From Clostridiales bacterium FE2011 (GTDB lineage: Bacteria; Bacillota; Clostridia; Christensenellales; Aristaeellaceae): a stretch of 64,000 bases of DNA. The stretch is taken from positions 2,790,001 to 2,854,000 of the forward strand of contig CP069418.1 of the NCBI GenBank assembly GCA_017569305.1, written 5' to 3'. Both the position numbers and the translations under genes were made by a program. This document shows, in pieces, positions 1 to 64,000 of the stretch (the stretch's first letter is position 1; every line of letters starts with the position of its first letter). The notes below the pieces were generated by a model, which saw only the letters and a program-made list of their open reading frames with translations, made no database searches and was not told the origin of the DNA.

Positions 1-259
1 AATGGGAATGGAGATACTCCACCTCATAAACGCAGCAGATATCAAAGATTTCATCCCGGCGGGGAATTTCCCGGTCGGCATAAAGCGTCTGGCCGATTTC
101 CTTCATGGTCATGCCCATGACGCTGTGAATATCGTCATTTGTAAGCAGGGGCAGTCCGGGGCATTCCCGCTGGAAGACTTCGTTCCAGGCTTCGGCAACA
201 GGCGCGGCAGAATCCCAGAGAGTTCCATCGAGATCAAACAGCAGCAGGGTATCCTTCAT
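1..259 (-). CDS. HAD-family phosphatase, N-terminal part (gene runs off the window)
   Basis: The minus strand encodes the first 86 residues of a haloacid dehalogenase-superfamily hydrolase. It begins MKDTLLLFDLDGTLWDS, which carries the HAD motif I DxDGT with the nucleophile and acid/base aspartates. The following helical cap segment (NDDIHSVMGMTMKEIG) resembles phosphoglycolate phosphatase-like cap domains, so a phosphosugar or phosphoglycolate-type phosphatase is likely but the substrate cannot be fixed. The ATG at 259 is preceded by a strong Shine-Dalgarno AAGGAGG. The gene is divergent from the thioredoxin operon. Motifs II to IV lie outside the window, so completeness is unknown. Confidence 0.85.
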   Translation of the reverse strand, partial: MKDTLLLFDLDGTLWDSAAPVAEAWNEVFQRECPGLPLLTNDDIHSVMGMTMKEIGQTLYADREIPRRDEIFDICCVYEVEYLHSH

Positions 260-287
260 AATGTTTCCTCCTTAAAAGGATGGAGAC

Positions 288-296
288 ATTATAGCA
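288..296 (-). promoter_or_regulatory. Extended -10 promoter for the HAD gene
   Basis: On the minus strand the sequence TGCTATAAT is a perfect extended -10 element about 30 bases upstream of the HAD start codon. No convincing -35 box is seen, which is usual for extended -10 promoters. Confidence 0.4.
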
Positions 297-300
297 CAAA

Positions 301-325
301 TTCACAATTCATAATTCATAATTAT
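301..325. repeat. AATTCATA-type short dispersed repeat, copy 1
   Basis: A run of AATTCATA units sits between the divergent HAD and thioredoxin-operon promoters. Related runs occur at 8671-8705 and 13854-13880, always in intergenic DNA. Confidence 0.6.
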
Positions 326-336
326 CTGCTGAATAA

Positions 337-383
337 ATATTTTATCAAATGTATTGACAAGATGAATATATTTGATAAAATAT
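337..383. promoter_or_regulatory. 14-bp inverted repeat around the thioredoxin-operon promoter (probable operator)
   Basis: ATATTTTATCAAAT at 337-350 is repeated as its exact reverse complement at 370-383, with 19 bases between the arms. The spacer holds the -35 box and the right arm covers the -10 box, so a bound dimer would block RNA polymerase. The operon encodes an OhrR/MarR-type regulator, the natural candidate ligand (inference). Confidence 0.65.
354..381 (+). promoter_or_regulatory. Sigma-A-type promoter of the thioredoxin/ABC operon
   Basis: TTGACA at 354-359 and TAAAAT at 376-381 are separated by 16 bases, about 35 bases upstream of the first gene's GTG start. Confidence 0.7.
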
Positions 384-415
384 AAATGCAAAAAGGATTT
401 CAAGGAGGGGACGCC

Positions 416-1279
416 GTGGAACGCTATGACATCGCCATTATCGGTACCGGGCCCGCAGGGGTTTCGGCAGCGCTGACGGCGAAAAACCGGAATAAAAGCA
501 TTCTGCTGCTGGGCAGCCGGCAGATGAGCGAAAAGGTAGCCAAGGCTCACGAAATCCGGAATTATCCGGGCCTGCCCTTTATAAAAGGAGAGGATCTGGC
601 AGCCGCCTTCCGCAGCCAGCTGGAGCAGATGGAAATCCCTGTGACAGAGCAGAGGATCGGCGCCGTTTATGCCATGGGTGATTACTTCGCCCTGCAGGCC
701 GGAGAGGAAATGCTGGAGGCCAGAACGGTGATCCTTGCCACAGGGGTAGTGATGGCGAAGACCCTGCCGGGAGAAGAACAATACCTGGGTCGGGGTGTGA
801 GCTACTGTGCTACCTGCGATGCACCGCTGTACCGCGGACGAACCGCAATCGTGATTGGCTACAGTCCCCGGGAAGAAGCGGAAGCTGTTTTCCTGGCTGG
901 TGTATGCAGCAAGGTGACGTATTTCCCGATGTACAAGGATGAGACGAATCTCCCGGAAAGCGTGGAGGTCATCCGGGAAACACCGGAGGAGATCCTGAAA
1001 CAGGAGACAGGCCTGGCGATAAAGACCAGTGAAGGGGAATACGCCGCCGACGGGGTGTTCGTGCTGCGGGAGGCAGTGGCGCCGTCACAGCTGGTGCCCG
1101 GACTGGAAACAGACGGAGCGCATGTGAAGGTAAACCGGCGGATGGAAACCAATCTCCCGGGACTGTTTGCCTGCGGAGACCTGACCGGAACGCCTTACCA
1201 GTATGTGAAGGCGGCGGGTGAAGGAAATGTTGCCGCCATCAGCGCGGCAGCCTATATCGATAAGAAAGCAAAAGAATAA
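416..1279 (+). CDS. Thioredoxin reductase-like flavoprotein, possibly ferredoxin-dependent
   Basis: This 287-residue protein has the thioredoxin reductase layout: FAD-binding IIGTGPAG near residues 8-15, the redox-active CATC at 131-134, and the C-terminal FAD motif CGDLTG near 253-258. It should reduce the thioredoxin encoded immediately downstream. The region that normally binds NADPH is degenerate: IVIGYSPREEAE (about 145-156) stands where GGGxSAxEEA is expected, and the HRR motif is replaced by FPMYKDE. Loss of both motifs is the hallmark of clostridial ferredoxin-dependent flavin thioredoxin reductases, so ferredoxin is the likelier electron donor (inference). GTG at 416 was chosen because CAAGGAGGGG lies 6 bases upstream; the in-frame ATG at 386 has no ribosome site and lies at the expected transcription start. 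Confidence 0.88.
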   Translation: MERYDIAIIGTGPAGVSAALTAKNRNKSILLLGSRQMSEKVAKAHEIRNYPGLPFIKGEDLAAAFRSQLEQMEIPVTEQRIGAVYAMGDYFALQAGEEMLEARTVILATGVVMAKTLPGEEQYLGRGVSYCATCDAPLYRGRTAIVIGYSPREEAEAVFLAGVCSKVTYFPMYKDETNLPESVEVIRETPEEILKQETGLAIKTSEGEYAADGVFVLREAVAPSQLVPGLETDGAHVKVNRRMETNLPGLFACGDLTGTPYQYVKAAGEGNVAAISAAAYIDKKAKE

Positions 1280-1292
1280 GGAGGATAAAACA

Positions 1293-1607
1293 ATGGTTAA
1301 GAAGGTTAATACTGAAGAGTTCCAGAACGAAGCGATGAAGGCACCCGTGGCTGTGGTGGATTTCAACGCAACCTGGTGCGGACCCTGCCGGATGCTGGCA
1401 CCGGTACTGGAAGACATTTCCGAAAAGTATGCCGACAAGGTCAGTTTCTACAGCGTGGACGTGGATGAAAGTCCGATGCTTGCGATGCAGTACCAGGTGA
1501 ATTCCGTACCCTGCCTCGTGCTGCTGAAGAACGGAGAGTTTGTTGACCAGAGCATCGGCTTCCGTCCGGAACCGCAGCTGACTGCGTGGATCGACGGTAA
1601 TCTTTGA
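1293..1607 (+). CDS. trxA: Thioredoxin
   Basis: A 104-residue thioredoxin with the canonical WCGPC active site at 28-32 and the cis-proline segment SVPCLVL near 71-77. It carries electrons from the upstream reductase to cytoplasmic disulfide substrates such as peroxidases and reductases. The ATG at 1293 follows a strong AAGGAGG site; it lies 13 bases after the reductase stop, so the two are co-transcribed and probably translationally coordinated. Length is normal for the family. A cysteine directly after the cis-proline is an uncommon extra. Confidence 0.95.
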   Translation: MVKKVNTEEFQNEAMKAPVAVVDFNATWCGPCRMLAPVLEDISEKYADKVSFYSVDVDESPMLAMQYQVNSVPCLVLLKNGEFVDQSIGFRPEPQLTAWIDGNL

Positions 1608-1621
1608 TGGAGGAAACAGCC

Positions 1622-2083
1622 ATGAGCGATCAGAACAGGAAGCAGCCAGGGGATGAATATCCCCAGCTGAGGCTGGACAGCCAGCTCTGTTTTCCGCTGT
1701 ATGCCTGTGCCCGGAAGGTGACCAACGCTTACGGCCCGCTGCTTAAACCGCTGGGTCTGACTTATACACAGTACATCGTGATGCTGGCACTGTGGGAAAC
1801 CGGCAAGGAGAAAGTCGGGGAACTGTGCAGCCGCCTGTATCTGGACTGCGGTACGATGACCCCGATGCTCAAGAAGATGGAAGAGAGCGGTCTGCTGACC
1901 CGGTGTCGCTGCAAGGTGGATGAACGCTGCGTGTATGTGGAATTGACCGAAAAGGGCTGGGCACTGCAGGAACAGGTGAAGGACATTCCTGCAAAAATCG
2001 GAGGATGCATCACTCTTCCACAGGAAGAGACATTCGAACTGTACCGGTTGCTGCATAAGCTGCTGGACAATATAGAAGAATAA
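1622..2083 (+). CDS. OhrR-type MarR-family redox-sensing repressor
   Basis: This 153-residue winged-helix protein matches the OhrR subgroup of MarR regulators: the N-terminal LDSQLCFPLYACAR segment puts Cys23 where OhrR carries its peroxide-sensing cysteine, followed by the family-typical LGLTYTQYIVMLALWE (about 44-59) and a wing segment RCRCKVDERCVYVEL. Eight cysteines in total is high and suggests multi-thiol sensing (inference). ATG at 1622 is preceded by GGAGGAAA; ATG/TTG codons at 1604-1607 overlap trxA and lack a site of their own. Its stop overlaps the next upstream-most ATG, so it is co-transcribed with trxA and the ABC genes. It probably represses its own operon through the inverted repeat at 337-383. 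Confidence 0.85.
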   Translation: MSDQNRKQPGDEYPQLRLDSQLCFPLYACARKVTNAYGPLLKPLGLTYTQYIVMLALWETGKEKVGELCSRLYLDCGTMTPMLKKMEESGLLTRCRCKVDERCVYVELTEKGWALQEQVKDIPAKIGGCITLPQEETFELYRLLHKLLDNIEE

Positions 2084-2100
2084 TGAAGGAGAAAACGAAA

Positions 2101-2877
2101 ATGAAGAAGCTGGCTGCAGTACTGATGGCACTGCTCATGCTGACTGCTTCCGCTGCGATGGCGGAAACTGCCCTGGAGGAAATCCAGGCAAGGGGAACCC
2201 TGACGATTGCCATGGAAGGTGCCTGGCAACCCTGGACCTACCACGATGAAAGCGGCGCACTGACCGGCTTTGACGTGGAAGTCGGCGCCCTGATTGCCGA
2301 AGGCCTGGGTGTAACCCCGGATTACAAGGAAACCGCATGGGACGGCATTCTGGCCGGTGTGGATTCCGGACGCTTTGACATTGCCTGCAACGGTGTGGGT
2401 TATACGGAAAAACGGGCGGAAAGCTATAACTTCAGTACCCCTTACGTTTATACAGAAATGGTGCTGGTAGTCAGGGCGGACAATGAGGATATCAAATCCC
2501 TGGACGATCTGAAAGGAAAGAAGACTGCAAATTCCCCGAACTCCACTTATGCCATGCGTTCTGAAGCAGCCGGTGCCGAGGTGGTCTATGTGGACACCCT
2601 GGGTGAAACCATGGAAATGCTGCAGCAGGGCCGCGTGGAAGCTACGCTGAACGCGAAGGATTCCGTGGATGCCTATCTGGCGGAACATCCGGAAGCACAG
2701 ATCAAGGTTGTGCTGAGCGTTGCCGGTGAACCGGTGGCGATCCCCATGCAGAAGGGCGAACGGACCGAAACCCTGATGGAGGAGATCAACCGGATCCTGG
2801 AAGAGGCACGGCAGAACGGAAAGCTGGCGGAACTGAGCAACAAGTATTTCGGCCGGGACCTGACAAAGGAAGAATAA
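2101..2877 (+). CDS. Polar amino-acid ABC transporter substrate-binding protein
   Basis: A 258-residue extracellular solute-binding protein of family 3. Residues 1-21 (MKKLAAVLMALLMLTASAAMA) form a signal peptide with an AMA cleavage site and no lipobox cysteine, which is unusual for a Gram-positive binding protein that needs membrane retention. The mature part contains the family pattern: GTLTIAMEG, TGFDVEVGALIAEGLG, GRFDIACNGVGYTEKR and YNFSTPYVY. These resemble cystine/polar amino-acid binders such as TcyA/FliY; ligand identity is inference. ATG at 2101 is chosen for its GAAGGAGA site and correct signal-peptide start; an upstream ATG at 2083 overlaps the regulator stop. Confidence 0.88.
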   Translation: MKKLAAVLMALLMLTASAAMAETALEEIQARGTLTIAMEGAWQPWTYHDESGALTGFDVEVGALIAEGLGVTPDYKETAWDGILAGVDSGRFDIACNGVGYTEKRAESYNFSTPYVYTEMVLVVRADNEDIKSLDDLKGKKTANSPNSTYAMRSEAAGAEVVYVDTLGETMEMLQQGRVEATLNAKDSVDAYLAEHPEAQIKVVLSVAGEPVAIPMQKGERTETLMEEINRILEEARQNGKLAELSNKYFGRDLTKEE

Positions 2878-2903
2878 TCATACGCCGATACAGGTGATAA
2901 TCA

Positions 2904-3578
2904 ATGACTGAAAGACTTTGGGGCATTCTGACGGATTCCTTTCCGAAAATGCTGGAATACGGAATCAAGGTGACCATTCCGCTGACCATCCTGTCTTTTG
3001 CACTTGCACTGACAGTGGCGCTGGGCGTGGCCCTGATTCAGTATGCCAGGGTGAAGGGAATCCGCCAGCTCTGCCGGTTTTACATCTGGATTACCCGCGG
3101 CACACCGCTGCTGGTGCAGCTTTATATTGTTTTCTACGGACTGCCCAAGATCGGTATTGTGCTGGACGCGTTCCCGTCGGCGGTTATTGTCCTGGGACTG
3201 AATGAAGCCGCATACATGGCTGAAACGATCCGCGGGACCCTGGAAAGCGTGAGCGCAGGCCAGCTGGAAGCCGGCTACTGCGTGGGAATGAGCTGGCCGA
3301 AGATTATGTGGCATGTGGTGCTGCCCCAGGCAATGCGGACCGCCTTCCCGGCTTTGTCCAACTCTATGATTGCCATGCTGAAGGAAACATCCATGGCAGC
3401 GACGATCACGGTCATGGAACTTTTCCGTCAGGCACAGGTGATTAACGGGCGGGTTTATGAGCCGCTGGCGCTTTACATTGAAGCAGCGTTGATTTACCTG
3501 ATCTTCTGCACGATCCTGACCTGGCTGCAGCACCGTGGAGAGAAAAAGCTCGGCAGCTATGGAGGTGTCCGCGCATGA
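2904..3578 (+). CDS. Amino-acid ABC transporter permease
   Basis: A 224-residue inner-membrane permease of the HisM/GlnP type. Hydrophobic spans occur near 18-46, 55-80, 85-105 and 180-212. The EAA loop that docks with the ATPase is visible as QLEAGYCVGMSWPKIMWHV (about 120-138) followed by VLPQAMR. It lies 26 bases after the binding-protein gene and its stop codon overlaps the ATPase start by four bases (ATGA), so the three proteins form one importer. A single permease gene implies a homodimeric channel. Confidence 0.92.
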   Translation: MTERLWGILTDSFPKMLEYGIKVTIPLTILSFALALTVALGVALIQYARVKGIRQLCRFYIWITRGTPLLVQLYIVFYGLPKIGIVLDAFPSAVIVLGLNEAAYMAETIRGTLESVSAGQLEAGYCVGMSWPKIMWHVVLPQAMRTAFPALSNSMIAMLKETSMAATITVMELFRQAQVINGRVYEPLALYIEAALIYLIFCTILTWLQHRGEKKLGSYGGVRA

Positions 3579-4315
3579 TGCTGGAAATCAGAGATGTGAA
3601 GAAAAGCTTCGGCGGACTGACGGTACTTGACGGTATCAGCCTGGACGTGGAGAAAGGCGACGTGGTGGCCATTCTCGGCCCCAGCGGCTCAGGAAAGACT
3701 ACTTTCCTGCGCTGCCTGAATTATCTGGAAACCGCGGACAGCGGGAGCATGACGTTTGACGGGGAAAAGTTTGACCTGCACAGCACGGGAAAAAGGGATA
3801 TAGCCCGGCTGAGAAGGAAAACGGCCTTTGTTTTCCAGAATTACAATCTGTTCCTGAATAAGACGGTGCTGCAGAATGTGACGCTGGGCCTGACCTCCGG
3901 AATGGGAATGGATAAGAAGAAAGCAGAGGCTGTTGCCCTGGAAATGCTGGAAAAGGTGGGCATGGCGGATAAACTGCAGAATTATCCCAACCAGCTTTCC
4001 GGCGGACAGCAGCAGCGGGTGGCGATTGCCCGTGCAATGGCGACGAATCCCGAAATCATCTACTTTGATGAGCCGACCAGCGCGCTGGATCCTGAACTGA
4101 TCGGCGAGGTGTTGGCTGTGATGCGGAAACTGGCGGAGGACGGGATGACGATGCTGGTGGTCACCCACGAAATGGATTTCGCCCGGAATGTGTCCAACAA
4201 GGTCATGTTTATGGAAGGCGGGAAGGTTGTGGAAACCGCTCCGTCAAAACAATTCTTTGAAAACCCGGAGGAAGAACGGGTGAAAGAGTTTATAAGGAAA
4301 ATACAGAATCTATGA
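3575..4315 (+). CDS. Amino-acid ABC transporter ATP-binding protein
   Basis: A 246-residue ATPase of the polar amino-acid uptake (GlnQ/TcyC-like) group. All motifs are intact: Walker A GPSGSGKT at 35-42, Q-loop FQNYN at about 87, signature LSGGQQQR at 141-148, Walker B IIYFDEP at 161-167, D-loop SALD, and the switch histidine in VVTHEMDFA. It powers import by the permease encoded just upstream. Two adjacent ATGs (3575 and 3578) share one GGAGG site. Its stop codon lies inside the terminator hairpin that ends the six-gene operon. Confidence 0.95.
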   Translation: MMLEIRDVKKSFGGLTVLDGISLDVEKGDVVAILGPSGSGKTTFLRCLNYLETADSGSMTFDGEKFDLHSTGKRDIARLRRKTAFVFQNYNLFLNKTVLQNVTLGLTSGMGMDKKKAEAVALEMLEKVGMADKLQNYPNQLSGGQQQRVAIARAMATNPEIIYFDEPTSALDPELIGEVLAVMRKLAEDGMTMLVVTHEMDFARNVSNKVMFMEGGKVVETAPSKQFFENPEEERVKEFIRKIQNL

Positions 4316-4330
4316 TTCTGTATTTTCTTT
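4297..4330 (+). terminator. Rho-independent terminator of the thioredoxin/ABC operon
   Basis: A perfect 14-bp stem (GAAAATACAGAATC with GATTCTGTATTTTC, loop TAT) followed by TTT. The stem overlaps the last codons and stop of the ATPase gene. Confidence 0.8.
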
Positions 4331-4350
4331 TAGTGAAGGATGAATAATGA

Positions 4351-4356
4351 TATAAT
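4351..4356 (+). promoter_or_regulatory. -10 box upstream of the CotH-family gene
   Basis: A consensus TATAAT lies 34 bases before the ATG at 4391, but no good -35 is seen. If it is used, the more upstream ATG at 4340 could not be on the transcript. Confidence 0.35.
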
Positions 4357-4390
4357 GTCCAGGCAGGAAGCAGCAGGAAGGAATGAAGGT

Positions 4391-6088
4391 ATGGAGAATA
4401 CCATCGGAAAGATTGTCAGGATCGCCGCGACGGGGATCCTGTTTCTGCTGCTCTTTACCGGAACCGCTTTTGCTGTGCGGGAAAGAACGCTGACAGCGAG
4501 CTGTCCGTCTGTGAGCGGTGAAAAGGTGACGGCCCGGTGGAAGCGGGGAGAGATGACGCTTTTCCTGCCGGGATGCTGGGACCTGACAAAGATATCGCTG
4601 GAACTGGAAGGCTCGGAAACCATCCTGCTGGGTGACGATCGAACAGAGGTGCCGGCAGGGCAGGAAAGCGACCTGTCCGGGCTGAACGGACAGAAGATCC
4701 AGGTGCTGGACGGCGGCGGTGAAAACCGCGGCATGCTGACCATCATGCAGGGATCGGATATTCCCGCGCTGCTGCTTCGGGTTGACGGAGAAAAACTCAA
4801 AAAAGTTAACAACAGCAAGGAAAACGTGATCACAGAAGGTCATGCCGCCTATATAGAGGCAGATGGAACGGTCACCTATGATGGTACGCTGGAACAGCTG
4901 AAGGGCCGGGGAAACAACTCATTCCGTTACAACAAGAAGCCGTATCAGATCAAACTGGGTGAAAAGGTATCCCTCAGCGGTATGGGAAAAGGGAAAACCT
5001 GGGTGCTGCTTGCCAACTGGGTGGACGTCAGCCTGCTGAGGAACCAGATTGTGCTGGATATGAGCCGGGAAATCGGCCTGAAGAATGCTGTGGACTGCGT
5101 CCAGGCAGACGTGTGGATCAACGGAAACTACCAGGGGCTTTATCTGATCACGGAAAAGATCCAGATCGGCGGGGACAGGATTGACATTGCCAACCTGGAA
5201 AAAGCGACGGAAAAGGTTAACAGCGAACCGTTCAACGCCGGGCCAATCATCACGGAAAAGTCATCCGCGTATTCGCTGATCCGGAGTTATCCGGACGTAA
5301 AGGATCCGGAGGATATTACCGGCGGATACATCCTGACCATCGAAAAAAAGGCCAGGATGAAGGACTACGTGCTGGCAGGGTTCCGGACAAAGGAAGAGCT
5401 GAGCATCCGGATCAAGGAGCCGACTTATCCCAGCCGGGGGCAGGCGGAATACCTGTTTGCGCGGATTACAGAAATGCATAAGGCACTCCTGGCAAAGGAC
5501 GGGATTGAACCCGAAACAGGCAGGTCCTATGAGGAATATCTGGATATGACCTCTTTTGCCCAGCGGTTCCTGATTGAGGAATGGACCAAGAACTACGACT
5601 TTATCGGCGGAAGCCAGTTCCTGTACAAGGATTCGGACCTGAATGATCCGCTGATTTACGCGGGGCCTTCCTGGGACTATGACCTGTGCTTCGGCAATAT
5701 GAACGACAGGGGATACCATCCGACAGGAAAGTACCTGACGGCATACAGGAGAAACGGCAATCTGTACTGGCTGCTGTACAACCATGAAGCTTTCAGGCAG
5801 AAGGTCGGGGAGATCTGGGAGAAGACCTTCCGCTCCGCGGCTGCGGTGCTGCTGGGCGAGAATGAGGCAGAAACGGCAGGAGGAATCCGTTCCCTGGATG
5901 AGTACGCGGAGCGGATCGACGCTTCAGTGAAGATGAACTATACCAGGTGGAGCGTCAGCCGGGACGCGACAGGCCCCGGGTCCGGGGAGAGCTTTGAGAG
6001 AGCGGTGGCCTACCTGAAGAAGTGGATTGCTGAACGCACGGCCTGGATGGATGCGGAGTACATGCCTTCAGCGGAAAAGGCTGAATGA
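4391..6088 (+). CDS. Secreted CotH-family protein (protein kinase-like fold)
   Basis: A 565-residue exported protein of the CotH family. An N-terminal signal peptide (hydrophobic core ATGILFLLLFTGTAFA, ending near residue 28) is followed by an about 110-residue beta-rich region and the CotH domain: LKGRGNNSFRYNKKPYQIKL (about 170-189), WVLLANWVDVSLLRN (204-218), NGNYQGLYLITEKI (244-257), GGYILTIEKK, and the metal/catalytic-type motif SWDYDLCFGN (about 427-436). CotH of Bacillus is a spore-coat kinase; related secreted proteins in gut Clostridia occur without spore genes nearby, and no sporulation gene is seen here, so the target is unknown. ATG at 4391 was preferred over 4340 because it gives a clean signal peptide and lies downstream of a TATAAT box. 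Confidence 0.85.
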   Translation: MENTIGKIVRIAATGILFLLLFTGTAFAVRERTLTASCPSVSGEKVTARWKRGEMTLFLPGCWDLTKISLELEGSETILLGDDRTEVPAGQESDLSGLNGQKIQVLDGGGENRGMLTIMQGSDIPALLLRVDGEKLKKVNNSKENVITEGHAAYIEADGTVTYDGTLEQLKGRGNNSFRYNKKPYQIKLGEKVSLSGMGKGKTWVLLANWVDVSLLRNQIVLDMSREIGLKNAVDCVQADVWINGNYQGLYLITEKIQIGGDRIDIANLEKATEKVNSEPFNAGPIITEKSSAYSLIRSYPDVKDPEDITGGYILTIEKKARMKDYVLAGFRTKEELSIRIKEPTYPSRGQAEYLFARITEMHKALLAKDGIEPETGRSYEEYLDMTSFAQRFLIEEWTKNYDFIGGSQFLYKDSDLNDPLIYAGPSWDYDLCFGNMNDRGYHPTGKYLTAYRRNGNLYWLLYNHEAFRQKVGEIWEKTFRSAAAVLLGENEAETAGGIRSLDEYAERIDASVKMNYTRWSVSRDATGPGSGESFERAVAYLKKWIAERTAWMDAEYMPSAEKAE

Positions 6089-6129
6089 CAAAAAAACAGG
6101 ATTAATACGGAAAACGGCCTTCCGGCGCA

Positions 6130-6158
6130 TTGACAAAGGCGCCGGGCAGGCATACACT
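6130..6158 (+). promoter_or_regulatory. Promoter of gdhA
   Basis: TTGACA at 6130-6135 and TACACT at 6153-6158 are spaced by 17 bases, predicting a 5' untranslated leader of about 90 bases. Confidence 0.65.
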
Positions 6159-6177
6159 TTCTCCCGTAAAGGCAAGG

Positions 6178-6206
6178 GCGTCTTTAACAGTGTGTGTTAA
6201 AGGCGC
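6178..6206 (+). promoter_or_regulatory. Stable hairpin in the gdhA leader
   Basis: GCGTCTTTAACA pairs with TGTTAAAGGCGC (12 bp with one G-U) across a five-base loop, between the promoter and the Shine-Dalgarno. Only a weak TTTGTT follows, so it may stabilise the mRNA or act as a partial attenuator; which is unknown. Confidence 0.5.
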
Positions 6207-6226
6207 TTTGTTCTATCAGAACATAA

Positions 6227-7588
<1,362 letters not shown>

Positions 7589-7596
7589 TTAATACA

Positions 7597-7632
7597 AAAA
7601 AAGAATGGTGCATAAAGCACCATTCTTTTTTA
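7597..7632 (+). terminator. Terminator of gdhA
   Basis: AAAAAAGAATGGTGC, loop ATAAA, GCACCATTCTTTTTT: a 15-bp stem ending in a T tract, nine bases after the stop codon. Confidence 0.9.
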
Positions 7633-7663
7633 TGTAATGAATACTGAAAAATGAAAATTTAAG

Positions 7664-7718
7664 ACTTAAAAATGGTGGAGAGAACAGCTTCCGGAGCGGA
7701 AGCTGTTCTTTTGAATTG
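7664..7718 (+). repeat. Intergenic terminator module, copy 1
   Basis: ACTTAAAAATGGTGGAGA followed by a 12-bp hairpin (AGAACAGCTTCC / GGAAGCTGTTCT at 7681-7709) and TTTTGAATTGA. The same module recurs at 19584-19638, differing only in the loop and one base downstream. Confidence 0.75.
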
Positions 7719-7723
7719 AAAAA

Positions 7724-7740
7724 GCCTGCCGAAGGCAGGC
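7724..7740. other. Small hairpin GCCTGCC/GGCAGGC
   Basis: A perfect 7-bp stem with GAA loop between the gdhA terminator region and the convergent small gene. It is preceded by AAAAA, so it could act as a terminator on the minus strand. Confidence 0.4.
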
Positions 7741-7772
7741 AAGTGATGAGTTGAGAGTTAATAGTTAAGTGT

Positions 7773-7797
7773 AAAAGAGCCGCCCCGAAGGGCGGCT
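7773..7797 (-). terminator. Terminator of the small minus-strand gene
   Basis: On the minus strand AGCCGCCC, loop TTCG, GGGCGGCT is followed by CTTTT, starting 10 bases after the stop codon at 7807. Confidence 0.8.
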
Positions 7798-7806
7798 GCT
7801 TTTCAC

Positions 7807-8034
7807 TTAACTATTCTGCCAGGCCTTAACCTTGTCAGCGGCGAGACGCTTGATGGTCTCTTCCGGATAGGGGGACTCAGTTCCGCCGTAACCATACAGG
7901 AAGAACTTGCCGCCCTGGGTCTTGTACAGGGACTCTTCATAGCCCTTGGGATCGCCGAATACGCCGAAAACTTTCTTCTGGATCAGTTCGGAAGCGTCGG
8001 TATCGTACTCGATCTTGCAGATAACCTTCTTCAT
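7807..8034 (-). CDS. Conserved small protein of unknown function
   Basis: A 75-residue soluble protein starting MKKVICKIEYDTDASELIQK and containing FGVFGDPKGYEESLYKTQGGKFFLYGYGG. No catalytic motif or membrane segment is visible. The glycine-rich YGYGGTESPYPEE stretch and mixed beta-strand pattern suggest a compact alpha/beta fold. It has a clear AAGGAAGAGG ribosome site before the ATG at 8034, its own promoter at 8104-8132 and its own terminator, so it is a genuine monocistronic gene. I do not recognise a named family. Confidence 0.8.
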   Translation of the reverse strand: MKKVICKIEYDTDASELIQKKVFGVFGDPKGYEESLYKTQGGKFFLYGYGGTESPYPEETIKRLAADKVKAWQNS

Positions 8035-8103
8035 ATGCCTCTTCCTTTCGCGCTGTGCGCCTGATACTGAAAATGTGTTTCGCGGATCCTTCCGCCAAAA
8101 GAT

Positions 8104-8132
8104 ACTATATCACATAAGGAATTCAGCTACAA
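8104..8132 (-). promoter_or_regulatory. Promoter of the 75-residue protein gene
   Basis: On the minus strand TTGTAG (8132-8127) and TATAGT (8109-8104) are spaced by 17 bases, about 70 bases upstream of the start codon. Confidence 0.6.
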
Positions 8133-8166
8133 TGGACGGCAAGTGGCAAAAGAAAACCAAAAGAGG

Positions 8167-8191
8167 CAAATTCCCATGAATTGGGAGTTTG
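8167..8191 (-). terminator. Possible weak terminator after the ACT-domain gene
   Basis: On the minus strand a 9-bp stem with one G-U pair (CAAACTCCC / GGGAATTTG) lies 45 bases after the stop at 8237 and is followed at a short distance by CTTTTGGTTTTC. Confidence 0.35.
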
Positions 8192-8236
8192 TATGGGCGA
8201 AATAGTGCAAAAACTGTAAAGTTTGAAACCGGGTTT

Positions 8237-8662
8237 TCAGATTTCCAGGTTTTCATCGGAGAGGGTGCGGATGCCGTTGGCATTCAGCAGTTCTTCCGCA
8301 GTTTTTACATCATTGACCCGGATTACCACATAGGCTTCTTCAGGACCAGAACCGGTGAAGGCGTACATATATTCAATATTGATGTTCGCCTCATTCAGAG
8401 CGGTAAGGATGGGATAGAGGGCGCCGCTGCGGTCATTCATCAGGGCGGCCACCACTTCTGTTTTGGAGAAGAGGTACTTGTCGCCCAGCACCTTGCAGGC
8501 GGTGTCGGTATCGGAAACAATGATGCGGAGAATGCCGAAGTCATTGGCTTCTGCAATGCTCATGGCACGGATATTGATGCCCGCATCGGAAAGGGCCTGG
8601 ATGGCTTCGATCAGAGCGCCGGGCTGGTTCATCAGAAAGACGGATAATTGCGTAATAGCCAT
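8237..8662 (-). CDS. Tandem ACT-domain protein
   Basis: A 141-residue protein made of two ACT domains: MAITQLSVFLMNQPGALIEA (domain 1, about 1-70, with the ligand-loop pattern NQPGAL) and VVAALMNDRSGALYPILTAL (domain 2, about 72-141, pattern NDRSGAL). There is no catalytic domain, so it most likely binds an amino acid and signals or regulates; stand-alone tandem ACT proteins commonly neighbour phenylacetate-CoA ligase genes in anaerobes. The ATG at 8662 is preceded by TTGGAGGT; an upstream in-frame ATG at 8686 lies within the dispersed AATTCATA repeat and is not used. It is 199 bases downstream of the ligase, with its own possible promoter. Confidence 0.88.
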   Translation of the reverse strand: MAITQLSVFLMNQPGALIEAIQALSDAGINIRAMSIAEANDFGILRIIVSDTDTACKVLGDKYLFSKTEVVAALMNDRSGALYPILTALNEANINIEYMYAFTGSGPEEAYVVIRVNDVKTAEELLNANGIRTLSDENLEI

Positions 8663-8670
8663 AATTACCT

Positions 8671-8705
8671 CCAATTCAGAATTCATAATTCATAATTCAG
8701 AATTA
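8671..8705. repeat. AATTCATA-type short dispersed repeat, copy 2
   Basis: Runs of AATTCATAATTCATAATTC flanked on both sides by AATTCAGAATT. It overlaps the leader of the ACT gene on the minus strand. Confidence 0.6.
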
Positions 8706-8732
8706 TTATATGGTCCCATTCCTGAGTGAAAA
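8705..8732 (-). promoter_or_regulatory. Promoter of the ACT-domain gene
   Basis: On the minus strand TTTTCA (8732-8727) and TATAAT (8710-8705) are spaced by 16 bases; the -10 box abuts the AATTCATA repeat. Confidence 0.5.
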
Positions 8733-8767
8733 GAAAGAGGTTGAAGGAACGTGTCCGCGGGAGGAGA

Positions 8768-8804
8768 TTCTTCGACTCCGCCTACGGCTTCGCTCAGGAT
8801 GACA
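8768..8804. repeat. CTTCGACT...CTCAGGATGACA dispersed repeat, copy 1
   Basis: TTCTTCGACTCCGC, CTACGGCTTCGC, TCAGGATGACA. A second, shorter copy is at 19673-19697. Elements of this type are widely scattered in intergenic DNA of many bacteria. Confidence 0.7.
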
Positions 8805-8861
8805 TTTGGGAATGATGAATGAGAAATATAGCATTGGTTTATGTGGCTATATCTTATTATA

Positions 8862-10166
8862 TCAGTGGAGTTTGCGTTTGTCGATGACGCGGACGGCTTT
8901 ACCTTCGCTGCGGGTAATGGTCTTGGGGGCAACCAGGTGGATCTTGGGTCCGATACCAAGCATTGTGCGCATGGCGGACTCAAGCCCCTTCTCCATCTTC
9001 TGGATCTGGCCCATCAGGTCGGAGAACTGGTCCGGACTGACTTCAACATAGACATCGAAGGTATCAGTGTTCCGTTCACGGTCGAGGACGATCTGATAGT
9101 TGGGCGTATAGCCTTCGTTGAGTAGGACGGTTTCGATCTGGCTCGGGAAGACGTTGACGCCGCGGATGATCAGCATATCGTCACTGCGGCCCATGGGCTT
9201 GGCCATGCGGACATGGGTACGGCCGCAGGAGCAGGGCGTACGGTTCAGCACACAAAGGTCACGGGTACGGTAGCGGAGCAGCGGGAAGGCTTCCTTATCC
9301 AGCGCGGTGAAGACCAGCTCACCGACAGAACCTTCCGGCAGGACTTCGCCTGTATCGGGATCGATGATTTCAGCGTAGAAGTGGTCTTCATTGATGTGCA
9401 TGCCCTTCTGCTCTTCACACTCGAAAGCCACCCCGGGGCCGCTGGTTTCAGTGAGACCGTAGATATCGTAGGCTTTGATACCCAGGCTCTTTTCGATTTC
9501 ATGGCGCATCTCTTCAGTCCAGGGCTCCGCACCGAAGATGCCGGCTTTGAGCTTGTTATCTTCAGGCTTGAATCCCTGCTCTTTCAGGGATTCGCCGATG
9601 TAGGCGGCGTAGGAAGGCGTGCAGCAGATGATGGTGGATTCCAGGTCCATCATGAACTGGATCTGGCGCTCTGTGTTACCGGAAGACATGGGCAGGGTCA
9701 GGCAGCCTACCTTATGGGAACCGCCATGCAGGCCGGAACCGCCGGTGAAGAGGCCGTAGCCGTAGCAAACCTGTACCACGTCTTCTTCTGTGCCGCCGGC
9801 AGCGACGATCGCCCGGGCACAGCAGTCTTCCCACAGGTCGATATCGTGCTGGGTGTAGAAGGCGACAACACGCTTGCCGGTAGTACCGGAGGTGGAATGG
9901 ATGCGGACACAGTCCTTCAGATCAGTGCCCAGCAGTCCATAGGGATATGTGTCCCGCAGGTCCGCCTTGCTGAGGAAGGGGAGCTTTTTGATGTCGTCCA
10001 CGGTTTTGATGTCATCCGGTGTGAGGCCCTTTTCCTCCATCAGATGACGGTAATATGGAACATTATCCCAGACATGGTGGATTTGTTTGACAAGTTTCTC
10101 ATTCTGGATTTCCAGGATTTTCTCTCTGGGTGCCGTTTCAATTTCCGGCTGGTAATATCTCTTCAT
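8862..10166 (-). CDS. paaK: Phenylacetate-CoA ligase
   Basis: A 434-residue adenylate-forming enzyme that joins phenylacetate (or another arylacetate) to CoA using ATP. The P-loop STSGTTGK is at 91-98, the adenylate-binding YGLTE at about 236-240, the hinge region YRTRDLCVL later, and the C-terminal catalytic segment TRSEGKAVRV near 417-426. Length is typical. In anaerobes the enzyme works with aryl-ketoacid ferredoxin oxidoreductases, either degrading aromatic amino acids or assimilating phenylacetate to make phenylalanine. ATG at 10166 is preceded by AAAGGAGTG. Upstream on the same strand lie a dispersed structured repeat and a Phe-rich leader peptide with a terminator, suggesting control by phenylalanine supply. 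The ACT-domain gene follows. Confidence 0.92.
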   Translation of the reverse strand: MKRYYQPEIETAPREKILEIQNEKLVKQIHHVWDNVPYYRHLMEEKGLTPDDIKTVDDIKKLPFLSKADLRDTYPYGLLGTDLKDCVRIHSTSGTTGKRVVAFYTQHDIDLWEDCCARAIVAAGGTEEDVVQVCYGYGLFTGGSGLHGGSHKVGCLTLPMSSGNTERQIQFMMDLESTIICCTPSYAAYIGESLKEQGFKPEDNKLKAGIFGAEPWTEEMRHEIEKSLGIKAYDIYGLTETSGPGVAFECEEQKGMHINEDHFYAEIIDPDTGEVLPEGSVGELVFTALDKEAFPLLRYRTRDLCVLNRTPCSCGRTHVRMAKPMGRSDDMLIIRGVNVFPSQIETVLLNEGYTPNYQIVLDRERNTDTFDVYVEVSPDQFSDLMGQIQKMEKGLESAMRTMLGIGPKIHLVAPKTITRSEGKAVRVIDKRKLH

Positions 10167-10250
10167 AAGCGTTCACTCCTTTGTGATGTTGCAAAACTGT
10201 GTAGAGCGCATTAAGCCTTAAGGTATTAGTCAGCGATGGGTATCGGTCTG

Positions 10251-10351
10251 TGATCGCCGTTACCCATTTCTGCGGCGCCTTCGGCTTGCAGTAATGGACG
10301 GCTGTAGCATGGGAAGCGTTACGCAAATCGGAGATTTAGACGCATCCTCAA
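10251..10351 (+). repeat. Two-hairpin dispersed element, copy A
   Basis: Starts TGATCGCCGTTACCCATT and ends CGCATCCTCAA. It has the outer GCCGT/ACGGC stem, an imperfect CCATTTCTGC/GCAGTAATGG stem, the conserved linker TGTAGCATGG, and a degraded second hairpin (GCGT/ACGC with AAATC/GATTT). It sits in the leader region of paaK. Other copies are at 11631, 13931 and 19472. Confidence 0.75.
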
Positions 10352-10399
10352 CCGATGGAGCGGAACTATCAAGAAAGCCAGATAGTTTCCAGAAAAAAA

Positions 10400-10431
10400 C
10401 CACCGCCTTTTTTCATCTCAAAAGGCGGTGG
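10400..10431 (-). terminator. Attenuator terminator after the Phe-rich leader peptide
   Basis: On the minus strand CCACCGCCTTTT pairs with AAAAGGCGGTGG (12 bp) and is followed by TTTTTTT. It lies 24 bases beyond the leader stop codon and 234 bases before the paaK start. GCGATGGATT at the end of the leader reading frame can pair with AATCCACCGC at the terminator base (9 of 10 positions), giving a mutually exclusive antiterminator. Confidence 0.8.
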
Positions 10432-10455
10432 ATTCAAAGCGCTCTGTGCGTCTGA

Positions 10456-10506
10456 TTAATCCATCGCTGACTTGGTAAAGAAGAAGATAGCTGCGAATGA
10501 TTTCAT
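10456..10506 (-). CDS. Phe-rich leader peptide upstream of paaK
   Basis: A 16-codon reading frame, MKSFAAIFFFTKSAMD, with a good AGAAAGGAG ribosome site 8 bases before its ATG and its own promoter. Four phenylalanines, three of them consecutive (FFF), match the design of pheA and pheST leader peptides in enteric bacteria. A strong terminator follows at once. The likely job is not the peptide itself but ribosome stalling at the Phe codons when charged tRNA-Phe is scarce, which would favour the antiterminator and expression of paaK (inference). It is too short for standard gene callers. An alternative is a small structural peptide, which I consider less likely. Confidence 0.7.
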   Translation of the reverse strand: MKSFAAIFFFTKSAMD

Positions 10507-10553
10507 TGCTGAAATCTCCTTTCTGAAAAACGGATCTCATTACCGTTGCAATG

Positions 10554-10583
10554 ACTATATGCCCGGAAGGGGAAGGTTGTCAA
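10554..10583 (-). promoter_or_regulatory. Promoter of the leader peptide/paaK transcript
   Basis: On the minus strand TTGACA (10583-10578) and TATAGT (10559-10554) are spaced by 18 bases, about 48 bases before the leader ATG. Confidence 0.7.
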
Positions 10584-10623
10584 CAGGCTCTTTTGTATTG
10601 TTGATGTTTTTACAATGGGTTGG

Positions 10624-10652
10624 TTGACATAAAATGGCACGAATGATATATT
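10624..10652 (+). promoter_or_regulatory. Promoter of the degV-family gene
   Basis: TTGACA at 10624-10629 and TATATT at 10647-10652, spacing 17: a near-consensus promoter, divergent from the leader/paaK promoter. Confidence 0.75.
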
Positions 10653-10661
10653 CTCACTGTC

Positions 10662-10679
10662 GCCGGCCTACCGGCCGGC
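10662..10679 (+). promoter_or_regulatory. GC-rich hairpin at the 5' end of the degV transcript
   Basis: GCCGGCC, loop TACC, GGCCGGC: a perfect 7-bp stem right at the expected transcript start and 11 bases before the AGGAGG ribosome site. A 5' stabilising role is possible. Confidence 0.45.
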
Positions 10680-10701
10680 AGTGTATAGCAGGAGGAAAAA
10701 A

Positions 10702-11565
10702 ATGGCTGAGAATTATGTATTGTTTACAGATTCCGCTTGTGATATTCATCCGGACAAACTGGCGGAATGGAATGTAAAGATGCTTCCGCTGGCGTTCCTG
10801 TTTACAGATACAAACGTGGAACAGAAAGATCACGACGAACCGATCGGCGAGTTCTACAAGTCCATGCGCGCGGGACGGGTTGCCAAGACCTCCTGCGTCA
10901 ATGAAGATGCGTTTGAAAACGCGTTCACTGAGATCCTTGAAGCTGGTCAGGATATCCTGTACCTGGGGTTGTCCGGCGGACTGAGCGTGACCCCTGACAA
11001 TGCCAAGAAGGTTGCAGAAAGACTGGCAAAAAAGTATCCTGACAGGAAAATCGAAGCGATCGATTCTCTGTCCGCTTCCGCCGGCGAAGGCCTGTTTGTG
11101 TATCTGGCCGTGAAGAACCGGGACGCAGGTATGACGCTGGAAGAAAACGCGGAAGCGCTCCGGAAGGAGATTCCCCATGTGTGCCACTGGTTTACGGTGG
11201 AAGACCTGGTATACCTGAAGCGCGGCGGACGGGTCAGCGCAGCCACAGCTCTGCTGGGTACGGCACTGAATGTGAAGCCGGTGCTGCATGTGGACAATGA
11301 AGGCCACCTGATCAAGATGACCCAGGTGCACGGACGGAAAAAGTCCATCAAGACGCTGGCAGAGAAACTGGGCCAGACGATCCGGCCGGATTCCCCGATC
11401 TTCATTTCCAATGCTGACTGCCTGGAAGACGCAGAGATGCTGAAGGATATCATTAAGAACGAATGCGGCATGGATGTGACGCTGATTACCAGCATTGGTT
11501 CTGTAATCGGCGCCCACGCCGGTCCCGGAACCCTGGCACTGTTCTTTATGGGAAGCGAACGATAA
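10702..11565 (+). CDS. DegV-family fatty-acid-binding protein
   Basis: A 287-residue cytoplasmic protein of the DegV family, which in Firmicutes (FakB proteins) presents fatty acids to a fatty acid kinase. The family start motif FTDSACDIHPD (about 8-18), the lipid-loop region TSCVNEDAFENAF, SGGLSVTPDNAK, the DSLSASAGEG segment and the C-terminal GSVIGAHAGPGTLALFF are all present. ATG at 10702 follows AGGAGGAAAA. It is monocistronic, between its own promoter and a strong terminator. No FakA kinase gene is in the window. The bound fatty acid cannot be told from sequence. Confidence 0.92.
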   Translation: MAENYVLFTDSACDIHPDKLAEWNVKMLPLAFLFTDTNVEQKDHDEPIGEFYKSMRAGRVAKTSCVNEDAFENAFTEILEAGQDILYLGLSGGLSVTPDNAKKVAERLAKKYPDRKIEAIDSLSASAGEGLFVYLAVKNRDAGMTLEENAEALRKEIPHVCHWFTVEDLVYLKRGGRVSAATALLGTALNVKPVLHVDNEGHLIKMTQVHGRKKSIKTLAEKLGQTIRPDSPIFISNADCLEDAEMLKDIIKNECGMDVTLITSIGSVIGAHAGPGTLALFFMGSER

Positions 11566-11570
11566 TAACA

Positions 11571-11603
11571 AACAACCTTCGGAATTATTCCGAAGGTTGT
11601 TTT
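11571..11603 (+). terminator. Terminator of the degV-family gene
   Basis: AACAACCTTCGGAA, loop TTA, TTCCGAAGGTTGTT plus TT: a perfect 14-bp stem six bases after the stop codon. Confidence 0.9.
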
Positions 11604-11630
11604 AATGAATACTGAAAACTTAAGACTTTG

Positions 11631-11730
11631 TGATCGCCGTATTCCATTCCTGCGGCGCTTATGGCTTGCAGAAATGGACGGCTGTAACATGGCAGTTGTT
11701 ACCCAAATCAAGATTTGGACAACTGCTCAA
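11631..11730 (+). repeat. Two-hairpin dispersed element, copy B
   Basis: Starts TGATCGCCGTATTCCATT and ends ACAACTGCTCAA. The second hairpin is complete: GCAGTTGT with ACAACTGC enclosing CCAAATC with GATTTGG. The linker reads TGTAACATGG. It lies between the degV terminator and the SPFH gene. Confidence 0.8.
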
Positions 11731-11802
11731 TAACTTAAAAATAATATAGTTATTCTGCTTTTGAATGGAGAAATAACCCCTGGTAAATTGCGAAATACGA
11801 TA

Positions 11803-11831
11803 TTTACCGGGGACTTTCTTTCTGCTATTCT
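11803..11831 (+). promoter_or_regulatory. Possible promoter of the SPFH gene
   Basis: TTTACC at 11803-11808 and TATTCT at 11826-11831, spacing 17. The leader then carries two small hairpins (GCCGGT/ACCGGC and GCCCC/GGGGC at about 11839-11878) before the ribosome site. Confidence 0.4.
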
Positions 11832-11896
11832 CTTTTCAGCCGGTAAACAGGACCGGCATTAAGCCCCGAAGAGGGGCATGAAAGGAACGAGAAACG

Positions 11897-12766
11897 ATGA
11901 AAAAGGGACTGATTATTCTGATTGCCGCCATTGTGCTGGTGCTGCTGGTGGCGACAACGTGCACCGCGACGGTGCAGACGGGGTATACCGGTATTGTGAC
12001 GACCTTCGGCAAGGTTGAAGACGTTACGCTGGAGGCGGGACTGCACTTCAAGAGCCCCTTCCAGAGAATTATTCCCATGGATAACCGTGAGCAGAAGAGC
12101 ACCTTCAACACGGAAGCGTTCTCCAGTGACATCCAGCAGGTGCAGATTACCGGATCCATCAACTATGCGATCAACAAGAGCACGGCGATGAACCTGTTCA
12201 AGGAAGTCGGTACAGACTACTTCAACAAGCTGGTTTATCCCCGGATGCTGGAGATTACCAAGGGCGTGTTCAGCAAATACACCGCCGAGAACCTGGTGGC
12301 AAACCGCCAGAAGCTGAGCGAATCCATCCGTGAAGGCCTGGACAATGAACTGGATGAATACGGCATCAACGTGATCAGCGTGAGCATCGAGAACCTGGAC
12401 TTCACCGACGCCTTTACCGATGCCGTTGAAGCCAAGCAGGTGGCTGCCCAGAAGAAGCTGCAGGCTGAAATTGAGCAGAACCAGATGACCATGGAAACCC
12501 AGCAGCAGGCAGAGCGGAAACGCATCAATGCTGAAGCGGAAGCCAATGTGGCGAAGATCAACGCGGACGCAGACGCTTATGCCCTGCAGGTGCGCAGCGA
12601 AGCCGAAGCTGAAGCAAACAAGAAGATTGCTGAATCCCTGACGGAAAACCTGATCCGCTTCAACGAGATCAAGAGCTGGGACGGCAAACTGCCCACCTAT
12701 ATGGCCGGACAGGGTGGAACCACAGTGCCGATCCTGAACATGGGCGGAACAGAAGCTGCTCAGTAA
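11897..12766 (+). CDS. SPFH/prohibitin-family membrane protein
   Basis: A 289-residue protein with an N-terminal membrane anchor (residues 4-24, LIILIAAIVLVLLVATTCTAT), the SPFH domain (about 27-185, starting VQTGYTGIVTTFGKVE and including LEAGLHFKSPFQ) and an alanine/glutamate-rich coiled coil (about 185-255, QAEIEQNQMTMETQQQAER). Such proteins form large membrane rings or microdomain scaffolds and often chaperone membrane proteases (HflC/prohibitin-like). ATG at 11897 follows GAAAGGAACGAG. It is monocistronic, with no NfeD or protease partner beside it, so the client is unknown. Confidence 0.9.
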   Translation: MKKGLIILIAAIVLVLLVATTCTATVQTGYTGIVTTFGKVEDVTLEAGLHFKSPFQRIIPMDNREQKSTFNTEAFSSDIQQVQITGSINYAINKSTAMNLFKEVGTDYFNKLVYPRMLEITKGVFSKYTAENLVANRQKLSESIREGLDNELDEYGINVISVSIENLDFTDAFTDAVEAKQVAAQKKLQAEIEQNQMTMETQQQAERKRINAEAEANVAKINADADAYALQVRSEAEAEANKKIAESLTENLIRFNEIKSWDGKLPTYMAGQGGTTVPILNMGGTEAAQ

Positions 12767-12782
12767 TATACCCCAAAGAAAC

Positions 12783-12814
12783 AGCGGGGAGCCGGAAGGC
12801 TCCCCGCTTTGTTT
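12783..12814 (+). terminator. Terminator of the SPFH gene
   Basis: AGCGGGGAGCC, GGAA loop, GGCTCCCCGCT and TTGTTT. It lies between convergent genes and could also stop the yitT-family transcript arriving on the minus strand. Confidence 0.85.
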
Positions 12815-12828
12815 GCAATCAGGCATTA

Positions 12829-13707
12829 TCAGTCAGTCAGGTGAGTGAAGCCGTCGCCGATGGCCTCGTGGGCTTCCACAATGATGACAAAGGCTTTCTC
12901 GTCTTCTTCCCGCAGGATCCGCTTGAGGGCCATGATCTCACTGCGGCCGATGACACACAGGAGGGTGGGACGCTCGGCACCGGTATAGGCGCCGCGGGCT
13001 GTCAGCTGGGTAACGCCGCGATCCATATCCCGCATGATCCGGTCGGAGATTTCCTGCCAGCGGGAGGAAATGATGAAGCAGGCTTTGTTGGAAGAGAAGC
13101 CGATGATGATGGTATCCATAATCCTTGCGGACAGGAAAATGCAGATCAGGGAATAAAGCGCTTCCGTTGCGCCGATCAGGAAACCGGCAGAGACGACAAC
13201 GGCGAAATCTATTGCGAAAAGGAAAGAACCGGTGGAGATAAACTGGAAGCGTTTATTGACCATCCGGGCTACCATATCCGATCCGCCGGTGGTGGCACCG
13301 CCGCGCATGATCAGGCCCAGGCCGGCACCCAGCATGACGCCGCCGTAAAGCGCGCCAAGCAGCGGATCGGTCGTCATGGGCTGCAGGGGAAGGACGTCGA
13401 TGAACAGCGTGAAGAACAGGGTGGCGACCAGGCTGCGGAAGGCAAAGATCCGGCCCATGGCCTTGTAGCTGATCAGGAAGAGCGGAACGTTCAGGATTAA
13501 GGTTACGGTACCGACCGGCCATTGAAACAGGTGATTCAGGATGGTGGCGATACCGGTGATGCCGCCGGGAGCGATTTTGTTGGGCGTCATGAACAGGGGA
13601 TAGGCCGCACCGCCGATCAGCGCACCAAGAATAATCTGTGCATAAGAAAAGAAACGCTCCGCGGCTGCAGGTCTTTTACTGATAGCGGAACGCAGAGATT
13701 TAACCAT
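12829..13707 (-). CDS. YitT-family membrane protein with DUF2179 domain
   Basis: A 292-residue protein with five to six hydrophobic spans in residues 20-190 (for example AQIILGALIGGAAYPLFM and VGTVTLILNVPLFLISY) carrying the family repeats APGGITGIATIL and RGGATTGGSDMVARM, followed by a cytoplasmic C-terminal DUF2179 domain (about 205-290, ACFIISSRWQEISDRIM to FVIIVEAHEAIGDGF). The family is widespread in Firmicutes; its transported substrate is not established. The ATG at 13707 has GGAAGGGG at a long spacing; ATG at 13731 (MARKGCSL) is an alternative start without a ribosome site of its own. Confidence 0.88.
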   Translation of the reverse strand: MVKSLRSAISKRPAAAERFFSYAQIILGALIGGAAYPLFMTPNKIAPGGITGIATILNHLFQWPVGTVTLILNVPLFLISYKAMGRIFAFRSLVATLFFTLFIDVLPLQPMTTDPLLGALYGGVMLGAGLGLIMRGGATTGGSDMVARMVNKRFQFISTGSFLFAIDFAVVVSAGFLIGATEALYSLICIFLSARIMDTIIIGFSSNKACFIISSRWQEISDRIMRDMDRGVTQLTARGAYTGAERPTLLCVIGRSEIMALKRILREEDEKAFVIIVEAHEAIGDGFTHLTD

Positions 13708-13766
13708 GAGAGAACACCCCTTCCGGGCCATTGAGGCTGCCTGAAATACAAAATAAATACAAAGCA

Positions 13767-13795
13767 ACTTTATCATATCAGGCAGCTGCAGGCAA
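13767..13795 (-). promoter_or_regulatory. Promoter of the yitT-family gene
   Basis: On the minus strand TTGCCT (13795-13790) and TAAAGT (13772-13767), spacing 17. Confidence 0.5.
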
Positions 13796-13854
13796 GAGCT
13801 TGTGTATATGTTCCGTGAAGAATATAATTCAAATAAGAATGCGCAAGCTCTTGC
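13792..13854. repeat. Long inverted repeat upstream of the yitT-family gene
   Basis: GCAAGAGCTTG at 13792-13802 is exactly reverse-complemented at 13844-13854; allowing two G-U pairs the stem extends to 16 bp with an AT-rich loop of about 31 bases. It covers the -35 region of the yitT promoter. Confidence 0.55.
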
Positions 13855-13884
13855 ACAATTCACAATTCATAATTCATAATCAAG
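13854..13884. repeat. AATTCATA-type short dispersed repeat, copy 3
   Basis: CACAATTCACAATTCATA followed by ATTCATAATCAAG; directly adjacent to the long inverted repeat. GAGTTTAGAGTTTAGAGTG-like short runs follow at 13898-13930. Confidence 0.55.
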
Positions 13885-13930
13885 ATGGCTGTTGAGTGAA
13901 TGAGTTTAGAGTTTAGAGTGAAGAGTGAAC

Positions 13931-14020
13931 TGCGATCGCCGTTACCAAAGTACTGATGGTACTTTGACGGCTGTAGCATGGCAGCTGTTACCCAAATCAA
14001 AGATTTGGACAGCTGCTCAA
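13931..14020 (+). repeat. Two-hairpin dispersed element, copy C
   Basis: Starts TGCGATCGCCGTTACC and ends ACAGCTGCTCAA. The first stem has a completely different but still perfectly paired sequence (CAAAGTAC with GTACTTTG), and the second stem carries a compensatory pair change (GCAGCTGT with ACAGCTGC). It lies 38 bases upstream of addB. Confidence 0.85.
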
Positions 14021-14057
14021 CTGAAGAGTGTAGAGTTATAAATATCGGAGGAAAGGT

Positions 14058-17000
14058 ATGAGCAGGGTAAAGATCATCGGAGACAGAAACGGGCGAGTCT
14101 GGCCGCTGGTGCTCCGTGACGCGGCGGAAAACCGAAAAGCCGGACGAAGGCTGATTCTGTATGTGCCCGAGCAGTATACCCTGCAGGCGGAGAGGGATAT
14201 CATTACCGGACTGAAACTGCCGGGACTGCTGGACATCCAGGTAATCAGTCCGCGAAAACTGAAGCAGCAGGTCAAAGAACAGACGGGCACGGGAACAAGA
14301 CGCCCGCTGAATGAAATGGGCCGGGCAATGGCGGTTCACCGGGTGATGACAGAGCAGGAAGAAAACCTGGCATATTACCGGAACATGACGGAGTTGTCCG
14401 GCGCGGTGAGCCGCGTCAGCGGGGCGCTGGATGAATTGCGGGAAAGCGACATTACGCCGGAGGAACTGGAAGATTATGCAGCAGGCACGGGAACCGGCGC
14501 GGAACGGGCCAAACTCAATGACCTGAAAATCCTCTGGGATGGATATGAGACACTGATCTCAGAACAGTTTGATGAAGAAAAAGCCATCTGGACCGATGCT
14601 GTAAGCCGGCTGGAAAACAGCGGATTATGGAACGGCGCAGACGTGGCAGTATATGGTTTTGACGCGATCCGGCCGGACCTGAGGGAGCTGATTGCCCACC
14701 TGTGCAACAAGGTGAACAGCCTGTCGGTTTACCTGATCATGGATGAAAAGCAGGCTCCGGACGGGCGGATCTTTACACAGCAGCATGAAAGCACAGACCA
14801 GCTGATCAAAGCCCTGGAGGAAGTCAGGACCCTTACCGAGGAAGTTTATCCGCACAGCATACGGGAAGGCTGCGCACCGGCCCTGCAGTTCCTGGACCGG
14901 AATCTGTTTGCACTGAATCCGGAAACCTGGACGGGAAATACAGAAGGCGTGCTGAAATTGTATGCCGGAAGCTCTCCGTGGGATGAGGCGGAAGCTGTCG
15001 CGGCTACATTGCGGGAATGGCATGAGGAAGGTATCCCCTGGAACCGGATGGCGATTGCCCTTCCACCTGGAGCTGGCTCGGAAGGCATCCTGAGAGCGAA
15101 CTTGAAGATCAGCGGTATACCCTTTGTATGGCAGCAAAAGGATAAAGCAGTGAACCATCCCGTATGCCGTATGCTGCTCAGCACGCTGTCCATCCTGAGC
15201 GACGGCTACCGCACAGACAAGGTTATTACAGTGGCACGGAGCGGCTTCTGCACGCTGACGGAAGCGGAAGGCCTGTGCCTGGAAGATTATGCCCGGGCGC
15301 ACGGCATTGAAGGACGAAGATGGCAGCGGCCCTTTACAGGCGGGGAGAACGCGGAGGAAGCAGAACAGCTCCGGCAGCGGCTGCTGCAGCCTGTGGAGGA
15401 ACTGCGCACGAACCTGAAGGAGGCCAGGAACGCGGCGGCGTCCGCGGAGGCGCTGGTCGGGTTCCTGGAAGCGGAAAACGTATGGAACAGGCTGCAGGAA
15501 GAGGAAGAAATGCTCCTGCAGCATGAAATGTACAGGGAAGCGATTATCAACCGGCAGATCTGGAAGCTGCTGATGGAGCTTCTGGATCAGCTTGGTACGC
15601 TTCTGGGCGCGCGGCGCGCGGCGATCCGGGACCTGCGGTATATGCTGGAAAGCGCGCTGAATCCGGTGTCGCTTGCGGCACTGCCTGAACAGGAAGACGG
15701 TGTAATCATCGGCGAGACAGGACATCTGCTGGCCGGAGATATCCAGGCACTGATTCTTCCGCAGGCGCAGGACGGCATGCTGACAGCGCCGGAGAGCGGC
15801 TGGCTGACGGATGCCGAACGGAAAAAGATGGAGGAAGCCACCGGAAAAACGATCGGTATCAGCCGGGAAGCCGGGTGCCTGATCCGGAAATATGACTTTT
15901 ACCGTACCCTGACGCTGCCGCGGGAAAAGCTGATGATTAGCTGGAGCCTGCGCTCAGAGGAAGGCGGCGCGCTGCAGCCGGACGGACTGATTGCCCAGAT
16001 CAGGGAACTGTATCCGAATATCCACGAAGAAGGCGGAATGCTGGGCCAGGAGAACCGGAAAGATCCCGCGACGCCACGGGAAGCGTTGGAGGGCGTGGGG
16101 GACTGGCTGACAGAACTGAAGGACGGCATGATACCGGAAATACCGCCGGCATGGAGAACCGCGCTGGTTCAGCTGCTGCACAACGGAACATACGGAAAGG
16201 CGGCGCGCCGGCTCCTGGAGGAAATGCTGCCACAGGAAGAAGAACAAAAGCTGGAGAAGGATACGGCCAGGAAGCTGTTCATGACAGACAGGCTGTCCAT
16301 CAGCCGGTTGGAGCAGTTTGCTTCCTGTCCGTACAGGCATTTTATCGATTACGGCCTGCGACCGGTGAAACAGGAAGAATTCACCTACGAGAGCAACGAC
16401 GCGGGAACTTTCTTTCACGAGGCGCTGGACCGGTATATGAAGCAGGTCGGCGCTGAAAAGGACTGGCCGTATTTCACGGCGGAACGGGTCGACAACGTCA
16501 TGGACACTATCCTGACGGAGCTCACAGAGGAGTGGAAGGAGACGCCGCTTCGGGAAGACGCCATGGGAGAGTGGACGGGCGAGGGCTACCTGCGCCGTGT
16601 CCGCCGGGCGGCGCAGGTACTGACACGGTTTGCCGCCAACAGCGAATTCCGGACGATTGCGACGGAGCAGCCCTTCGGTGAAGGTGAGGGCCTTCCGCCG
16701 GTGATCATCACGCTGGCGGACGGAAGCAAAACGGCGATCCGGGGACAGATTGACCGGATTGACACCTATGAGAACGGCGAAGGCGTCTGGCTGCGGGTGG
16801 TGGACAACAAGAGCAGGGGAAAGAAGCCGGATCCCGCAAAAATGGAAACCGGAGAACAGCTGCAGCTGATGATTTACCTGAAGGCTGCGGCTGACAGCAT
16901 GCCGGGTACCCGGCCGGCCGGAGCCATGTTCTTCCCCATTGAGGATAAAGAAGTATCGACGGAAGATGACAATCCGGAAAAGATTGAGAACGACAGGATC

Positions 17001-17369
17001 AGCGAAGTCCGTATGAAGGGCCTGATTACGGCGGAGGAAGACCTGATCCGGGCGATGGACCGGGACGTGCATCCGTTCTCTGTGGACAAGGTGTTCAACA
17101 AGGATGGAACCATCAGCAAATCTGCATCCTGGGCTGTGGAAGAAAAGACGCTCAGCGGACTGATGGACGCGGCGGTTGAAAAAGCGGGAGAACTCTGTGG
17201 GCGGATGCGCGACGGAGACATCGCCGCAATGCCCGGTGAAGATTCCCTTGGCCCGGTGTGCCGGTACTGTGATTACAAAGCAATCTGCCGCAACGGCGGC
17301 AGGGAAACACGCAAGCTGAACACCGGGATAACTTATCAGGATATCGCCGGGAAAAACACGTTGCGCTAA
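14058..17369 (+). CDS. addB: AddB-like subunit of the AddAB helicase-nuclease
   Basis: An 1103-residue protein of the ATP-dependent exonuclease subunit B family, acting in double-strand break repair. The N-terminal helicase-like half retains VPEQYTLQAERDII (about 35-48). The C-terminal RecB-like nuclease holds RGQIDRID (about 895-902) and VVDNKSRGKK (about 914-923). Four cysteines in the AddB iron-sulfur pattern are present: one in FASCPYRHF (about 757) and three in CRYCDYKAIC (about 1068-1077). Oddities: the N-terminal Walker A that most AddB proteins show as GxSGSGKT is replaced by GDRNGRVW, so this subunit should not bind ATP there, and no addA follows. ATG at 14058 has a good GGAGGAAAGG site. 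Confidence 0.88.
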   Translation: MSRVKIIGDRNGRVWPLVLRDAAENRKAGRRLILYVPEQYTLQAERDIITGLKLPGLLDIQVISPRKLKQQVKEQTGTGTRRPLNEMGRAMAVHRVMTEQEENLAYYRNMTELSGAVSRVSGALDELRESDITPEELEDYAAGTGTGAERAKLNDLKILWDGYETLISEQFDEEKAIWTDAVSRLENSGLWNGADVAVYGFDAIRPDLRELIAHLCNKVNSLSVYLIMDEKQAPDGRIFTQQHESTDQLIKALEEVRTLTEEVYPHSIREGCAPALQFLDRNLFALNPETWTGNTEGVLKLYAGSSPWDEAEAVAATLREWHEEGIPWNRMAIALPPGAGSEGILRANLKISGIPFVWQQKDKAVNHPVCRMLLSTLSILSDGYRTDKVITVARSGFCTLTEAEGLCLEDYARAHGIEGRRWQRPFTGGENAEEAEQLRQRLLQPVEELRTNLKEARNAAASAEALVGFLEAENVWNRLQEEEEMLLQHEMYREAIINRQIWKLLMELLDQLGTLLGARRAAIRDLRYMLESALNPVSLAALPEQEDGVIIGETGHLLAGDIQALILPQAQDGMLTAPESGWLTDAERKKMEEATGKTIGISREAGCLIRKYDFYRTLTLPREKLMISWSLRSEEGGALQPDGLIAQIRELYPNIHEEGGMLGQENRKDPATPREALEGVGDWLTELKDGMIPEIPPAWRTALVQLLHNGTYGKAARRLLEEMLPQEEEQKLEKDTARKLFMTDRLSISRLEQFASCPYRHFIDYGLRPVKQEEFTYESNDAGTFFHEALDRYMKQVGAEKDWPYFTAERVDNVMDTILTELTEEWKETPLREDAMGEWTGEGYLRRVRRAAQVLTRFAANSEFRTIATEQPFGEGEGLPPVIITLADGSKTAIRGQIDRIDTYENGEGVWLRVVDNKSRGKKPDPAKMETGEQLQLMIYLKAAADSMPGTRPAGAMFFPIEDKEVSTEDDNPEKIENDRISEVRMKGLITAEEDLIRAMDRDVHPFSVDKVFNKDGTISKSASWAVEEKTLSGLMDAAVEKAGELCGRMRDGDIAAMPGEDSLGPVCRYCDYKAICRNGGRETRKLNTGITYQDIAGKNTLR

Positions 17370-17389
17370 ACCCAAAAGTAGCGTATAAT
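17361..17389 (+). promoter_or_regulatory. Promoter of the small P-loop gene
   Basis: TTGCGC at 17361-17366 and TATAAT at 17384-17389, spacing 17. The -35 box overlaps the last codons of addB. Confidence 0.65.
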
Positions 17390-17427
17390 GCTCTCAGAGA
17401 AAACCCCATAAAAGGAGGCTGGTTCCC

Positions 17428-17838
17428 ATGATACAGGTAATTGCAGGCAAAAAGGGCTCCGGAAAAACGAAGCGGCTGATTGACCTGACCAATACCACTG
17501 CCCGCGACGCGGTACACGACGTCATTTTCCTGGATGATGACAATCGCTACATGTTCGACGTGGACCACAAGGTTCGTTTCATCAACGCCGAAGATTATCA
17601 TATTCACAGCACCGATATGTTTATCGGCTTTCTGTGCGGAATCCTTTCATCCAACTTCGACGTCGGCACCATCTTTATTGACGCTTTCCTGAAGCTGAGC
17701 CATACTGAGCTGGCTGATACGGAGCCGATTGTGAAGGTGCTGGTTGAACTGGGTGCAAAGCATGATGTTGATTTTGTGCTGAGTCTGAGCGCCGATCCGG
17801 AAGATATCCCGGTGTTCTTCAGACAGTATCTGATCTGA
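17428..17838 (+). CDS. Small P-loop NTPase of unknown function
   Basis: A 136-residue cytoplasmic protein. The Walker A motif GKKGSGKTK (residues 7-15) is perfect and directly follows a short first beta strand (MIQVIA). FIDAFLK (about 89-95) may serve as a Walker B-like strand and LSLSADPED as a sensor-like segment. It is much shorter than most ATPases of this fold and lacks recognisable helicase or kinase domains. ATG at 17428 follows AAAGGAGG. It lies between addB and thrC but has its own promoter and terminator, so no functional link is implied. I cannot assign a function. Confidence 0.8.
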   Translation: MIQVIAGKKGSGKTKRLIDLTNTTARDAVHDVIFLDDDNRYMFDVDHKVRFINAEDYHIHSTDMFIGFLCGILSSNFDVGTIFIDAFLKLSHTELADTEPIVKVLVELGAKHDVDFVLSLSADPEDIPVFFRQYLI

Positions 17839-17857
17839 TTTCACAAGCGAACACGGA

Positions 17858-17892
17858 AGAGGCGGCGGCATTTCCCGGCGCCTCTTTTTTCC
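17858..17892 (+). terminator. Terminator of the P-loop gene
   Basis: AAGAGGCG pairs with CGCCTCTT (8 bp, 13-base loop) and runs into TTTTTT. Confidence 0.8.
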
Positions 17893-17932
17893 AGAACGGA
17901 AACCTATTAAAGAACCGGAGTGTGATTCATTC

Positions 17933-19429
17933 GTGTCTTTCTTCTCCACCCGCGGTGAAAGCTGTGTTACGGCCAGCCAGGCGATCCTGCATGGTCTGGC
18001 ACCGGACGGAGGCCTGTACGTCCCCGCTATGTTCCCGTCTGTTCCGATGAACAGAATCTCCTCCTTCTGCGAAATGGATTATGCCGCACGCGCGGTTGCC
18101 ATCCTGAAGCGGTACCTGGAGGACTTCAATATTCCGGAAATTGAGGAAGCGGTGCGCGCAGCCTATAACACGGAACGCTTTGATACACCGGAAATTGCCC
18201 CGGTGAAACAGATTGATGACGCCACCTGGGTGCTGGAACTTTTCCACGGACCGACGCTGGCATTCAAGGACATGGCGCTCCAGCTGCTTCCGCACCTGAC
18301 CCGCCTTGCCGCTGTGAAGAACGGTGAAACGCGGGAAATCAGCATTCTGGTTGCCACCAGCGGCGACACAGGTAAAGCGGCGCTTGAAGGTTTCCGTGAC
18401 GTGCCCGGTACAAGCTGTACTGTGTTCTATCCGCAGGAAGGCGTGAGCGACGTACAGAAGCTGCAGATGGTTACTACCGGAGGAAACAACACGCATGTTA
18501 TCGCGGTCAAGGGCAACTTCGACGATGCCCAGACCGGTGTGAAGGAACTTTTCTCCTCTCCTGAGTTTGTTAAACAGATGGAAGAGCGGGGCAAGATCCT
18601 GTCTTCCGCCAACTCCATTAACTTTGGACGTCTTGCTCCGCAGATTGTGTATTACTTCTCCGCTTACGCGGACCTGGTCAACAAACATGCCATCGCGCCG
18701 GGAGATTCCGTGAATTTCTGCGTTCCGACCGGAAACTTCGGCGACATCCTGGCTGGCTACTATGCCCGGAACATGGGACTGCCGGTGAACAAGCTGATCT
18801 GCGCCAGCAACCGGAACAACGTGCTGACGGACTTCTTCAACAGCGGCATCTATTCCACACACCGTACGTTCTTCAAGACATTGAGCCCCAGCATGGACAT
18901 TCTCGTTTCCTCAAACCTGGAACGGCTGCTGTATGAAGCCGCCGACCGGGACGGCACGCTGATCAGAAGGTGGATGGAGCAGCTGAAGGAAAGCGGAAGC
19001 TATTCCATTGGCGAGCAGCGCAGGGACTGGATGGCAGACGTGTTCTGGGGAGACTGCGCGGACAACAAGGATACGCTGATCGAGATCGGAAAGCGGTTCC
19101 TTGAGGATCATTACCTGATGGATCCGCATACGGCTGTGGGCGGCCATGTGCTCCGCCAGTACCGGCTGAAGACAAATGACGCCACACCGACCGTGCTCCT
19201 GTCTACGGCAAGCCCCTACAAGTTCGCGGCGGACGTGCTGCGCGGAATTGCCGGAGCGGATGCCGTGGAAGGCAAGGACGCCTTTGCCTGCAGCGAAGAG
19301 CTGGAAAAGCTGACAGGCGTTCCGATGCCTGCACAGGTGAAAGCGCTGAAGGATCTGCCTGTACGCCATACGGCAGAGTGCGAACGCGACGCCATGGGAG
19401 AAGCGGTGCTTAAAGCGTTTACGCTTTAA
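17933..19429 (+). CDS. thrC: Threonine synthase
   Basis: A 498-residue PLP enzyme converting O-phosphohomoserine to threonine, the last step of threonine biosynthesis. The N-terminal SFFSTRGES and GLAPDGGLYVP segments are typical; the PLP lysine is in FHGPTLAFKDMALQ (about K112), followed by VATSGDTGKAA and the phosphate-binding CVPTGNFGDILAGYYA (about 263-278). The length matches the longer class of bacterial/fungal threonine synthases. Start is GTG at 17933, with a CCGGAG site about 12 bases upstream, a somewhat long spacing that may lower translation. It is monocistronic; no hom or thrB gene is adjacent. Confidence 0.95.
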   Translation: MSFFSTRGESCVTASQAILHGLAPDGGLYVPAMFPSVPMNRISSFCEMDYAARAVAILKRYLEDFNIPEIEEAVRAAYNTERFDTPEIAPVKQIDDATWVLELFHGPTLAFKDMALQLLPHLTRLAAVKNGETREISILVATSGDTGKAALEGFRDVPGTSCTVFYPQEGVSDVQKLQMVTTGGNNTHVIAVKGNFDDAQTGVKELFSSPEFVKQMEERGKILSSANSINFGRLAPQIVYYFSAYADLVNKHAIAPGDSVNFCVPTGNFGDILAGYYARNMGLPVNKLICASNRNNVLTDFFNSGIYSTHRTFFKTLSPSMDILVSSNLERLLYEAADRDGTLIRRWMEQLKESGSYSIGEQRRDWMADVFWGDCADNKDTLIEIGKRFLEDHYLMDPHTAVGGHVLRQYRLKTNDATPTVLLSTASPYKFAADVLRGIAGADAVEGKDAFACSEELEKLTGVPMPAQVKALKDLPVRHTAECERDAMGEAVLKAFTL

Positions 19430-19433
19430 AAAA

Positions 19434-19460
19434 ATGGTGCAGTATCAGCACCATCTTTTC
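19434..19460 (+). terminator. Terminator of thrC
   Basis: ATGGTGC, loop AGTATCA, GCACCAT followed by CTTTTC, directly after the stop codon. Its stem sequence is shared with the gdhA terminator. Confidence 0.75.
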
Positions 19461-19471
19461 AATGAAAACTT

Positions 19472-19574
19472 TGCGATCGCCGTATTCCATTTCTGCATCG
19501 CCTATGGTTCGCAGAAATGGACGGCTGTAGCATGGCAGTTGTTACCCAAATCAAAGATTTGGACAACTGCTCAA
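19472..19574 (+). repeat. Two-hairpin dispersed element, copy D
   Basis: Starts TGCGATCGCCGTATTCC and ends ACAACTGCTCAA. All stems are perfectly paired: GCCGT/ACGGC, CCATTTCTGC/GCAGAAATGG, GCAGTTGT/ACAACTGC and CCAAATC/GATTTGG; linker TGTAGCATGG. It is the best-preserved copy. Confidence 0.85.
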
Positions 19575-19583
19575 TAACTTAAA

Positions 19584-19638
19584 ACTTAAAAATGGTGGAG
19601 AGAACAGCTTCCGAATGGAAGCTGTTCTTTTGATTTGA
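19584..19638 (+). repeat. Intergenic terminator module, copy 2
   Basis: ACTTAAAAATGGTGGAGA, then the 12-bp hairpin AGAACAGCTTCC/GGAAGCTGTTCT with loop GAAT, then TTTTGATTTGA. Matches the module at 7664-7718. Another hairpin, GAGCCAT/ATGGCTC, follows at 19641-19661. Confidence 0.75.
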
Positions 19639-19672
19639 TGGAGCCATCACGCGGATGGCTCTTAGTAAGGGA

Positions 19673-19697
19673 TCCTTCGACTGTGCTCAGGATGACA
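19673..19697. repeat. CTTCGACT...CTCAGGATGACA dispersed repeat, copy 2
   Basis: TCCTTCGACTGTG then CTCAGGATGACA: a shortened relative of the copy at 8768-8804. Confidence 0.65.
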
Positions 19698-19732
19698 AAA
19701 AAGCCTGTATAAAATGAATACAGGCTTTTTTG
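19698..19732. terminator. Bidirectional-type terminator hairpin upstream of the M24 peptidase gene
   Basis: AAAAAGCCTGTAT, loop AAAATGA, ATACAGGCTTTTTT: a 13-bp stem with T tracts on both strands, standing just upstream of the next promoter. Confidence 0.75.
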
Positions 19733-19743
19733 TCAGTTTTTTC

Positions 19744-19772
19744 TTTTCAAACGGCTTTGTATATGATAAAAT
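19744..19772 (+). promoter_or_regulatory. Promoter of the M24 peptidase/efp cluster
   Basis: TTTTCA at 19744-19749 and TAAAAT at 19767-19772, spacing 17. Confidence 0.5.
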
Positions 19773-19823
19773 GTCCTGTGGATGTGCCCACATAAGGGTT
19801 ATATCCGGAAAGGCGTGATCTTT

Positions 19824-20897
19824 TTGACCGCATCGGAGCGGCTGATTAATCATCTCCGCCTCAGCGCAAAAACAGCTGTCGCGGTGCATGATCCATCCAA
19901 TATGTTTTATCTGACCGAAGGGTATACGGGCGAAGGCCTGGTATATATCTCCGAGGCAAGCAGAGTAATCATTACAGACTTCCGCTATACAGAACAGGCG
20001 GAAAGACAGGCACCGGACTTCCGGGTGGAAATGATCGGGAAGGGCCGGAACCACGACAAGATCCTTGCGGAACTGGTCAAGGCGGAAGAAATTACCGAAC
20101 TGCGGGTGGAAACGAATTACCTGTCTGTTGACGACTTTGAGGCGCTGCGCGGCGCGGTGGGAGAAGAAGTCTCCTGTGTGCCGCTGAACAAAGCACCCCA
20201 GCTGCTGAGACAGGTGAAAACTCCGGCCGAAATCGTGGCGATCCGCAAGGCCTGCGATATCACATCCGAAGCATTTAACGCGATCCTTCCGAAGATCCAG
20301 CCCGGCATGACCGAAAAGGAACTTCAGATTGAACTGGACTTCACGATGCTCCGTCTGGGAGCGGACGAATTCGCTTTCGACACCATCATCGCCTCCGGGG
20401 AGAATGGCAGTCTCTGCCACGCAATCCCGGGAAGCCGGACGCTGAAGAATGGTGATATGATCACCATGGACTTCGGCGCGAAGGTGGGCGGCTACTGCAG
20501 CGATATGACCCGTACGGTGGCGCTTGGACAGCCGTCAGACGAGATGCGCAAGGTCTACGAGACCGTGTTGAGGGCCCAGTCAATGTGCGAAGACGCGCTC
20601 ATGGCTGGAAAGACCTGCTCGGATATCGACAAGCTGGCCCGCGATTACATCGATGCCCGCGGATACGCGGGGCGGTTCGGACACGGATTGGGACATTCCG
20701 TTGGCATCGACATCCATGAGGATCCCCGGTTAAGTCCGAACTGTAACGACATCCTGAAAGCCGGAATCGTAATCACCGTGGAACCCGGCATTTACCTGCC
20801 CGGTGTGGGCGGCGTAAGGATTGAGAACACCTGCCTGGTGAAGGAAAACGGCTGTGCACCGCTGACAACGGCGGATAAGCAGCTTATCATCCTGTAA
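19824..20897 (+). CDS. Xaa-Pro peptidase (M24 metallopeptidase)
   Basis: A 357-residue creatinase-fold aminopeptidase or prolidase that cleaves the bond before proline in short peptides. The N-terminal domain (about 1-120) carries [16 protein letters not shown]; the catalytic domain keeps all metal ligands: two aspartates in [17 protein letters not shown], the histidine in [15 protein letters not shown], and the glutamates in VEPGIYLPG and GVRIENT. Start: TTG at 19824 is preferred because GGAAAGG lies 10 bases upstream and the protein then begins at the normal family position; GTG at 19815 is too close to that site. It is 43 bases upstream of efp, its usual neighbour in Clostridia. Confidence 0.92.
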
Positions 20898-20940
20898 ATA
20901 CAGAGTCCATCCCAGAACGAATGAACGGAGGAATGAAAAA

Positions 20941-21498
20941 ATGATTACCGCTGGCGATTTCAAAAAGGGCATTACGATTGAATGGGACGGTGGCGTATGG
21001 AATATCGTTGATTTCCAGCACGTGAAGCCCGGCAAGGGAGCGGCTTTCGTCCGCACCAAGATCAAGAACGTGATGACCGGCGCTGTGGTTGAGCGCAGCT
21101 TCAACCCGACGGACAAAATGCCCAAGGCCATCATCGAAACCAAGGAAATGCAGTACGTCTACAATGACGGCGATCTGTACTACTTCATGGACGTGGAAAC
21201 CTATGAACAGCTGCCGCTGAGCAAGGACCAGGTCGAAGACGCGATCCCCTTCGTGAAGGAAGGCACCAATGTGACCGTTCGCTTCTTCAAGGGCAGCGCC
21301 TTCTCCGTGGAAGCGCCGAACTTTGTTGTGCTGGAAGTAACCGATACCGAACCCGGCTTCGCCGGCGATACCGCCTCCAACACCTACAAGCCCGCTACGC
21401 TGGAGACCGGCTTCAGCCTGCAGGTGCCGCTGTTCATCAACACCGGCGACAAGATCCAGATCGACACCCGCAGCGGCGAGTACCTCAAGCGCGCCTGA
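20941..21498 (+). CDS. efp: Elongation factor P
   Basis: A 185-residue translation factor that rescues ribosomes stalled on polyproline. The three-domain EF-P layout is intact: the KOW-like N domain with the tip loop [14 protein letters not shown] (conserved Lys32, the modification position in many species), the central OB domain, and the C-terminal [28 protein letters not shown] signature. ATG at 20941 follows GGAGG. Proline-rich and TEAP-repeat surface proteins encoded later in this window would plausibly need EF-P for efficient translation (inference). Confidence 0.97.
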
Positions 21499-21541
21499 TC
21501 GGCGAACTGTGACGACCGCATACGGACCGGGAGGAACGGAA

Positions 21542-21970
21542 ATGAGCAGACTGACTGACAGGATCAGTTATCTTCAGGGACTGGCGGAAGGCATGAAGCT
21601 GAATCCGGACAAGGATTCCCACAAGCTGATTCTCGGCATTCTGGAAGTGCTGGGTGAAGTTGGAGAATCCTTTGAAGCCCTGGCAGAATCCCACGGAGAA
21701 CTGAGTGACTACGTGGAGAGCATCGACGAGGATCTGGCTGATCTGGAAGCGGATCTTTATGACGATGAGGACGAAGAACTGGCAGAAGAGGACGAGGATC
21801 AGGCTTTTGAGGGCGTGATCGAGTATGAATGCCCTCACTGCGGTGCTTCTGTCGAGATTGATCCGGACGAAGTGGACTTTGACGAGGACGCCCTTTGCCC
21901 CCAGTGCGGCAAGGAGCTTTTCCCCGAACTGCCGGAGGAAGAGACCGACGGAGAAACGGAAGAGGAATAA
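21542..21970 (+). CDS. Acidic zinc-ribbon protein (CD1247 N-terminal-domain type)
   Basis: A 142-residue, strongly acidic cytoplasmic protein. Residues 1-60 form a helical N-terminal domain (MSRLTDRISYLQGLAEGMKL) found in a clostridial family that commonly follows efp. A Glu/Asp-rich helix with likely coiled-coil character follows (about 60-90), then a zinc ribbon with CPHC (about 98-101) and CPQC (about 121-124). The C-terminus is again acidic. ATG at 21542 has a strong GGGAGGAA site, 43 bases after efp. The role is unknown; co-location with efp suggests translation-related function only weakly. Confidence 0.85.
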   Translation: MSRLTDRISYLQGLAEGMKLNPDKDSHKLILGILEVLGEVGESFEALAESHGELSDYVESIDEDLADLEADLYDDEDEELAEEDEDQAFEGVIEYECPHCGASVEIDPDEVDFDEDALCPQCGKELFPELPEEETDGETEEE

Positions 21971-22056
21971 TCCCGCTTCTGTGATCCGGAATCAGCACGG
22001 GCGAAGGGAGACCCTGCACAGAGCCTCCTGCGATGATTTACCGGAATTGTTTTTAT

Positions 22057-22082
22057 GGGCTGCCTGAAGGCAGCCCTTCTTT
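22057..22082 (+). terminator. Terminator after the efp cluster
   Basis: GGGCTGCC, loop TGAA, GGCAGCCC followed by TTCTTTT; about 87 bases after the stop codon. Confidence 0.8.
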
Positions 22083-22097
22083 TATAGGAGAAGACAG

Positions 22098-22580
22098 ATG
22101 AACGGAGACGAGATCAGGATCGCGGTGATTTCCGATACACACGGACTGCTGCGCAGATGCGTGACGGCTGAAGTGCAGGACTGCGACTGCATCCTGCATG
22201 CCGGGGATATCATCCGGGAAAGTGACCTGGACGAGCTGGCAGTATACGGAAACCTGTATGCTGTCCGGGGCAATAACGATATATGGATGCCGGGAGTCTG
22301 CGACCTGGCCGGCGTTCTCCGCTTTCAGATCGGCGGGGTTGTTTTCTGCATGGTTCATGACCGCAGGGACGTTCCGCGGGATCTGCAGGGCGTGAACGCT
22401 GTAATCTACGGGCATTCCCACCGCTACAGTGAAGAATGGACTGACGGGCGGCTGTGGCTGAATCCGGGCAGCTGCGGCAGGGCGCGCTTCGGCAGCGACG
22501 TGACCATGGCCAAGATTATCCTGCGGGGCGGAAAGATCCACAGCGTGAAAAAAATAGAGTTTACAAACGCGGATGAGTAA
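22098..22580 (+). CDS. YfcE/MJ0936-family metallophosphoesterase
   Basis: A 160-residue phosphodiesterase of the calcineurin-like fold. All metal-binding motifs are visible in order: ISDTHG (about 11-16), HAGDI (34-38), VRGNND (about 57-62), the histidine in MVHDRR, and GHSH (about 101-104), followed by NPGSCGRARF. The small family hydrolyses phosphodiesters in vitro; the cellular substrate is unknown. ATG at 22098 follows AGGAGA. The gene is probably transcribed with weak read-through of the upstream hairpin; the potassium-transport genes downstream have their own promoter. Confidence 0.9.
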   Translation: MNGDEIRIAVISDTHGLLRRCVTAEVQDCDCILHAGDIIRESDLDELAVYGNLYAVRGNNDIWMPGVCDLAGVLRFQIGGVVFCMVHDRRDVPRDLQGVNAVIYGHSHRYSEEWTDGRLWLNPGSCGRARFGSDVTMAKIILRGGKIHSVKKIEFTNADE

Positions 22581-22600
22581 GGCCGGAACAGGCAGGATAT

Positions 22601-22629
22601 TGATCCTGTGCAGGAGAATGGTGTATACT
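22601..22629 (+). promoter_or_regulatory. Promoter of the ktrB-ktrA-glycosyltransferase cluster
   Basis: TTGATC at 22601-22606 and TATACT at 22624-22629, spacing 17, 24 bases before the ktrB start. Confidence 0.65.
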
Positions 22630-22652
22630 TTTTGCCGAAAGAAGGGAAACAG

Positions 22653-24023
22653 ATGACCAGAGGAAAACCGGCCTGGCGGCCGAAGAAGAAACGGCAGTCC
22701 GTCAGTATCGGCCGGATTATGGCTTTCACATTTCTGGGGATTATCCTGATCGGCACAATACTGCTGACCCTGCCGGTATCATCCCGGGACGGACAGAGCG
22801 CAGGCATTATGACCGCGCTGTTTACCGCCACATCAGCCACCTGCGTTACAGGCCTGGTACTGGCGGATACCTGGACCCAGTGGAGCAATTTCGGCCAGGT
22901 AGTCATCCTGATGATGATCGAAGTCGGCGGACTCGGATTCATGTCCGCGGCTTCGCTGGCTTATTTCAGCCTGAGACGGAAGATCTCCATCCAGCAGCAG
23001 CTGGTGATGGCTGAAGCGATCGGATCGAACATGAACGACGTTGTGGAGCATCAGAAGCGGCTGCTGATCCGTGCCTTTACGGTTGAAGGCATCGGCGCTG
23101 TGATTCTCACCGCGCGTTTTCTGACAGAATATTCTTTCCCGCTGGCGCTGAAGCTGGGTATATTCCATTCCGTTTCGGCATTCTGCAACGCGGGATTCGA
23201 CGTACTGGGTTTTATTAAACCCGGGGCGAGCCTGATTGTTTACCAGACGGATCCGGTGATTTGCCTGACGCTGAGCACGCTGGTCATCCTCGGCGGACTT
23301 GGTTTCCTGGTGTGGGATGAGATCCTGCGGGAAAGAAGTCCGAAAAGGTGGAGCGTATACACCAAACTGGTGATGATTACCACCGGCATCCTGCTCCTTA
23401 GCGGCATGGTGCTTTTCTGCCTGATTGAATGGCGTAATCCTTCCACACTGGGACCGCTTTCAGCACCGAAAAAGATCCTGGCTGCCTTCTTCCAGTCAAT
23501 GACCCTGCGTACCGCGGGCTTTGCGGGAGTGGACCAGGGAATGCTGACATCCGCGGGCAAAGCAGTTTCAATTTTCCTGATGCTGATCGGCGGTTCCTCC
23601 GGATCCACGGCAGGCGGTCTGAAGACGGTAACGTTTGTGGTGCTGCTGATGTTCCTGTGGAACCGGATGCGCGGACGTCATACGGTGAGCGTCTTCAGCC
23701 GGACCATTTCCGACGATCACGTGCTCAACGCCATTACCATCTTCATGCTGATGGTGCTCCTGGCGTTTGCCGGCGCGACGGTGATCTGCGCCACCTCTCC
23801 GGTGGGCTTTGCAGACAGCCTGTACGAAACGGTATCAGCGATCGGCACAGTAGGCCTGACAGCCGGAGCAACGCCGAGGCTGAGCACGGTCTCCAAATGT
23901 ATGATTATCGTGTTTATGTACTTCGGAAGGGTGGGCCTGCTGACCCTCAGCTTCGGTTTCCTGAAGAAGAAACCTTCCGGAGAAAAGTATAAGTATGCGA
24001 ATACCGATCTGCTGATCGGATAA
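22653..24023 (+). CDS. ktrB: Potassium uptake channel subunit (KtrB/TrkH family)
   Basis: A 456-residue integral membrane protein with the four M1-P-M2 repeats of the TrkH/KtrB superfamily. Pore-loop segments with the selectivity glycine are visible as TSATCVTGL, SAFCNAGFDV, MTLRTAGFAGVD and SAIGTVGLTAG. It mediates K+ (often with Na+) uptake in complex with the RCK ring encoded next. The cytoplasmic N-terminus is very basic (RGKPAWRPKKKRQ). ATG at 22653 follows GAAGGGAAA; the upstream ATG at 22617 lies too near the -10 box. The C-terminal tail is short. Confidence 0.93.
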   Translation: MTRGKPAWRPKKKRQSVSIGRIMAFTFLGIILIGTILLTLPVSSRDGQSAGIMTALFTATSATCVTGLVLADTWTQWSNFGQVVILMMIEVGGLGFMSAASLAYFSLRRKISIQQQLVMAEAIGSNMNDVVEHQKRLLIRAFTVEGIGAVILTARFLTEYSFPLALKLGIFHSVSAFCNAGFDVLGFIKPGASLIVYQTDPVICLTLSTLVILGGLGFLVWDEILRERSPKRWSVYTKLVMITTGILLLSGMVLFCLIEWRNPSTLGPLSAPKKILAAFFQSMTLRTAGFAGVDQGMLTSAGKAVSIFLMLIGGSSGSTAGGLKTVTFVVLLMFLWNRMRGRHTVSVFSRTISDDHVLNAITIFMLMVLLAFAGATVICATSPVGFADSLYETVSAIGTVGLTAGATPRLSTVSKCMIIVFMYFGRVGLLTLSFGFLKKKPSGEKYKYANTDLLIG

Positions 24024-24039
24024 CAGGAGGTTGCGTCCT

Positions 24040-24690
24040 ATGAAATCCTATGTTGTGATCGGCCTGGGCCGCTTCGGAACGGAGCTGGCGACCCGTCTTT
24101 ATGCCCGAGGCGAAGAAGTGATGGTTATTGATACAAACGATCAGCTGATCGACAAGATTGCCGACAAGGTAACGCGGGCGGTTGCAGCAGATGCGCGCGA
24201 CCTGGACGTGCTGACGAAGCTGGGCGTTGAGAACTTTGAACACGCGGTGGTAGCCGTAGGTTCCGACCTGGCGTCCTCGGCTCTGATTACCATGAACCTG
24301 AAGAGCCTGAACGTGCCCTACATCCTGTGCAAGGCGCATGATGATACTTACCGGGAAATCCTGGAAAGACTGGGTGCTGACAAGGTAATCATTCCGGAAC
24401 GGGAAGTAGCGGACAAACTGGCGCTGGGGATGACCCAGGCCGGTGTTATGGAATACATTGAGCTGTCCCAGGAGTTCGGCATTGTGGAAATGGAGCCGAT
24501 TGCCGAATGGGTAGGGAAGACCATCCGGGAGCTGGAGCTGCGTACCCGGTACGGAGTGAACGTGATTGCCGTCCGGGGCGAAGGAGACGCGATCAAGATC
24601 CCGCCGGACATTGACACCCCCATCCCCGAGGATGTGGTCATGGTAATGCTCGGCAAATATGAAATGTTTGAAAGCCTGAAGAAGAAATAA
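24040..24690 (+). CDS. ktrA: Potassium uptake regulatory subunit (KtrA/TrkA family)
   Basis: A 216-residue cytoplasmic protein with an N-terminal RCK domain (Rossmann motif VVIGLGRFGTELA at about 5-17, acidic ribose-binding DTNDQL) and a C-terminal RCK_C domain (about 135-216). It forms the nucleotide-gated ring that opens KtrB when ATP or related ligands bind. Its ATG follows AGGAGG with 9-base spacing and lies 16 bases after the ktrB stop, so the two are co-translated. A TTG at 24031 is in frame but too close to the ribosome site. Confidence 0.94.
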   Translation: MKSYVVIGLGRFGTELATRLYARGEEVMVIDTNDQLIDKIADKVTRAVAADARDLDVLTKLGVENFEHAVVAVGSDLASSALITMNLKSLNVPYILCKAHDDTYREILERLGADKVIIPEREVADKLALGMTQAGVMEYIELSQEFGIVEMEPIAEWVGKTIRELELRTRYGVNVIAVRGEGDAIKIPPDIDTPIPEDVVMVMLGKYEMFESLKKK

Positions 24691-24716
24691 TGAAGGCTGC
24701 AACCAAGGAGGAAACA

Positions 24717-25703
24717 ATGGCGAAACCGGTCCTGTGGATTGTGATACCCTGCTACAACGAGGAACAGGTATTACCCATTACCGCCCCTATGTTCCTGAAG
24801 AAGATTCAGGAGCTGACGGAGGCCGGGAAAATCAGCGAAAACAGCCGTATCCTGTTTGTAAACGACGGATCAGCGGATAAAACCTGGGAAATTATCGGGG
24901 ACCTGGCTGCACAGGATGAACACTATATCGGTATCTGCCAGAGTCGGAACCGGGGACACCAGAACGCGGTGCTTGCCGGACTGATGGAGGCAAAGGATAG
25001 GTGTGATATCACCATTTCCATCGATTGTGACGGACAGGATGATATCAACGCCATGGACCGCATGGTAGATGAATACCTGAACGGCGCGGAGATCGTCTAC
25101 GGCGTACGCGCAAAACGGGACAAGGATTCCTTTTTCAAACGGTTTACGGCAGAAGGCTTCTATAAGTTCATGAAATTCCTGGGAGCCGAGGTGGTGTTCA
25201 ATCACGCGGATTACCGGCTGATTTCCGCCCGGGTGCTGCAACACCTGGCCGACTTTGAAGAAGTCAATATCTTCCTGCGGGGTATGGTGCCGCTGGTGGG
25301 CTTCAAGAGCGCTACAGTTACCTATGACCGCGCGGAACGCCTGGCGGGAAAGAGCCATTATCCGCTGCGGAAAATGCTGGCGCTTGCCTTTAACGGCATC
25401 ACCAGCCTGTCTGTAAAACCCATCAGCCTGATCACTTCTTTCGGGATCGGATTCAGCCTGGTAGGCCTGGTACTGATGATCTGGGCCGTGGTGCGGGCAA
25501 TCATGGGTCAGACAGTCGTCGGCTGGGCTTCCACCATCTGTATCATCTGCCTGCTGGGCGGTATCCAGCTGATCAGCATCGGAATCCTGGGCCAGTATAT
25601 CGGCAAGACGTATCTGGAGACCAAACACCGTCCCCGGTATATCATCTCCGCCAGGACCTGGGAAAAAGAGGAAAGAAAATACATGGAAGACAATAACTCC
25701 TGA
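24717..25703 (+). CDS. GtrB/DPM-like family 2 glycosyltransferase
   Basis: A 328-residue membrane glycosyltransferase of the polyprenyl-phosphate glucosyl/mannosyl type. The cytoplasmic GT-A domain shows IPCYNEEQ (about 8-15), VNDGSADKTW, the donor/metal motif IDCDGQDD (about 104-111) and RGMVPLVGF. Two C-terminal hydrophobic spans (about 232-258 and 268-292) anchor it. Such enzymes load a sugar onto undecaprenyl phosphate for cell-surface decoration, which could serve the glycan or glycoprotein surface nearby (inference). ATG at 24717 follows AAGGAGGAAA, 26 bases after ktrA. No flippase or acceptor transferase gene is adjacent. Confidence 0.9.
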   Translation: MAKPVLWIVIPCYNEEQVLPITAPMFLKKIQELTEAGKISENSRILFVNDGSADKTWEIIGDLAAQDEHYIGICQSRNRGHQNAVLAGLMEAKDRCDITISIDCDGQDDINAMDRMVDEYLNGAEIVYGVRAKRDKDSFFKRFTAEGFYKFMKFLGAEVVFNHADYRLISARVLQHLADFEEVNIFLRGMVPLVGFKSATVTYDRAERLAGKSHYPLRKMLALAFNGITSLSVKPISLITSFGIGFSLVGLVLMIWAVVRAIMGQTVVGWASTICIICLLGGIQLISIGILGQYIGKTYLETKHRPRYIISARTWEKEERKYMEDNNS

Positions 25704-25800
25704 CCGGAAAGACAAAAGTTGCAAACCGCTGAAAACGTTGATTTTATTGGAATCGTTACCATTTTTTGCACTCTTTAAAAACAAGATAAATACAATGTAA

Positions 25801-25842
25801 GCCGGATAAAGTCATAAGCAGACTTTCCGGTTTCTTTTTTTT
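25801..25842 (+). terminator. Terminator 1 after the glycosyltransferase gene
   Basis: CCGG-(bulge)-AAAGTC pairs with GACTTT-CCGG across a seven-base loop and is followed by TTTCTTTTTTTT. Confidence 0.8.
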
Positions 25843-25856
25843 CATCCCGGTGCAAA

Positions 25857-25881
25857 AAGTCGGTTTCCGACTTGCTTTTTT
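25857..25881 (+). terminator. Terminator 2 in tandem
   Basis: AAGTCGG, loop TTT, CCGACTT then GCTTTTTT. The double terminator isolates the Cna-B locus from upstream genes. Confidence 0.75.
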
Positions 25882-25900
25882 GATGTGAGAGACCTATAAT
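25872..25900 (+). promoter_or_regulatory. Promoter of the Cna-B/solute-binding protein operon
   Basis: TTGCTT at 25872-25877 and consensus TATAAT at 25895-25900, spacing 17; predicted leader of about 110 bases. The -35 box overlaps the second terminator. Confidence 0.55.
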
Positions 25901-26015
25901 CAAATCTGTAGAAGTATGTACATGTAAGGGGATTCAGTTCACTTTGCATGGAAATAATTGGATGAATCGTTTATAAACAGAAAACCGAAGGTATAACCAG
26001 AGGGGAGAATCACTC

Positions 26016-27941
26016 ATGAAAAAGCACCTTCAGCGCCTCTTGTCTTTGCTGTGTGTTCTTGCGCTCGTATTGAGCTGTGTTTACGCTCTGGCGGAAGACG
26101 TGCAGTATGAAGACCGTGTCATTACAGCCAAATGGATGGACGGGGATAATTATGACGGCATTCGTCCTGCTTCTGTTGATGCGTTCCTGGCCGGACAGAA
26201 GGCAACGCTGAACGAAGAGAACGGCTGGACCGGAGTGGTTTCCGTACCCGTTGGTACCGGTAATGACTGGACCTGCGATGAGGTTGACGGGTATACCGCA
26301 ACCCTGAGCAAGGACGCTGTTTCCGTGCTGACCTTCAACCGCCCTGTGGCTCCCACCATTTCTGTGTCCGGTACAGTGGCATGGGATGATTCCGAAAACG
26401 CCGGCAAGATCCGGCCTGAATCCGTACAGCTGATGCTGCTGGCTGACGGAGAAGCCTACGGTGAACCGCTGACCGCGAAGAACCCCGGCTGGAAAGTGAC
26501 CTGGAATGATCTTCCGGCCTTCAAACCCAATGCCGATACCAGAATTGAATATACGGTGAAACAGCTTCAGACGCCCGACGGATATACTGCCACTGCCTCC
26601 GGACTGGAAGTCACCAATACGCTCCAGACCGGCGCGCTGAACCTGACAGCTGCCGTTTCCGGCGCACCGGAAGGCGCGGATCTTTCGGCACTGACCCTGA
26701 CAGTGGACGGCCCGGATCCTTCCATGCCCAAGACGCTTACCTGGGCGCAGATCTCCGGCGGTTCCTTCAGCTTCGGCAATGTGCTGCCCGGCGCCTACCT
26801 GGTCCGCGGTACCAACGCCGACACACTGGTGGAAGGCTATACCATGGATACGGCAAACAGCAAGGTATCCGACGCCGTGATGGTCAAGGCCGGAGAAACC
26901 GCAACCCTGACATACAAATACGCCTATAAGCTTCCCGAAGCGATTGAAGCCGAGGAAGATTATGATCCGATGGCCAACATCGGCGCCCTGAGTTTTGAAA
27001 TCCTGGGACCGGATGACCGGATGCCCATGACAATCACATACAGCCAGTTTACGAACGGCCAGTATGAACTGGGCGACCTGGTTCCCGGTGTCTATACAGT
27101 GGTGGAACGGAACGCGGAAACACTGGTGAAGTACTACACCCTGACCGGTGCCAGCGTGACCGGCATGAAGCTGGAGGTTACCCCGGACGGAACGGCAACC
27201 GCCAAACTGTTCAACCAGTATGTACCCGCGCCGACGCCTGAACCCGACGCCGAGTTTGTGGATATTCCGGTTACCAAGACCTGGAACGACAATAACAACA
27301 AGGACGGCAACCGCCCTGACGCGATTACGGTGCGCCTGTTCGCGGACGGCGTGGAAGTGGACAGTCACATCCTGACCGCCGGTGAGAACTGGGCTTTCAC
27401 CTTTGTTGAAAAGCCCCGTTACCAGGAAGACAACAAGACCGAAATTGTCTATACGATCAATGAAGACGCCGTGCCCATGTATGCCGCGGAGATCAATGGC
27501 TACAACATCGTCAACCAGTATCGCCCTGAAGTGACGAGCATTTCCGTCACCAAGATCTGGGTGGACAAGGATAACGCTGCCGGTATCCGGCCGGGCAGCA
27601 TTGCGATGACCCTCTCTGACGGCCAGAAGGTGGTCAAGGTGGTTGTCCTGGATGCGACGAACGGATGGACCGCGACAGTCAATGACCTTCCCACCGTTGT
27701 GAACGGCCAGCCTGCCAAGTACGGCTGGAAGGAACAGGAAGTCATCGGATATACCCTGAGCGGTGTTAAGGAAGAGGGCAACGCAATGACCTTCACCAAC
27801 ACCATCTGGGAGAGACCGGATAAGCCGACGGAAGGCAAGACCCCGAAGACCACAGGTGAAACCTGGTATTTCTTTGAAGAGTATGATACGCCTCTGGGTG
27901 TGGAAGTTATCATCAACCACGTCGGAGATTGTTTCGATTAA
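26016..27941 (+). CDS. Secreted Cna-B-type repeat protein
   Basis: A 641-residue exported protein. A signal peptide covers about residues 1-26 (MKKHLQRLLSLLCVLALVLS..., ending VYA). Six beta-sandwich modules follow: Cna-B-like domains at about 32-107 and 108-210, two SpaA-like modules at 213-305 and 310-405 (the repeated pattern TVDGPDPSMPKTLTW / EILGPDDRMPMTITY), a PTPEPDAE linker, and Cna-B domains at 415-510 and 511-608 beginning VTKTWNDNNNKDG and VTKIWVDKDN. The lysine, glutamate and asparagine of isopeptide-forming Cna-B domains are visible. The tail, TPKTTGE then TPLGVEVIINHVGDCFD, has no LPxTG and no membrane anchor. ATG at 26016 follows AGGGGAG. Confidence 0.87.
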   Translation: MKKHLQRLLSLLCVLALVLSCVYALAEDVQYEDRVITAKWMDGDNYDGIRPASVDAFLAGQKATLNEENGWTGVVSVPVGTGNDWTCDEVDGYTATLSKDAVSVLTFNRPVAPTISVSGTVAWDDSENAGKIRPESVQLMLLADGEAYGEPLTAKNPGWKVTWNDLPAFKPNADTRIEYTVKQLQTPDGYTATASGLEVTNTLQTGALNLTAAVSGAPEGADLSALTLTVDGPDPSMPKTLTWAQISGGSFSFGNVLPGAYLVRGTNADTLVEGYTMDTANSKVSDAVMVKAGETATLTYKYAYKLPEAIEAEEDYDPMANIGALSFEILGPDDRMPMTITYSQFTNGQYELGDLVPGVYTVVERNAETLVKYYTLTGASVTGMKLEVTPDGTATAKLFNQYVPAPTPEPDAEFVDIPVTKTWNDNNNKDGNRPDAITVRLFADGVEVDSHILTAGENWAFTFVEKPRYQEDNKTEIVYTINEDAVPMYAAEINGYNIVNQYRPEVTSISVTKIWVDKDNAAGIRPGSIAMTLSDGQKVVKVVVLDATNGWTATVNDLPTVVNGQPAKYGWKEQEVIGYTLSGVKEEGNAMTFTNTIWERPDKPTEGKTPKTTGETWYFFEEYDTPLGVEVIINHVGDCFD

Positions 27942-27962
27942 AGAAGGAAGGATCTGATCACC

Positions 27963-30287
27963 GTGAACAAACTGCAACGAATCCTGTGCCTGCTTCTGAC
28001 CGTGCTCCTGATGGCCCAGGCGCCCCTGCTGTCACTGGCAGAAGGAGAACAGGCCGAGTTTGAAGCTCCTGAGGAACTGATTGTCGGACATCCCACAATC
28101 ACCAAGGGCGACTTCTTTACCGAGCTGTTCGGCAATGATACCGCTGATATCGACGTTCGTGCCCTGATCCACGGATACAACCTGGTGAACTGGGACCAGA
28201 ACCAGGGTACATATGTATTCGATCCCAGCGTTGTGGAAACGATCGGACCGGTGGAGGTTGACGAAGTGGGCAACCACACCTACAAGATGATACTCTGCGA
28301 CGACCTGTATTATTCCGACGGAACGCCCATCACAGCCTGGGACTATGCATTCTCCCTGCTGCTGATGATGAGCCCTGAAATCGAAGCAATCGGCGGTAAG
28401 ATTTACCGTGCCGAGCATCTGCTGGGCTACGACGACTATATTGCCACCCGGAAAAAGATCATGGCCGGCGAAGAGCTGACGGACGATGACGTCCGGAGCC
28501 TGAGCGGCGTGGAAGTCCACAGCGACCATGAGATCTGGTTCCACCTGGACGGCGAATTTCTGCCTTACTTCTTCGAAACCGGTCTGCTGCTGACCGTGCC
28601 TTATCCGATCGGCGTAATCGCTCCCGGATGCAAGGTTTATGACGACGGCTTCGGCATCTATCTCGGAAACGAAGACCTGTATGTCAGCGAGCCTGTGTTC
28701 ACACCCGAACTGCTGCAGAAGACCATCCTGGATCCGGAAACCGGATATAATTCCCATCCGTCCGTGGTGTCCGGCCCCTACAAGATGGTTTCCTGGGACG
28801 CCGCGACAGGCGAAGGCCACTACGAAATCAACCCCTACTTCAAGGGCGCCTGGATGCACAACAACCTGCCCGGTCCCGACTACTCCGGTCCGGCAAACTA
28901 TATCCAGGTCATGGCTATCGACAATGAGACGCCCAAACTGGATGCCAACGGCGATGAGATCTGGCTGGTGAAGCCCACCATTGAGAAGATCAAGTTTGTT
29001 GTGGCTGACAATGACACCCTGATCCAGCAGCTTGCTGACGGCGAACTGCACCTGGTCAACAAGGTGACTTACGGACAGACGATCCTGGAGGGCCTGCAGA
29101 AGGGCGGAGAATTCGGTATCCGCAGCCAGCCCTATCCCCGGATCGGCCTTTCCTTCCTGACCTTTACCTATGACTGGCCTACCGTCCATGACAAGGAAGT
29201 CCGCCAGGCGATCGCCTGGTGTATGGACCGTGACCTGCTGGGCTCCCTGTACTGCGGAAGCGCTGACGGCGGTCAGTCCTTCTTCACCCGCGTGGACGGC
29301 TATTACGGCATTGAGCAGTGGGAATACAAACTGCTGAAGGGTGAAATCAGTTATCCCGTCAATTTCCTGGATCAGGTGACCCTGCCCCAGGTCCTGACAA
29401 AGGACGGCGAGGAAGAAGACCTGACCAAGAAGTATAAGAACCGCTACGTGGAAACCCAGGAAGACTATGAGAAGGCCATTGCTGCCTGGCAGGCGCTTGC
29501 CGATGAATGGAAAGACAAACTGGTAAAGTATACCGTGGATCTGTCCAAGGCGAAGAAGCTGCTGGAGAAGGCCGGCTGGACCCTGAACCGCAACGGCGAC
29601 GCTTTCACCGAAGGTGTGGATGACGTACGCTGCAAGAAGATGGACGACGGCTCCCTGGTTGCCCTGGACCTGAAGCTGATGTATCCGGAAGGCAACCATA
29701 TGGCGGAACTCATGCAGACCGCGGTACGTACAGACACTATCGCGGCGCCTGAAGACGTACAGCCGGACGCCGGTGTCGGAAGCTTCGTGGACAATCTTGC
29801 TGCTGTTGGCATCAAGCTGGAGCTGGTACCCGAACCGATGGAGGAACTGCTGAAGTCCTACTACCGGCAGAAGGAACGCACCACCGACATGATCTACCTC
29901 GCGACGAACTTCCACGTGATCGTGGACCCGTCCATCACCTATTCCACGGATACCACGAAGAACCACGAAATCTGGAACAACACCTATTCGGACGACGAGG
30001 AACTCTGGTATGACGCCAAGGCAATGCGCCGGACCGAGCCGGGCGACGTCTTCGAATACGTATCCAAGTGGGTTACCTTCCAGGAACGGTACAACGAAGT
30101 ACTGCCCACCATCCCGATCTATTCGAACATCTACTTCGACTTCTTCAACCAGTATCTCCAGAACTACTACATCACCGGACAGGTGACGTGGTCCCAGGCA
30201 ATACTCCCCGCATACTTCGCGCTGGAAAATATGGAGACACCCGCTGCGGCGACAGAAGCGGAAGGCGATTTCGAAACCTTCGAGTGA
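27963..30287 (+). CDS. Family 5 extracellular solute-binding protein
   Basis: A 774-residue secreted protein of the peptide/nickel/oligosaccharide-binding family (SBP_bac_5). The signal peptide (VNKLQRILCLLLTVLLMAQA...LSLA) lacks a lipobox. Family hallmarks include YYSDGTPITAWDYAFSLLL, GPYKMVSWD, the conserved REVRQAIAWCMDRD-like segment KEVRQAIAWCMDRD (about 411-424) and SKAKKLLEKAGW. It is about 200 residues longer than typical members, with an insertion around 430-530. Start is GTG at 27963 with an AAGGAAGGAT site. It follows the Cna-B gene by 21 bases and no permease or ATPase gene is present, so uptake partners must be elsewhere. Confidence 0.87.
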   Translation: MNKLQRILCLLLTVLLMAQAPLLSLAEGEQAEFEAPEELIVGHPTITKGDFFTELFGNDTADIDVRALIHGYNLVNWDQNQGTYVFDPSVVETIGPVEVDEVGNHTYKMILCDDLYYSDGTPITAWDYAFSLLLMMSPEIEAIGGKIYRAEHLLGYDDYIATRKKIMAGEELTDDDVRSLSGVEVHSDHEIWFHLDGEFLPYFFETGLLLTVPYPIGVIAPGCKVYDDGFGIYLGNEDLYVSEPVFTPELLQKTILDPETGYNSHPSVVSGPYKMVSWDAATGEGHYEINPYFKGAWMHNNLPGPDYSGPANYIQVMAIDNETPKLDANGDEIWLVKPTIEKIKFVVADNDTLIQQLADGELHLVNKVTYGQTILEGLQKGGEFGIRSQPYPRIGLSFLTFTYDWPTVHDKEVRQAIAWCMDRDLLGSLYCGSADGGQSFFTRVDGYYGIEQWEYKLLKGEISYPVNFLDQVTLPQVLTKDGEEEDLTKKYKNRYVETQEDYEKAIAAWQALADEWKDKLVKYTVDLSKAKKLLEKAGWTLNRNGDAFTEGVDDVRCKKMDDGSLVALDLKLMYPEGNHMAELMQTAVRTDTIAAPEDVQPDAGVGSFVDNLAAVGIKLELVPEPMEELLKSYYRQKERTTDMIYLATNFHVIVDPSITYSTDTTKNHEIWNNTYSDDEELWYDAKAMRRTEPGDVFEYVSKWVTFQERYNEVLPTIPIYSNIYFDFFNQYLQNYYITGQVTWSQAILPAYFALENMETPAAATEAEGDFETFE

Positions 30288-30300
30288 TCCAAAGATCCAG

Positions 30301-30331
30301 ACCGGGCGCTGTACACAGCGCCCGGTTTTTT
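30301..30331 (+). terminator. Terminator of the Cna-B/SBP operon
   Basis: ACCGGGCGCTG, TACA loop, CAGCGCCCGGT then TTTTT: an 11-bp GC-rich stem. Confidence 0.9.
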
Positions 30332-30348
30332 GACAGGAGAAATCAACC

Positions 30349-31176
30349 ATGCACCAGATCCTTTGCTCCACGGGGGCACTGATCGGAAGACCCAACGGCA
30401 GGGATTACCGCCTGCTGAAACAGTTTTGTCCCCAGCTGGAGTGCGACGGCTTCGAGTTCATGCTGTATACCACCTGGTATGATCAGATTGAAGCGCTGAC
30501 ATCCTTTCTGAAGTCAATTCAGCTGCATATTCCGGTAATGCACTGCGAAAAATCGCTTTCAGAGCATATTTCAAAAGGCGGAGACGAGGAACTGCGCGAG
30601 GCCTTCCGGCTGTTTGAAATCAACTGCGGCGTTGCGGAGACACTGGGAGCGGAAAAGATGGTTTTCCATCTATGGAACGGACTGATTTCCGATTCCCATT
30701 TTGAGAATAATCTTCGTGCTTATCCGGAACTACAGGAAAGAGCAGAGAAACATGGATTGATGCTGCTGGTTGAGAACGTAATCTGCAACGGAACCGATCC
30801 GATGACCCACTGGGTGGAACTCTATCAGCATTATCCGGAAATCCAATTTGTATTTGATACCAAGATGGCGGATTTTCACCGCCAGCTGGAGCTGCTGTAT
30901 GAGCCGGAATATGACTGGCTCTGGAAAGAAAACCATATCCTGCACTACCATGTGAATGATTATGGCGGCGGCTATAAGGACTGGAGCAACCTGAAAGTCC
31001 TGCCGATGGGCAAAGGACATATCGATTTTGAACACTTTTTCCGGTTTGTCAGACAGACCGCATACAGAGGAGACTTTACGTTTGAAGCTACGGGCTTCGA
31101 CCAGACAGGCACAGTGAACATCCGGAACCTGAATGAACAGTTTGCTCTGGCCAGAAGGTACCTGGATCAGGTATAA
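30349..31176 (+). CDS. Sugar isomerase/epimerase-like TIM-barrel protein
   Basis: A 275-residue protein of the xylose isomerase-like TIM-barrel family. Probable metal ligands are spaced as in the family: the glutamate in LLVENVICNG (about 139-148), the aspartate in FVFDTKMADFH (about 167-177), the histidines in HYHVNDYGG (about 200-208) and the C-terminal glutamate in FTFEATGFD (about 243-251). It likely isomerises or epimerises a sugar or sugar phosphate; substrate unknown. ATG at 30349 follows ACAGGAGA. It overlaps the beginning of the kinase transcript (stop at 31176, kinase start 31227), so both act in one carbohydrate pathway. Confidence 0.85.
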   Translation: MHQILCSTGALIGRPNGRDYRLLKQFCPQLECDGFEFMLYTTWYDQIEALTSFLKSIQLHIPVMHCEKSLSEHISKGGDEELREAFRLFEINCGVAETLGAEKMVFHLWNGLISDSHFENNLRAYPELQERAEKHGLMLLVENVICNGTDPMTHWVELYQHYPEIQFVFDTKMADFHRQLELLYEPEYDWLWKENHILHYHVNDYGGGYKDWSNLKVLPMGKGHIDFEHFFRFVRQTAYRGDFTFEATGFDQTGTVNIRNLNEQFALARRYLDQV

Positions 31177-31226
31177 TGAAGATAAAGGCAGACAAATCAA
31201 TAAGCATGGAAAGCGAGGAAGAGAAC

Positions 31227-32120
31227 ATGCTCTTTGGAACACTGGAAGCCGGCGGAACCAAAATGGTTCTGTCTGTAGGGAATGAGCAGAATGAACTTCT
31301 GGAACAGGTCAGCATTCCGACTGAAGCACCGGAAAAGACTATTCCGGCGATGATTGACTGGTTCAGGGGAAAAGGAATTGTATCCCTGGGAATCGGTACC
31401 TTCGGCCCGGTTGACCTGAAGAAGGAATCTCCCACATACGGATGGATCACCAAGACGCCGAAGCCCGGCTGGAGCGATAAGCCTCTTCTGCCGCCCATGC
31501 GTGATGAACTGGGCATTCCGGCACTTATTGATACGGATGTGAATGCCGCAGCCCTGGCTGAGTGGAAGCTTGGTGCGGCCAGGGGACTGAACAGCTGCGT
31601 ATACGTCACTGTCGGGACAGGGATCGGCGCGGGCTTGGTCATTGAAGGGAAACTGGTTCACGGGCTTGTACATCCGGAACTGGGGCATATGCTGCTTCGC
31701 CAGGAACCACAGGATCCGACTCCGGTCGGGTTTTGCCCGTATCACGCTGGATGCCTGGAGGGACTGGCGGCAGGTCCGGCCATTGAGAAGCGGTGGGGAA
31801 GGAAAGGGTATGAGCTTCCGGAAGATCATCCGGCATGGGATCTGGAAGCGGCCTATCTGGCCCAGATGTGCGTAAACATGATTTGTGCGTTCTCTCCGGA
31901 GAAGATTATCCTGGGCGGCGGGGTTATGCAGCAGAAACATCTGTTCCCGCTGATCCGTCAAAAGACACTGGCCCTGCTGAACGGATATGTACAGGCCAAG
32001 GAGATTCTGGAAGATATAGAGCACTTTATCGTTGAACCGGGCTTAGGGACAAAAAGTGGAGCGACAGGAGCGCTGCTTCTTGCACAACAGGCTTTCGAAG
32101 AGACCAAAATGAACGCTTAA
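31227..32120 (+). CDS. ROK-family sugar kinase (fructokinase-like)
   Basis: A 297-residue ROK kinase. Key segments: N-terminal phosphate loop FGTLEAGGTKMVLSVG (about 3-18), the catalytic aspartate in DTDVNAAALAEW, VTVGTGIGAGLVIEG, and the zinc-site motif GFCPYHAGCLEG (Cys/His/Cys spacing). The opening and zinc pattern are closest to the bacterial fructokinase subgroup, so fructose or mannose phosphorylation is likely (inference). ATG at 31227 is chosen because GAGGAAGAG precedes it and the phosphate loop then lies at the correct distance; earlier in-frame ATGs at 31176 and 31206 lack a ribosome site. It is co-transcribed with the isomerase-like gene. Confidence 0.9.
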   Translation: MLFGTLEAGGTKMVLSVGNEQNELLEQVSIPTEAPEKTIPAMIDWFRGKGIVSLGIGTFGPVDLKKESPTYGWITKTPKPGWSDKPLLPPMRDELGIPALIDTDVNAAALAEWKLGAARGLNSCVYVTVGTGIGAGLVIEGKLVHGLVHPELGHMLLRQEPQDPTPVGFCPYHAGCLEGLAAGPAIEKRWGRKGYELPEDHPAWDLEAAYLAQMCVNMICAFSPEKIILGGGVMQQKHLFPLIRQKTLALLNGYVQAKEILEDIEHFIVEPGLGTKSGATGALLLAQQAFEETKMNA

Positions 32121-32159
32121 AACAGTACAAATAGATACAGAAAAAGTGCAGAACCTATT

Positions 32160-32205
32160 GAAGGAACAGGCGTTTCAAAAAATGTCTGTTCCTTCATTAA
32201 TTTTG
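32160..32205 (+). terminator. Terminator after the ROK kinase gene
   Basis: GAAGGAACAG pairs with CTGTTCCTTC (10 bp, 16-base loop) followed by ATTAATTTTG. Confidence 0.6.
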
Positions 32206-32779
32206 TCTTTTGCAAATATTTGAGATATCGGTTCGATGAATAAGGATGCAACAAAATGTGTAATTTCAACCTGGATTACAGAGGAAAAACCCAAAAATCG
32301 ATCATGAAACCGATACCATGTCAGTGATATCAAGGCTTACAGCATAATTACACGGGTTACATTGCAATATTACATGTCATTGGAAAGTAAAATTTGGGCG
32401 TTGTACGAACCAGATAATCAAGCTTTTGCAGAAAAATGATGTAATTTTATGGATAAAAATGGTAAAAAAGCGCCAAAAAATGAGTTACTTTATGCAAGAA
32501 TGCAAATATAAACGAGTAATTATGAAAATGCAACCAAAAACAGATTGTATACAGGGATGTATCATCGGGAATGTCCATATTTATTAGCACTTACAGAAAA
32601 TGGATACAAAAGGGTTGAAAACAATTTTCTTGTGTGGTATGATTTGTGTGGTTAACTATGCCCATTTTGACCATATATTACACTTCCGAAAATGATTCGA
32701 TGTAACTTTTATGTAACGCAAAATCGGAAGCAGACCTGAAAAGATATCAATCACCCAGTAATATGGGAGGGGTAAAGAT
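32206..32779. promoter_or_regulatory. Long AT-rich upstream region of the surface-protein locus with repeated TGTAAY motifs
   Basis: No gene is seen in these 574 bases. TGTAAT/C or its complement occurs at least eight times: the palindrome TGTAAT-10-ATTACA at 32259-32280, ATTACA at 32347, GTTACA at 32356, ATTACA at 32369, TGTAAT at 32440, ATTACA at 32677, and two direct repeats TGTAAC at 32701 and 32712, exactly 11 bases apart. This suggests binding sites for a regulator of the surface operon (inference). Base composition is clearly more AT-rich than the flanking genes. Confidence 0.5.
32615..32643 (+). promoter_or_regulatory. Promoter of the surface-protein operon
   Basis: TTGAAA at 32615-32620 and TATGAT at 32638-32643, spacing 17, giving a leader of about 130 bases with the paired TGTAAC motifs just downstream. 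Confidence 0.5.
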
Positions 32780-35700
32780 ATGATGAAGCAGCTCAAAAAG
32801 GTTTTCTCCATCCTGTGCGCTATTGCCTTGCTGATTTCCAGCACGGCTATGGTGTATGCAGAAGATGAAGGGACCGAAGTGGCGGTCGCTCCGGTTGAAG
32901 CGCCGACGGAGGCTCCTACGGAAGCCCCGACGGAAGCTCCGACTCCCGCGCCGACCGAGGCTCCTACGCCGGCTCCTACCGAGGCGCCTACTCCGGCACC
33001 TACGGAAGCTCCGACTGAAGTGCCTACGCCCGCACCGACCGAGGCGCCCACGGCTGCTCCTACGGAAGCCCCGACTCCGGCTCCTACGGAAGCCCCGACG
33101 GAAGCTCCTACTCCGGCTCCGACCGAAGCGCCCACGGCTGCTCCGACAGAGGCACCTACAGCTGCCCCGACGGAAGCTCCCACTGCCGCTCCTACCGAAG
33201 CTCCGGTTGTGGCACCGATCGAAGAGCCGACCGCTGCTCCCACTGCCGCTCCGACGGAAGCACCTGTTATTGTGGAAGAAGACGACGGTCTGGTTGAGTT
33301 CGATGATGATTGGGGTTACGTTGATCCTGAGGTTATCAGTGAAAACGTACCGGACATCACCGATGAGCTGAAGGGTATCCGGAACATCGAAATGAACCTG
33401 GGACAGACCCTGTCCGACACTATCGGCCTGAACGACGAACTGATCATTGCCCTGAAGGGCTGCGGAAAGAACCCCGTTGAACTGAAACTCTACGCTTCCA
33501 ATAGCGCATCTATCCGTACAGTGCTGGATGGCAAGGCTGTCAACTTTACCCCTGTTGACAGTGACATCCCGAACATGAAGCTGTATGTATATGAAATATC
33601 CAACCCCGCCGGCCGTAAACATGAAATTATTCTTTCTTCTATAGATACTGTTTCCTTCAGACTGGTTGCCAGCGAAAAACAGAACGAAGTCGTCGAAGCT
33701 CCGGCTGCCCAGGAAGCGGCACCTGCTGCAGAGACCGTGACCGATAACGCGGCTCCGGCTCAGAATGAAGCCGCTCCCGCACCTGTCAGCGAAGAACAGA
33801 CTGCAGCAGCTCCGCAACCGATTCCGGTTGAAGCTTCTGTACCGGCCCCGCAGCCGATTCCCGTCGAGGAAGTTGTACCGGCTCCGCAGCCGATTCCTGT
33901 TGAGGAAATCGTTCCTGTTCCGCAGCCGATTCCTGCCGATGAGAGCATTCCCACTGTGAACGAGGCTGAAACAGCCGCTCCGGCTGAAGTGCCTGCTGAA
34001 GTTCCTGCGGAAGCTCCCGTAACCGAGGAAGCCCAGGCTGAAGTTCCTGCAGAGATCCCGGCAGAAGTTCCTGCGGAAGTACCCGTAGAGGTTCCTGCTG
34101 AAACACCTGCCGAAGTTCCTGCTGAGGAACCGGCTGCAGAAGAACCCGCTGCCGAAGAAGCAACTGAAGCACCGGCAGCTCCTGTCGTGACTCCCGCTCC
34201 CACCGTACAGCCTGCTGATAAGAACTATGACGCACTGAAGGTGGGCTACCAGATCAGCGATACGCTGGTTGCCGGCCAGAAGGGCAAGATCCTGATCAAG
34301 TGCGGCAAGAATGAGAATGTAACGCTGAAACTGACTGCCAGCCCGGATGCAGTGAATGTATCTATTGACGGAAGCAATGCCCAGTTCGTTTCCATCGGTA
34401 ACGGCACTTATGTCTGCGAACTGAAGAACATCGCATTCCGCAAGTTCAACATCACGATCTCTGCAAAACAGAACCTGTCCTTCACGCTGAGCTCCTTCGC
34501 GGTCAAGACGGAAGCTCCCGCGACCGAAGTGCCCGTAACTGAGGCACCTGTGACTGAAGCGCCCGTTACGGAAGCTCCTGTGACCGAGGCTCCCGTTACT
34601 GAAGCACCCGTCACCGAAGCACCTATTACTGAAGCCCCGGTCACCGAGGCTCCCGTTACTGAAGCACCCGTCACCGAAGCACCTATTACTGAAGCGCCTG
34701 TGACTGAAGCTCCGGTCACCGAGGCACCTGTTACCGAAGCTCCTGTTGAAGAGACTGAGGAACCCGTTGTAGAAACCGAAGCTCCTGTCGAAGAGACCGA
34801 AGAGCCCGCTGCGGAAACCGAAGCTCCCGTTGAGGAGACCATAGAGCCCGCTGCGGAAACCGTTGCTCCCGTTGAGGAGACTGAGGAACCCGCTGAGGAA
34901 ACCGAAGCTCTTGTCGAAGAGACCGAAGAGCCCGCTGCAGTAACCGAGGCTCCTGAAGAACAGACGGAAGAGCCTGCGGAAGAAGAATATAATAAGGAAG
35001 AAACTGAAAATGAATCTTCCGAGAAAGTAACACCTGAGGAAGAGGAAAAAGAAGAAGAATCCGAAGAAGAGACCGAAGTCCAAAACGAGGAAAACGAAGA
35101 CGAAGAAAACGCTGAAACCGTTACGGATGAAGAGTCTGAAGCTTCTGAAGAAGTGAACGAAGAGGAAGAAAACGAAGAAGAAACCGTCGAAGAAGACGAA
35201 GAATCCGAAAAAGAAGCTGAAGACGAAGAAAACGACGAGGAAGAATCTGAAGAAGAGACTGAAGTAGTCGAAGAAGAAATTGAAGAAGAAGCCGAACCTA
35301 TCACAGATGAACAACTGATCGAACTGGGCTACCGTAAGGTCCGGATCCAGAACCGGAACGGCGCTGACGTGTATGTCGTTACTGCCACTTCTGTTGACGT
35401 AATCGGACATCTCGATTATGAGGCAGAAATCTGGATCATGGATATCGCGGCTGAAGGCTGGGCGCAGATCTATACCGATGAAGATGAAGCACACCACTTC
35501 ATTAAGCTCGCTGAGATCGAGAAACAGGAAATCACCGAAGATGACCTGATCGAGATGGGCTATCGGAAGATCCAGATCCAGAACAAGAACGGCACGAACG
35601 TATATGCTTCCGCTGACGAAGATGCGGTTGTGACCGGAACCATCGAATTCGAGAGCGAGATCTGGATCAAGGATGCTGAAGCCGAAGGATGGGCTCAGAT

Positions 35701-36520
35701 CTTCACTGAAGATGAAGAAGCTGAGAAGTTCATCAAGATTGCGGAGATCGAAGAGCAGGAGATCACCGAGGAAGAACTGATCGAGCTTGGCTACCGTAAG
35801 ATCCAGATCATGAATGCCAACGGTACAGATGTTTATGAAGCGGCGAAGGAAGACGCAGCTGTGATCGAGCATCTTGATCCGGATACTGAAATCTGGGTGA
35901 AGGATATCGAAGCCGAAGGCTGGGCTCAGATCTACACGGCTGAAGATGAAACTGAGAAGTTCATCCTACTGGCCGAGACCGAAAAGCAGCCGTATACCGA
36001 TGAGGAAATGCTGGAAATGGGCTATGTGAAGGTATACGTTGCCATTGATATCGGCGCGAACGTGTACAACGGCCTGGGCGAGAACCTTGAAGCGGCAGAT
36101 CATCTGGATGTCAATACAGAACTCTGGGTCAGGATTATCGAGAACGCGGAACGCGCTGAGATCATTGATCCTGTGGAGCTCGAAGGCGTCGGGTATATCA
36201 ACCTGGTTGACATCATTGCCACGATGAAGCCGGAAGGCATGGAAAACCTGCCTACCAGACAGATCGTCATTCACGACGTCTTTAAAGAATTCGGCATGAA
36301 TGTGATCTTTATCGGAACCGAAGTGCCGTACGAACTGGAACTGATCAACTTCATGGAGGATGATCACTATGAAGTCCAGTGGCTCTACAGCACAGATGGT
36401 GAAGAATTCATTGAAATCCCGGATGCCAATGATCTGACCTTCACCTATGTGGCTGATACCGAAAACCAGAACTATATCTGGAAAGCAATTGTGAAACTTG
36501 TAACCTTGACAGAAGAATAA
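32780..36520 (+). CDS. Secreted low-complexity protein with TEAP repeats, acidic tract and SH3-like repeats
   Basis: A 1246-residue exported protein; I recognise its parts but not a named family. Residues 1-27 are a signal peptide (cleavage near VYA). Then: TEAP/TPAP repeats (about 37-160); a beta-sandwich module (192-297); an AP/EVPAE-rich linker with QPIPVEE repeats (300-477); a second module of the same type (478-573); TEAPV repeats (577-653); a very acidic Glu-rich tract (to about 837); four SH3-like repeats of about 75 residues, each opening with LGYRKIQIQN-like sequence and containing EGWAQIY (843-1150); and an Ig-like C-terminus. No sortase signal or membrane anchor is visible. ATG at 32780 follows GGGAGGGG. 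The giant repeat gene begins 65 bases downstream, so both probably form one surface assembly. Confidence 0.8.
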   Translation: MMKQLKKVFSILCAIALLISSTAMVYAEDEGTEVAVAPVEAPTEAPTEAPTEAPTPAPTEAPTPAPTEAPTPAPTEAPTEVPTPAPTEAPTAAPTEAPTPAPTEAPTEAPTPAPTEAPTAAPTEAPTAAPTEAPTAAPTEAPVVAPIEEPTAAPTAAPTEAPVIVEEDDGLVEFDDDWGYVDPEVISENVPDITDELKGIRNIEMNLGQTLSDTIGLNDELIIALKGCGKNPVELKLYASNSASIRTVLDGKAVNFTPVDSDIPNMKLYVYEISNPAGRKHEIILSSIDTVSFRLVASEKQNEVVEAPAAQEAAPAAETVTDNAAPAQNEAAPAPVSEEQTAAAPQPIPVEASVPAPQPIPVEEVVPAPQPIPVEEIVPVPQPIPADESIPTVNEAETAAPAEVPAEVPAEAPVTEEAQAEVPAEIPAEVPAEVPVEVPAETPAEVPAEEPAAEEPAAEEATEAPAAPVVTPAPTVQPADKNYDALKVGYQISDTLVAGQKGKILIKCGKNENVTLKLTASPDAVNVSIDGSNAQFVSIGNGTYVCELKNIAFRKFNITISAKQNLSFTLSSFAVKTEAPATEVPVTEAPVTEAPVTEAPVTEAPVTEAPVTEAPITEAPVTEAPVTEAPVTEAPITEAPVTEAPVTEAPVTEAPVEETEEPVVETEAPVEETEEPAAETEAPVEETIEPAAETVAPVEETEEPAEETEALVEETEEPAAVTEAPEEQTEEPAEEEYNKEETENESSEKVTPEEEEKEEESEEETEVQNEENEDEENAETVTDEESEASEEVNEEEENEEETVEEDEESEKEAEDEENDEEESEEETEVVEEEIEEEAEPITDEQLIELGYRKVRIQNRNGADVYVVTATSVDVIGHLDYEAEIWIMDIAAEGWAQIYTDEDEAHHFIKLAEIEKQEITEDDLIEMGYRKIQIQNKNGTNVYASADEDAVVTGTIEFESEIWIKDAEAEGWAQIFTEDEEAEKFIKIAEIEEQEITEEELIELGYRKIQIMNANGTDVYEAAKEDAAVIEHLDPDTEIWVKDIEAEGWAQIYTAEDETEKFILLAETEKQPYTDEEMLEMGYVKVYVAIDIGANVYNGLGENLEAADHLDVNTELWVRIIENAERAEIIDPVELEGVGYINLVDIIATMKPEGMENLPTRQIVIHDVFKEFGMNVIFIGTEVPYELELINFMEDDHYEVQWLYSTDGEEFIEIPDANDLTFTYVADTENQNYIWKAIVKLVTLTEE

Positions 36521-36585
36521 TTGAACTGATCAAACACACATAACAGGCAACCTGTGATTATACCTACCACGAGAGGAGTTTCGTT

Positions 36586-39500
36586 ATGAAACGGAATATT
36601 AAAAGGATAATCTCAATTCTGGCATCGGTATTGATGGTATTTAATTCAGTACCAATCAGTGCGTTCGCTGATGCGGAAATGACGTATCAGAACGGGTTGC
36701 CTGTATCCATTGCGGAAGGTGCACTTACGCCACAGCAGATTTTGGGGTCTGCGGTTGAGTATGGTGTGGTCGCGAACAAGTATAAGCAGCAAGGCCACAC
36801 CGAGACCAACTTTGCTGTCAAGCATTTCGAGCTCAACAACTCCCAGAGTATCGAAATCATGGGCAGCGGCAGCAACCCGATTCCCTTCTATATCGGGAAG
36901 CTGGATAACAACACCTATTTCTGGAACGGTGAAGCGACCAACGTTACGTTTGACGTGTACATCAACAAGAACCAGTCCAGCAAGGGACCAACCGACTCCA
37001 ATGCCAACGTACGGTATTCCAGACCGCAGCCTCCGACAAATGTTTATCCGAAGGAACAGGGCGAGATCAACACATATGTGGATACACTGCTGAACCATCC
37101 GGTGCGTATGTCGGAACTCATGGCGCAGAAAACCACCTATACACCTACATTCCCGAATAATTCAAAAACGATCGACCTGACCGGCCCCGCGTTCAGCCAG
37201 GCGAAAAACGCTACCATCTACGTTGACTGCTCCAACATGAAGAACATCATGTCGCAGGACGGCTGGGAGATCATTAAATATGAAGGTCAGACCATAGTCT
37301 TCAACATGCCTGATTCCGGGAACTATGACATCAAGAAGTTCAAGGTTACGGTCAAAGACGCAAACGGGGGAACTGTTGTCAGCGGCCTGGAGAGCCGGAC
37401 AATTGAAAAGGACGGAAACAAGGATCATAACGGTAAAGTAGAAAAGTACATCCTGAATCATATCGTATTCAATGCTTATAATGCCAGCAGCCTGTCCATC
37501 GATACTGCCGCGGGTATTTTCCTTGCGCCTAAAGCCACTGTGAATCAGAACAACGGTGCCGGTGCCGGCTGGGTTGTGACAAAGAAAGACTTCAATTCCA
37601 CCGCTGAATGGCACTACTATTTCAAGGCCAGACATTATCACGCAGACGCCGGAAAGAATGTAAATGTCTCCAAGACATTTACTTACCAGGACGGCAGTGA
37701 ACTGCCCGCCAACCTGAAGAACAAGGAATTCACCTTCAGGATGGATGAGGTAGACGAAAACACCTTCCAGATCAAGAACGGCAGCAGTGCCTATCACGCA
37801 ACCGTGATCGGCAAAGCCGGTGAAAACATTGAATTCCCCAAGTTTAATGTTTACAACACAGATTTCAGGTGCAAACCCAACGGCGAGATCGAAGGCGACC
37901 AGAGGATCAACAAGTATTATGTCATCCAGGAAGCCGCAAGCGACGATGATTCGATCGTCACCGACGCTAAGAAGATCTATGTGAAGCTTGAAGCACATGG
38001 ATATAATAAGGATCAGATCGACCTGAAGATCTCTTACTCTGAAGATCATCAGAACTGGATTGATCAAGCAACCGATGGTAACGTCGGCACCTTCAATAAC
38101 TACAAGAAACAGTATACCGACGTCGAAGTCGAGAAGAAGTGGCAGAAGGCTGCATACAACGGTGAACAGATCACCTATGTTGATTCTACCGGCGAGCATA
38201 CCGCTGACAGCGTTGAAGTGAAGCTGATTGCGGTCAAGTCCCTGCTGAAGCAGGGTCAGGGCCCGGTTGTGACGACGCAGCCCCAGGAAACATCCCAGGT
38301 CACGAGTCAACCGACTTCCCAGACGACTTCGACCACGAAGCCTACCGCTACACCTACACCCACACCCACGCCGAAGCCTACGCCCGTTCCTGTATATACT
38401 CTTCGTTTTGAAAGCTCTGACGATAGTTTGTCAGTCGAGTATAAATATAAGGGCGGTACAACTGTACAATTCTGGTTTGATAACGGTAATCAATGGTGGC
38501 ATCCGTATGAAGGAATAAGATTAACCGGTGATGTCAATGGAACCATTGGAAATAATGGTAACAAGTTTACTATCACCATGAATTCCAATAAAACCATTAA
38601 ATTGACACAGACCGGCAATAGCAACTGGGGCAATGTTGTTACTAATTCATTGCATTTATCACCTGCTGCAAACGGAAGCGCTTACACAACAGATGGTATA
38701 GAGGCGAAACAACTCAGAGCGTTTGATATTCGTTATCATATTGCTGCCAATGGCGTAAGTGACGTTAACTTCAAGTCTGCTTCAACCATCAGTTCTGTGC
38801 AGAATGGACTGAAGTCTGTTTCTGAGATTACTGGAGGAAAGGAATACACCGTTGTTGATACCCAGACGCTGAGTAAGGCCAACAACTGGAAGTATAAGTG
38901 GCAGAATCTGCCGAAACATTTCTATGACACAGACGGATCGATCTATACTCTTACCTATTATATAGTAGAAACTACCGCAACCGGCGCCGCCAGCAATTCC
39001 TACAGCGGAAACGGCACCGGCAAGGTAACGATTACCAATACGGAAGAAGAAACCTCCGTTACTGTTGCCAAGGAATGGGCTGACGCGGACAACCAGGATG
39101 GTATCCGTCCTGACAGCCTGACAGTCGACCTGATGAACGGTTCGACCAAGGTCGGTACCGTTACGCTGAACGCGTCGAATAACTGGTCTGCGACAATTGA
39201 TCATCTTGCGAAGTATGAGAATGGACAGCTGATCACCTATACCTGGAGTGAACAGAACCTGCCCGCTGGTTATTCGCTGACAAACACTGATGAGAATGGA
39301 ACAATAACCACCCTGAACAACAGCCATACACCGGAGAAGACCCAGGTTACGGTTACGAAGTCCTGGAATGACGCCAACAACCAGGATGGCTATCGTCCGT
39401 CCAGCGTTACGGTCAACCTGCTGGCTGACGGTACAAAGATTGGTTCCGTTGAGCTGAATGCAGGCAACAGCTGGACACATACCTGGACCGATCTGGACAA

Positions 39501-41442
39501 GTATGCCAACGGTACGGCTATTGACTATACGGTTACGGAAGACGCAGTAGCCAACTACACGACGGAGATTACAAAGGCTGCTGACGGAACCTTCACGTAC
39601 ACCGTCACAAATACCCATACAACCGAAAAGACGAAGGTCAAAGTGACCAAGGTTTGGGAAGACAGCGACAACAGGGACGGTTATCGTCCTGCCAGCGTGA
39701 CTGTCAACCTGCTGGCTGACGGTACAAAGACAACGTCCATCGAACTGAATGAGGAAAATCACTGGACATTTGAGTGGAACAGCCTGCCGAAGAAGGCCGG
39801 TGGTAAGGACATTGATTACACGGTCACCGAAGATGCAGTTACGAACTACACGACCGAAATCACCAAAGCAGCGGATGGAAGCTTCACATACAATGTGAAG
39901 AATACCCTGGAGACGACCACTGTCAGCGGCCATAAGACATGGAACCTGAGAGGCGCTGATGCCAGCTATATCCCTGCAAGCATTACAGTCTATATCAAGA
40001 ACGGTACACAGATTGTTGATACACTGAATGTAATCGCCGGGGAAAATAACAATTGGGAATACACGTCCAGAGAACTCCCGATGTATGAGGCTGACGGCAC
40101 AACACTGATCAATTACACCGTCGATGAACAGATTCCGGACGGATTCGAAAAACGTGTTGACGGCAATGACATCACAAACAATCTGAAGACAACTAAAATC
40201 AGGGGCGAGAAGGCCTGGGAGCTGAAGGGCAACAGCACAGAACTGCTACCTGAAAAGATCACAGTCTATATCAAGGACGGCGATAAAACTGTTGAAACCC
40301 TTGAGGTAAGGCCTGGCTCTGAAGGAAGATGGAGCTTCGCTTCCAAGGATCTGCCGAAGTATCGCGCTGACGGTAAGACACTGATCAACTATACCGTCGA
40401 TGAAGAACCTGTGCCCGGATTTGAGAAGGCTCTTAACGGGACGCAGATTACCAACACGCTGGAGACTGTGAAGATCACCGGCGAAAAGACCTGGGATATG
40501 CAGGGCTATGACGCAAGCCTCATGCCTGATCACATCACGGTGTACATCAAGAATGGTAACGACATTGTTGAGACGCTGACTGTCACGGCCGGCGAGGATA
40601 ACAAGTGGAAGTTCTCTTCCAGCGACCTGCCGAAGTACGAGAAGGGCACCAAGGACGAGATCACCTACACGGTGGATGAAAAGGTACCCGAAGGCTTCAG
40701 CAAGGTAGTAACCGGCAACAACATTACAAACACCTACATTCCTAAGACAACGACCGTAAGCGGCGAAAAGGTCTGGAACCTGAAGGGTAACAGCAACGAG
40801 CTGCTGCCCGAAGAGATTACGGTCTACATCAAGGATGGCGACAAGACCGTTGAAACCCTGAAGGTCAAGGCCGGCGAAGACGGTAAGTGGACATTCACTT
40901 CCGGCACTCTGCCGAAGTACCGGGCAGACGGTAAGACCGAGATCGTCTACACAGCTGACGAAGAAGCGATCCCGGGCTTCGAGAAGGTCACCGAGGGCAC
41001 CCGCATCACCAACACGCTGGAGACCGTGAAGATCACCGGCGAAAAGACCTGGGATATGCAGGGCTACGACGCAAGCCTCATGCCCGAGAGCATCACGGTC
41101 TACATCAAGAAGGGCAACGACACTGTTGAGACGCTGACTGTCACGGCCGGCGAGGATAACAAGTGGAAGTTCTCTTCCAGCGACCTGCCGAAGTACGAGA
41201 AGGGCACCAAGGACGAGATCACCTACACGGTGGATGAAAAGGTACCCGAAGGCTTCAGCAAGGTAGTAACCGGCAACAACATTACAAACACCTACATTCC
41301 TAAGACAACGACCGTAAGCGGCGAAAAGGTCTGGAACCTGAAGGGTAACAGCACTGAACTGCTGCCCGAAGAGATTACGGTCTACATCAAGGATGGCAGC
41401 AAGACCGTTGAAACTGACGGTGAAGGCCGGCACAGATGGTAA
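36586..41442 (+). CDS. Giant Cna-B repeat surface protein, reading-frame segment 1 (N-terminus)
   Basis: Start of a gene that continues to the window end. A signal peptide (MKRNIKRIISILASVLMVFN..., ending near AFA, residue 28) has a strong AGAGGAG site. Residues 30-505 form a non-repeated N-terminal region, possibly an adhesive domain. A Cna-B-like domain begins at about 510 (VEVEKKWQKA) but is interrupted by a T/P-rich linker and an AT-rich insert (about 38280-38760) before resuming. Cna-B domains then follow in tandem, opening with patterns such as VTKSWNDANNQDGYRP and VSGEKVWNLKG. At 41413 two bases are missing relative to sister repeat copies (GAAACTGACG against GAAACCCTGACG), so the frame shifts and meets a stop at 41440. 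The sequence continues in frame 41414-55420. Confidence 0.85.
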   Translation: MKRNIKRIISILASVLMVFNSVPISAFADAEMTYQNGLPVSIAEGALTPQQILGSAVEYGVVANKYKQQGHTETNFAVKHFELNNSQSIEIMGSGSNPIPFYIGKLDNNTYFWNGEATNVTFDVYINKNQSSKGPTDSNANVRYSRPQPPTNVYPKEQGEINTYVDTLLNHPVRMSELMAQKTTYTPTFPNNSKTIDLTGPAFSQAKNATIYVDCSNMKNIMSQDGWEIIKYEGQTIVFNMPDSGNYDIKKFKVTVKDANGGTVVSGLESRTIEKDGNKDHNGKVEKYILNHIVFNAYNASSLSIDTAAGIFLAPKATVNQNNGAGAGWVVTKKDFNSTAEWHYYFKARHYHADAGKNVNVSKTFTYQDGSELPANLKNKEFTFRMDEVDENTFQIKNGSSAYHATVIGKAGENIEFPKFNVYNTDFRCKPNGEIEGDQRINKYYVIQEAASDDDSIVTDAKKIYVKLEAHGYNKDQIDLKISYSEDHQNWIDQATDGNVGTFNNYKKQYTDVEVEKKWQKAAYNGEQITYVDSTGEHTADSVEVKLIAVKSLLKQGQGPVVTTQPQETSQVTSQPTSQTTSTTKPTATPTPTPTPKPTPVPVYTLRFESSDDSLSVEYKYKGGTTVQFWFDNGNQWWHPYEGIRLTGDVNGTIGNNGNKFTITMNSNKTIKLTQTGNSNWGNVVTNSLHLSPAANGSAYTTDGIEAKQLRAFDIRYHIAANGVSDVNFKSASTISSVQNGLKSVSEITGGKEYTVVDTQTLSKANNWKYKWQNLPKHFYDTDGSIYTLTYYIVETTATGAASNSYSGNGTGKVTITNTEEETSVTVAKEWADADNQDGIRPDSLTVDLMNGSTKVGTVTLNASNNWSATIDHLAKYENGQLITYTWSEQNLPAGYSLTNTDENGTITTLNNSHTPEKTQVTVTKSWNDANNQDGYRPSSVTVNLLADGTKIGSVELNAGNSWTHTWTDLDKYANGTAIDYTVTEDAVANYTTEITKAADGTFTYTVTNTHTTEKTKVKVTKVWEDSDNRDGYRPASVTVNLLADGTKTTSIELNEENHWTFEWNSLPKKAGGKDIDYTVTEDAVTNYTTEITKAADGSFTYNVKNTLETTTVSGHKTWNLRGADASYIPASITVYIKNGTQIVDTLNVIAGENNNWEYTSRELPMYEADGTTLINYTVDEQIPDGFEKRVDGNDITNNLKTTKIRGEKAWELKGNSTELLPEKITVYIKDGDKTVETLEVRPGSEGRWSFASKDLPKYRADGKTLINYTVDEEPVPGFEKALNGTQITNTLETVKITGEKTWDMQGYDASLMPDHITVYIKNGNDIVETLTVTAGEDNKWKFSSSDLPKYEKGTKDEITYTVDEKVPEGFSKVVTGNNITNTYIPKTTTVSGEKVWNLKGNSNELLPEEITVYIKDGDKTVETLKVKAGEDGKWTFTSGTLPKYRADGKTEIVYTADEEAIPGFEKVTEGTRITNTLETVKITGEKTWDMQGYDASLMPESITVYIKKGNDTVETLTVTAGEDNKWKFSSSDLPKYEKGTKDEITYTVDEKVPEGFSKVVTGNNITNTYIPKTTTVSGEKVWNLKGNSTELLPEEITVYIKDGSKTVETDGEGRHRW

Positions 41443-43528
41443 GTGGACATTCACTTCCGGCACTCTGCCGAAGTACCGGGCAGACGGTAAGACCGAGATC
41501 GTCTACACAGCTGACGAAGAAGCGATCCCGGGCTTCGAGAAGGTCACCGAGGGCACCCGCATCACCAACACGCTGGAGACCGTGAAGATCACCGGCGAAA
41601 AGACCTGGGATATGCAGGGCTACGACGCAAGCCTCATGCCCGAGAGCATCACGGTCTACATCAAGAAGGGCAACGACACTGTTGAGACGCTGACTGTCAC
41701 GGCCGGCGAGGATAACAAGTGGAAGTTCTCTTCCAGCGACCTGCCGAAGTACGAGAAGGGCACCAAGGACGAGATCACCTACACGGTGGATGAAAAGGTA
41801 CCCGAAGGCTTCAGCAAGGTAGTAACCGGCAACAACATTACAAACACCTACATTCCTAAGACAACGACCGTAAGCGGCGAAAAGGTCTGGAACCTGAAGG
41901 GTAACAGCACTGAACTGCTGCCCGAAGAGATTACGGTCTACATCAAGGATGGCAGCAAGACCGTTGAAACCCTGACGGTGAAGGCCGGCACAGATGGTAA
42001 GTGGACATTCACTTCCGGCACTCTGCCGAAGTACCGGGCAGACGGTAAGACCGAGATCGTCTACACAGCTGACGAAGAAGCGATCCCGGGCTTCGAGAAG
42101 GTTACCGAGGGCACCCGCATCACCAACACGCTGGAGACCGTGAAGATCACCGGCGAAAAGACCTGGGATATGCAGGGCTACGACGCAAGCCTCATGCCCG
42201 AGAGCATCACGGTCTACATCAAGAAGGGCAACGACACTGTTGAGACGCTGACTGTCACGGCCGGCGAGGATAACAAGTGGAAGTTCTCTTCCAGCGACCT
42301 GCCGAAGTACGAGAAGGGCACCAAGGACGAGATCACCTACACGGTGGATGAAAAGGTACCCGAAGGCTTCAGCAAGGTAGTAACCGGCAACAACATTACA
42401 AACACCTACATTCCTAAGACAACGACCGTAAGCGGCGAAAAGGTCTGGAACCTGAAGGGTAACAGCACTGAACTGCTGCCCGAAGAGATTACGGTCTACA
42501 TCAAGGATGGCAGCAAGACCGTTGAAACCCTGACGGTGAAGGCCGGCACAGATGGTAAGTGGACATTCACTTCCGGCACTCTGCCGAAGTACCGGGCAGA
42601 CGGTAAGACCGAGATCGTCTACACAGCTGACGAAGAAGCGATCCCGGGCTTCGAGAAGGTCACCGAGGGCACCCGCATCACCAACACGCTGGAGACCGTG
42701 AAGATCACCGGCGAAAAGACCTGGGATATGCAGGGCTACGACGCAAGCCTCATGCCCGAGAGCATCACGGTCTACATCAAGAAGGGCAACGACACTGTTG
42801 AGACGCTGACTGTCACGGCCGGCGAGGATAACAAGTGGAAGTTCTCTTCCAGCGACCTGCCGAAGTACGAGAAGGGCACCAAGGACGAGATCACCTACAC
42901 GGTGGATGAAAAGGTACCCGAAGGCTTCAGCAAGGTAGTAACCGGCAACAACATTACAAACACCTACATTCCTAAGACAACGACCGTAAGCGGCGAAAAG
43001 GTCTGGAACCTGAAGGGTAACAGCACTGAACTGCTGCCCGAAGAGATTACGGTCTACATCAAGGATGGCAGCAAGACCGTTGAAACCCTGACGGTGAAGG
43101 CCGGCACAGATGGTAAGTGGACATTCACTTCCGGCACTCTGCCGAAGTACCGGGCAGACGGTAAGACCGAGATCGTCTACACAGCTGACGAAGAAGCGAT
43201 CCCGGGCTTCGAGAAGGTCACCGAGGGCACCCGCATCACCAACACGCTGGAGACCGTGAAGATCACCGGCGAAAAGACCTGGGATATGCAGGGCTACGAC
43301 GCAAGCCTCATGCCCGAGAGCATCACGGTCTACATCAAGAAGGGCAACGACACTGTTGAGACGCTGACTGTCACGGTCGGCGAGGATAACAAGTGGAAGT
43401 TCTCTTCCAGCGACCTGCCGAAGTACGAGAAGGGCACCAAGGACGAGATCACCTACACGGTGGATGAAAAGGTACCCGAAGGCTTCAGCAAGGTAGTAAC
43501 CGGCAACAACATTACAAACACCTACATT
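40741..43528 (+). repeat. Array 1: five near-identical 558-bp units
   Basis: Unit boundaries (CCTAAGACAACG) fall at 40741, 41299, 41855, 42413 and 42971, with the next at 43529. Four units are exactly 558 bp and one is 556 bp. Each encodes two domains of about 93 residues. A single further half unit follows to about 43806. Confidence 0.93.
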
Positions 43529-46500
43529 CCTAAGACAACGACCGTAAGCGGCGAAAAGGTCTGGAACCTGAAGGGTAACAGCACTGAACTGCTGCCCGAA
43601 GAGATTACGGTCTACATCAAGGATGGCGACAAGACCGTCGACACCCTGACGGTGAAGGCCGGCACCGACGGCAAGTGGAGCTTCACCTCCAAGGATCTGG
43701 CGAAATACCGCGCAGACGGCAAGACAGCTATCAACTACACAGTTGAAGAAGAAGAAATTCCCGGTTTCGACAAAGTTATCAGCGGAACCCGTGTTACGAA
43801 TACGCTGAAGACGACAGACGTTTCTGTTGAGAAGATCTGGGATGACAATGACGACAAGAACCACAGCCGGCCTGAAAAGGTAATGGTCCAGCTGAAGGCA
43901 AACGGTAAGGATCTTGGAGATGCTGTTGAGCTGAATGCAAAGAATAGCTGGAAGTATACCTGGACGAACCTGGTCAAGCTTGATAACAATACTGAAATCC
44001 AGTATACGGTAACCGAAGCTCAGGTTCCCGGATATAAGGCTCCTGTCATCACCAAGGTGTCCGGTAACGAATGGGCTTACACCATTACGAACAGCATTAC
44101 CGAAGTGAAGGTCAACAAGGTTGACATTGCTGACGGTAAAGAGCTGGAAGGCGCACATATCCAGATTATCGACAAGGATGGCAAGGTCGTTGAAGAGTGG
44201 ACATCCACGAAGGATATCCATGAAGTATACGGTCTGCACACCGGCGAAACCTACACCCTGAAGGAGACCGTGGCGCCCCTGGGCTACACGATCGTTACGG
44301 AAACCACCTTCGTGATCGATGCAACCGGTAAGGTAACGACTACCGGCACTATGACCGAAGACGGAGTGATCCTGGTTGAAGATACGCTGACTGAAGTGAA
44401 GGTCAGCAAGGTGGATATTGCCAACGGCGCAGAGCTGGAAGGCGCGCATATCCAGATCATCGACAAGGACGGCAAGGTCGTTGAAGAGTGGAACTCCACG
44501 AAGGACGTCCATGAAGTGAAGGGCCTGCATACCGGCGAGACCTACACCCTGAAGGAGACCGTCGCGCCTCTGGGCTACACGATCGCTACAGACACCACCT
44601 TTGTGATCGACACAACCGGTAAGGTAACGACTACCGGCACTATGACCGAGGGCGGAGTCATCCTGGTCGAAGATACGATCACCAAGGTGAAGGTCAGCAA
44701 GATCGATATCACCAATGAAAAGGAACTGCCTGGTGCGACCATGCAGATCCTGGATGCGGAAGACAAGGTCATCAAGACCTGGGTTTCCGGCAACGAACCG
44801 TATTATGTGGAAGGTCTGCAGACCGGCGTAACATATAAGCTGGTTGAGACCATCGCTCCGGATGGATATACCATCGCAAGCGTGACGACCTTCAGCATTG
44901 ATACAAAGGGTAACGTCACAAGCAGCGGCACACACAGCAAGGACAAAGACGGCATCGAAGTGCTTGTTGTTGAAGACGACAAGACGCATATCTCCGTAAG
45001 CAAGCGCGACATCACCAAGGGTGATGAAGAACTGCCCGGCGCGACGCTGCAGATCCTGGACAAGGATGAAAACGTCGTGAAGGAATGGGTGTCCGGCGAC
45101 AAGCCCGAAGTCATCGAAGGCCTGAAGACGGGTGTGGAATACACACTGCGTGAGACGCTGGCTCCCGACGGATACCTGATTACAAGCGATACCACATTCA
45201 GCATTGACGAGAACGGCGATGTGACGAGCACCGGCACGACGAGCACAGACGACAAGGGCAGGCCCGTTCTGGTTGTGAACGACAAGCCCGTGCACGTGGA
45301 AGTTAAGAAGACCGATATCGCAAGCGGCAAGGAAGTCAAGGGTGCACACCTGGTTGTGACCGACGCTGAAGGCAAGACCGTTGACGAGTGGGTGTCCGAA
45401 GACAAGGGCAGTCACGTGATCAAGGGCCTGAAGACCGGCGTAGAATACACGCTGAGTGAGACCGTCGCACCTGACGGCTATCTCGTAACAACCGATATCA
45501 CCTTCACTGTGGCAACCGACGGCACAGTGACCACGACAGGGAAGAAGACCACCGACGCCAATGGCAACACGGTCATCCTGGTCGAGGATACAATCACGAA
45601 GGTGAAAGTCAGCAAGACCGACATCACCAACGGCGACGAAGAACTGCCTGGCGCAACCCTGAAGATTCTGGACGCTGAAGGCAATGAGGTTGAGACCTGG
45701 GTCTCCGGTACCGAACCGTACTATGTGGAAGGCCTGAAGACGGGCGTACAGTACAAGCTGGTTGAGACCATCGCTCCCGACGGCTATACCATCACCAGCG
45801 AGACCGTCTTCTCCATCGACGCTGAAACCGGCAAGGTAACCAGCACCGGCACAATCAGCAAGGACGATAAGGGTGTTGAGATCCTGGTCGTCAACGACAG
45901 CAAGACCCACATCTCTGTGAGCAAGCGCGACATCACCAAGGGTGATGAAGAACTGCCCGGCGCGACGCTGCAGATCCTGGACAAGGACGAAAACGTCGTG
46001 AAGGAATGGGTGTCCGGCGACAAGCCCGAAGTCATCGAAGGCCTGAAGACGGGCGTTGAATACACGCTGCGTGAGACGCTGGCTCCCGACGGATATACGA
46101 TTACCAGCGATACCACATTCAGCATTGACGAGAACGGCGATGTGACGAGCAGCGGCACGACCACAACGGACAAAGAAGGCAAGCCCGTCCTGGTAGTGAA
46201 CGACAAGCCCGTCCACGTAGAAGTTAAGAAGACCGACATCGCCAACGGCAAGGAAGTGGCCGGTGCACACCTGGTCGTGACCGACGCTGAGGGCAACAAG
46301 GTAGACGAGTGGGTGTCCGAAGATAACGGCAGCCACCTGATCAAGGGCCTGAAGACCGGCGTAGAATACACGCTGAGTGAGACCGTCGCACCTGACGGCT
46401 ATCTCGTAACAACCGATATCACCTTCACTGTGGCAACCGACGGCACAGTGACCACGACAGGGAAGAAGACCACCGACGCCAATGGCAACACGGTTATCCT

Positions 46501-49500
46501 GGTCGAGGATACGATCACCAAGGTGAAGGTCAGCAAGACCGACATCACCAACGGCGACGAAGAACTGCCTGGCGCAACCCTGAAGATTCTGGACGCTGAA
46601 GGCAATGAGGTTGAGACCTGGGTCTCCGGTACCGAACAGTACTATGTGGAAGGCCTGAAGACGGGCGTACAGTACAAGCTGGTTGAGACCATCGCTCCCG
46701 ACGGCTACACGATCACCAGTGAGACCGTCTTCTCCATCGACGCTGAAACCGGCAAGGTAACCAGCACCGGTACGGTCAGCAAGGACGATAAGGGTGTTGA
46801 GATCCTGGTCGTCAACGACAGCAAGACCCACATCTCTGTGAGCAAGCGCGACATCACCAAGGGTGATGAAGAACTGCCCGGCGCGACGCTGCAGATCCTG
46901 GACAAGGACGAAAACGTCGTGAAGGAATGGGTGTCCGGCGACAAGCCCGAAGTCATTGAAGGCCTGAAGACGGGCGTTGAATACACGCTGCGTGAGACGC
47001 TGGCTCCCGACGGATATACGATTACCAGCGATACTATCTTCAGCATTGACGAGAACGGCAATGTGACCAGCAGCGGCACGACCACAACGGACAAAGAAGG
47101 CAAGCCCGTCCTGGTAGTGAACGACAAGCCCGTCCACGTGGAAGTTAAGAAGACCGACATCGCCAACGGCAAGGAAGTTGCGGGAGCACACCTGGTTGTT
47201 AAGGATGCGGAAGAGAAGATCGTTGACGAGTGGGTGTCCGAGGACAACGGCAGCCACCTGATCAAGGGTCTGAAGACCGGCGTTGAATACACGCTGAGTG
47301 AGACCGTCGCACCTGACGGCTATCTCGTAACAACCGATATCACCTTCACTGTGGCAACCGACGGCACAGTGACCACGACAGGGAAGAAGACCACCGACGC
47401 CAATGGCAACACGGTTATCCTGGTCGAGGATACGATTACCAAGGTGAAGGTCAGCAAGACCGACATCACCAACGGTGACGAAGAACTGCCTGGCGCAACC
47501 CTGAAGATTCTGGACGCTGAAGGCAATGAGGTTGAGACCTGGGTCTCCGGTACCGAACCGTACTATGTGGAAGGCCTGAAGACGGGCGTACAGTACAAGC
47601 TGGTTGAGACCATCGCTCCCGACGGCTACACGATCACCAGTGAGACCGTCTTCTCCATCGACGCTGAAACCGGCAAGGTAACCAGCACCGGTACGGTCAG
47701 CAAGGACGATAAGGGTGTTGAGATCCTGGTCGTCAACGACAGCAAGACCCACATCTCTGTGAGCAAGCGCGACATCACCAAGGGTGATGAAGAACTGCCC
47801 GGCGCGACGCTGCAGATCCTGGACAAGGACGAAAACGTCGTGAAGGAATGGGTGTCCGGCGACAAGCCCGAAGTCATTGAAGGCCTGAAGACGGGCGTTG
47901 AATACACGCTGCGTGAGACGCTGGCTCCCGACGGATATACGATTACCAGCGATACTATCTTCAGCATTGACGAGAACGGCAATGTGACCAGCAGCGGCAC
48001 GACCACAACGGACAAAGAAGGCAAGCCCGTCCTGGTAGTGAACGACAAGCCCGTCCACGTGGAAGTTAAGAAGACCGACATCGCCAACGGCAAGGAAGTT
48101 GCGGGAGCACACCTGGTTGTTAAGGATGCGGAAGAGAAGATCGTTGACGAGTGGGTGTCCGAGGACAACGGCAGCCACCTGATCAAGGGTCTGAAGACCG
48201 GCGTTGAATACACGCTGAGTGAGACCGTCGCACCTGACGGCTATCTCGTAACAACCGATATCACCTTCACTGTGGCAACCGACGGCACAGTGACCACGAC
48301 AGGGAAGAAGACCACCGACGCCAATGGCAACACGGTTATCCTGGTCGAGGATACGATCACCAAGGTGAAGGTCAGCAAGACCGACATCACCAACGGTGAC
48401 GAAGAACTGCCTGGCGCAACCCTGAAGATTCTGGACGCTGAAGGCAATGAGGTTGAGACCTGGGTCTCCGGTACCGAACCGTACTATGTGGAAGGCCTGA
48501 AGACGGGCGTACAGTACAAGCTGGTTGAGACCATCGCTCCCGACGGCTACACCATCACCAGCGAGACCGTCTTCTCCATCGACGCTGAAACCGGCAAGGT
48601 AACCAGCACCGGTACGGTCAGCAAGGACGATAAGGGTGTTGAGATCCTGGTCGTCAACGACAGCAAGACCCACATCTCCGTAAGCAAGCGCGACATCACC
48701 AAGGGTGATGAAGAACTGCCCGGCGCGACGCTGCAGATCCTGGACAAGGACGAAAACGTCGTGAAGGAATGGGTGTCCGGCGAAAAGCCTGAAGTCATTG
48801 AAGGCCTGAAGACGGGCGTTGAATACACGCTGCGTGAGACGCTGGCTCCCGACGGATACCTGATTACAAGCGATACCACATTCAGCATTGACGAGAACGG
48901 CAATGTGACGAGCAGCGGCACGACCACAACGGACAAAGAAGGCAAGCCCGTTCTGGTAGTGAACGATAAGCCTGTCCATGTTGAAGTGAAGAAGACCGAC
49001 ATCGCCAACGGCAAGGAAGTTGCGGGAGCACACCTGGTTGTTAAGGATGCGGAAGAGAAGATCGTTGACGAGTGGGTGTCCGAGGACAACGGCAGCCACC
49101 TGATCAAGGGTCTGAAGACCGGCGTTGAATACACGCTGAGTGAGACCGTCGCACCTGACGGCTATCTCGTAACAACCGATATCACCTTCACTGTGGCAAC
49201 CGACGGCACAGTGACCACGACAGGGAAGAAGACCACCGACGCCAATGGCAACACGGTTATCCTGGTCGAGGATACGATCACCAAGGTGAAGGTCAGCAAG
49301 ACCGACATCACCAACGGTGACGAAGAACTGCCTGGCGCAACCCTGAAGATTCTGGACGCTGAAGGCAATGAGGTTGAGACCTGGGTCTCCGGTACCGAAC
49401 CGTACTATGTGGAAGGCCTGAAGACGGGCGTACAGTACAAGCTGGTTGAGACCATCGCTCCCGACGGCTACACCATCACCAGCGAGACCGTCTTCTCCAT

Positions 49501-52500
49501 TGACGCTGAAACTGGCAAGGTAACCAGCACCGGCACAGTCAGCAAGGACGAGAACGGTGTTGAGATCCTGGTTGTGAACGACAGCAAGACCCATATCTCC
49601 GTAAGCAAGCGCGACATCACCAAGGGTGATGAAGAACTGCCCGGCGCGACGCTGCAGATCCTGGACAAGGACGAAAACGTCGTGAAGGAATGGGTGTCCG
49701 GCGACAAGCCCGAAGTCATTGAAGGCCTGAAGACGGGCGTTGAATACACGCTGCGTGAGACGCTGGCTCCCGACGGATATACGATTACCAGCGATACTAT
49801 CTTCAGCATTGACGAGAACGGCGATGTGACGAGCAGCGGCACGACCACAACGGACAAAGAAGGCAAGCCCGTCCTGGTAGTGAACGACAAGCCCGTCCAC
49901 GTAGAAGTTAAGAAGACCGACATCGCCAACGGCAAGGAAGTGGCCGGTGCACACCTGGTCGTGACCGACGCTGAGGGCAACAAGGTAGACGAGTGGGTGT
50001 CCGAAGATAACGGCAGCCACCTGATCAAGGGTCTGAAGACCGGCGTTGAATACACGCTGAGTGAGACCGTCGCACCTGACGGCTATCTCGTAACAACCGA
50101 TATCACCTTCACTGTGGCAACCGACGGCACAGTGACCACGACAGGGAAGAAGACCACCGACGCCAATGGCAACACGGTTATCCTGGTCGAGGATACGATC
50201 ACCAAGGTGAAGGTCAGCAAGACCGACATCACCAACGGTGACGAAGAACTGCCTGGCGCAACCCTGAAGATTCTGGACGCTGAAGGCAATGAGGTTGAGA
50301 CCTGGGTCTCCGGTACCGAACCGTACTATGTGGAAGGCCTGAAGACGGGCGTACAGTACAAGCTGGTTGAGACCATCGCTCCCGACGGCTACACCATCAC
50401 CAGCGAGACCGTCTTCTCCATTGACGCTGAAACTGGCAAGGTAACCAGCACCGGCACAGTCAGCAAGGACGAGAACGGTGTTGAGATCCTGGTTGTGAAC
50501 GACAGCAAGACCCATATCTCCGTAAGCAAGCGCGACATCACCAAGGGTGATGAAGAACTGCCCGGCGCGACGCTGCAGATCCTGGACAAGGACGAAAACG
50601 TCGTGAAGGAATGGGTGTCCGGCGACAAGCCCGAAGTCATTGAAGGCCTGAAGACGGGCGTTGAATACACGCTGCGTGAGACGCTGGCTCCCGACGGATA
50701 TACGATTACCAGCGATACTATCTTCAGCATTGACGAGAACGGCGATGTGACGAGCAGCGGCACGACCACAACGGACAAAGAAGGCAAGCCCGTCCTGGTA
50801 GTGAACGACAAGCCCGTCCACGTAGAAGTTAAGAAGACCGACATCGCCAACGGCAAGGAAGTGGCCGGTGCACACCTGGTCGTGACCGACGCTGAGGGCA
50901 ACAAGGTAGACGAGTGGGTGTCCGAAGATAACGGCAGCCACCTGATCAAGGGCCTGAAGACCGGCGTAGAATACACGCTGAGTGAGACCGTCGCACCTGA
51001 CGGCTATCTCGTAACAACCGATATCACCTTCACTGTGGCAACCGACGGCACAGTGACCACGACAGGGAAGAAGACCACCGACGCCAATGGCAACACGGTT
51101 ATCCTGGTCGAGGATACGATCACCAAGGTGAAGGTCAGCAAGACCGACATCACCAACGGCGACGAAGAACTGCCTGGCGCAACCCTGAAGATTCTGGACG
51201 CTGAAGGCAATGAGGTTGAGACCTGGGTCTCCGGTACCGAACCGTACTATGTGGAAGGCCTGAAGACGGGCGTACAGTACAAGCTGGTTGAGACCATCGC
51301 TCCCGACGGCTACACGATCACCAGTGAGACCGTCTTCTCCATCGACGCTGAAACCGGCAAGGTAACCAGCACCGGTACGGTCAGCAAGGACGATAAGGGT
51401 GTTGAGATCCTGGTCGTCAACGACAGCAAGACCCACATCTCTGTGAGCAAGCGCGACATCACCAAGGGTGATGAAGAACTGCCCGGCGCGACGCTGCAGA
51501 TCCTGGACAAGGACGAAAACGTCGTGAAGGAATGGGTGTCCGGCGACAAGCCCGAAGTCATTGAAGGCCTGAAGACGGGCGTTGAATACACGCTGCGTGA
51601 GACGCTGGCTCCCGACGGATATACGATTACCAGCGATACTATCTTCAGCATTGACGAGAACGGCGATGTGACGAGCAGCGGCACGACCACAACGGACAAA
51701 GAAGGCAAGCCCGTCCTGGTAGTGAACGACAAGCCCGTCCACGTAGAAGTTAAGAAGACCGACATCGCCAACGGCAAGGAAGTGGCCGGTGCACACCTGG
51801 TCGTGACCGACGCTGAGGGCAACAAGGTAGACGAGTGGGTGTCCGAAGATAACGGCAGCCACCTGATCAAGGGCCTGAAGACCGGCGTAGAATACACGCT
51901 GAGTGAGACCGTCGCACCTGACGGCTATCTCGTAACAACCGATATCACCTTCACTGTGGCAACCGACGGCACAGTGACCACGACAGGGAAGAAGACCACC
52001 GACGCCAATGGCAACACGGTTATCCTGGTCGAGGATACGATCACCAAGGTGAAGGTCAGCAAGACCGACATCACCAACGGCGACGAAGAACTGCCTGGCG
52101 CAACCCTGAAGATTCTGGACGCTGAAGGCAATGAGGTTGAGACCTGGGTCTCCGGTACCGAACCGTACTATGTGGAAGGCCTGAAGACGGGCGTACAGTA
52201 CAAGCTGGTTGAGACCATCGCTCCCGACGGCTATACCATCACCAGCGAGACCGTCTTCTCCATCGACGCTGAAACCGGCAAGGTAACCAGCACCGGCACA
52301 ATCAGCAAGGATGAGAACGGTGTTGAGATCCTGGTCGTAAACGACAGTAAGACCCATGTGAGCATCAGCAAGGTTGCTATTACCGGCGATGAAGAACTGC
52401 CCGGAGCGGAAATCAAGCTGTTGCGTGCTGCCGGTGAGAATGAGCCGGAAGACGCAGACTTCTATGGTGAAAACAATGAATATGTGATCGTCGAAGAGTG

Positions 52501-55420
52501 GATCTCCACGAACAAAGCACATGAAATCGAAGGCCTGAAAACGGGCGTCGAGTACACGCTGCGTGAGACGATCGCACCGAAGGGATATACCATTGCAGCA
52601 GATACGACGTTCACGATCGACGAGACCGGTAAGGTCACGGCGAACGGAACCAAGGTTGATGGCGGTCATATCCTGATTAAGGACGCTCCGACGCATATCG
52701 AAGTCAAGAAGACGGATGTTGTCAGCGGTGCTGAAGTTGAAGGCGCTCATATCCAGATCCTGAACTCCGAAGGCAAAGTGGTTGACGAGTGGGATTCCAC
52801 GAAGGAAGCGCATATTGTTGAAGGCCTGCTGGTCGGAGAAGTGTATACGCTGCACGAAACAATCGCTCCCAAGGATTATGCGATTACAAGCGATACCACC
52901 TTCAGCATTGACGCTAACGGCAAGGTGTCCGGCAGTGCCACCATCACCACTGACGCGAATGGTAAGACTATCATCCTGGTAGAAGATGACATGCTGACCT
53001 CCGTAACTGTGAAGAAGGTCTGGGACGACGCTGGTAACCAGGACGGCAAGCGGCCGGAGAGCCTGACGGTGACACTGATGGCTGACGGCAAAGAAACCAA
53101 TAAGACCGTTACGCTGAATGACGCCAATGGTTGGACTGCAACGATTAACAATCTGCGAAAGTATGCCAACAAGACAGAGATCGTATACTCCTGGTCTGAA
53201 GAAGAACTGCCGGATGGTTATGTTCTGACGGGCGAAGCTGTTGAGGGCACGATTACAACACTGACCAACAGCTATGAAACAGAAGAAACCGAAGCAACAG
53301 TCAAGAAGGTATGGAACGATAAGAAGAACCAGGATGGTATCCGTCCTGAAAGCCTGACTGTGAAACTCCAGGCGAATAACGTGGATACCGGAAAGACTGT
53401 AACGCTGAACGAGCAGAACGGCTGGCAGGCAACAATCAAGAACCTGCCGAAGTTCGACAACGGCAACGTGATTGACTACACCTGGGTTGAAGATGAAGCG
53501 GGACTGCCGACTGGCTACACGCTGACGAACAGCCATAAGGAAGGTACGATCACTACACTGACAAACAGCTATACTACCAAGGAAACCGAGATCGAAGTTA
53601 CCAAGAAGTGGAACGACACAGACAACCAGGACGGCAAACGGCCTGAGCAGATTGTTGTAACGCTGACCGGTACGATCCCGGGCGCCGCCGAGGGTGAAAC
53701 GAAGGAAGTTTACACGAATACCCAGATCATCAAGGCGGACAAGGATGGCAAGTGGAGCTATAAGTGGTCGAAGCTGGACGTGAATGCGGAAGGCCAGGAG
53801 ATTACCTATGCGGTCACTGAAGCGGCTATTGATGAATATACTGCGAGCATCGGTGAACTGAAGGAAGTCAAGGATGGCAACCGGATTACCGGATATGTTG
53901 TTGAGATTACCAACAGCCATACCACTGAAGAGACCTACGTCAATGTGACGAAGGTCTGGAACGATAACAACAATAAGGAAGGCTTCCGTCCTGATAAGGT
54001 AACGGTCCAGCTGAAGAAGGGCAGCGAAGTTATCGACAGCGCTGAACTGAATGAAAAGAATCACTGGACACACGCCTGGAGCGGACTGGCTAAGTTCGAC
54101 AACGGAGAAAAGATTATCTACACGGTTACCGAAGCACAGGTGCCGGGCTACAGCGCGCCTGTCATCACGCAGGTAAGCGATACAGAGTTCGAGTACACCG
54201 TAACGAACAGCCGCGAATACAAAGAGACTGAAGCGACCGTACTGAAGGTATGGAACGATTCTGAAAATCGTGATAACACCCGTCCGGAAGAGCTGAAGGT
54301 CAAACTGAGCAATGGTACTGTTGTCACGCTGAATGCCAAGAATAACTGGACTGAAACAGTCAGGAATCTGCCCAAGTATGCTGATGGCAAGGAAATCAGT
54401 TATACCTGGACAGAGGAACAGGTACCTGCTGGCTATAAGCTCGATGGCAGCAGTCAGAACGGCACTATCACCACAATCACGAACACGCTGGAGACCGTGA
54501 AGATCAACGGCGAGAAGAAGTGGGATATGAAGGGCTACAGCGAAGAGCTGATGCCCGAAAGCATCAAGGTTCTGATTAAGAACGGCGAAGCGACAGTTGA
54601 CGAGCTGACCGTAACAGCGGGTGAGGACAAGAGCTGGAAGTTCGAGTCCAGAGACCTGCCGAAGTACGAAGCAGACGGCAAGACCGAGATCGAATACACC
54701 GTGGACGAAGAAGTCCCGGCCGGATTCGATAAGGTTGTGACCGGCACCACCATTACCAACACCTACAAGCCTGGTACAACGACCGTAAGCGGCCAGAAGG
54801 TCTGGAACCTGAAGGGTAACAGCGAAGACCTGCTGCCGGAGAGCATCACGGTCTACATCAAGGACGGCGAGAGCATCGTTGACACGCTGACCGTAAAGGC
54901 CGGAGTGAACAAGGATTGGAGCTTCACGTCCAAGGTACTGCCGAAGTACCGCGCAGACGGCAAGACTGAAATCAACTACACAGTTGAAGAAGTTGCTGTG
55001 CCCGGCTTCGCAAAGGTCATCGAAGGCACCCGCATCACGAACACGCTGGAGACCGTGAAGATCAACGGCGAGAAGAAGTGGGATATGAAGGGCTACAGCG
55101 AAGAGCTGATGCCCGAAAGCATCAAGGTTCTGATCAAGAACGGCGAAGCGACAGTTGACGAGCTGACCGTAACAGCGGGTGAGGACAAGAGCTGGAAGTT
55201 CGAGTCCAGAGACCTGCCGAAGTACGAAGCAGACGGCGAGACCGAGATCGAATACACCGTGGACGAAGAAGTCCCGGCCGGATTCGATAAGGTTGTGACC
55301 GGCACCACCATTACCAACACCTACAAGCCTGGTACAACGACCGTAAGCGGCCAGAAGGTCTGGAACCTGAAGGGTAACAGCGAAGACCTGCTGCCGGAGA
55401 GCATCACGGTCTACACATGA
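41414..55420 (+). CDS. Giant Cna-B repeat surface protein, reading-frame segment 2
   Basis: Continuation of the same protein, 4,668 codons long. It contains the rest of repeat array 1 (alternating VSGEKVWNLKG and ITGEKTWDMQG domains), one divergent Cna-B domain (VSVEKIWDDNDDKNHSRP), about 29 SpaA-like domains including array 2 (VSKRDITKGDEELPGA, VKKTDIANGKEVAGAH, VSKTDITNGDEELPGA in fixed order), five more Cna-B domains (52995-54490) and the first part of array 3. Each domain keeps a first-strand lysine, a central glutamate (YTVDE, LRETLAPDGY) and a last-strand asparagine (ITNT, VVND), as needed for internal isopeptide bonds. An ATG at 41393 is in frame but is not a real start. The segment ends at TGA 55418 because of another 2-base loss near 55411-55419. 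Confidence 0.85.
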   Translation: MTVKAGTDGKWTFTSGTLPKYRADGKTEIVYTADEEAIPGFEKVTEGTRITNTLETVKITGEKTWDMQGYDASLMPESITVYIKKGNDTVETLTVTAGEDNKWKFSSSDLPKYEKGTKDEITYTVDEKVPEGFSKVVTGNNITNTYIPKTTTVSGEKVWNLKGNSTELLPEEITVYIKDGSKTVETLTVKAGTDGKWTFTSGTLPKYRADGKTEIVYTADEEAIPGFEKVTEGTRITNTLETVKITGEKTWDMQGYDASLMPESITVYIKKGNDTVETLTVTAGEDNKWKFSSSDLPKYEKGTKDEITYTVDEKVPEGFSKVVTGNNITNTYIPKTTTVSGEKVWNLKGNSTELLPEEITVYIKDGSKTVETLTVKAGTDGKWTFTSGTLPKYRADGKTEIVYTADEEAIPGFEKVTEGTRITNTLETVKITGEKTWDMQGYDASLMPESITVYIKKGNDTVETLTVTAGEDNKWKFSSSDLPKYEKGTKDEITYTVDEKVPEGFSKVVTGNNITNTYIPKTTTVSGEKVWNLKGNSTELLPEEITVYIKDGSKTVETLTVKAGTDGKWTFTSGTLPKYRADGKTEIVYTADEEAIPGFEKVTEGTRITNTLETVKITGEKTWDMQGYDASLMPESITVYIKKGNDTVETLTVTVGEDNKWKFSSSDLPKYEKGTKDEITYTVDEKVPEGFSKVVTGNNITNTYIPKTTTVSGEKVWNLKGNSTELLPEEITVYIKDGDKTVDTLTVKAGTDGKWSFTSKDLAKYRADGKTAINYTVEEEEIPGFDKVISGTRVTNTLKTTDVSVEKIWDDNDDKNHSRPEKVMVQLKANGKDLGDAVELNAKNSWKYTWTNLVKLDNNTEIQYTVTEAQVPGYKAPVITKVSGNEWAYTITNSITEVKVNKVDIADGKELEGAHIQIIDKDGKVVEEWTSTKDIHEVYGLHTGETYTLKETVAPLGYTIVTETTFVIDATGKVTTTGTMTEDGVILVEDTLTEVKVSKVDIANGAELEGAHIQIIDKDGKVVEEWNSTKDVHEVKGLHTGETYTLKETVAPLGYTIATDTTFVIDTTGKVTTTGTMTEGGVILVEDTITKVKVSKIDITNEKELPGATMQILDAEDKVIKTWVSGNEPYYVEGLQTGVTYKLVETIAPDGYTIASVTTFSIDTKGNVTSSGTHSKDKDGIEVLVVEDDKTHISVSKRDITKGDEELPGATLQILDKDENVVKEWVSGDKPEVIEGLKTGVEYTLRETLAPDGYLITSDTTFSIDENGDVTSTGTTSTDDKGRPVLVVNDKPVHVEVKKTDIASGKEVKGAHLVVTDAEGKTVDEWVSEDKGSHVIKGLKTGVEYTLSETVAPDGYLVTTDITFTVATDGTVTTTGKKTTDANGNTVILVEDTITKVKVSKTDITNGDEELPGATLKILDAEGNEVETWVSGTEPYYVEGLKTGVQYKLVETIAPDGYTITSETVFSIDAETGKVTSTGTISKDDKGVEILVVNDSKTHISVSKRDITKGDEELPGATLQILDKDENVVKEWVSGDKPEVIEGLKTGVEYTLRETLAPDGYTITSDTTFSIDENGDVTSSGTTTTDKEGKPVLVVNDKPVHVEVKKTDIANGKEVAGAHLVVTDAEGNKVDEWVSEDNGSHLIKGLKTGVEYTLSETVAPDGYLVTTDITFTVATDGTVTTTGKKTTDANGNTVILVEDTITKVKVSKTDITNGDEELPGATLKILDAEGNEVETWVSGTEQYYVEGLKTGVQYKLVETIAPDGYTITSETVFSIDAETGKVTSTGTVSKDDKGVEILVVNDSKTHISVSKRDITKGDEELPGATLQILDKDENVVKEWVSGDKPEVIEGLKTGVEYTLRETLAPDGYTITSDTIFSIDENGNVTSSGTTTTDKEGKPVLVVNDKPVHVEVKKTDIANGKEVAGAHLVVKDAEEKIVDEWVSEDNGSHLIKGLKTGVEYTLSETVAPDGYLVTTDITFTVATDGTVTTTGKKTTDANGNTVILVEDTITKVKVSKTDITNGDEELPGATLKILDAEGNEVETWVSGTEPYYVEGLKTGVQYKLVETIAPDGYTITSETVFSIDAETGKVTSTGTVSKDDKGVEILVVNDSKTHISVSKRDITKGDEELPGATLQILDKDENVVKEWVSGDKPEVIEGLKTGVEYTLRETLAPDGYTITSDTIFSIDENGNVTSSGTTTTDKEGKPVLVVNDKPVHVEVKKTDIANGKEVAGAHLVVKDAEEKIVDEWVSEDNGSHLIKGLKTGVEYTLSETVAPDGYLVTTDITFTVATDGTVTTTGKKTTDANGNTVILVEDTITKVKVSKTDITNGDEELPGATLKILDAEGNEVETWVSGTEPYYVEGLKTGVQYKLVETIAPDGYTITSETVFSIDAETGKVTSTGTVSKDDKGVEILVVNDSKTHISVSKRDITKGDEELPGATLQILDKDENVVKEWVSGEKPEVIEGLKTGVEYTLRETLAPDGYLITSDTTFSIDENGNVTSSGTTTTDKEGKPVLVVNDKPVHVEVKKTDIANGKEVAGAHLVVKDAEEKIVDEWVSEDNGSHLIKGLKTGVEYTLSETVAPDGYLVTTDITFTVATDGTVTTTGKKTTDANGNTVILVEDTITKVKVSKTDITNGDEELPGATLKILDAEGNEVETWVSGTEPYYVEGLKTGVQYKLVETIAPDGYTITSETVFSIDAETGKVTSTGTVSKDENGVEILVVNDSKTHISVSKRDITKGDEELPGATLQILDKDENVVKEWVSGDKPEVIEGLKTGVEYTLRETLAPDGYTITSDTIFSIDENGDVTSSGTTTTDKEGKPVLVVNDKPVHVEVKKTDIANGKEVAGAHLVVTDAEGNKVDEWVSEDNGSHLIKGLKTGVEYTLSETVAPDGYLVTTDITFTVATDGTVTTTGKKTTDANGNTVILVEDTITKVKVSKTDITNGDEELPGATLKILDAEGNEVETWVSGTEPYYVEGLKTGVQYKLVETIAPDGYTITSETVFSIDAETGKVTSTGTVSKDENGVEILVVNDSKTHISVSKRDITKGDEELPGATLQILDKDENVVKEWVSGDKPEVIEGLKTGVEYTLRETLAPDGYTITSDTIFSIDENGDVTSSGTTTTDKEGKPVLVVNDKPVHVEVKKTDIANGKEVAGAHLVVTDAEGNKVDEWVSEDNGSHLIKGLKTGVEYTLSETVAPDGYLVTTDITFTVATDGTVTTTGKKTTDANGNTVILVEDTITKVKVSKTDITNGDEELPGATLKILDAEGNEVETWVSGTEPYYVEGLKTGVQYKLVETIAPDGYTITSETVFSIDAETGKVTSTGTVSKDDKGVEILVVNDSKTHISVSKRDITKGDEELPGATLQILDKDENVVKEWVSGDKPEVIEGLKTGVEYTLRETLAPDGYTITSDTIFSIDENGDVTSSGTTTTDKEGKPVLVVNDKPVHVEVKKTDIANGKEVAGAHLVVTDAEGNKVDEWVSEDNGSHLIKGLKTGVEYTLSETVAPDGYLVTTDITFTVATDGTVTTTGKKTTDANGNTVILVEDTITKVKVSKTDITNGDEELPGATLKILDAEGNEVETWVSGTEPYYVEGLKTGVQYKLVETIAPDGYTITSETVFSIDAETGKVTSTGTISKDENGVEILVVNDSKTHVSISKVAITGDEELPGAEIKLLRAAGENEPEDADFYGENNEYVIVEEWISTNKAHEIEGLKTGVEYTLRETIAPKGYTIAADTTFTIDETGKVTANGTKVDGGHILIKDAPTHIEVKKTDVVSGAEVEGAHIQILNSEGKVVDEWDSTKEAHIVEGLLVGEVYTLHETIAPKDYAITSDTTFSIDANGKVSGSATITTDANGKTIILVEDDMLTSVTVKKVWDDAGNQDGKRPESLTVTLMADGKETNKTVTLNDANGWTATINNLRKYANKTEIVYSWSEEELPDGYVLTGEAVEGTITTLTNSYETEETEATVKKVWNDKKNQDGIRPESLTVKLQANNVDTGKTVTLNEQNGWQATIKNLPKFDNGNVIDYTWVEDEAGLPTGYTLTNSHKEGTITTLTNSYTTKETEIEVTKKWNDTDNQDGKRPEQIVVTLTGTIPGAAEGETKEVYTNTQIIKADKDGKWSYKWSKLDVNAEGQEITYAVTEAAIDEYTASIGELKEVKDGNRITGYVVEITNSHTTEETYVNVTKVWNDNNNKEGFRPDKVTVQLKKGSEVIDSAELNEKNHWTHAWSGLAKFDNGEKIIYTVTEAQVPGYSAPVITQVSDTEFEYTVTNSREYKETEATVLKVWNDSENRDNTRPEELKVKLSNGTVVTLNAKNNWTETVRNLPKYADGKEISYTWTEEQVPAGYKLDGSSQNGTITTITNTLETVKINGEKKWDMKGYSEELMPESIKVLIKNGEATVDELTVTAGEDKSWKFESRDLPKYEADGKTEIEYTVDEEVPAGFDKVVTGTTITNTYKPGTTTVSGQKVWNLKGNSEDLLPESITVYIKDGESIVDTLTVKAGVNKDWSFTSKVLPKYRADGKTEINYTVEEVAVPGFAKVIEGTRITNTLETVKINGEKKWDMKGYSEELMPESIKVLIKNGEATVDELTVTAGEDKSWKFESRDLPKYEADGETEIEYTVDEEVPAGFDKVVTGTTITNTYKPGTTTVSGQKVWNLKGNSEDLLPESITVYT
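44981..52348 (+). repeat. Array 2: eight units of exactly 921 bp
   Basis: The motif encoding KTHISVSKRDITKGDEELPG starts at 44981 and recurs every 921 bp (45902, 46823, and so on); the array ends at 52348. Each unit encodes three SpaA-like domains (307 residues). No indel is seen in this array. The first unit is the most divergent and the middle units are nearly identical. Confidence 0.93.
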
Positions 55421-58400
55421 CGGCGAGAGCATCGTTGACACGCTGACCGTAAAGGCCGGAGTGAACAAGGATTGGAGCTTCACGTCCAAGGTACTGCCGA
55501 AGTACCGCGCAGACGGCAAGACTGAAATCAACTATACAGTTGAAGAAGTTGCTGTGCCCGGCTTCGCAAAGGTCATCGAAGGCACCCGCATCACGAACAC
55601 GCTGGAGACCGTGAAGATCAACGGCGAGAAGAAGTGGGATATGAAGGGCTACAGCGAGGAGCTGATGCCCGAAAGCATCAAGGTTCTGATTAAGAACGGC
55701 GAAGCGACAGTTGACGAGCTGACCGTAACAGCGGGTGAGGACAAGAGCTGGAAGTTCGAGTCCAGAGACCTGCCGAAGTACGAAGCAGACGGCAAGACCG
55801 AGATCGAATACACCGTGGACGAAGAAGTCCCGGCCGGATTCGATAAGGTTGTGACCGGCACCACCATTACCAACACCTACAAGCCTGGTACAACGACCGT
55901 AAGCGGCCAGAAGGTCTGGAACCTGAAGGGTAACAACGAAGACCTGCTGCCGGAGAGCATCACGGTCTACATCAAGGACGGCGAGAGCATCGTTGACACG
56001 CTGACCGTAAAGGCCGGAGTGAGCAAGGATTGGAGCTTCACGTCCAAGGTACTGCCGAAGTACCGCGCAGACGGCAAGACTGAAATCAACTACACAGTTG
56101 AAGAAGTTGCTGTGCCCGGCTTCGCAAAGGTCATCGAAGGCACCCGTATCACGAACACGCTGGAGACCGTGAAGATCAACGGCGAGAAGAAGTGGGATAT
56201 GAAGGGCTACAGCGAAGAGCTGATGCCCGAAAGCATCAAGGTTCTGATCAAGAACGGCGAAGCGACAGTTGACGAGCTGACCGTAACAGCGGGTGAGGAC
56301 AAGAGCTGGAAGTTCGAGTCCAGAGACCTGCCGAAGTACGAAGCAGACGGCGAGACCGAGATCGAATACACCGTGGACGAAGAAGTCCCGGCCGGATTCG
56401 ATAAGGTTGTGACCGGCACCACCATTACCAACACCTACAAGCCTGGTATAACGACCGTAAGCGGCCAGAAGGTCTGGAACCTGAAGGGTAACAGCGAAGA
56501 CCTGCTGCCGGAGAGCATCACGGTCTACATCAAGGACGGCGAGAGCATCGTTGACACGCTGACCGTAAAGGCCGGAGTGAACAAGGATTGGAGCTTCACG
56601 TCCAAGGTACTGCCGAAGTACCGCGCAGACGGCAAGACTGAAATCAACTACACAGTTGAAGAAGTTGCTGTGCCCGGCTTCGCAAAGGTCATCGAAGGCA
56701 CCCGCATCACGAACACGCTGGAGACCGTGAAGATCAACGGCGAGAAGAAGTGGGATATGAAGGGCTACAGCGAAGAGCTGATGCCCGAGAGCATCAAGGT
56801 TCTGATTAAGAACGGCGAAGCGACAGTTGACGAGCTGACCGTAACAGCGGGTGAGGACAAGAGCTGGAAGTTCGAGTCCAGAGACCTGCCGAAGTACGAA
56901 GCAGACGGCAAGACCGAGATCGAATACACCGTGGACGAAGAAGTCCCGGCCGGATTCGATAAGGTTGTGACCGGCACCACCATTACCAACACCTACAAGC
57001 CTGGTACAACGACCGTAAGCGGCCAGAAGGTCTGGAACCTGAAGGGTAACAGCGAAGACCTGCTGCCGGAGAGCATCACGGTCTACATCAAGGACGGCGA
57101 GAGCATCGTTGACACGCTGACCGTAAAGGCCGGAGTGAACAAGGATTGGAGCTTCACGTCCAAGGTACTGCCGAAGTACCGCGCAGACGGCAAGACTGAA
57201 ATCAACTACACAGTTGAAGAAGTTGCTGTGCCCGGCTTCGCAAAGGTCATCGAAGGCACCCGTATCACGAACACGCTGGAGACCGTGAAGATCAACGGCG
57301 AGAAGAAGTGGGATATGAAGGGCTACAGCGAAGAGCTGATGCCCGAAAGCATCAAGGTTCTGATTAAGAACGGCGAAGCGACAGTTGACGAGCTGACCGT
57401 AACAGCGGGTGAGGACAAGAGCTGGAAGTTCGAGTCCAGAGACCTGCCGAAGTACGAAGCAGACGGCAAGACCGAGATCGAATACACCGTGGACGAAGAA
57501 GTCCCGGCCGGATTCGATAAGGTTGTGACCGGCACCACCATTACCAACACCTACAAGCCTGGTACAACGACCGTAAGCGGCCAGAAGGTCTGGAACCTGA
57601 AGGGTAACAGCGAAGACCTGCTGCCGGAGAGCATCACGGTCTACATCAAGGACGGCGAGAGCATCGTTGACACGCTGACCGTAAAGGCCGGAGTGAACAA
57701 GGATTGGAGCTTCACGTCCAAGGTACTGCCGAAGTACCGCGCAGACGGCAAGACTGAAATCAACTACACAGTTGAAGAAGTTGCTGTGCCCGGCTTCGCA
57801 AAGGTCATCGAAGGCACCCGCATCACGAACACGCTGGAGACCGTAAAGATCAACGGCGAGAAGAAGTGGGATATGAAGGGCTACAGCGAAGAGCTGATGC
57901 CCGAAAGCATCAAGGTTCTGATCAAGAACGGCGAAGCGACAGTTGACGAGCTGACCGTAACAGCGGGTGAGGACAAGAGCTGGAAGTTCGAGTCCAGAGA
58001 CCTGCCGAAGTACGAAGCAGACGGCGAGACCGAGATCGAATACACCGTGGACGAAGAAGTCCCGGCCGGATTCGATAAGGTTGTGACCGGCACCACCATT
58101 ACCAACACCTACAAGCCTGGTACAACGACCGTAAGCGGCCAGAAGGTCTGGAACCTGAAGGGTAACAGCGAAGACCTGCTGCCGGAGAGCATCACGGTCT
58201 ACATCAAGGACGGCGAGAGCATCGTTGACACGCTGACCGTAAAGGCCGGAGTGAACAAGGATTGGAGCTTCACGTCCAAGGTACTGCCGAAGTACCGCGC
58301 AGACGGCAAGACTGAAATCAACTACACAGTTGAAGAAGTTGCTGTGCCCGGCTTCGCGAAGGTCATCGAAGGCACCCGCATCACGAACACGCTGGAGACC

Positions 58401-60898
58401 GTAAAGATCAACGGCGAGAAGAAGTGGGATATGAAGGGCTACAGCGAAGAGCTGATGCCCGAAAGCATCAAGGTTCTGATTAAGAACGGCGAAGCGACAG
58501 TTGACGAGCTGACCGTAACAGCGGGTGAGGACAAGAGCTGGAAGTTCGAGTCCAGAGACCTGCCGAAGTACGAAGCAGACGGCAAGACCGAGATCGAATA
58601 CACCGTGGACGAAGAAGTCCCGGCCGGATTCGATAAGGTTGTGACCGGCACCACCATTACCAATACCTACAAGCCTGGTACAACGACCGTAAGCGGCCAG
58701 AAGGTCTGGAACCTGAAGGGTAACAGCGAAGACCTGCTGCCGGAGAGCATCACGGTCTACATCAAGGACGGCGAGAGCATCGTTGACACGCTGACCGTAA
58801 AGGCCGGAGTGAACAAGGATTGGAGCTTCACGTCCAAGGTACTGCCGAAGTACCGCGCAGACGGCAAGACTGAAATCAACTACACAGTTGAAGAAGTTGC
58901 TGTGCCCGGCTTCGCAAAGGTCATCGAAGGCACCCGCATCACGAACACGCTGGAGACCGTAAAGATCAACGGCGAGAAGAAGTGGGATATGAAGGGCTAC
59001 AGCGAAGAGCTGATGCCCGAAAGCATCAAGGTTCTGATTAAGAACGGCGAAGCGACAGTTGACGAGCTGACCGTAACAGCGGGTGAGGACAAGAGCTGGA
59101 AGTTCGAGTCCAGAGACCTGCCGAAGTACGAAGCAGACGGCAAGACCGAGATCGAATACACCGTGGACGAAGAAGTCCCGGCCGGATTCGATAAGGTTGT
59201 GACCGGCACCACCATTACCAACACCTACAAGCCTGGTACAACGACCGTAAGCGGCCAGAAGGTCTGGAACCTGAAGGGTAACAACGAAGACCTGCTGCCG
59301 GAGAGCATCACGGTCTACATCAAGGACGGCGAGAGCATCGTTGACACGCTGACCGTAAAGGCCGGAGTGAACAAGGATTGGAGCTTCACGTCCAAGGTAC
59401 TGCCGAAGTACCGCGCAGACGGCAACTGAAATCAACTACACAGTTGAAGAAGTTGCTGTGCCCGGCTTCGCAAAGGTCATCGAAGGCACCCGTATCACGA
59501 ACACGCTGGAGACCGTGAAGATCAACGGCGAGAAGAAGTGGGATATGAAGGGCTACAGCGAAGAGCTGATGCCCGAAAGCATCAAGGTTCTGATCAAGAA
59601 CGGCGAAGCGACAGTTGACGAGCTGACCGTAACAGCGGGTGAGGACAAGAGCTGGAAGTTCGAGTCCAGAGACCTGCCGAAGTACGAAGCAGACGGCGAG
59701 ACCGAGATCGAATACACCGTGGACGAAGAAGTCCCGGCCGGATTCGATAAGGTTGTGACCGGCACCACCATTACCAACACCTACAAGCCTGGTATAACGA
59801 CCGTAAGCGGCCAGAAGGTCTGGAACCTGAAGGGTAACAGCGAAGACCTGCTGCCGGAGAGCATCACGGTCTACATCAAGGACGGCGAGAGCATCGTTGA
59901 CACGCTGACCGTAAAGGCCGGAGTGAACAAGGATTGGAGCTTCACGTCCAAGGTACTGCCGAAGTACCGCGCAGACGGCAAGACTGAAATCAACTACACA
60001 GTTGAAGAAGTTGCTGTGCCCGGCTTCGCAAAGGTCATCGAAGGCACCCGCATCACGAACACGCTGGAGACCGTGAAGATCAACGGCGAGAAGAAGTGGG
60101 ATATGAAGGGCTACAGCGAAGAGCTGATGCCCGAGAGCATCAAGGTTCTGATTAAGAACGGCGAAGCGACAGTTGACGAGCTGACCGTAACAGCGGGTGA
60201 GGACAAGAGCTGGAAGTTCGAGTCCAGAGACCTGCCGAAGTACGAAGCAGACGGCAAGACCGAGATCGAATACACCGTGGACGAAGAAGTCCCGGCCGGA
60301 TTCGATAAGGTTGTGACCGGCACCACCATTACCAATACCTACAAGCCTGGTACAACGACCGTAAGCGGCCAGAAGGTCTGGAACCTGAAGGGTAACAGCG
60401 AAGACCTGCTGCCGGAGAGCATCACGGTCTACATCAAGGACGGCGAGAGCATCGTTGACACGCTGACCGTAAAGGCCGGAGTGAACAAGGATTGGAGCTT
60501 CACGTCCAAGGTACTGCAGAAGTACCGCGCAGACGGCAAGACTGAAATCAACTACACAGTTGAAGAAGTTGCTGTGCCCGGCTTCGCAAAGGTCATCGAA
60601 GGCACCCGCATCACGAACACGCTGGAGACTGTGAAGATCGAAGGCGAGAAGAAGTGGGATATGAAGGGCTACAGCGAAGAGCTGATGCCCGAGAGCATCA
60701 AGGTTCTGATTAAGAACGGCGAAGCGACAGTTGACGAGCTGACCGTAACAGCGGGTGAGGACAAGAGCTGGAAGTTCGAGTCCAGAGACCTGCCGAAGTA
60801 CGAAGCAGACGGCAAGACCGAGATCGAATACACCGTGGACGAAGAAGTCCCGGCCGGATTCGATAAGGTTGTGACCGGCACCACCATTACCAACACCC
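54491..60898 (+). repeat. Array 3: eleven and a half 558-bp units
   Basis: GAGACCGTGAAGATC-type boundaries fall at 54491, 55049, 55605, 56163, 56721, 57279, 57837, 58395, 58953, 59509, 60067 and 60625. Two intervals are 556 bp (starting 55049 and 58953), all others 558 bp. The last unit has only its first domain. Confidence 0.93.
55419..59429 (+). CDS. Giant Cna-B repeat surface protein, reading-frame segment 3
   Basis: Continuation inside array 3: about seven 558-bp units, each encoding a pair of domains beginning VSGQKVWNLKGNSEDLL and INGEKKWDMKGYSEELM. The first possible start codon in this frame is GTG at 55461, but homology begins at 55419, so no independent start is implied. It ends at TGA 59427, where GGCAACTGAA replaces GGCAAGACTGAA of the other copies, again a 2-base loss. 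Confidence 0.82.
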   Translation, partial: DGESIVDTLTVKAGVNKDWSFTSKVLPKYRADGKTEINYTVEEVAVPGFAKVIEGTRITNTLETVKINGEKKWDMKGYSEELMPESIKVLIKNGEATVDELTVTAGEDKSWKFESRDLPKYEADGKTEIEYTVDEEVPAGFDKVVTGTTITNTYKPGTTTVSGQKVWNLKGNNEDLLPESITVYIKDGESIVDTLTVKAGVSKDWSFTSKVLPKYRADGKTEINYTVEEVAVPGFAKVIEGTRITNTLETVKINGEKKWDMKGYSEELMPESIKVLIKNGEATVDELTVTAGEDKSWKFESRDLPKYEADGETEIEYTVDEEVPAGFDKVVTGTTITNTYKPGITTVSGQKVWNLKGNSEDLLPESITVYIKDGESIVDTLTVKAGVNKDWSFTSKVLPKYRADGKTEINYTVEEVAVPGFAKVIEGTRITNTLETVKINGEKKWDMKGYSEELMPESIKVLIKNGEATVDELTVTAGEDKSWKFESRDLPKYEADGKTEIEYTVDEEVPAGFDKVVTGTTITNTYKPGTTTVSGQKVWNLKGNSEDLLPESITVYIKDGESIVDTLTVKAGVNKDWSFTSKVLPKYRADGKTEINYTVEEVAVPGFAKVIEGTRITNTLETVKINGEKKWDMKGYSEELMPESIKVLIKNGEATVDELTVTAGEDKSWKFESRDLPKYEADGKTEIEYTVDEEVPAGFDKVVTGTTITNTYKPGTTTVSGQKVWNLKGNSEDLLPESITVYIKDGESIVDTLTVKAGVNKDWSFTSKVLPKYRADGKTEINYTVEEVAVPGFAKVIEGTRITNTLETVKINGEKKWDMKGYSEELMPESIKVLIKNGEATVDELTVTAGEDKSWKFESRDLPKYEADGETEIEYTVDEEVPAGFDKVVTGTTITNTYKPGTTTVSGQKVWNLKGNSEDLLPESITVYIKDGESIVDTLTVKAGVNKDWSFTSKVLPKYRADGKTEINYTVEEVAVPGFAKVIEGTRITNTLETVKINGEKKWDMKGYSEELMPESIKVLIKNGEATVDELTVTAGEDKSWKFESRDLPKYEADGKTEIEYTVDEEVPAGFDKVVTGTTITNTYKPGTTTVSGQKVWNLKGNSEDLLPESITVYIKDGESIVDTLTVKAGVNKDWSFTSKVLPKYRADGKTEINYTVEEVAVPGFAKVIEGTRITNTLETVKINGEKKWDMKGYSEELMPESIKVLIKNGEATVDELTVTAGEDKSWKFESRDLPKYEADGKTEIEYTVDEEVPAGFDKVVTGTTITNTYKPGTTTVSGQKVWNLKGNNEDLLPESITVYIKDGESIVDTLTVKAGVNKDWSFTSKVLPKYRADGN

Positions 60899-63800
60899 TG
60901 GCAACGGTAGAAGTGAAGGTAACGAAGGTCTGGAACGACAACAACAACGTTGAAGGTTTCCGTCCGGAAAGTGTTACTATCAATCTGAAGAAAGATTCTG
61001 AAACGATCGATACGGTCGAGTTGAACGAAAGCAACAACTGGACCTACACATGGCAGAATCTGCTGAAGTATGAAGCTGGACAGGAGATCAATTATACGGT
61101 CTCCGAAGATCCGGTTGCCAACTACAGCACAAAGATCACGAAGGCTGCGGACGGTACCTTCACCTATACGGTGACAAACAGCCGTACCTACGAAGAGACC
61201 GAAGCGACCGTGAAGAAGGTCTGGGCAGACAATGAAAACAACGACGGCAAGCGGCTTGTTGAGCTGAAAGTCACGCTGAGTAACGGCGATGAAGTGACGC
61301 TGAACGCAGCGAACAACTGGACAGCAACCATCAACAACCTGCCGAAGTACGCAAACGGTGTTGAAATTGAATACACCTGGACTGAAAACGAAGAAGGCCT
61401 GCCGGAAGGCTACACGCTGACCAGCAGCAACAAGGTCGGTACGGTTACAACGCTGACAAACAGCTACACAGATGAGAAGACCGAAGCGACCATCGTGAAG
61501 GTCTGGGATGACAATGAAAACAACGACGGCAAGCGGCCGACCGCACTGAAGGCTGTACTGAGCAACGGCACGGTAGTGACGCTGAACGACGCAAACGGCT
61601 GGAAGGTGACAGTTAAGGGCCTGCCGAAGTACGCGAACGGTGTTGAAATTGAATACACCTGGACCGAAGATGAAACCGGACTGCCGGAAGGCTACACGCT
61701 GATCAGCACCGACAAGAAGGGCACGATCACGACGCTGACGAACAGCTACGAAGATGAGCTGACTGAAGCGACCATCGTGAAGGTCTGGGATGACAATGAA
61801 AACAACGATGGCAAGCGGCCTGAAGAACTGAAGGTCACGCTGAGCAACGGTATGGATGTCACACTGAGCGAAGCGAACAGCTGGACCGCGACGATTGACA
61901 ACCTGCCGAAGTACGAGAACGGCGTTGAAATTGAATACACCTGGACTGAAGATGCAGCTGGTCTGCCGGAAGGCTACACGCTGACCAGCACCGATAAGAA
62001 TGGCACGATCACGACGCTGACGAACAGCTATGAGGATGAGCTGACCGAAGCGACAGTGAAGAAGGTCTGGGCAGACAATGGAAACAACGACCGTAAGCGG
62101 CCTGTTGAGCTGAAAGTCACGCTGAGCAACGGTGATGAAGTGACGCTGAACGAAGCAAACGGCTGGACTGCGACCATTGACAACCTGCCGAAGTACAAAG
62201 ACGGTGATGAAATTGAATACACCTGGACTGAAGACGCAGCCGGTCTGCCGGAAGGCTACACGCTGACCAGCAGCAATAAGGTCGGTACAGTCACAACGCT
62301 GACGAACAGCTACACGGACGAAAAGACCGAAGCGACCGTGAAGAAGGTCTGGAACGACGCCAATAACCAGGATGGCAAGCGTCCGACTGAACTGAAGGTC
62401 ACGCTGAGCAACGGTACAGATGTCACGCTGAACGCAGCGAACGGCTGGACAGCAACCATTGACAACCTGCCGAAGTATAAAGACGGTGTTGAAATTGAAT
62501 ACACCTGGACTGAAGACGAAACCGGTCTGCCGGAAGGCTACACATTGACCAGCGCTGAAAAGGTCGGCACGATTACGACCCTGACGAACAGCCGCGACAC
62601 TGAAAAGACCCAGGTAAGCGTTGAGAAGATCTGGAGCGACAGTGGCAACAGGGAAGGCTTCCGTCCGGAGACCGTGACCGTGAAGCTGCTGGCGAACGGT
62701 ACAGAAATCAAGACAACTGAACTGAGCGAGAGCAACGAGTGGAAGTACACCTGGACCGGCCTGCCGAAGTACGAAGGCGGCAAGGAAATCACTTACACGG
62801 TTGCTGAAGACCAGCTCGAGAACTACAAGGTTCCTGTGATCGAGAAGGTGTCTGAGACCGCATGGGCTTACACTGTAACGAACAGCCGTGACTACGAGGA
62901 AACCGAAGTCAAGGTTACCAAGGTCTGGGACGACAATAACAATGCTGAAGGTTTCCGTCCCGCAAGCGTCACTGTCAACCTGATGAAGGGAACCGAGAAG
63001 ATCGGCGAAAGCATCACGCTGGACAAGGACAACAACTGGAGCTACAGCTGGACCGAACTGCAGAAGTTCGAAAACGGCGCGGCGATCGAATACACGGTCA
63101 CCGAAGATCCGGTCGCGAACTACAGCACGCAGATCACCAAGGCGGCTGACGGCATCTTCACCTACACGGTGACGAACAGCCGTACGACCGAGAAGACCGA
63201 GGTCAGCGTTGAGAAGATCTGGAACGACAGCAACAATAGGGAAGGCTTCCGTCCGGATGAAGTGACAGTGAAGCTGCTGGCGAACGGCAAGGAAGCCGGC
63301 ACAATCACGCTGAACAAGGACAACAGCTGGAAGCATACCTGGACCAACCTGCAGAAGTTCGAAGGCGGCAAGGAGATCGAATATACGGTTTCTGAAGACC
63401 AGCTGGCGAACTACAAGAAGCCTGTGATCGCGAAGGTATCTGAGACCGCATGGGCTTATACCGTAACGAACAGCCGTGACTACGAAGAAACCGAAGTCAA
63501 GGTCCTGAAGGTCTGGGACGACAGCGATAACAAGGAAGGCTTCCGTCCGGAAAGCGTCACTGTCAACCTGATGAAGGGAACCGAACAGATCGGTGACAGC
63601 ATCACGCTGAATGAGGACAACGAATGGACTTACACCTGGACTGAACTGCAGAAGTACGAAGGCGGCCAGGCGATCAACTACACGGTCACCGAGAATCCAG
63701 TCGCGAAGTACAGCACACTGATTACCAAGGCTGATGACGACACCTTCACCTACACAGTGAAGAACAGCCGTACAGTTGAAAAGACCAAGGTCAGCGTTGA

Positions 63801-64000
63801 GAAGATCTGGGAAGACAGCGAGAACGTTGAAGGCTTCCGTCCGGAGAGCGTGACAGTGAAGCTGCTGGCAAACGGCAAGGAAGCCGGCACAGCGACACTG
63901 GACAAGGCCAACGAATGGAAGTACACCTGGACAGACCTGCAGAAGTTCGAAGGCAGCAAGGAGATCGAGTACACGGTTTCCGAAGACCAGCTGAAGAACT
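59425..64000 (+). CDS. Giant Cna-B repeat surface protein, reading-frame segment 4 (open at window end)
   Basis: The frame is open from 59425 to the last base. It holds the last copies of array 3 (to about 60898) and then eleven more divergent Cna-B domains, opening with VTKVWNDNNNVEGFRP, VKKVWADNENNDGK, VKVWDDNENNDGK, VEKIWSDSGNREGFRP and similar patterns; the last is cut by the window end in SEDQLKN. Because each of the three upstream deletions removes two bases, this segment is back in the same frame as segment 1. The C-terminus, and therefore any sortase signal or anchor, lies outside the window. Confidence 0.83.

Follow-up and report, generated by a model that had tools for sequence, protein, structure and literature searches.

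A 34.8-kb stalk gene and a shared C-terminal tail paired with an oligopeptide-binding-fold protein in one bacterial family

A single giant gene for a stalk of the Cna-B/SpaA type is well supported at a locus of Clostridiales bacterium FE2011, and the protein that it encodes ends in a short tail that is a C-terminal tag common to several surface proteins of one bacterial family. The reading put forward here, that one 34.8-kb stalk gene carries a tail tag which is captured by a partner of the SBP_bac_5 fold, so that the C-terminus is held at the surface, is given about an even chance of being right. The stretch of DNA analysed, referred to throughout as the window, comprises 64,000 nucleotides (C1:2790001-2854000) of a one-contig genome of 3,562,493 bases (G000), and the features within it are collected in Table 1. 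Extracts from the open-access literature on giant genes or Cna-B giants contain no report of this locus.

Table 1. Features of the giant gene locus, with positions numbered from the first base of the window; window-equivalent positions continue this numbering beyond its end.
Feature	Position	Strand	Remarks
Second tail protein in the window	26016..27941	+	641 aa, three Cna_B stretches, ends EEYDTPLGVEVIINHVGDCFD
Tail of the 641-aa protein	27876..27938	+	TAA next
Partner gene	27963..30287	+	SBP_bac_5-family secreted protein, 774 aa, without lipobox; directly downstream of the 641-aa tail gene
Companion gene	32780..36520	+	1246 aa, Pro/Thr/Glu-rich, signal-peptide-like start
Block differing between close relatives	34519..64000, on to window-equivalent 67835	+	compared with G163
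Giant piece 1	36586..41442	+	1618 codons, frame 1; signal peptide, unique N-terminal region, first Cna-B array
Unique N-terminal region	36676..38250	+	525 aa, candidate tip region
Giant piece 2	41393..55420	+	4675 codons, frame 2; starts within a domain, without signal peptide
Frame break 1	41393..41442	+	within overlap of pieces 1 and 2, inside near-identical repeat copy
Array of 29 SpaA (prealbumin-like) domains	44099..52975	+	domain positions from the profile count; 29 SpaA stretches by Pfam as well
Frame break 2 (approximate)	55401..55460	+	inside near-identical repeat copy
Giant piece 3	55461..59429	+	1322 codons, Cna-B array
Frame break 3 (approximate)	59401..59457	+	inside near-identical repeat copy
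Giant piece 4	59458..64000	+	open, cut at window end; runs on to window-equivalent 71409

The domain series that begins at 36586 on the plus strand runs to a stop at window-equivalent 71409 (C1:2861409), outside the window, and the gene measures 34,824 bases or 11,608 codons from start to stop, with a product of about 1.28 MDa (1.277 MDa when the four pieces are added up). An earlier note on this DNA had proposed a single surface-protein gene of more than 27.4 kb, ending beyond the window and encoding a protein near 1 MDa. The position of the end and the order of size were borne out and the single domain series stands, being larger than proposed, but the note had overlooked that the series is not one open reading frame and is split across four open frames by three small breaks. 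Within the window, 36586-64000 on the plus strand holds one continuous Cna-B/SpaA series of about 9,138 codons and 86 domains, plus one further domain cut by the window end, in agreement with the 9,100 codons and roughly 85 domains that had been estimated. Pieces 2-4 all start within domains and have no signal peptide, which makes it unlikely that they are separate genes. Long open frames occur on the minus strand of the same stretch too (41387-55531, 4714 codons), so openness alone is weak evidence that proves nothing, and it is the domain matches together with dN/dS that carry the case for one gene.

By profile count the giant contains about 107 domains, of which 76 are Cna-B and 31 SpaA-like; pieces 1-4 gave 10, 48, 15 and 36 fragments, respectively, and two split domains were merged to reach the total. 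The count of 86 for the window was derived likewise (10 + 48 + 15 + 15 fragments minus two split domains counted twice), and three of these 86 are interrupted by frame breaks. Pfam PF05738 (Cna_B) matched pieces 1 and 3 and the window part of piece 4 at 5.1e-143 to 8.6e-291, the first of these values being that of piece 1, and piece 2 gave 18 Cna_B stretches together with 29 stretches of PF17802 (SpaA), the giant being made up of the many tandem PF05738 and PF17802 domains of a Cna-B/SpaA repeat stalk. Beyond the window there are two FctA (Spy0128-like) stretches and one RrgB-like domain. Isopeptide bonds in the stalk are putative; a loose Lys-Trp / Glu / Asn pattern is found repeatedly in every one of the four pieces. 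The N-terminal hydrophobic stretch of piece 1 has a KD19 value of 2.01, and the unique N-terminal region, for which there was no Pfam match at 0.01, is probably the tip of the stalk. Many weak Pfam matches to the giant (e.g. Cupredoxin, PH_8) were set aside because they resemble artefacts of the repeats. Families of wall-binding domains include LysM, SLH, CWB2 and GW; no Pfam wall-binding domain was found in the C-terminal part of the giant, in the second giant of the same genome or in the 641-aa protein.

An important consideration is whether the three breaks are real. Each amounts to one length difference of one or two bases relative to near-identical sister copies, and the syntenic giants of two relatives, G163 and G132, likewise contain three breaks each, of one or two bases relative to sister copies. 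A sister copy at least 97% identical exists for 9/9 of the breaks in the three genomes, compared with only 47%, 46% and 34% of sequence windows in the G000, G163 and G132 giants. For the C-terminal part of the giant, downstream of all breaks, dN/dS was 0.195 over 1185 codons in the comparison with G163 and 0.245 over 1189 codons in that with G132, and by these ratios this part is under purifying selection; the value for the N-terminal region against G132 was 0.107. Weaker evidence comes from comparisons between internal repeat copies, with medians of 0.40 for SpaA (318 pairs, near saturation) and 0.48 for the Cna-B copies of piece 4 (257 pairs). Within this family, a frame in G198 continues unbroken through 12,457 codons between stops and ends in a tail of the same type, an open frame in G119 extends over at least 10,303 codons and past the end of its contig, and the third giant of G000, which has one break (frames of 3532 and 1008 codons), has a counterpart in G163 that is open for 4538 codons. 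It is most likely that the three breaks are assembly errors in near-identical repeats, and frame-breaking indels in long-read assemblies are a topic of published papers. That the breaks are real, so that this strain has at the locus either a pseudogene in decay or a number of shorter, separate genes, would account for four frames in a single-contig genome and for the broken giants of G163 and G132, but is quite unlikely given the low dN/dS downstream of the breaks, their location in near-identical copies, the mid-domain starts of pieces 2-4 without signal peptides and the unbroken giants of relatives. Programmed ribosomal frameshifting that joins the four frames is extremely improbable, and was rejected because the places and sizes of the breaks differ; all three breaks in G000 do move the frame in the same direction, but their position within the repeat unit varies, their size and sign are different in G163 and G132, and the sister copies remain in frame.

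The giant ends in a proline-rich linker followed by a 21-residue C-terminal tail, stopping in EEYKTPLGVESIINHVGDCFD with the terminal stretch ...PPTEGKKPKTTGETVTFEEYKTPLGVESIINHVGDCFD. The earlier note had called for the stop codon and a C-terminal signal to be found; the stop is now located, and the signal proved to be a family-specific tail with neither LPXTG motif nor membrane helix (KD19 maximum 0.08), for which reason sortase anchoring of the giant was rejected. The second giant of G000 (3920 aa, C1:725073) ends like the first and like the 641-aa protein, and variants of the tail are present in a 313-aa protein and a 1008-codon frame, ending IQIHVGVCFE and INVGETIE. In the last 45 residues the KD19 maximum was 0.08-0.83 in four tail proteins of G000 as against 2.2-2.6 in three of its LPXTG-type proteins, this genome itself encoding LPXTG-type proteins and three sortases. 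Among 96 distinct tail ORFs none had a KD19 maximum above 1.6 in the last 45 residues and none an LPXTG-like motif in the last 60. The tripartite end (motif, membrane helix, basic cluster) of the GlyGly-CTERM, MYXO-CTERM and PEP-CTERM type is absent from the tail, and no family of Pfam or NCBIfam covers the tail in the giant or in the 641-aa and 313-aa proteins. No description of the tail sequence was found in the open-access literature searched, and among the papers found there on surface anchoring without sortase or via a binding protein none concerns this system, as judged from titles and the starts of abstracts. When the DNA of INHVGDC[FY][DE] was scanned for in genome contigs, 90 exact matches were obtained in 87 stretches, 88 of them directly preceding a stop codon. 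One of the two matches without a stop is in Acidithrix and looks like chance.

Within the samples of order and class the tail was confined to a single bacterial family, which we take to belong to the order Christensenellales. A profile built from 30 tails matched in 61 of 200 genomes of the family (31 of the 103 of good quality) and in one of 391 genomes of the class, namely G000 itself, with no match in the 390 others, at least one of which belongs to the same family as G000. The order-level sample, queried with a single tail, yielded tails only in this family (8/396 genomes). Besides Acidithrix, the records with tail matches that were listed, 79 in all, are named as Clostridia, Clostridiales, Firmicutes, Oscillospiraceae, Christensenellaceae or Christensenella, and many are from ruminant gut.

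The pairing of tail genes with the partner gene is many-to-one. Downstream sequence of at least 600 bases was available for 83 tails: in 52 cases the partner follows within 300 bases, in 28 the fetched stretch shows no partner, and the remaining three tails belong to the first gene of a tandem pair of tail genes. A grouping by assembly, which covered 80 of the 87 stretches (the last seven being left out), showed the partner to be adjacent in 25 of 28 single-tail assemblies, with two cut by the end of the stretch and one without a partner, and the 22 multi-tail assemblies contained exactly one adjacent pair in 19 cases, two in one case and none in two. The last two assemblies (one of them ONCV) have exact-pattern tails with no adjacent partner and count against a strict need for a neighbouring partner. 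In G026 the best match to the window partner reached only 7.1e-57. Tail and partner combine many-to-one pairing with adjacency in single-target genomes, and for GlyGly-CTERM and rhombosortase the partner gene is described as adjoining its target in most single-target genomes and as lying far apart otherwise (PMC3237569, in extract).

The association also holds when it is approached from the partner, which is present in 94 of 200 family genomes at 1e-40. At partner loci hand-picked where the tail search had listed no tail, a diverged tail, e.g. IDDYDTPLGIGNVHLNAGECFE or INVGETIE, terminates the upstream stretch in 31 of 35 cases. A wider set, overlapping partly with these 35, was derived from 199 matches by dropping ORFs that were longer than 1100 aa, lacked a stop, were truncated or had the same last 400 residues as another; here a loose pattern places a tail end upstream of 110 of 119 distinct partner ORFs, the tail being read from a separate stretch for 20 ORFs. 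Of the nine remaining ORFs, four are situated where the fetched stretch ends (for two of them, L087 and L148, the tail scan shows the exact tail), and one ends LNMGDGFE. As a control within G000, a tail gene lies upstream of 3/3 SBPs of the partner subfamily versus 0/4 of the other SBP_bac_5 genes. By eye, three of those four others have a permease-like gene downstream, and no permease gene is seen within about 1.5 kb of the three subfamily members.

The partner matches Pfam SBP_bac_5 at 2.9e-31 and is predicted to have an oligopeptide-binding fold. An AF2 model based on 37 sequences gave a pLDDT of 76.5 and a pTM of 0.78, and the first structure returned for it by Foldseek was AppA with a nonapeptide (1xoc; TM 0.73 by target and 0.49 by query length), the second being lactococcal OppA with peptide (TM 0.69 by target). 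In NCBIfam the partner falls under the cut-off of every oligopeptide-binding family listed. It is strongly conserved, with a dN/dS of 0.011 against G163. Adjacent permease genes and a lipobox on the SBP are the marks of Opp/Dpp transport; no permease was seen by eye beside the three G000 members, and a lipobox-like sequence is present in 1/48 partners under a strict pattern and in 12/110 under a looser one, including the second partner of G000 (L065), and these frequencies leave lipoprotein anchoring of the partner unsupported as a rule. Most partners are thus without a lipobox, and no wall anchor is visible in them, a point against their holding the stalk on the cell. A disulfide between the tail Cys and Cys427 of the partner (stop-to-stop numbering) was suggested by a first sample, in which that residue was present in 60 of 63 Cys-tail pairs versus none of six Cys-less ones, but in a larger sample it accompanied 82 of 95 Cys tails and also 6 of 15 Cys-less tails, and the disulfide does not hold as a strict rule.

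Between close relatives the interior of the locus differs and its ends are conserved. G163 and G000 are about 92% identical over 25001-34518 and 67836-72216 (window-equivalent), and between those flanks (34519 to window-equivalent 67835) there is no G163 megablast match at 1e-50. The N-terminal 540 aa of the giant are 81% identical in G132 (over 542 aa) and 27% identical over 141 aa in G163, G132 being the more distant of the two (79% DNA identity to G000 in the upstream flank). Since G163 matches on the flanks only and the distant G132 shares the N-terminal region, it appears that lineages have exchanged a block of about 33 kb, which reaches from within the companion gene almost to the end of the giant, with the C-terminal end kept. 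Each of the three giants of G000 has a gene directly upstream, in the present locus the companion gene, and these three genes have in common a short C-terminal region (45-88 residues, 23-38% identity).

In the mechanism proposed, a stalk of about 11,600 residues would be secreted, consisting of a signal peptide, a presumed N-terminal tip, some 107 isopeptide-type domains, the linker and the tail. The tail would work in trans with a dedicated secreted oligopeptide-binding protein of the SBP_bac_5 fold, whose peptide cleft would capture it after export of the stalk; the complex of partner and tail would then keep the C-terminus of the stalk at the cell surface, and a single partner could serve several stalks. 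The giant gene, the tail and its terminal position, the many-to-one pairing and, as a prediction, the oligopeptide-binding fold are shown by the data; direct binding of the tail, surface retention (anchoring) and the function of the tip are the parts of this scheme that we infer. A sortase-free form of retention, in which a transporter-free secreted SBP clamps the shared tail in trans and the 33-kb interior is swapped while tail and partner stay fixed, is proposed tentatively, the chances being somewhat against it.

The tail might instead direct processing or sorting by a protease or a transpeptidase, with the SBP-fold neighbour acting as a chaperone or presenter and not as an anchor. Membrane proteases do read comparable C-terminal signals, according to abstracts on GlyGly-CTERM with rhombosortase and MYXO-CTERM with myxosortase, and one tail gene of G000 adjoins a signal peptidase and a sortase, but the tail lies at the extreme C-terminus without a membrane helix and the SBP recurs among the immediate neighbours (in a survey limited to SBP). 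This reading is somewhat unlikely. OppA-type proteins bind peptide pheromones in other Gram-positives, and a tail that is cleaved and released as a peptide signal for an OppA-like partner would fit both the closeness of the partner fold to peptide-bound AppA/OppA and the short, conserved nature of the tail. Such a role is nevertheless unlikely, as the three subfamily SBPs of G000 lack, by eye, the nearby permease that 3/4 of the other SBP_bac_5 genes have downstream, most partners are without a lipobox and hence would not be cell-bound receptors, and several stalks of one genome bear the same tail.

Capture of the tail by its partner, the preferred reading, can be set against systems already described, as far as extracts of the papers cited allow. 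The tail is like GlyGly-CTERM with rhombosortase in being a short C-terminal homology region on several proteins per genome with many-to-one pairing, but GlyGly-CTERM has a motif, a membrane helix and a basic cluster and is read by an intramembrane protease, whereas the tail is helix-free with an acidic end and has a secreted partner of peptide-binding fold (PMC3237569). With MYXO-CTERM and myxosortase it shares a surface-protein signature with a highly conserved cysteine, but differs from the membrane helix, Arg-rich end and CPBP protease of that system, and the tail Cys, third from the end, is not invariant (PMC11980579); the variants GETIE, GDTFD and GEAIE are without it. Stalk or pilus proteins of the LPXTG/sortase type likewise contain Cna_B and SpaA domains, whereas the giant and the other tail proteins tested have no LPXTG-like end. 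The giant resembles staphylococcal Embp in its size of about 1 MDa (PMC7587433) and the secreted repeat proteins Giant1-5 of Apilactobacillus (3,000-8,000 aa) in having a conserved C-terminal part (PMC12863079), but the repeats of those proteins are of other kinds, helical bundles in Embp and beta-solenoids and others in Apilactobacillus (PMC7587433, PMC12863079). In Apilactobacillus it is an SH3b-like C-terminal domain that is proposed to attach, whereas the giant has a 21-residue tail and a separate partner gene (PMC12863079). The partner is like OppA/AppA (1xoc, 3drf) in its fold by Foldseek and in Pfam SBP_bac_5, but unlike them in its identity of only about 15%, its extra length (774 aa), the mostly missing lipobox, the lack of a visible permease beside the G000 members and the pairing of its gene with tail proteins.

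Giant repeat surface proteins are already known and size alone is not new, though 11,600 to 12,400 codons is extreme. What is new is the C-terminus, a helix-free tail with a genomic partner of peptide-binding fold, whereas the signals of sortase, exosortase, rhombosortase and myxosortase depend on a membrane helix and a membrane enzyme, and tail and partner are possibly a new kind of surface retention. That the 33-kb interior differs next to ends that are conserved suggests that what the stalk displays is under strong pressure to diversify. If the binding is true, a fold known from nutrient uptake would have been put to use as an anchor for proteins by way of a short and testable peptide tag, and this would account for the display of the largest proteins in a family whose named records often come from ruminant guts.

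Besides the window giant, the source genome contains two further giant genes that encode a C-terminal tail (Table), and directly upstream of each lies a Glu/Pro-rich companion gene resembling that at 32780-36520 of the window. The tail system also adjoins a sortase pilus cluster, since the genes for signal peptidase, sortase, a tail protein, an SBP partner and an LPSTG pilin are clustered at L065, where the N-terminus of the partner is lipobox-like. Two giants in another genome, G026, both end in exact INHVGDCFD tails; no partner gene adjoins either of them, and the closest counterpart of the window partner that G026 encodes scores only 7e-57.

Tail gene loci in the source genome (G000, contig C1) and in G026
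Feature	Position	Length or content
Giant tail gene L326	G000 C1:1214310-1227850 region	frames of 3532 and 1008 codons, one break
Giant tail gene L016	G000 C1:725070-736832	3920 aa, unbroken
Tail and pilus genes, L065	L065:6099-13686 = C1:3156098-3163685	signal peptidase, sortase, 313-aa tail protein, SBP partner, LPSTG pilin
Two giants, L056/L057	G026:C20 87140-116477	6119 and 3548 codons

Many SBP partners carry an Asp/Glu-rich C-terminal stretch, often with Phe (e.g. GDFETFE, EEFEEFDD). In the AF2 model of the window partner, pLDDT was <50 across the final 18 residues.

Elsewhere in the window, ARAGORN called a tRNA-SeC on the minus strand at 4667-4757, within the span of the 4340-6088 ORF. 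On the minus strand over the giant's repeat arrays (41387-55531), antisense reading frames stay open for as many as 4714 codons, and gene callers can be misled by such frames.
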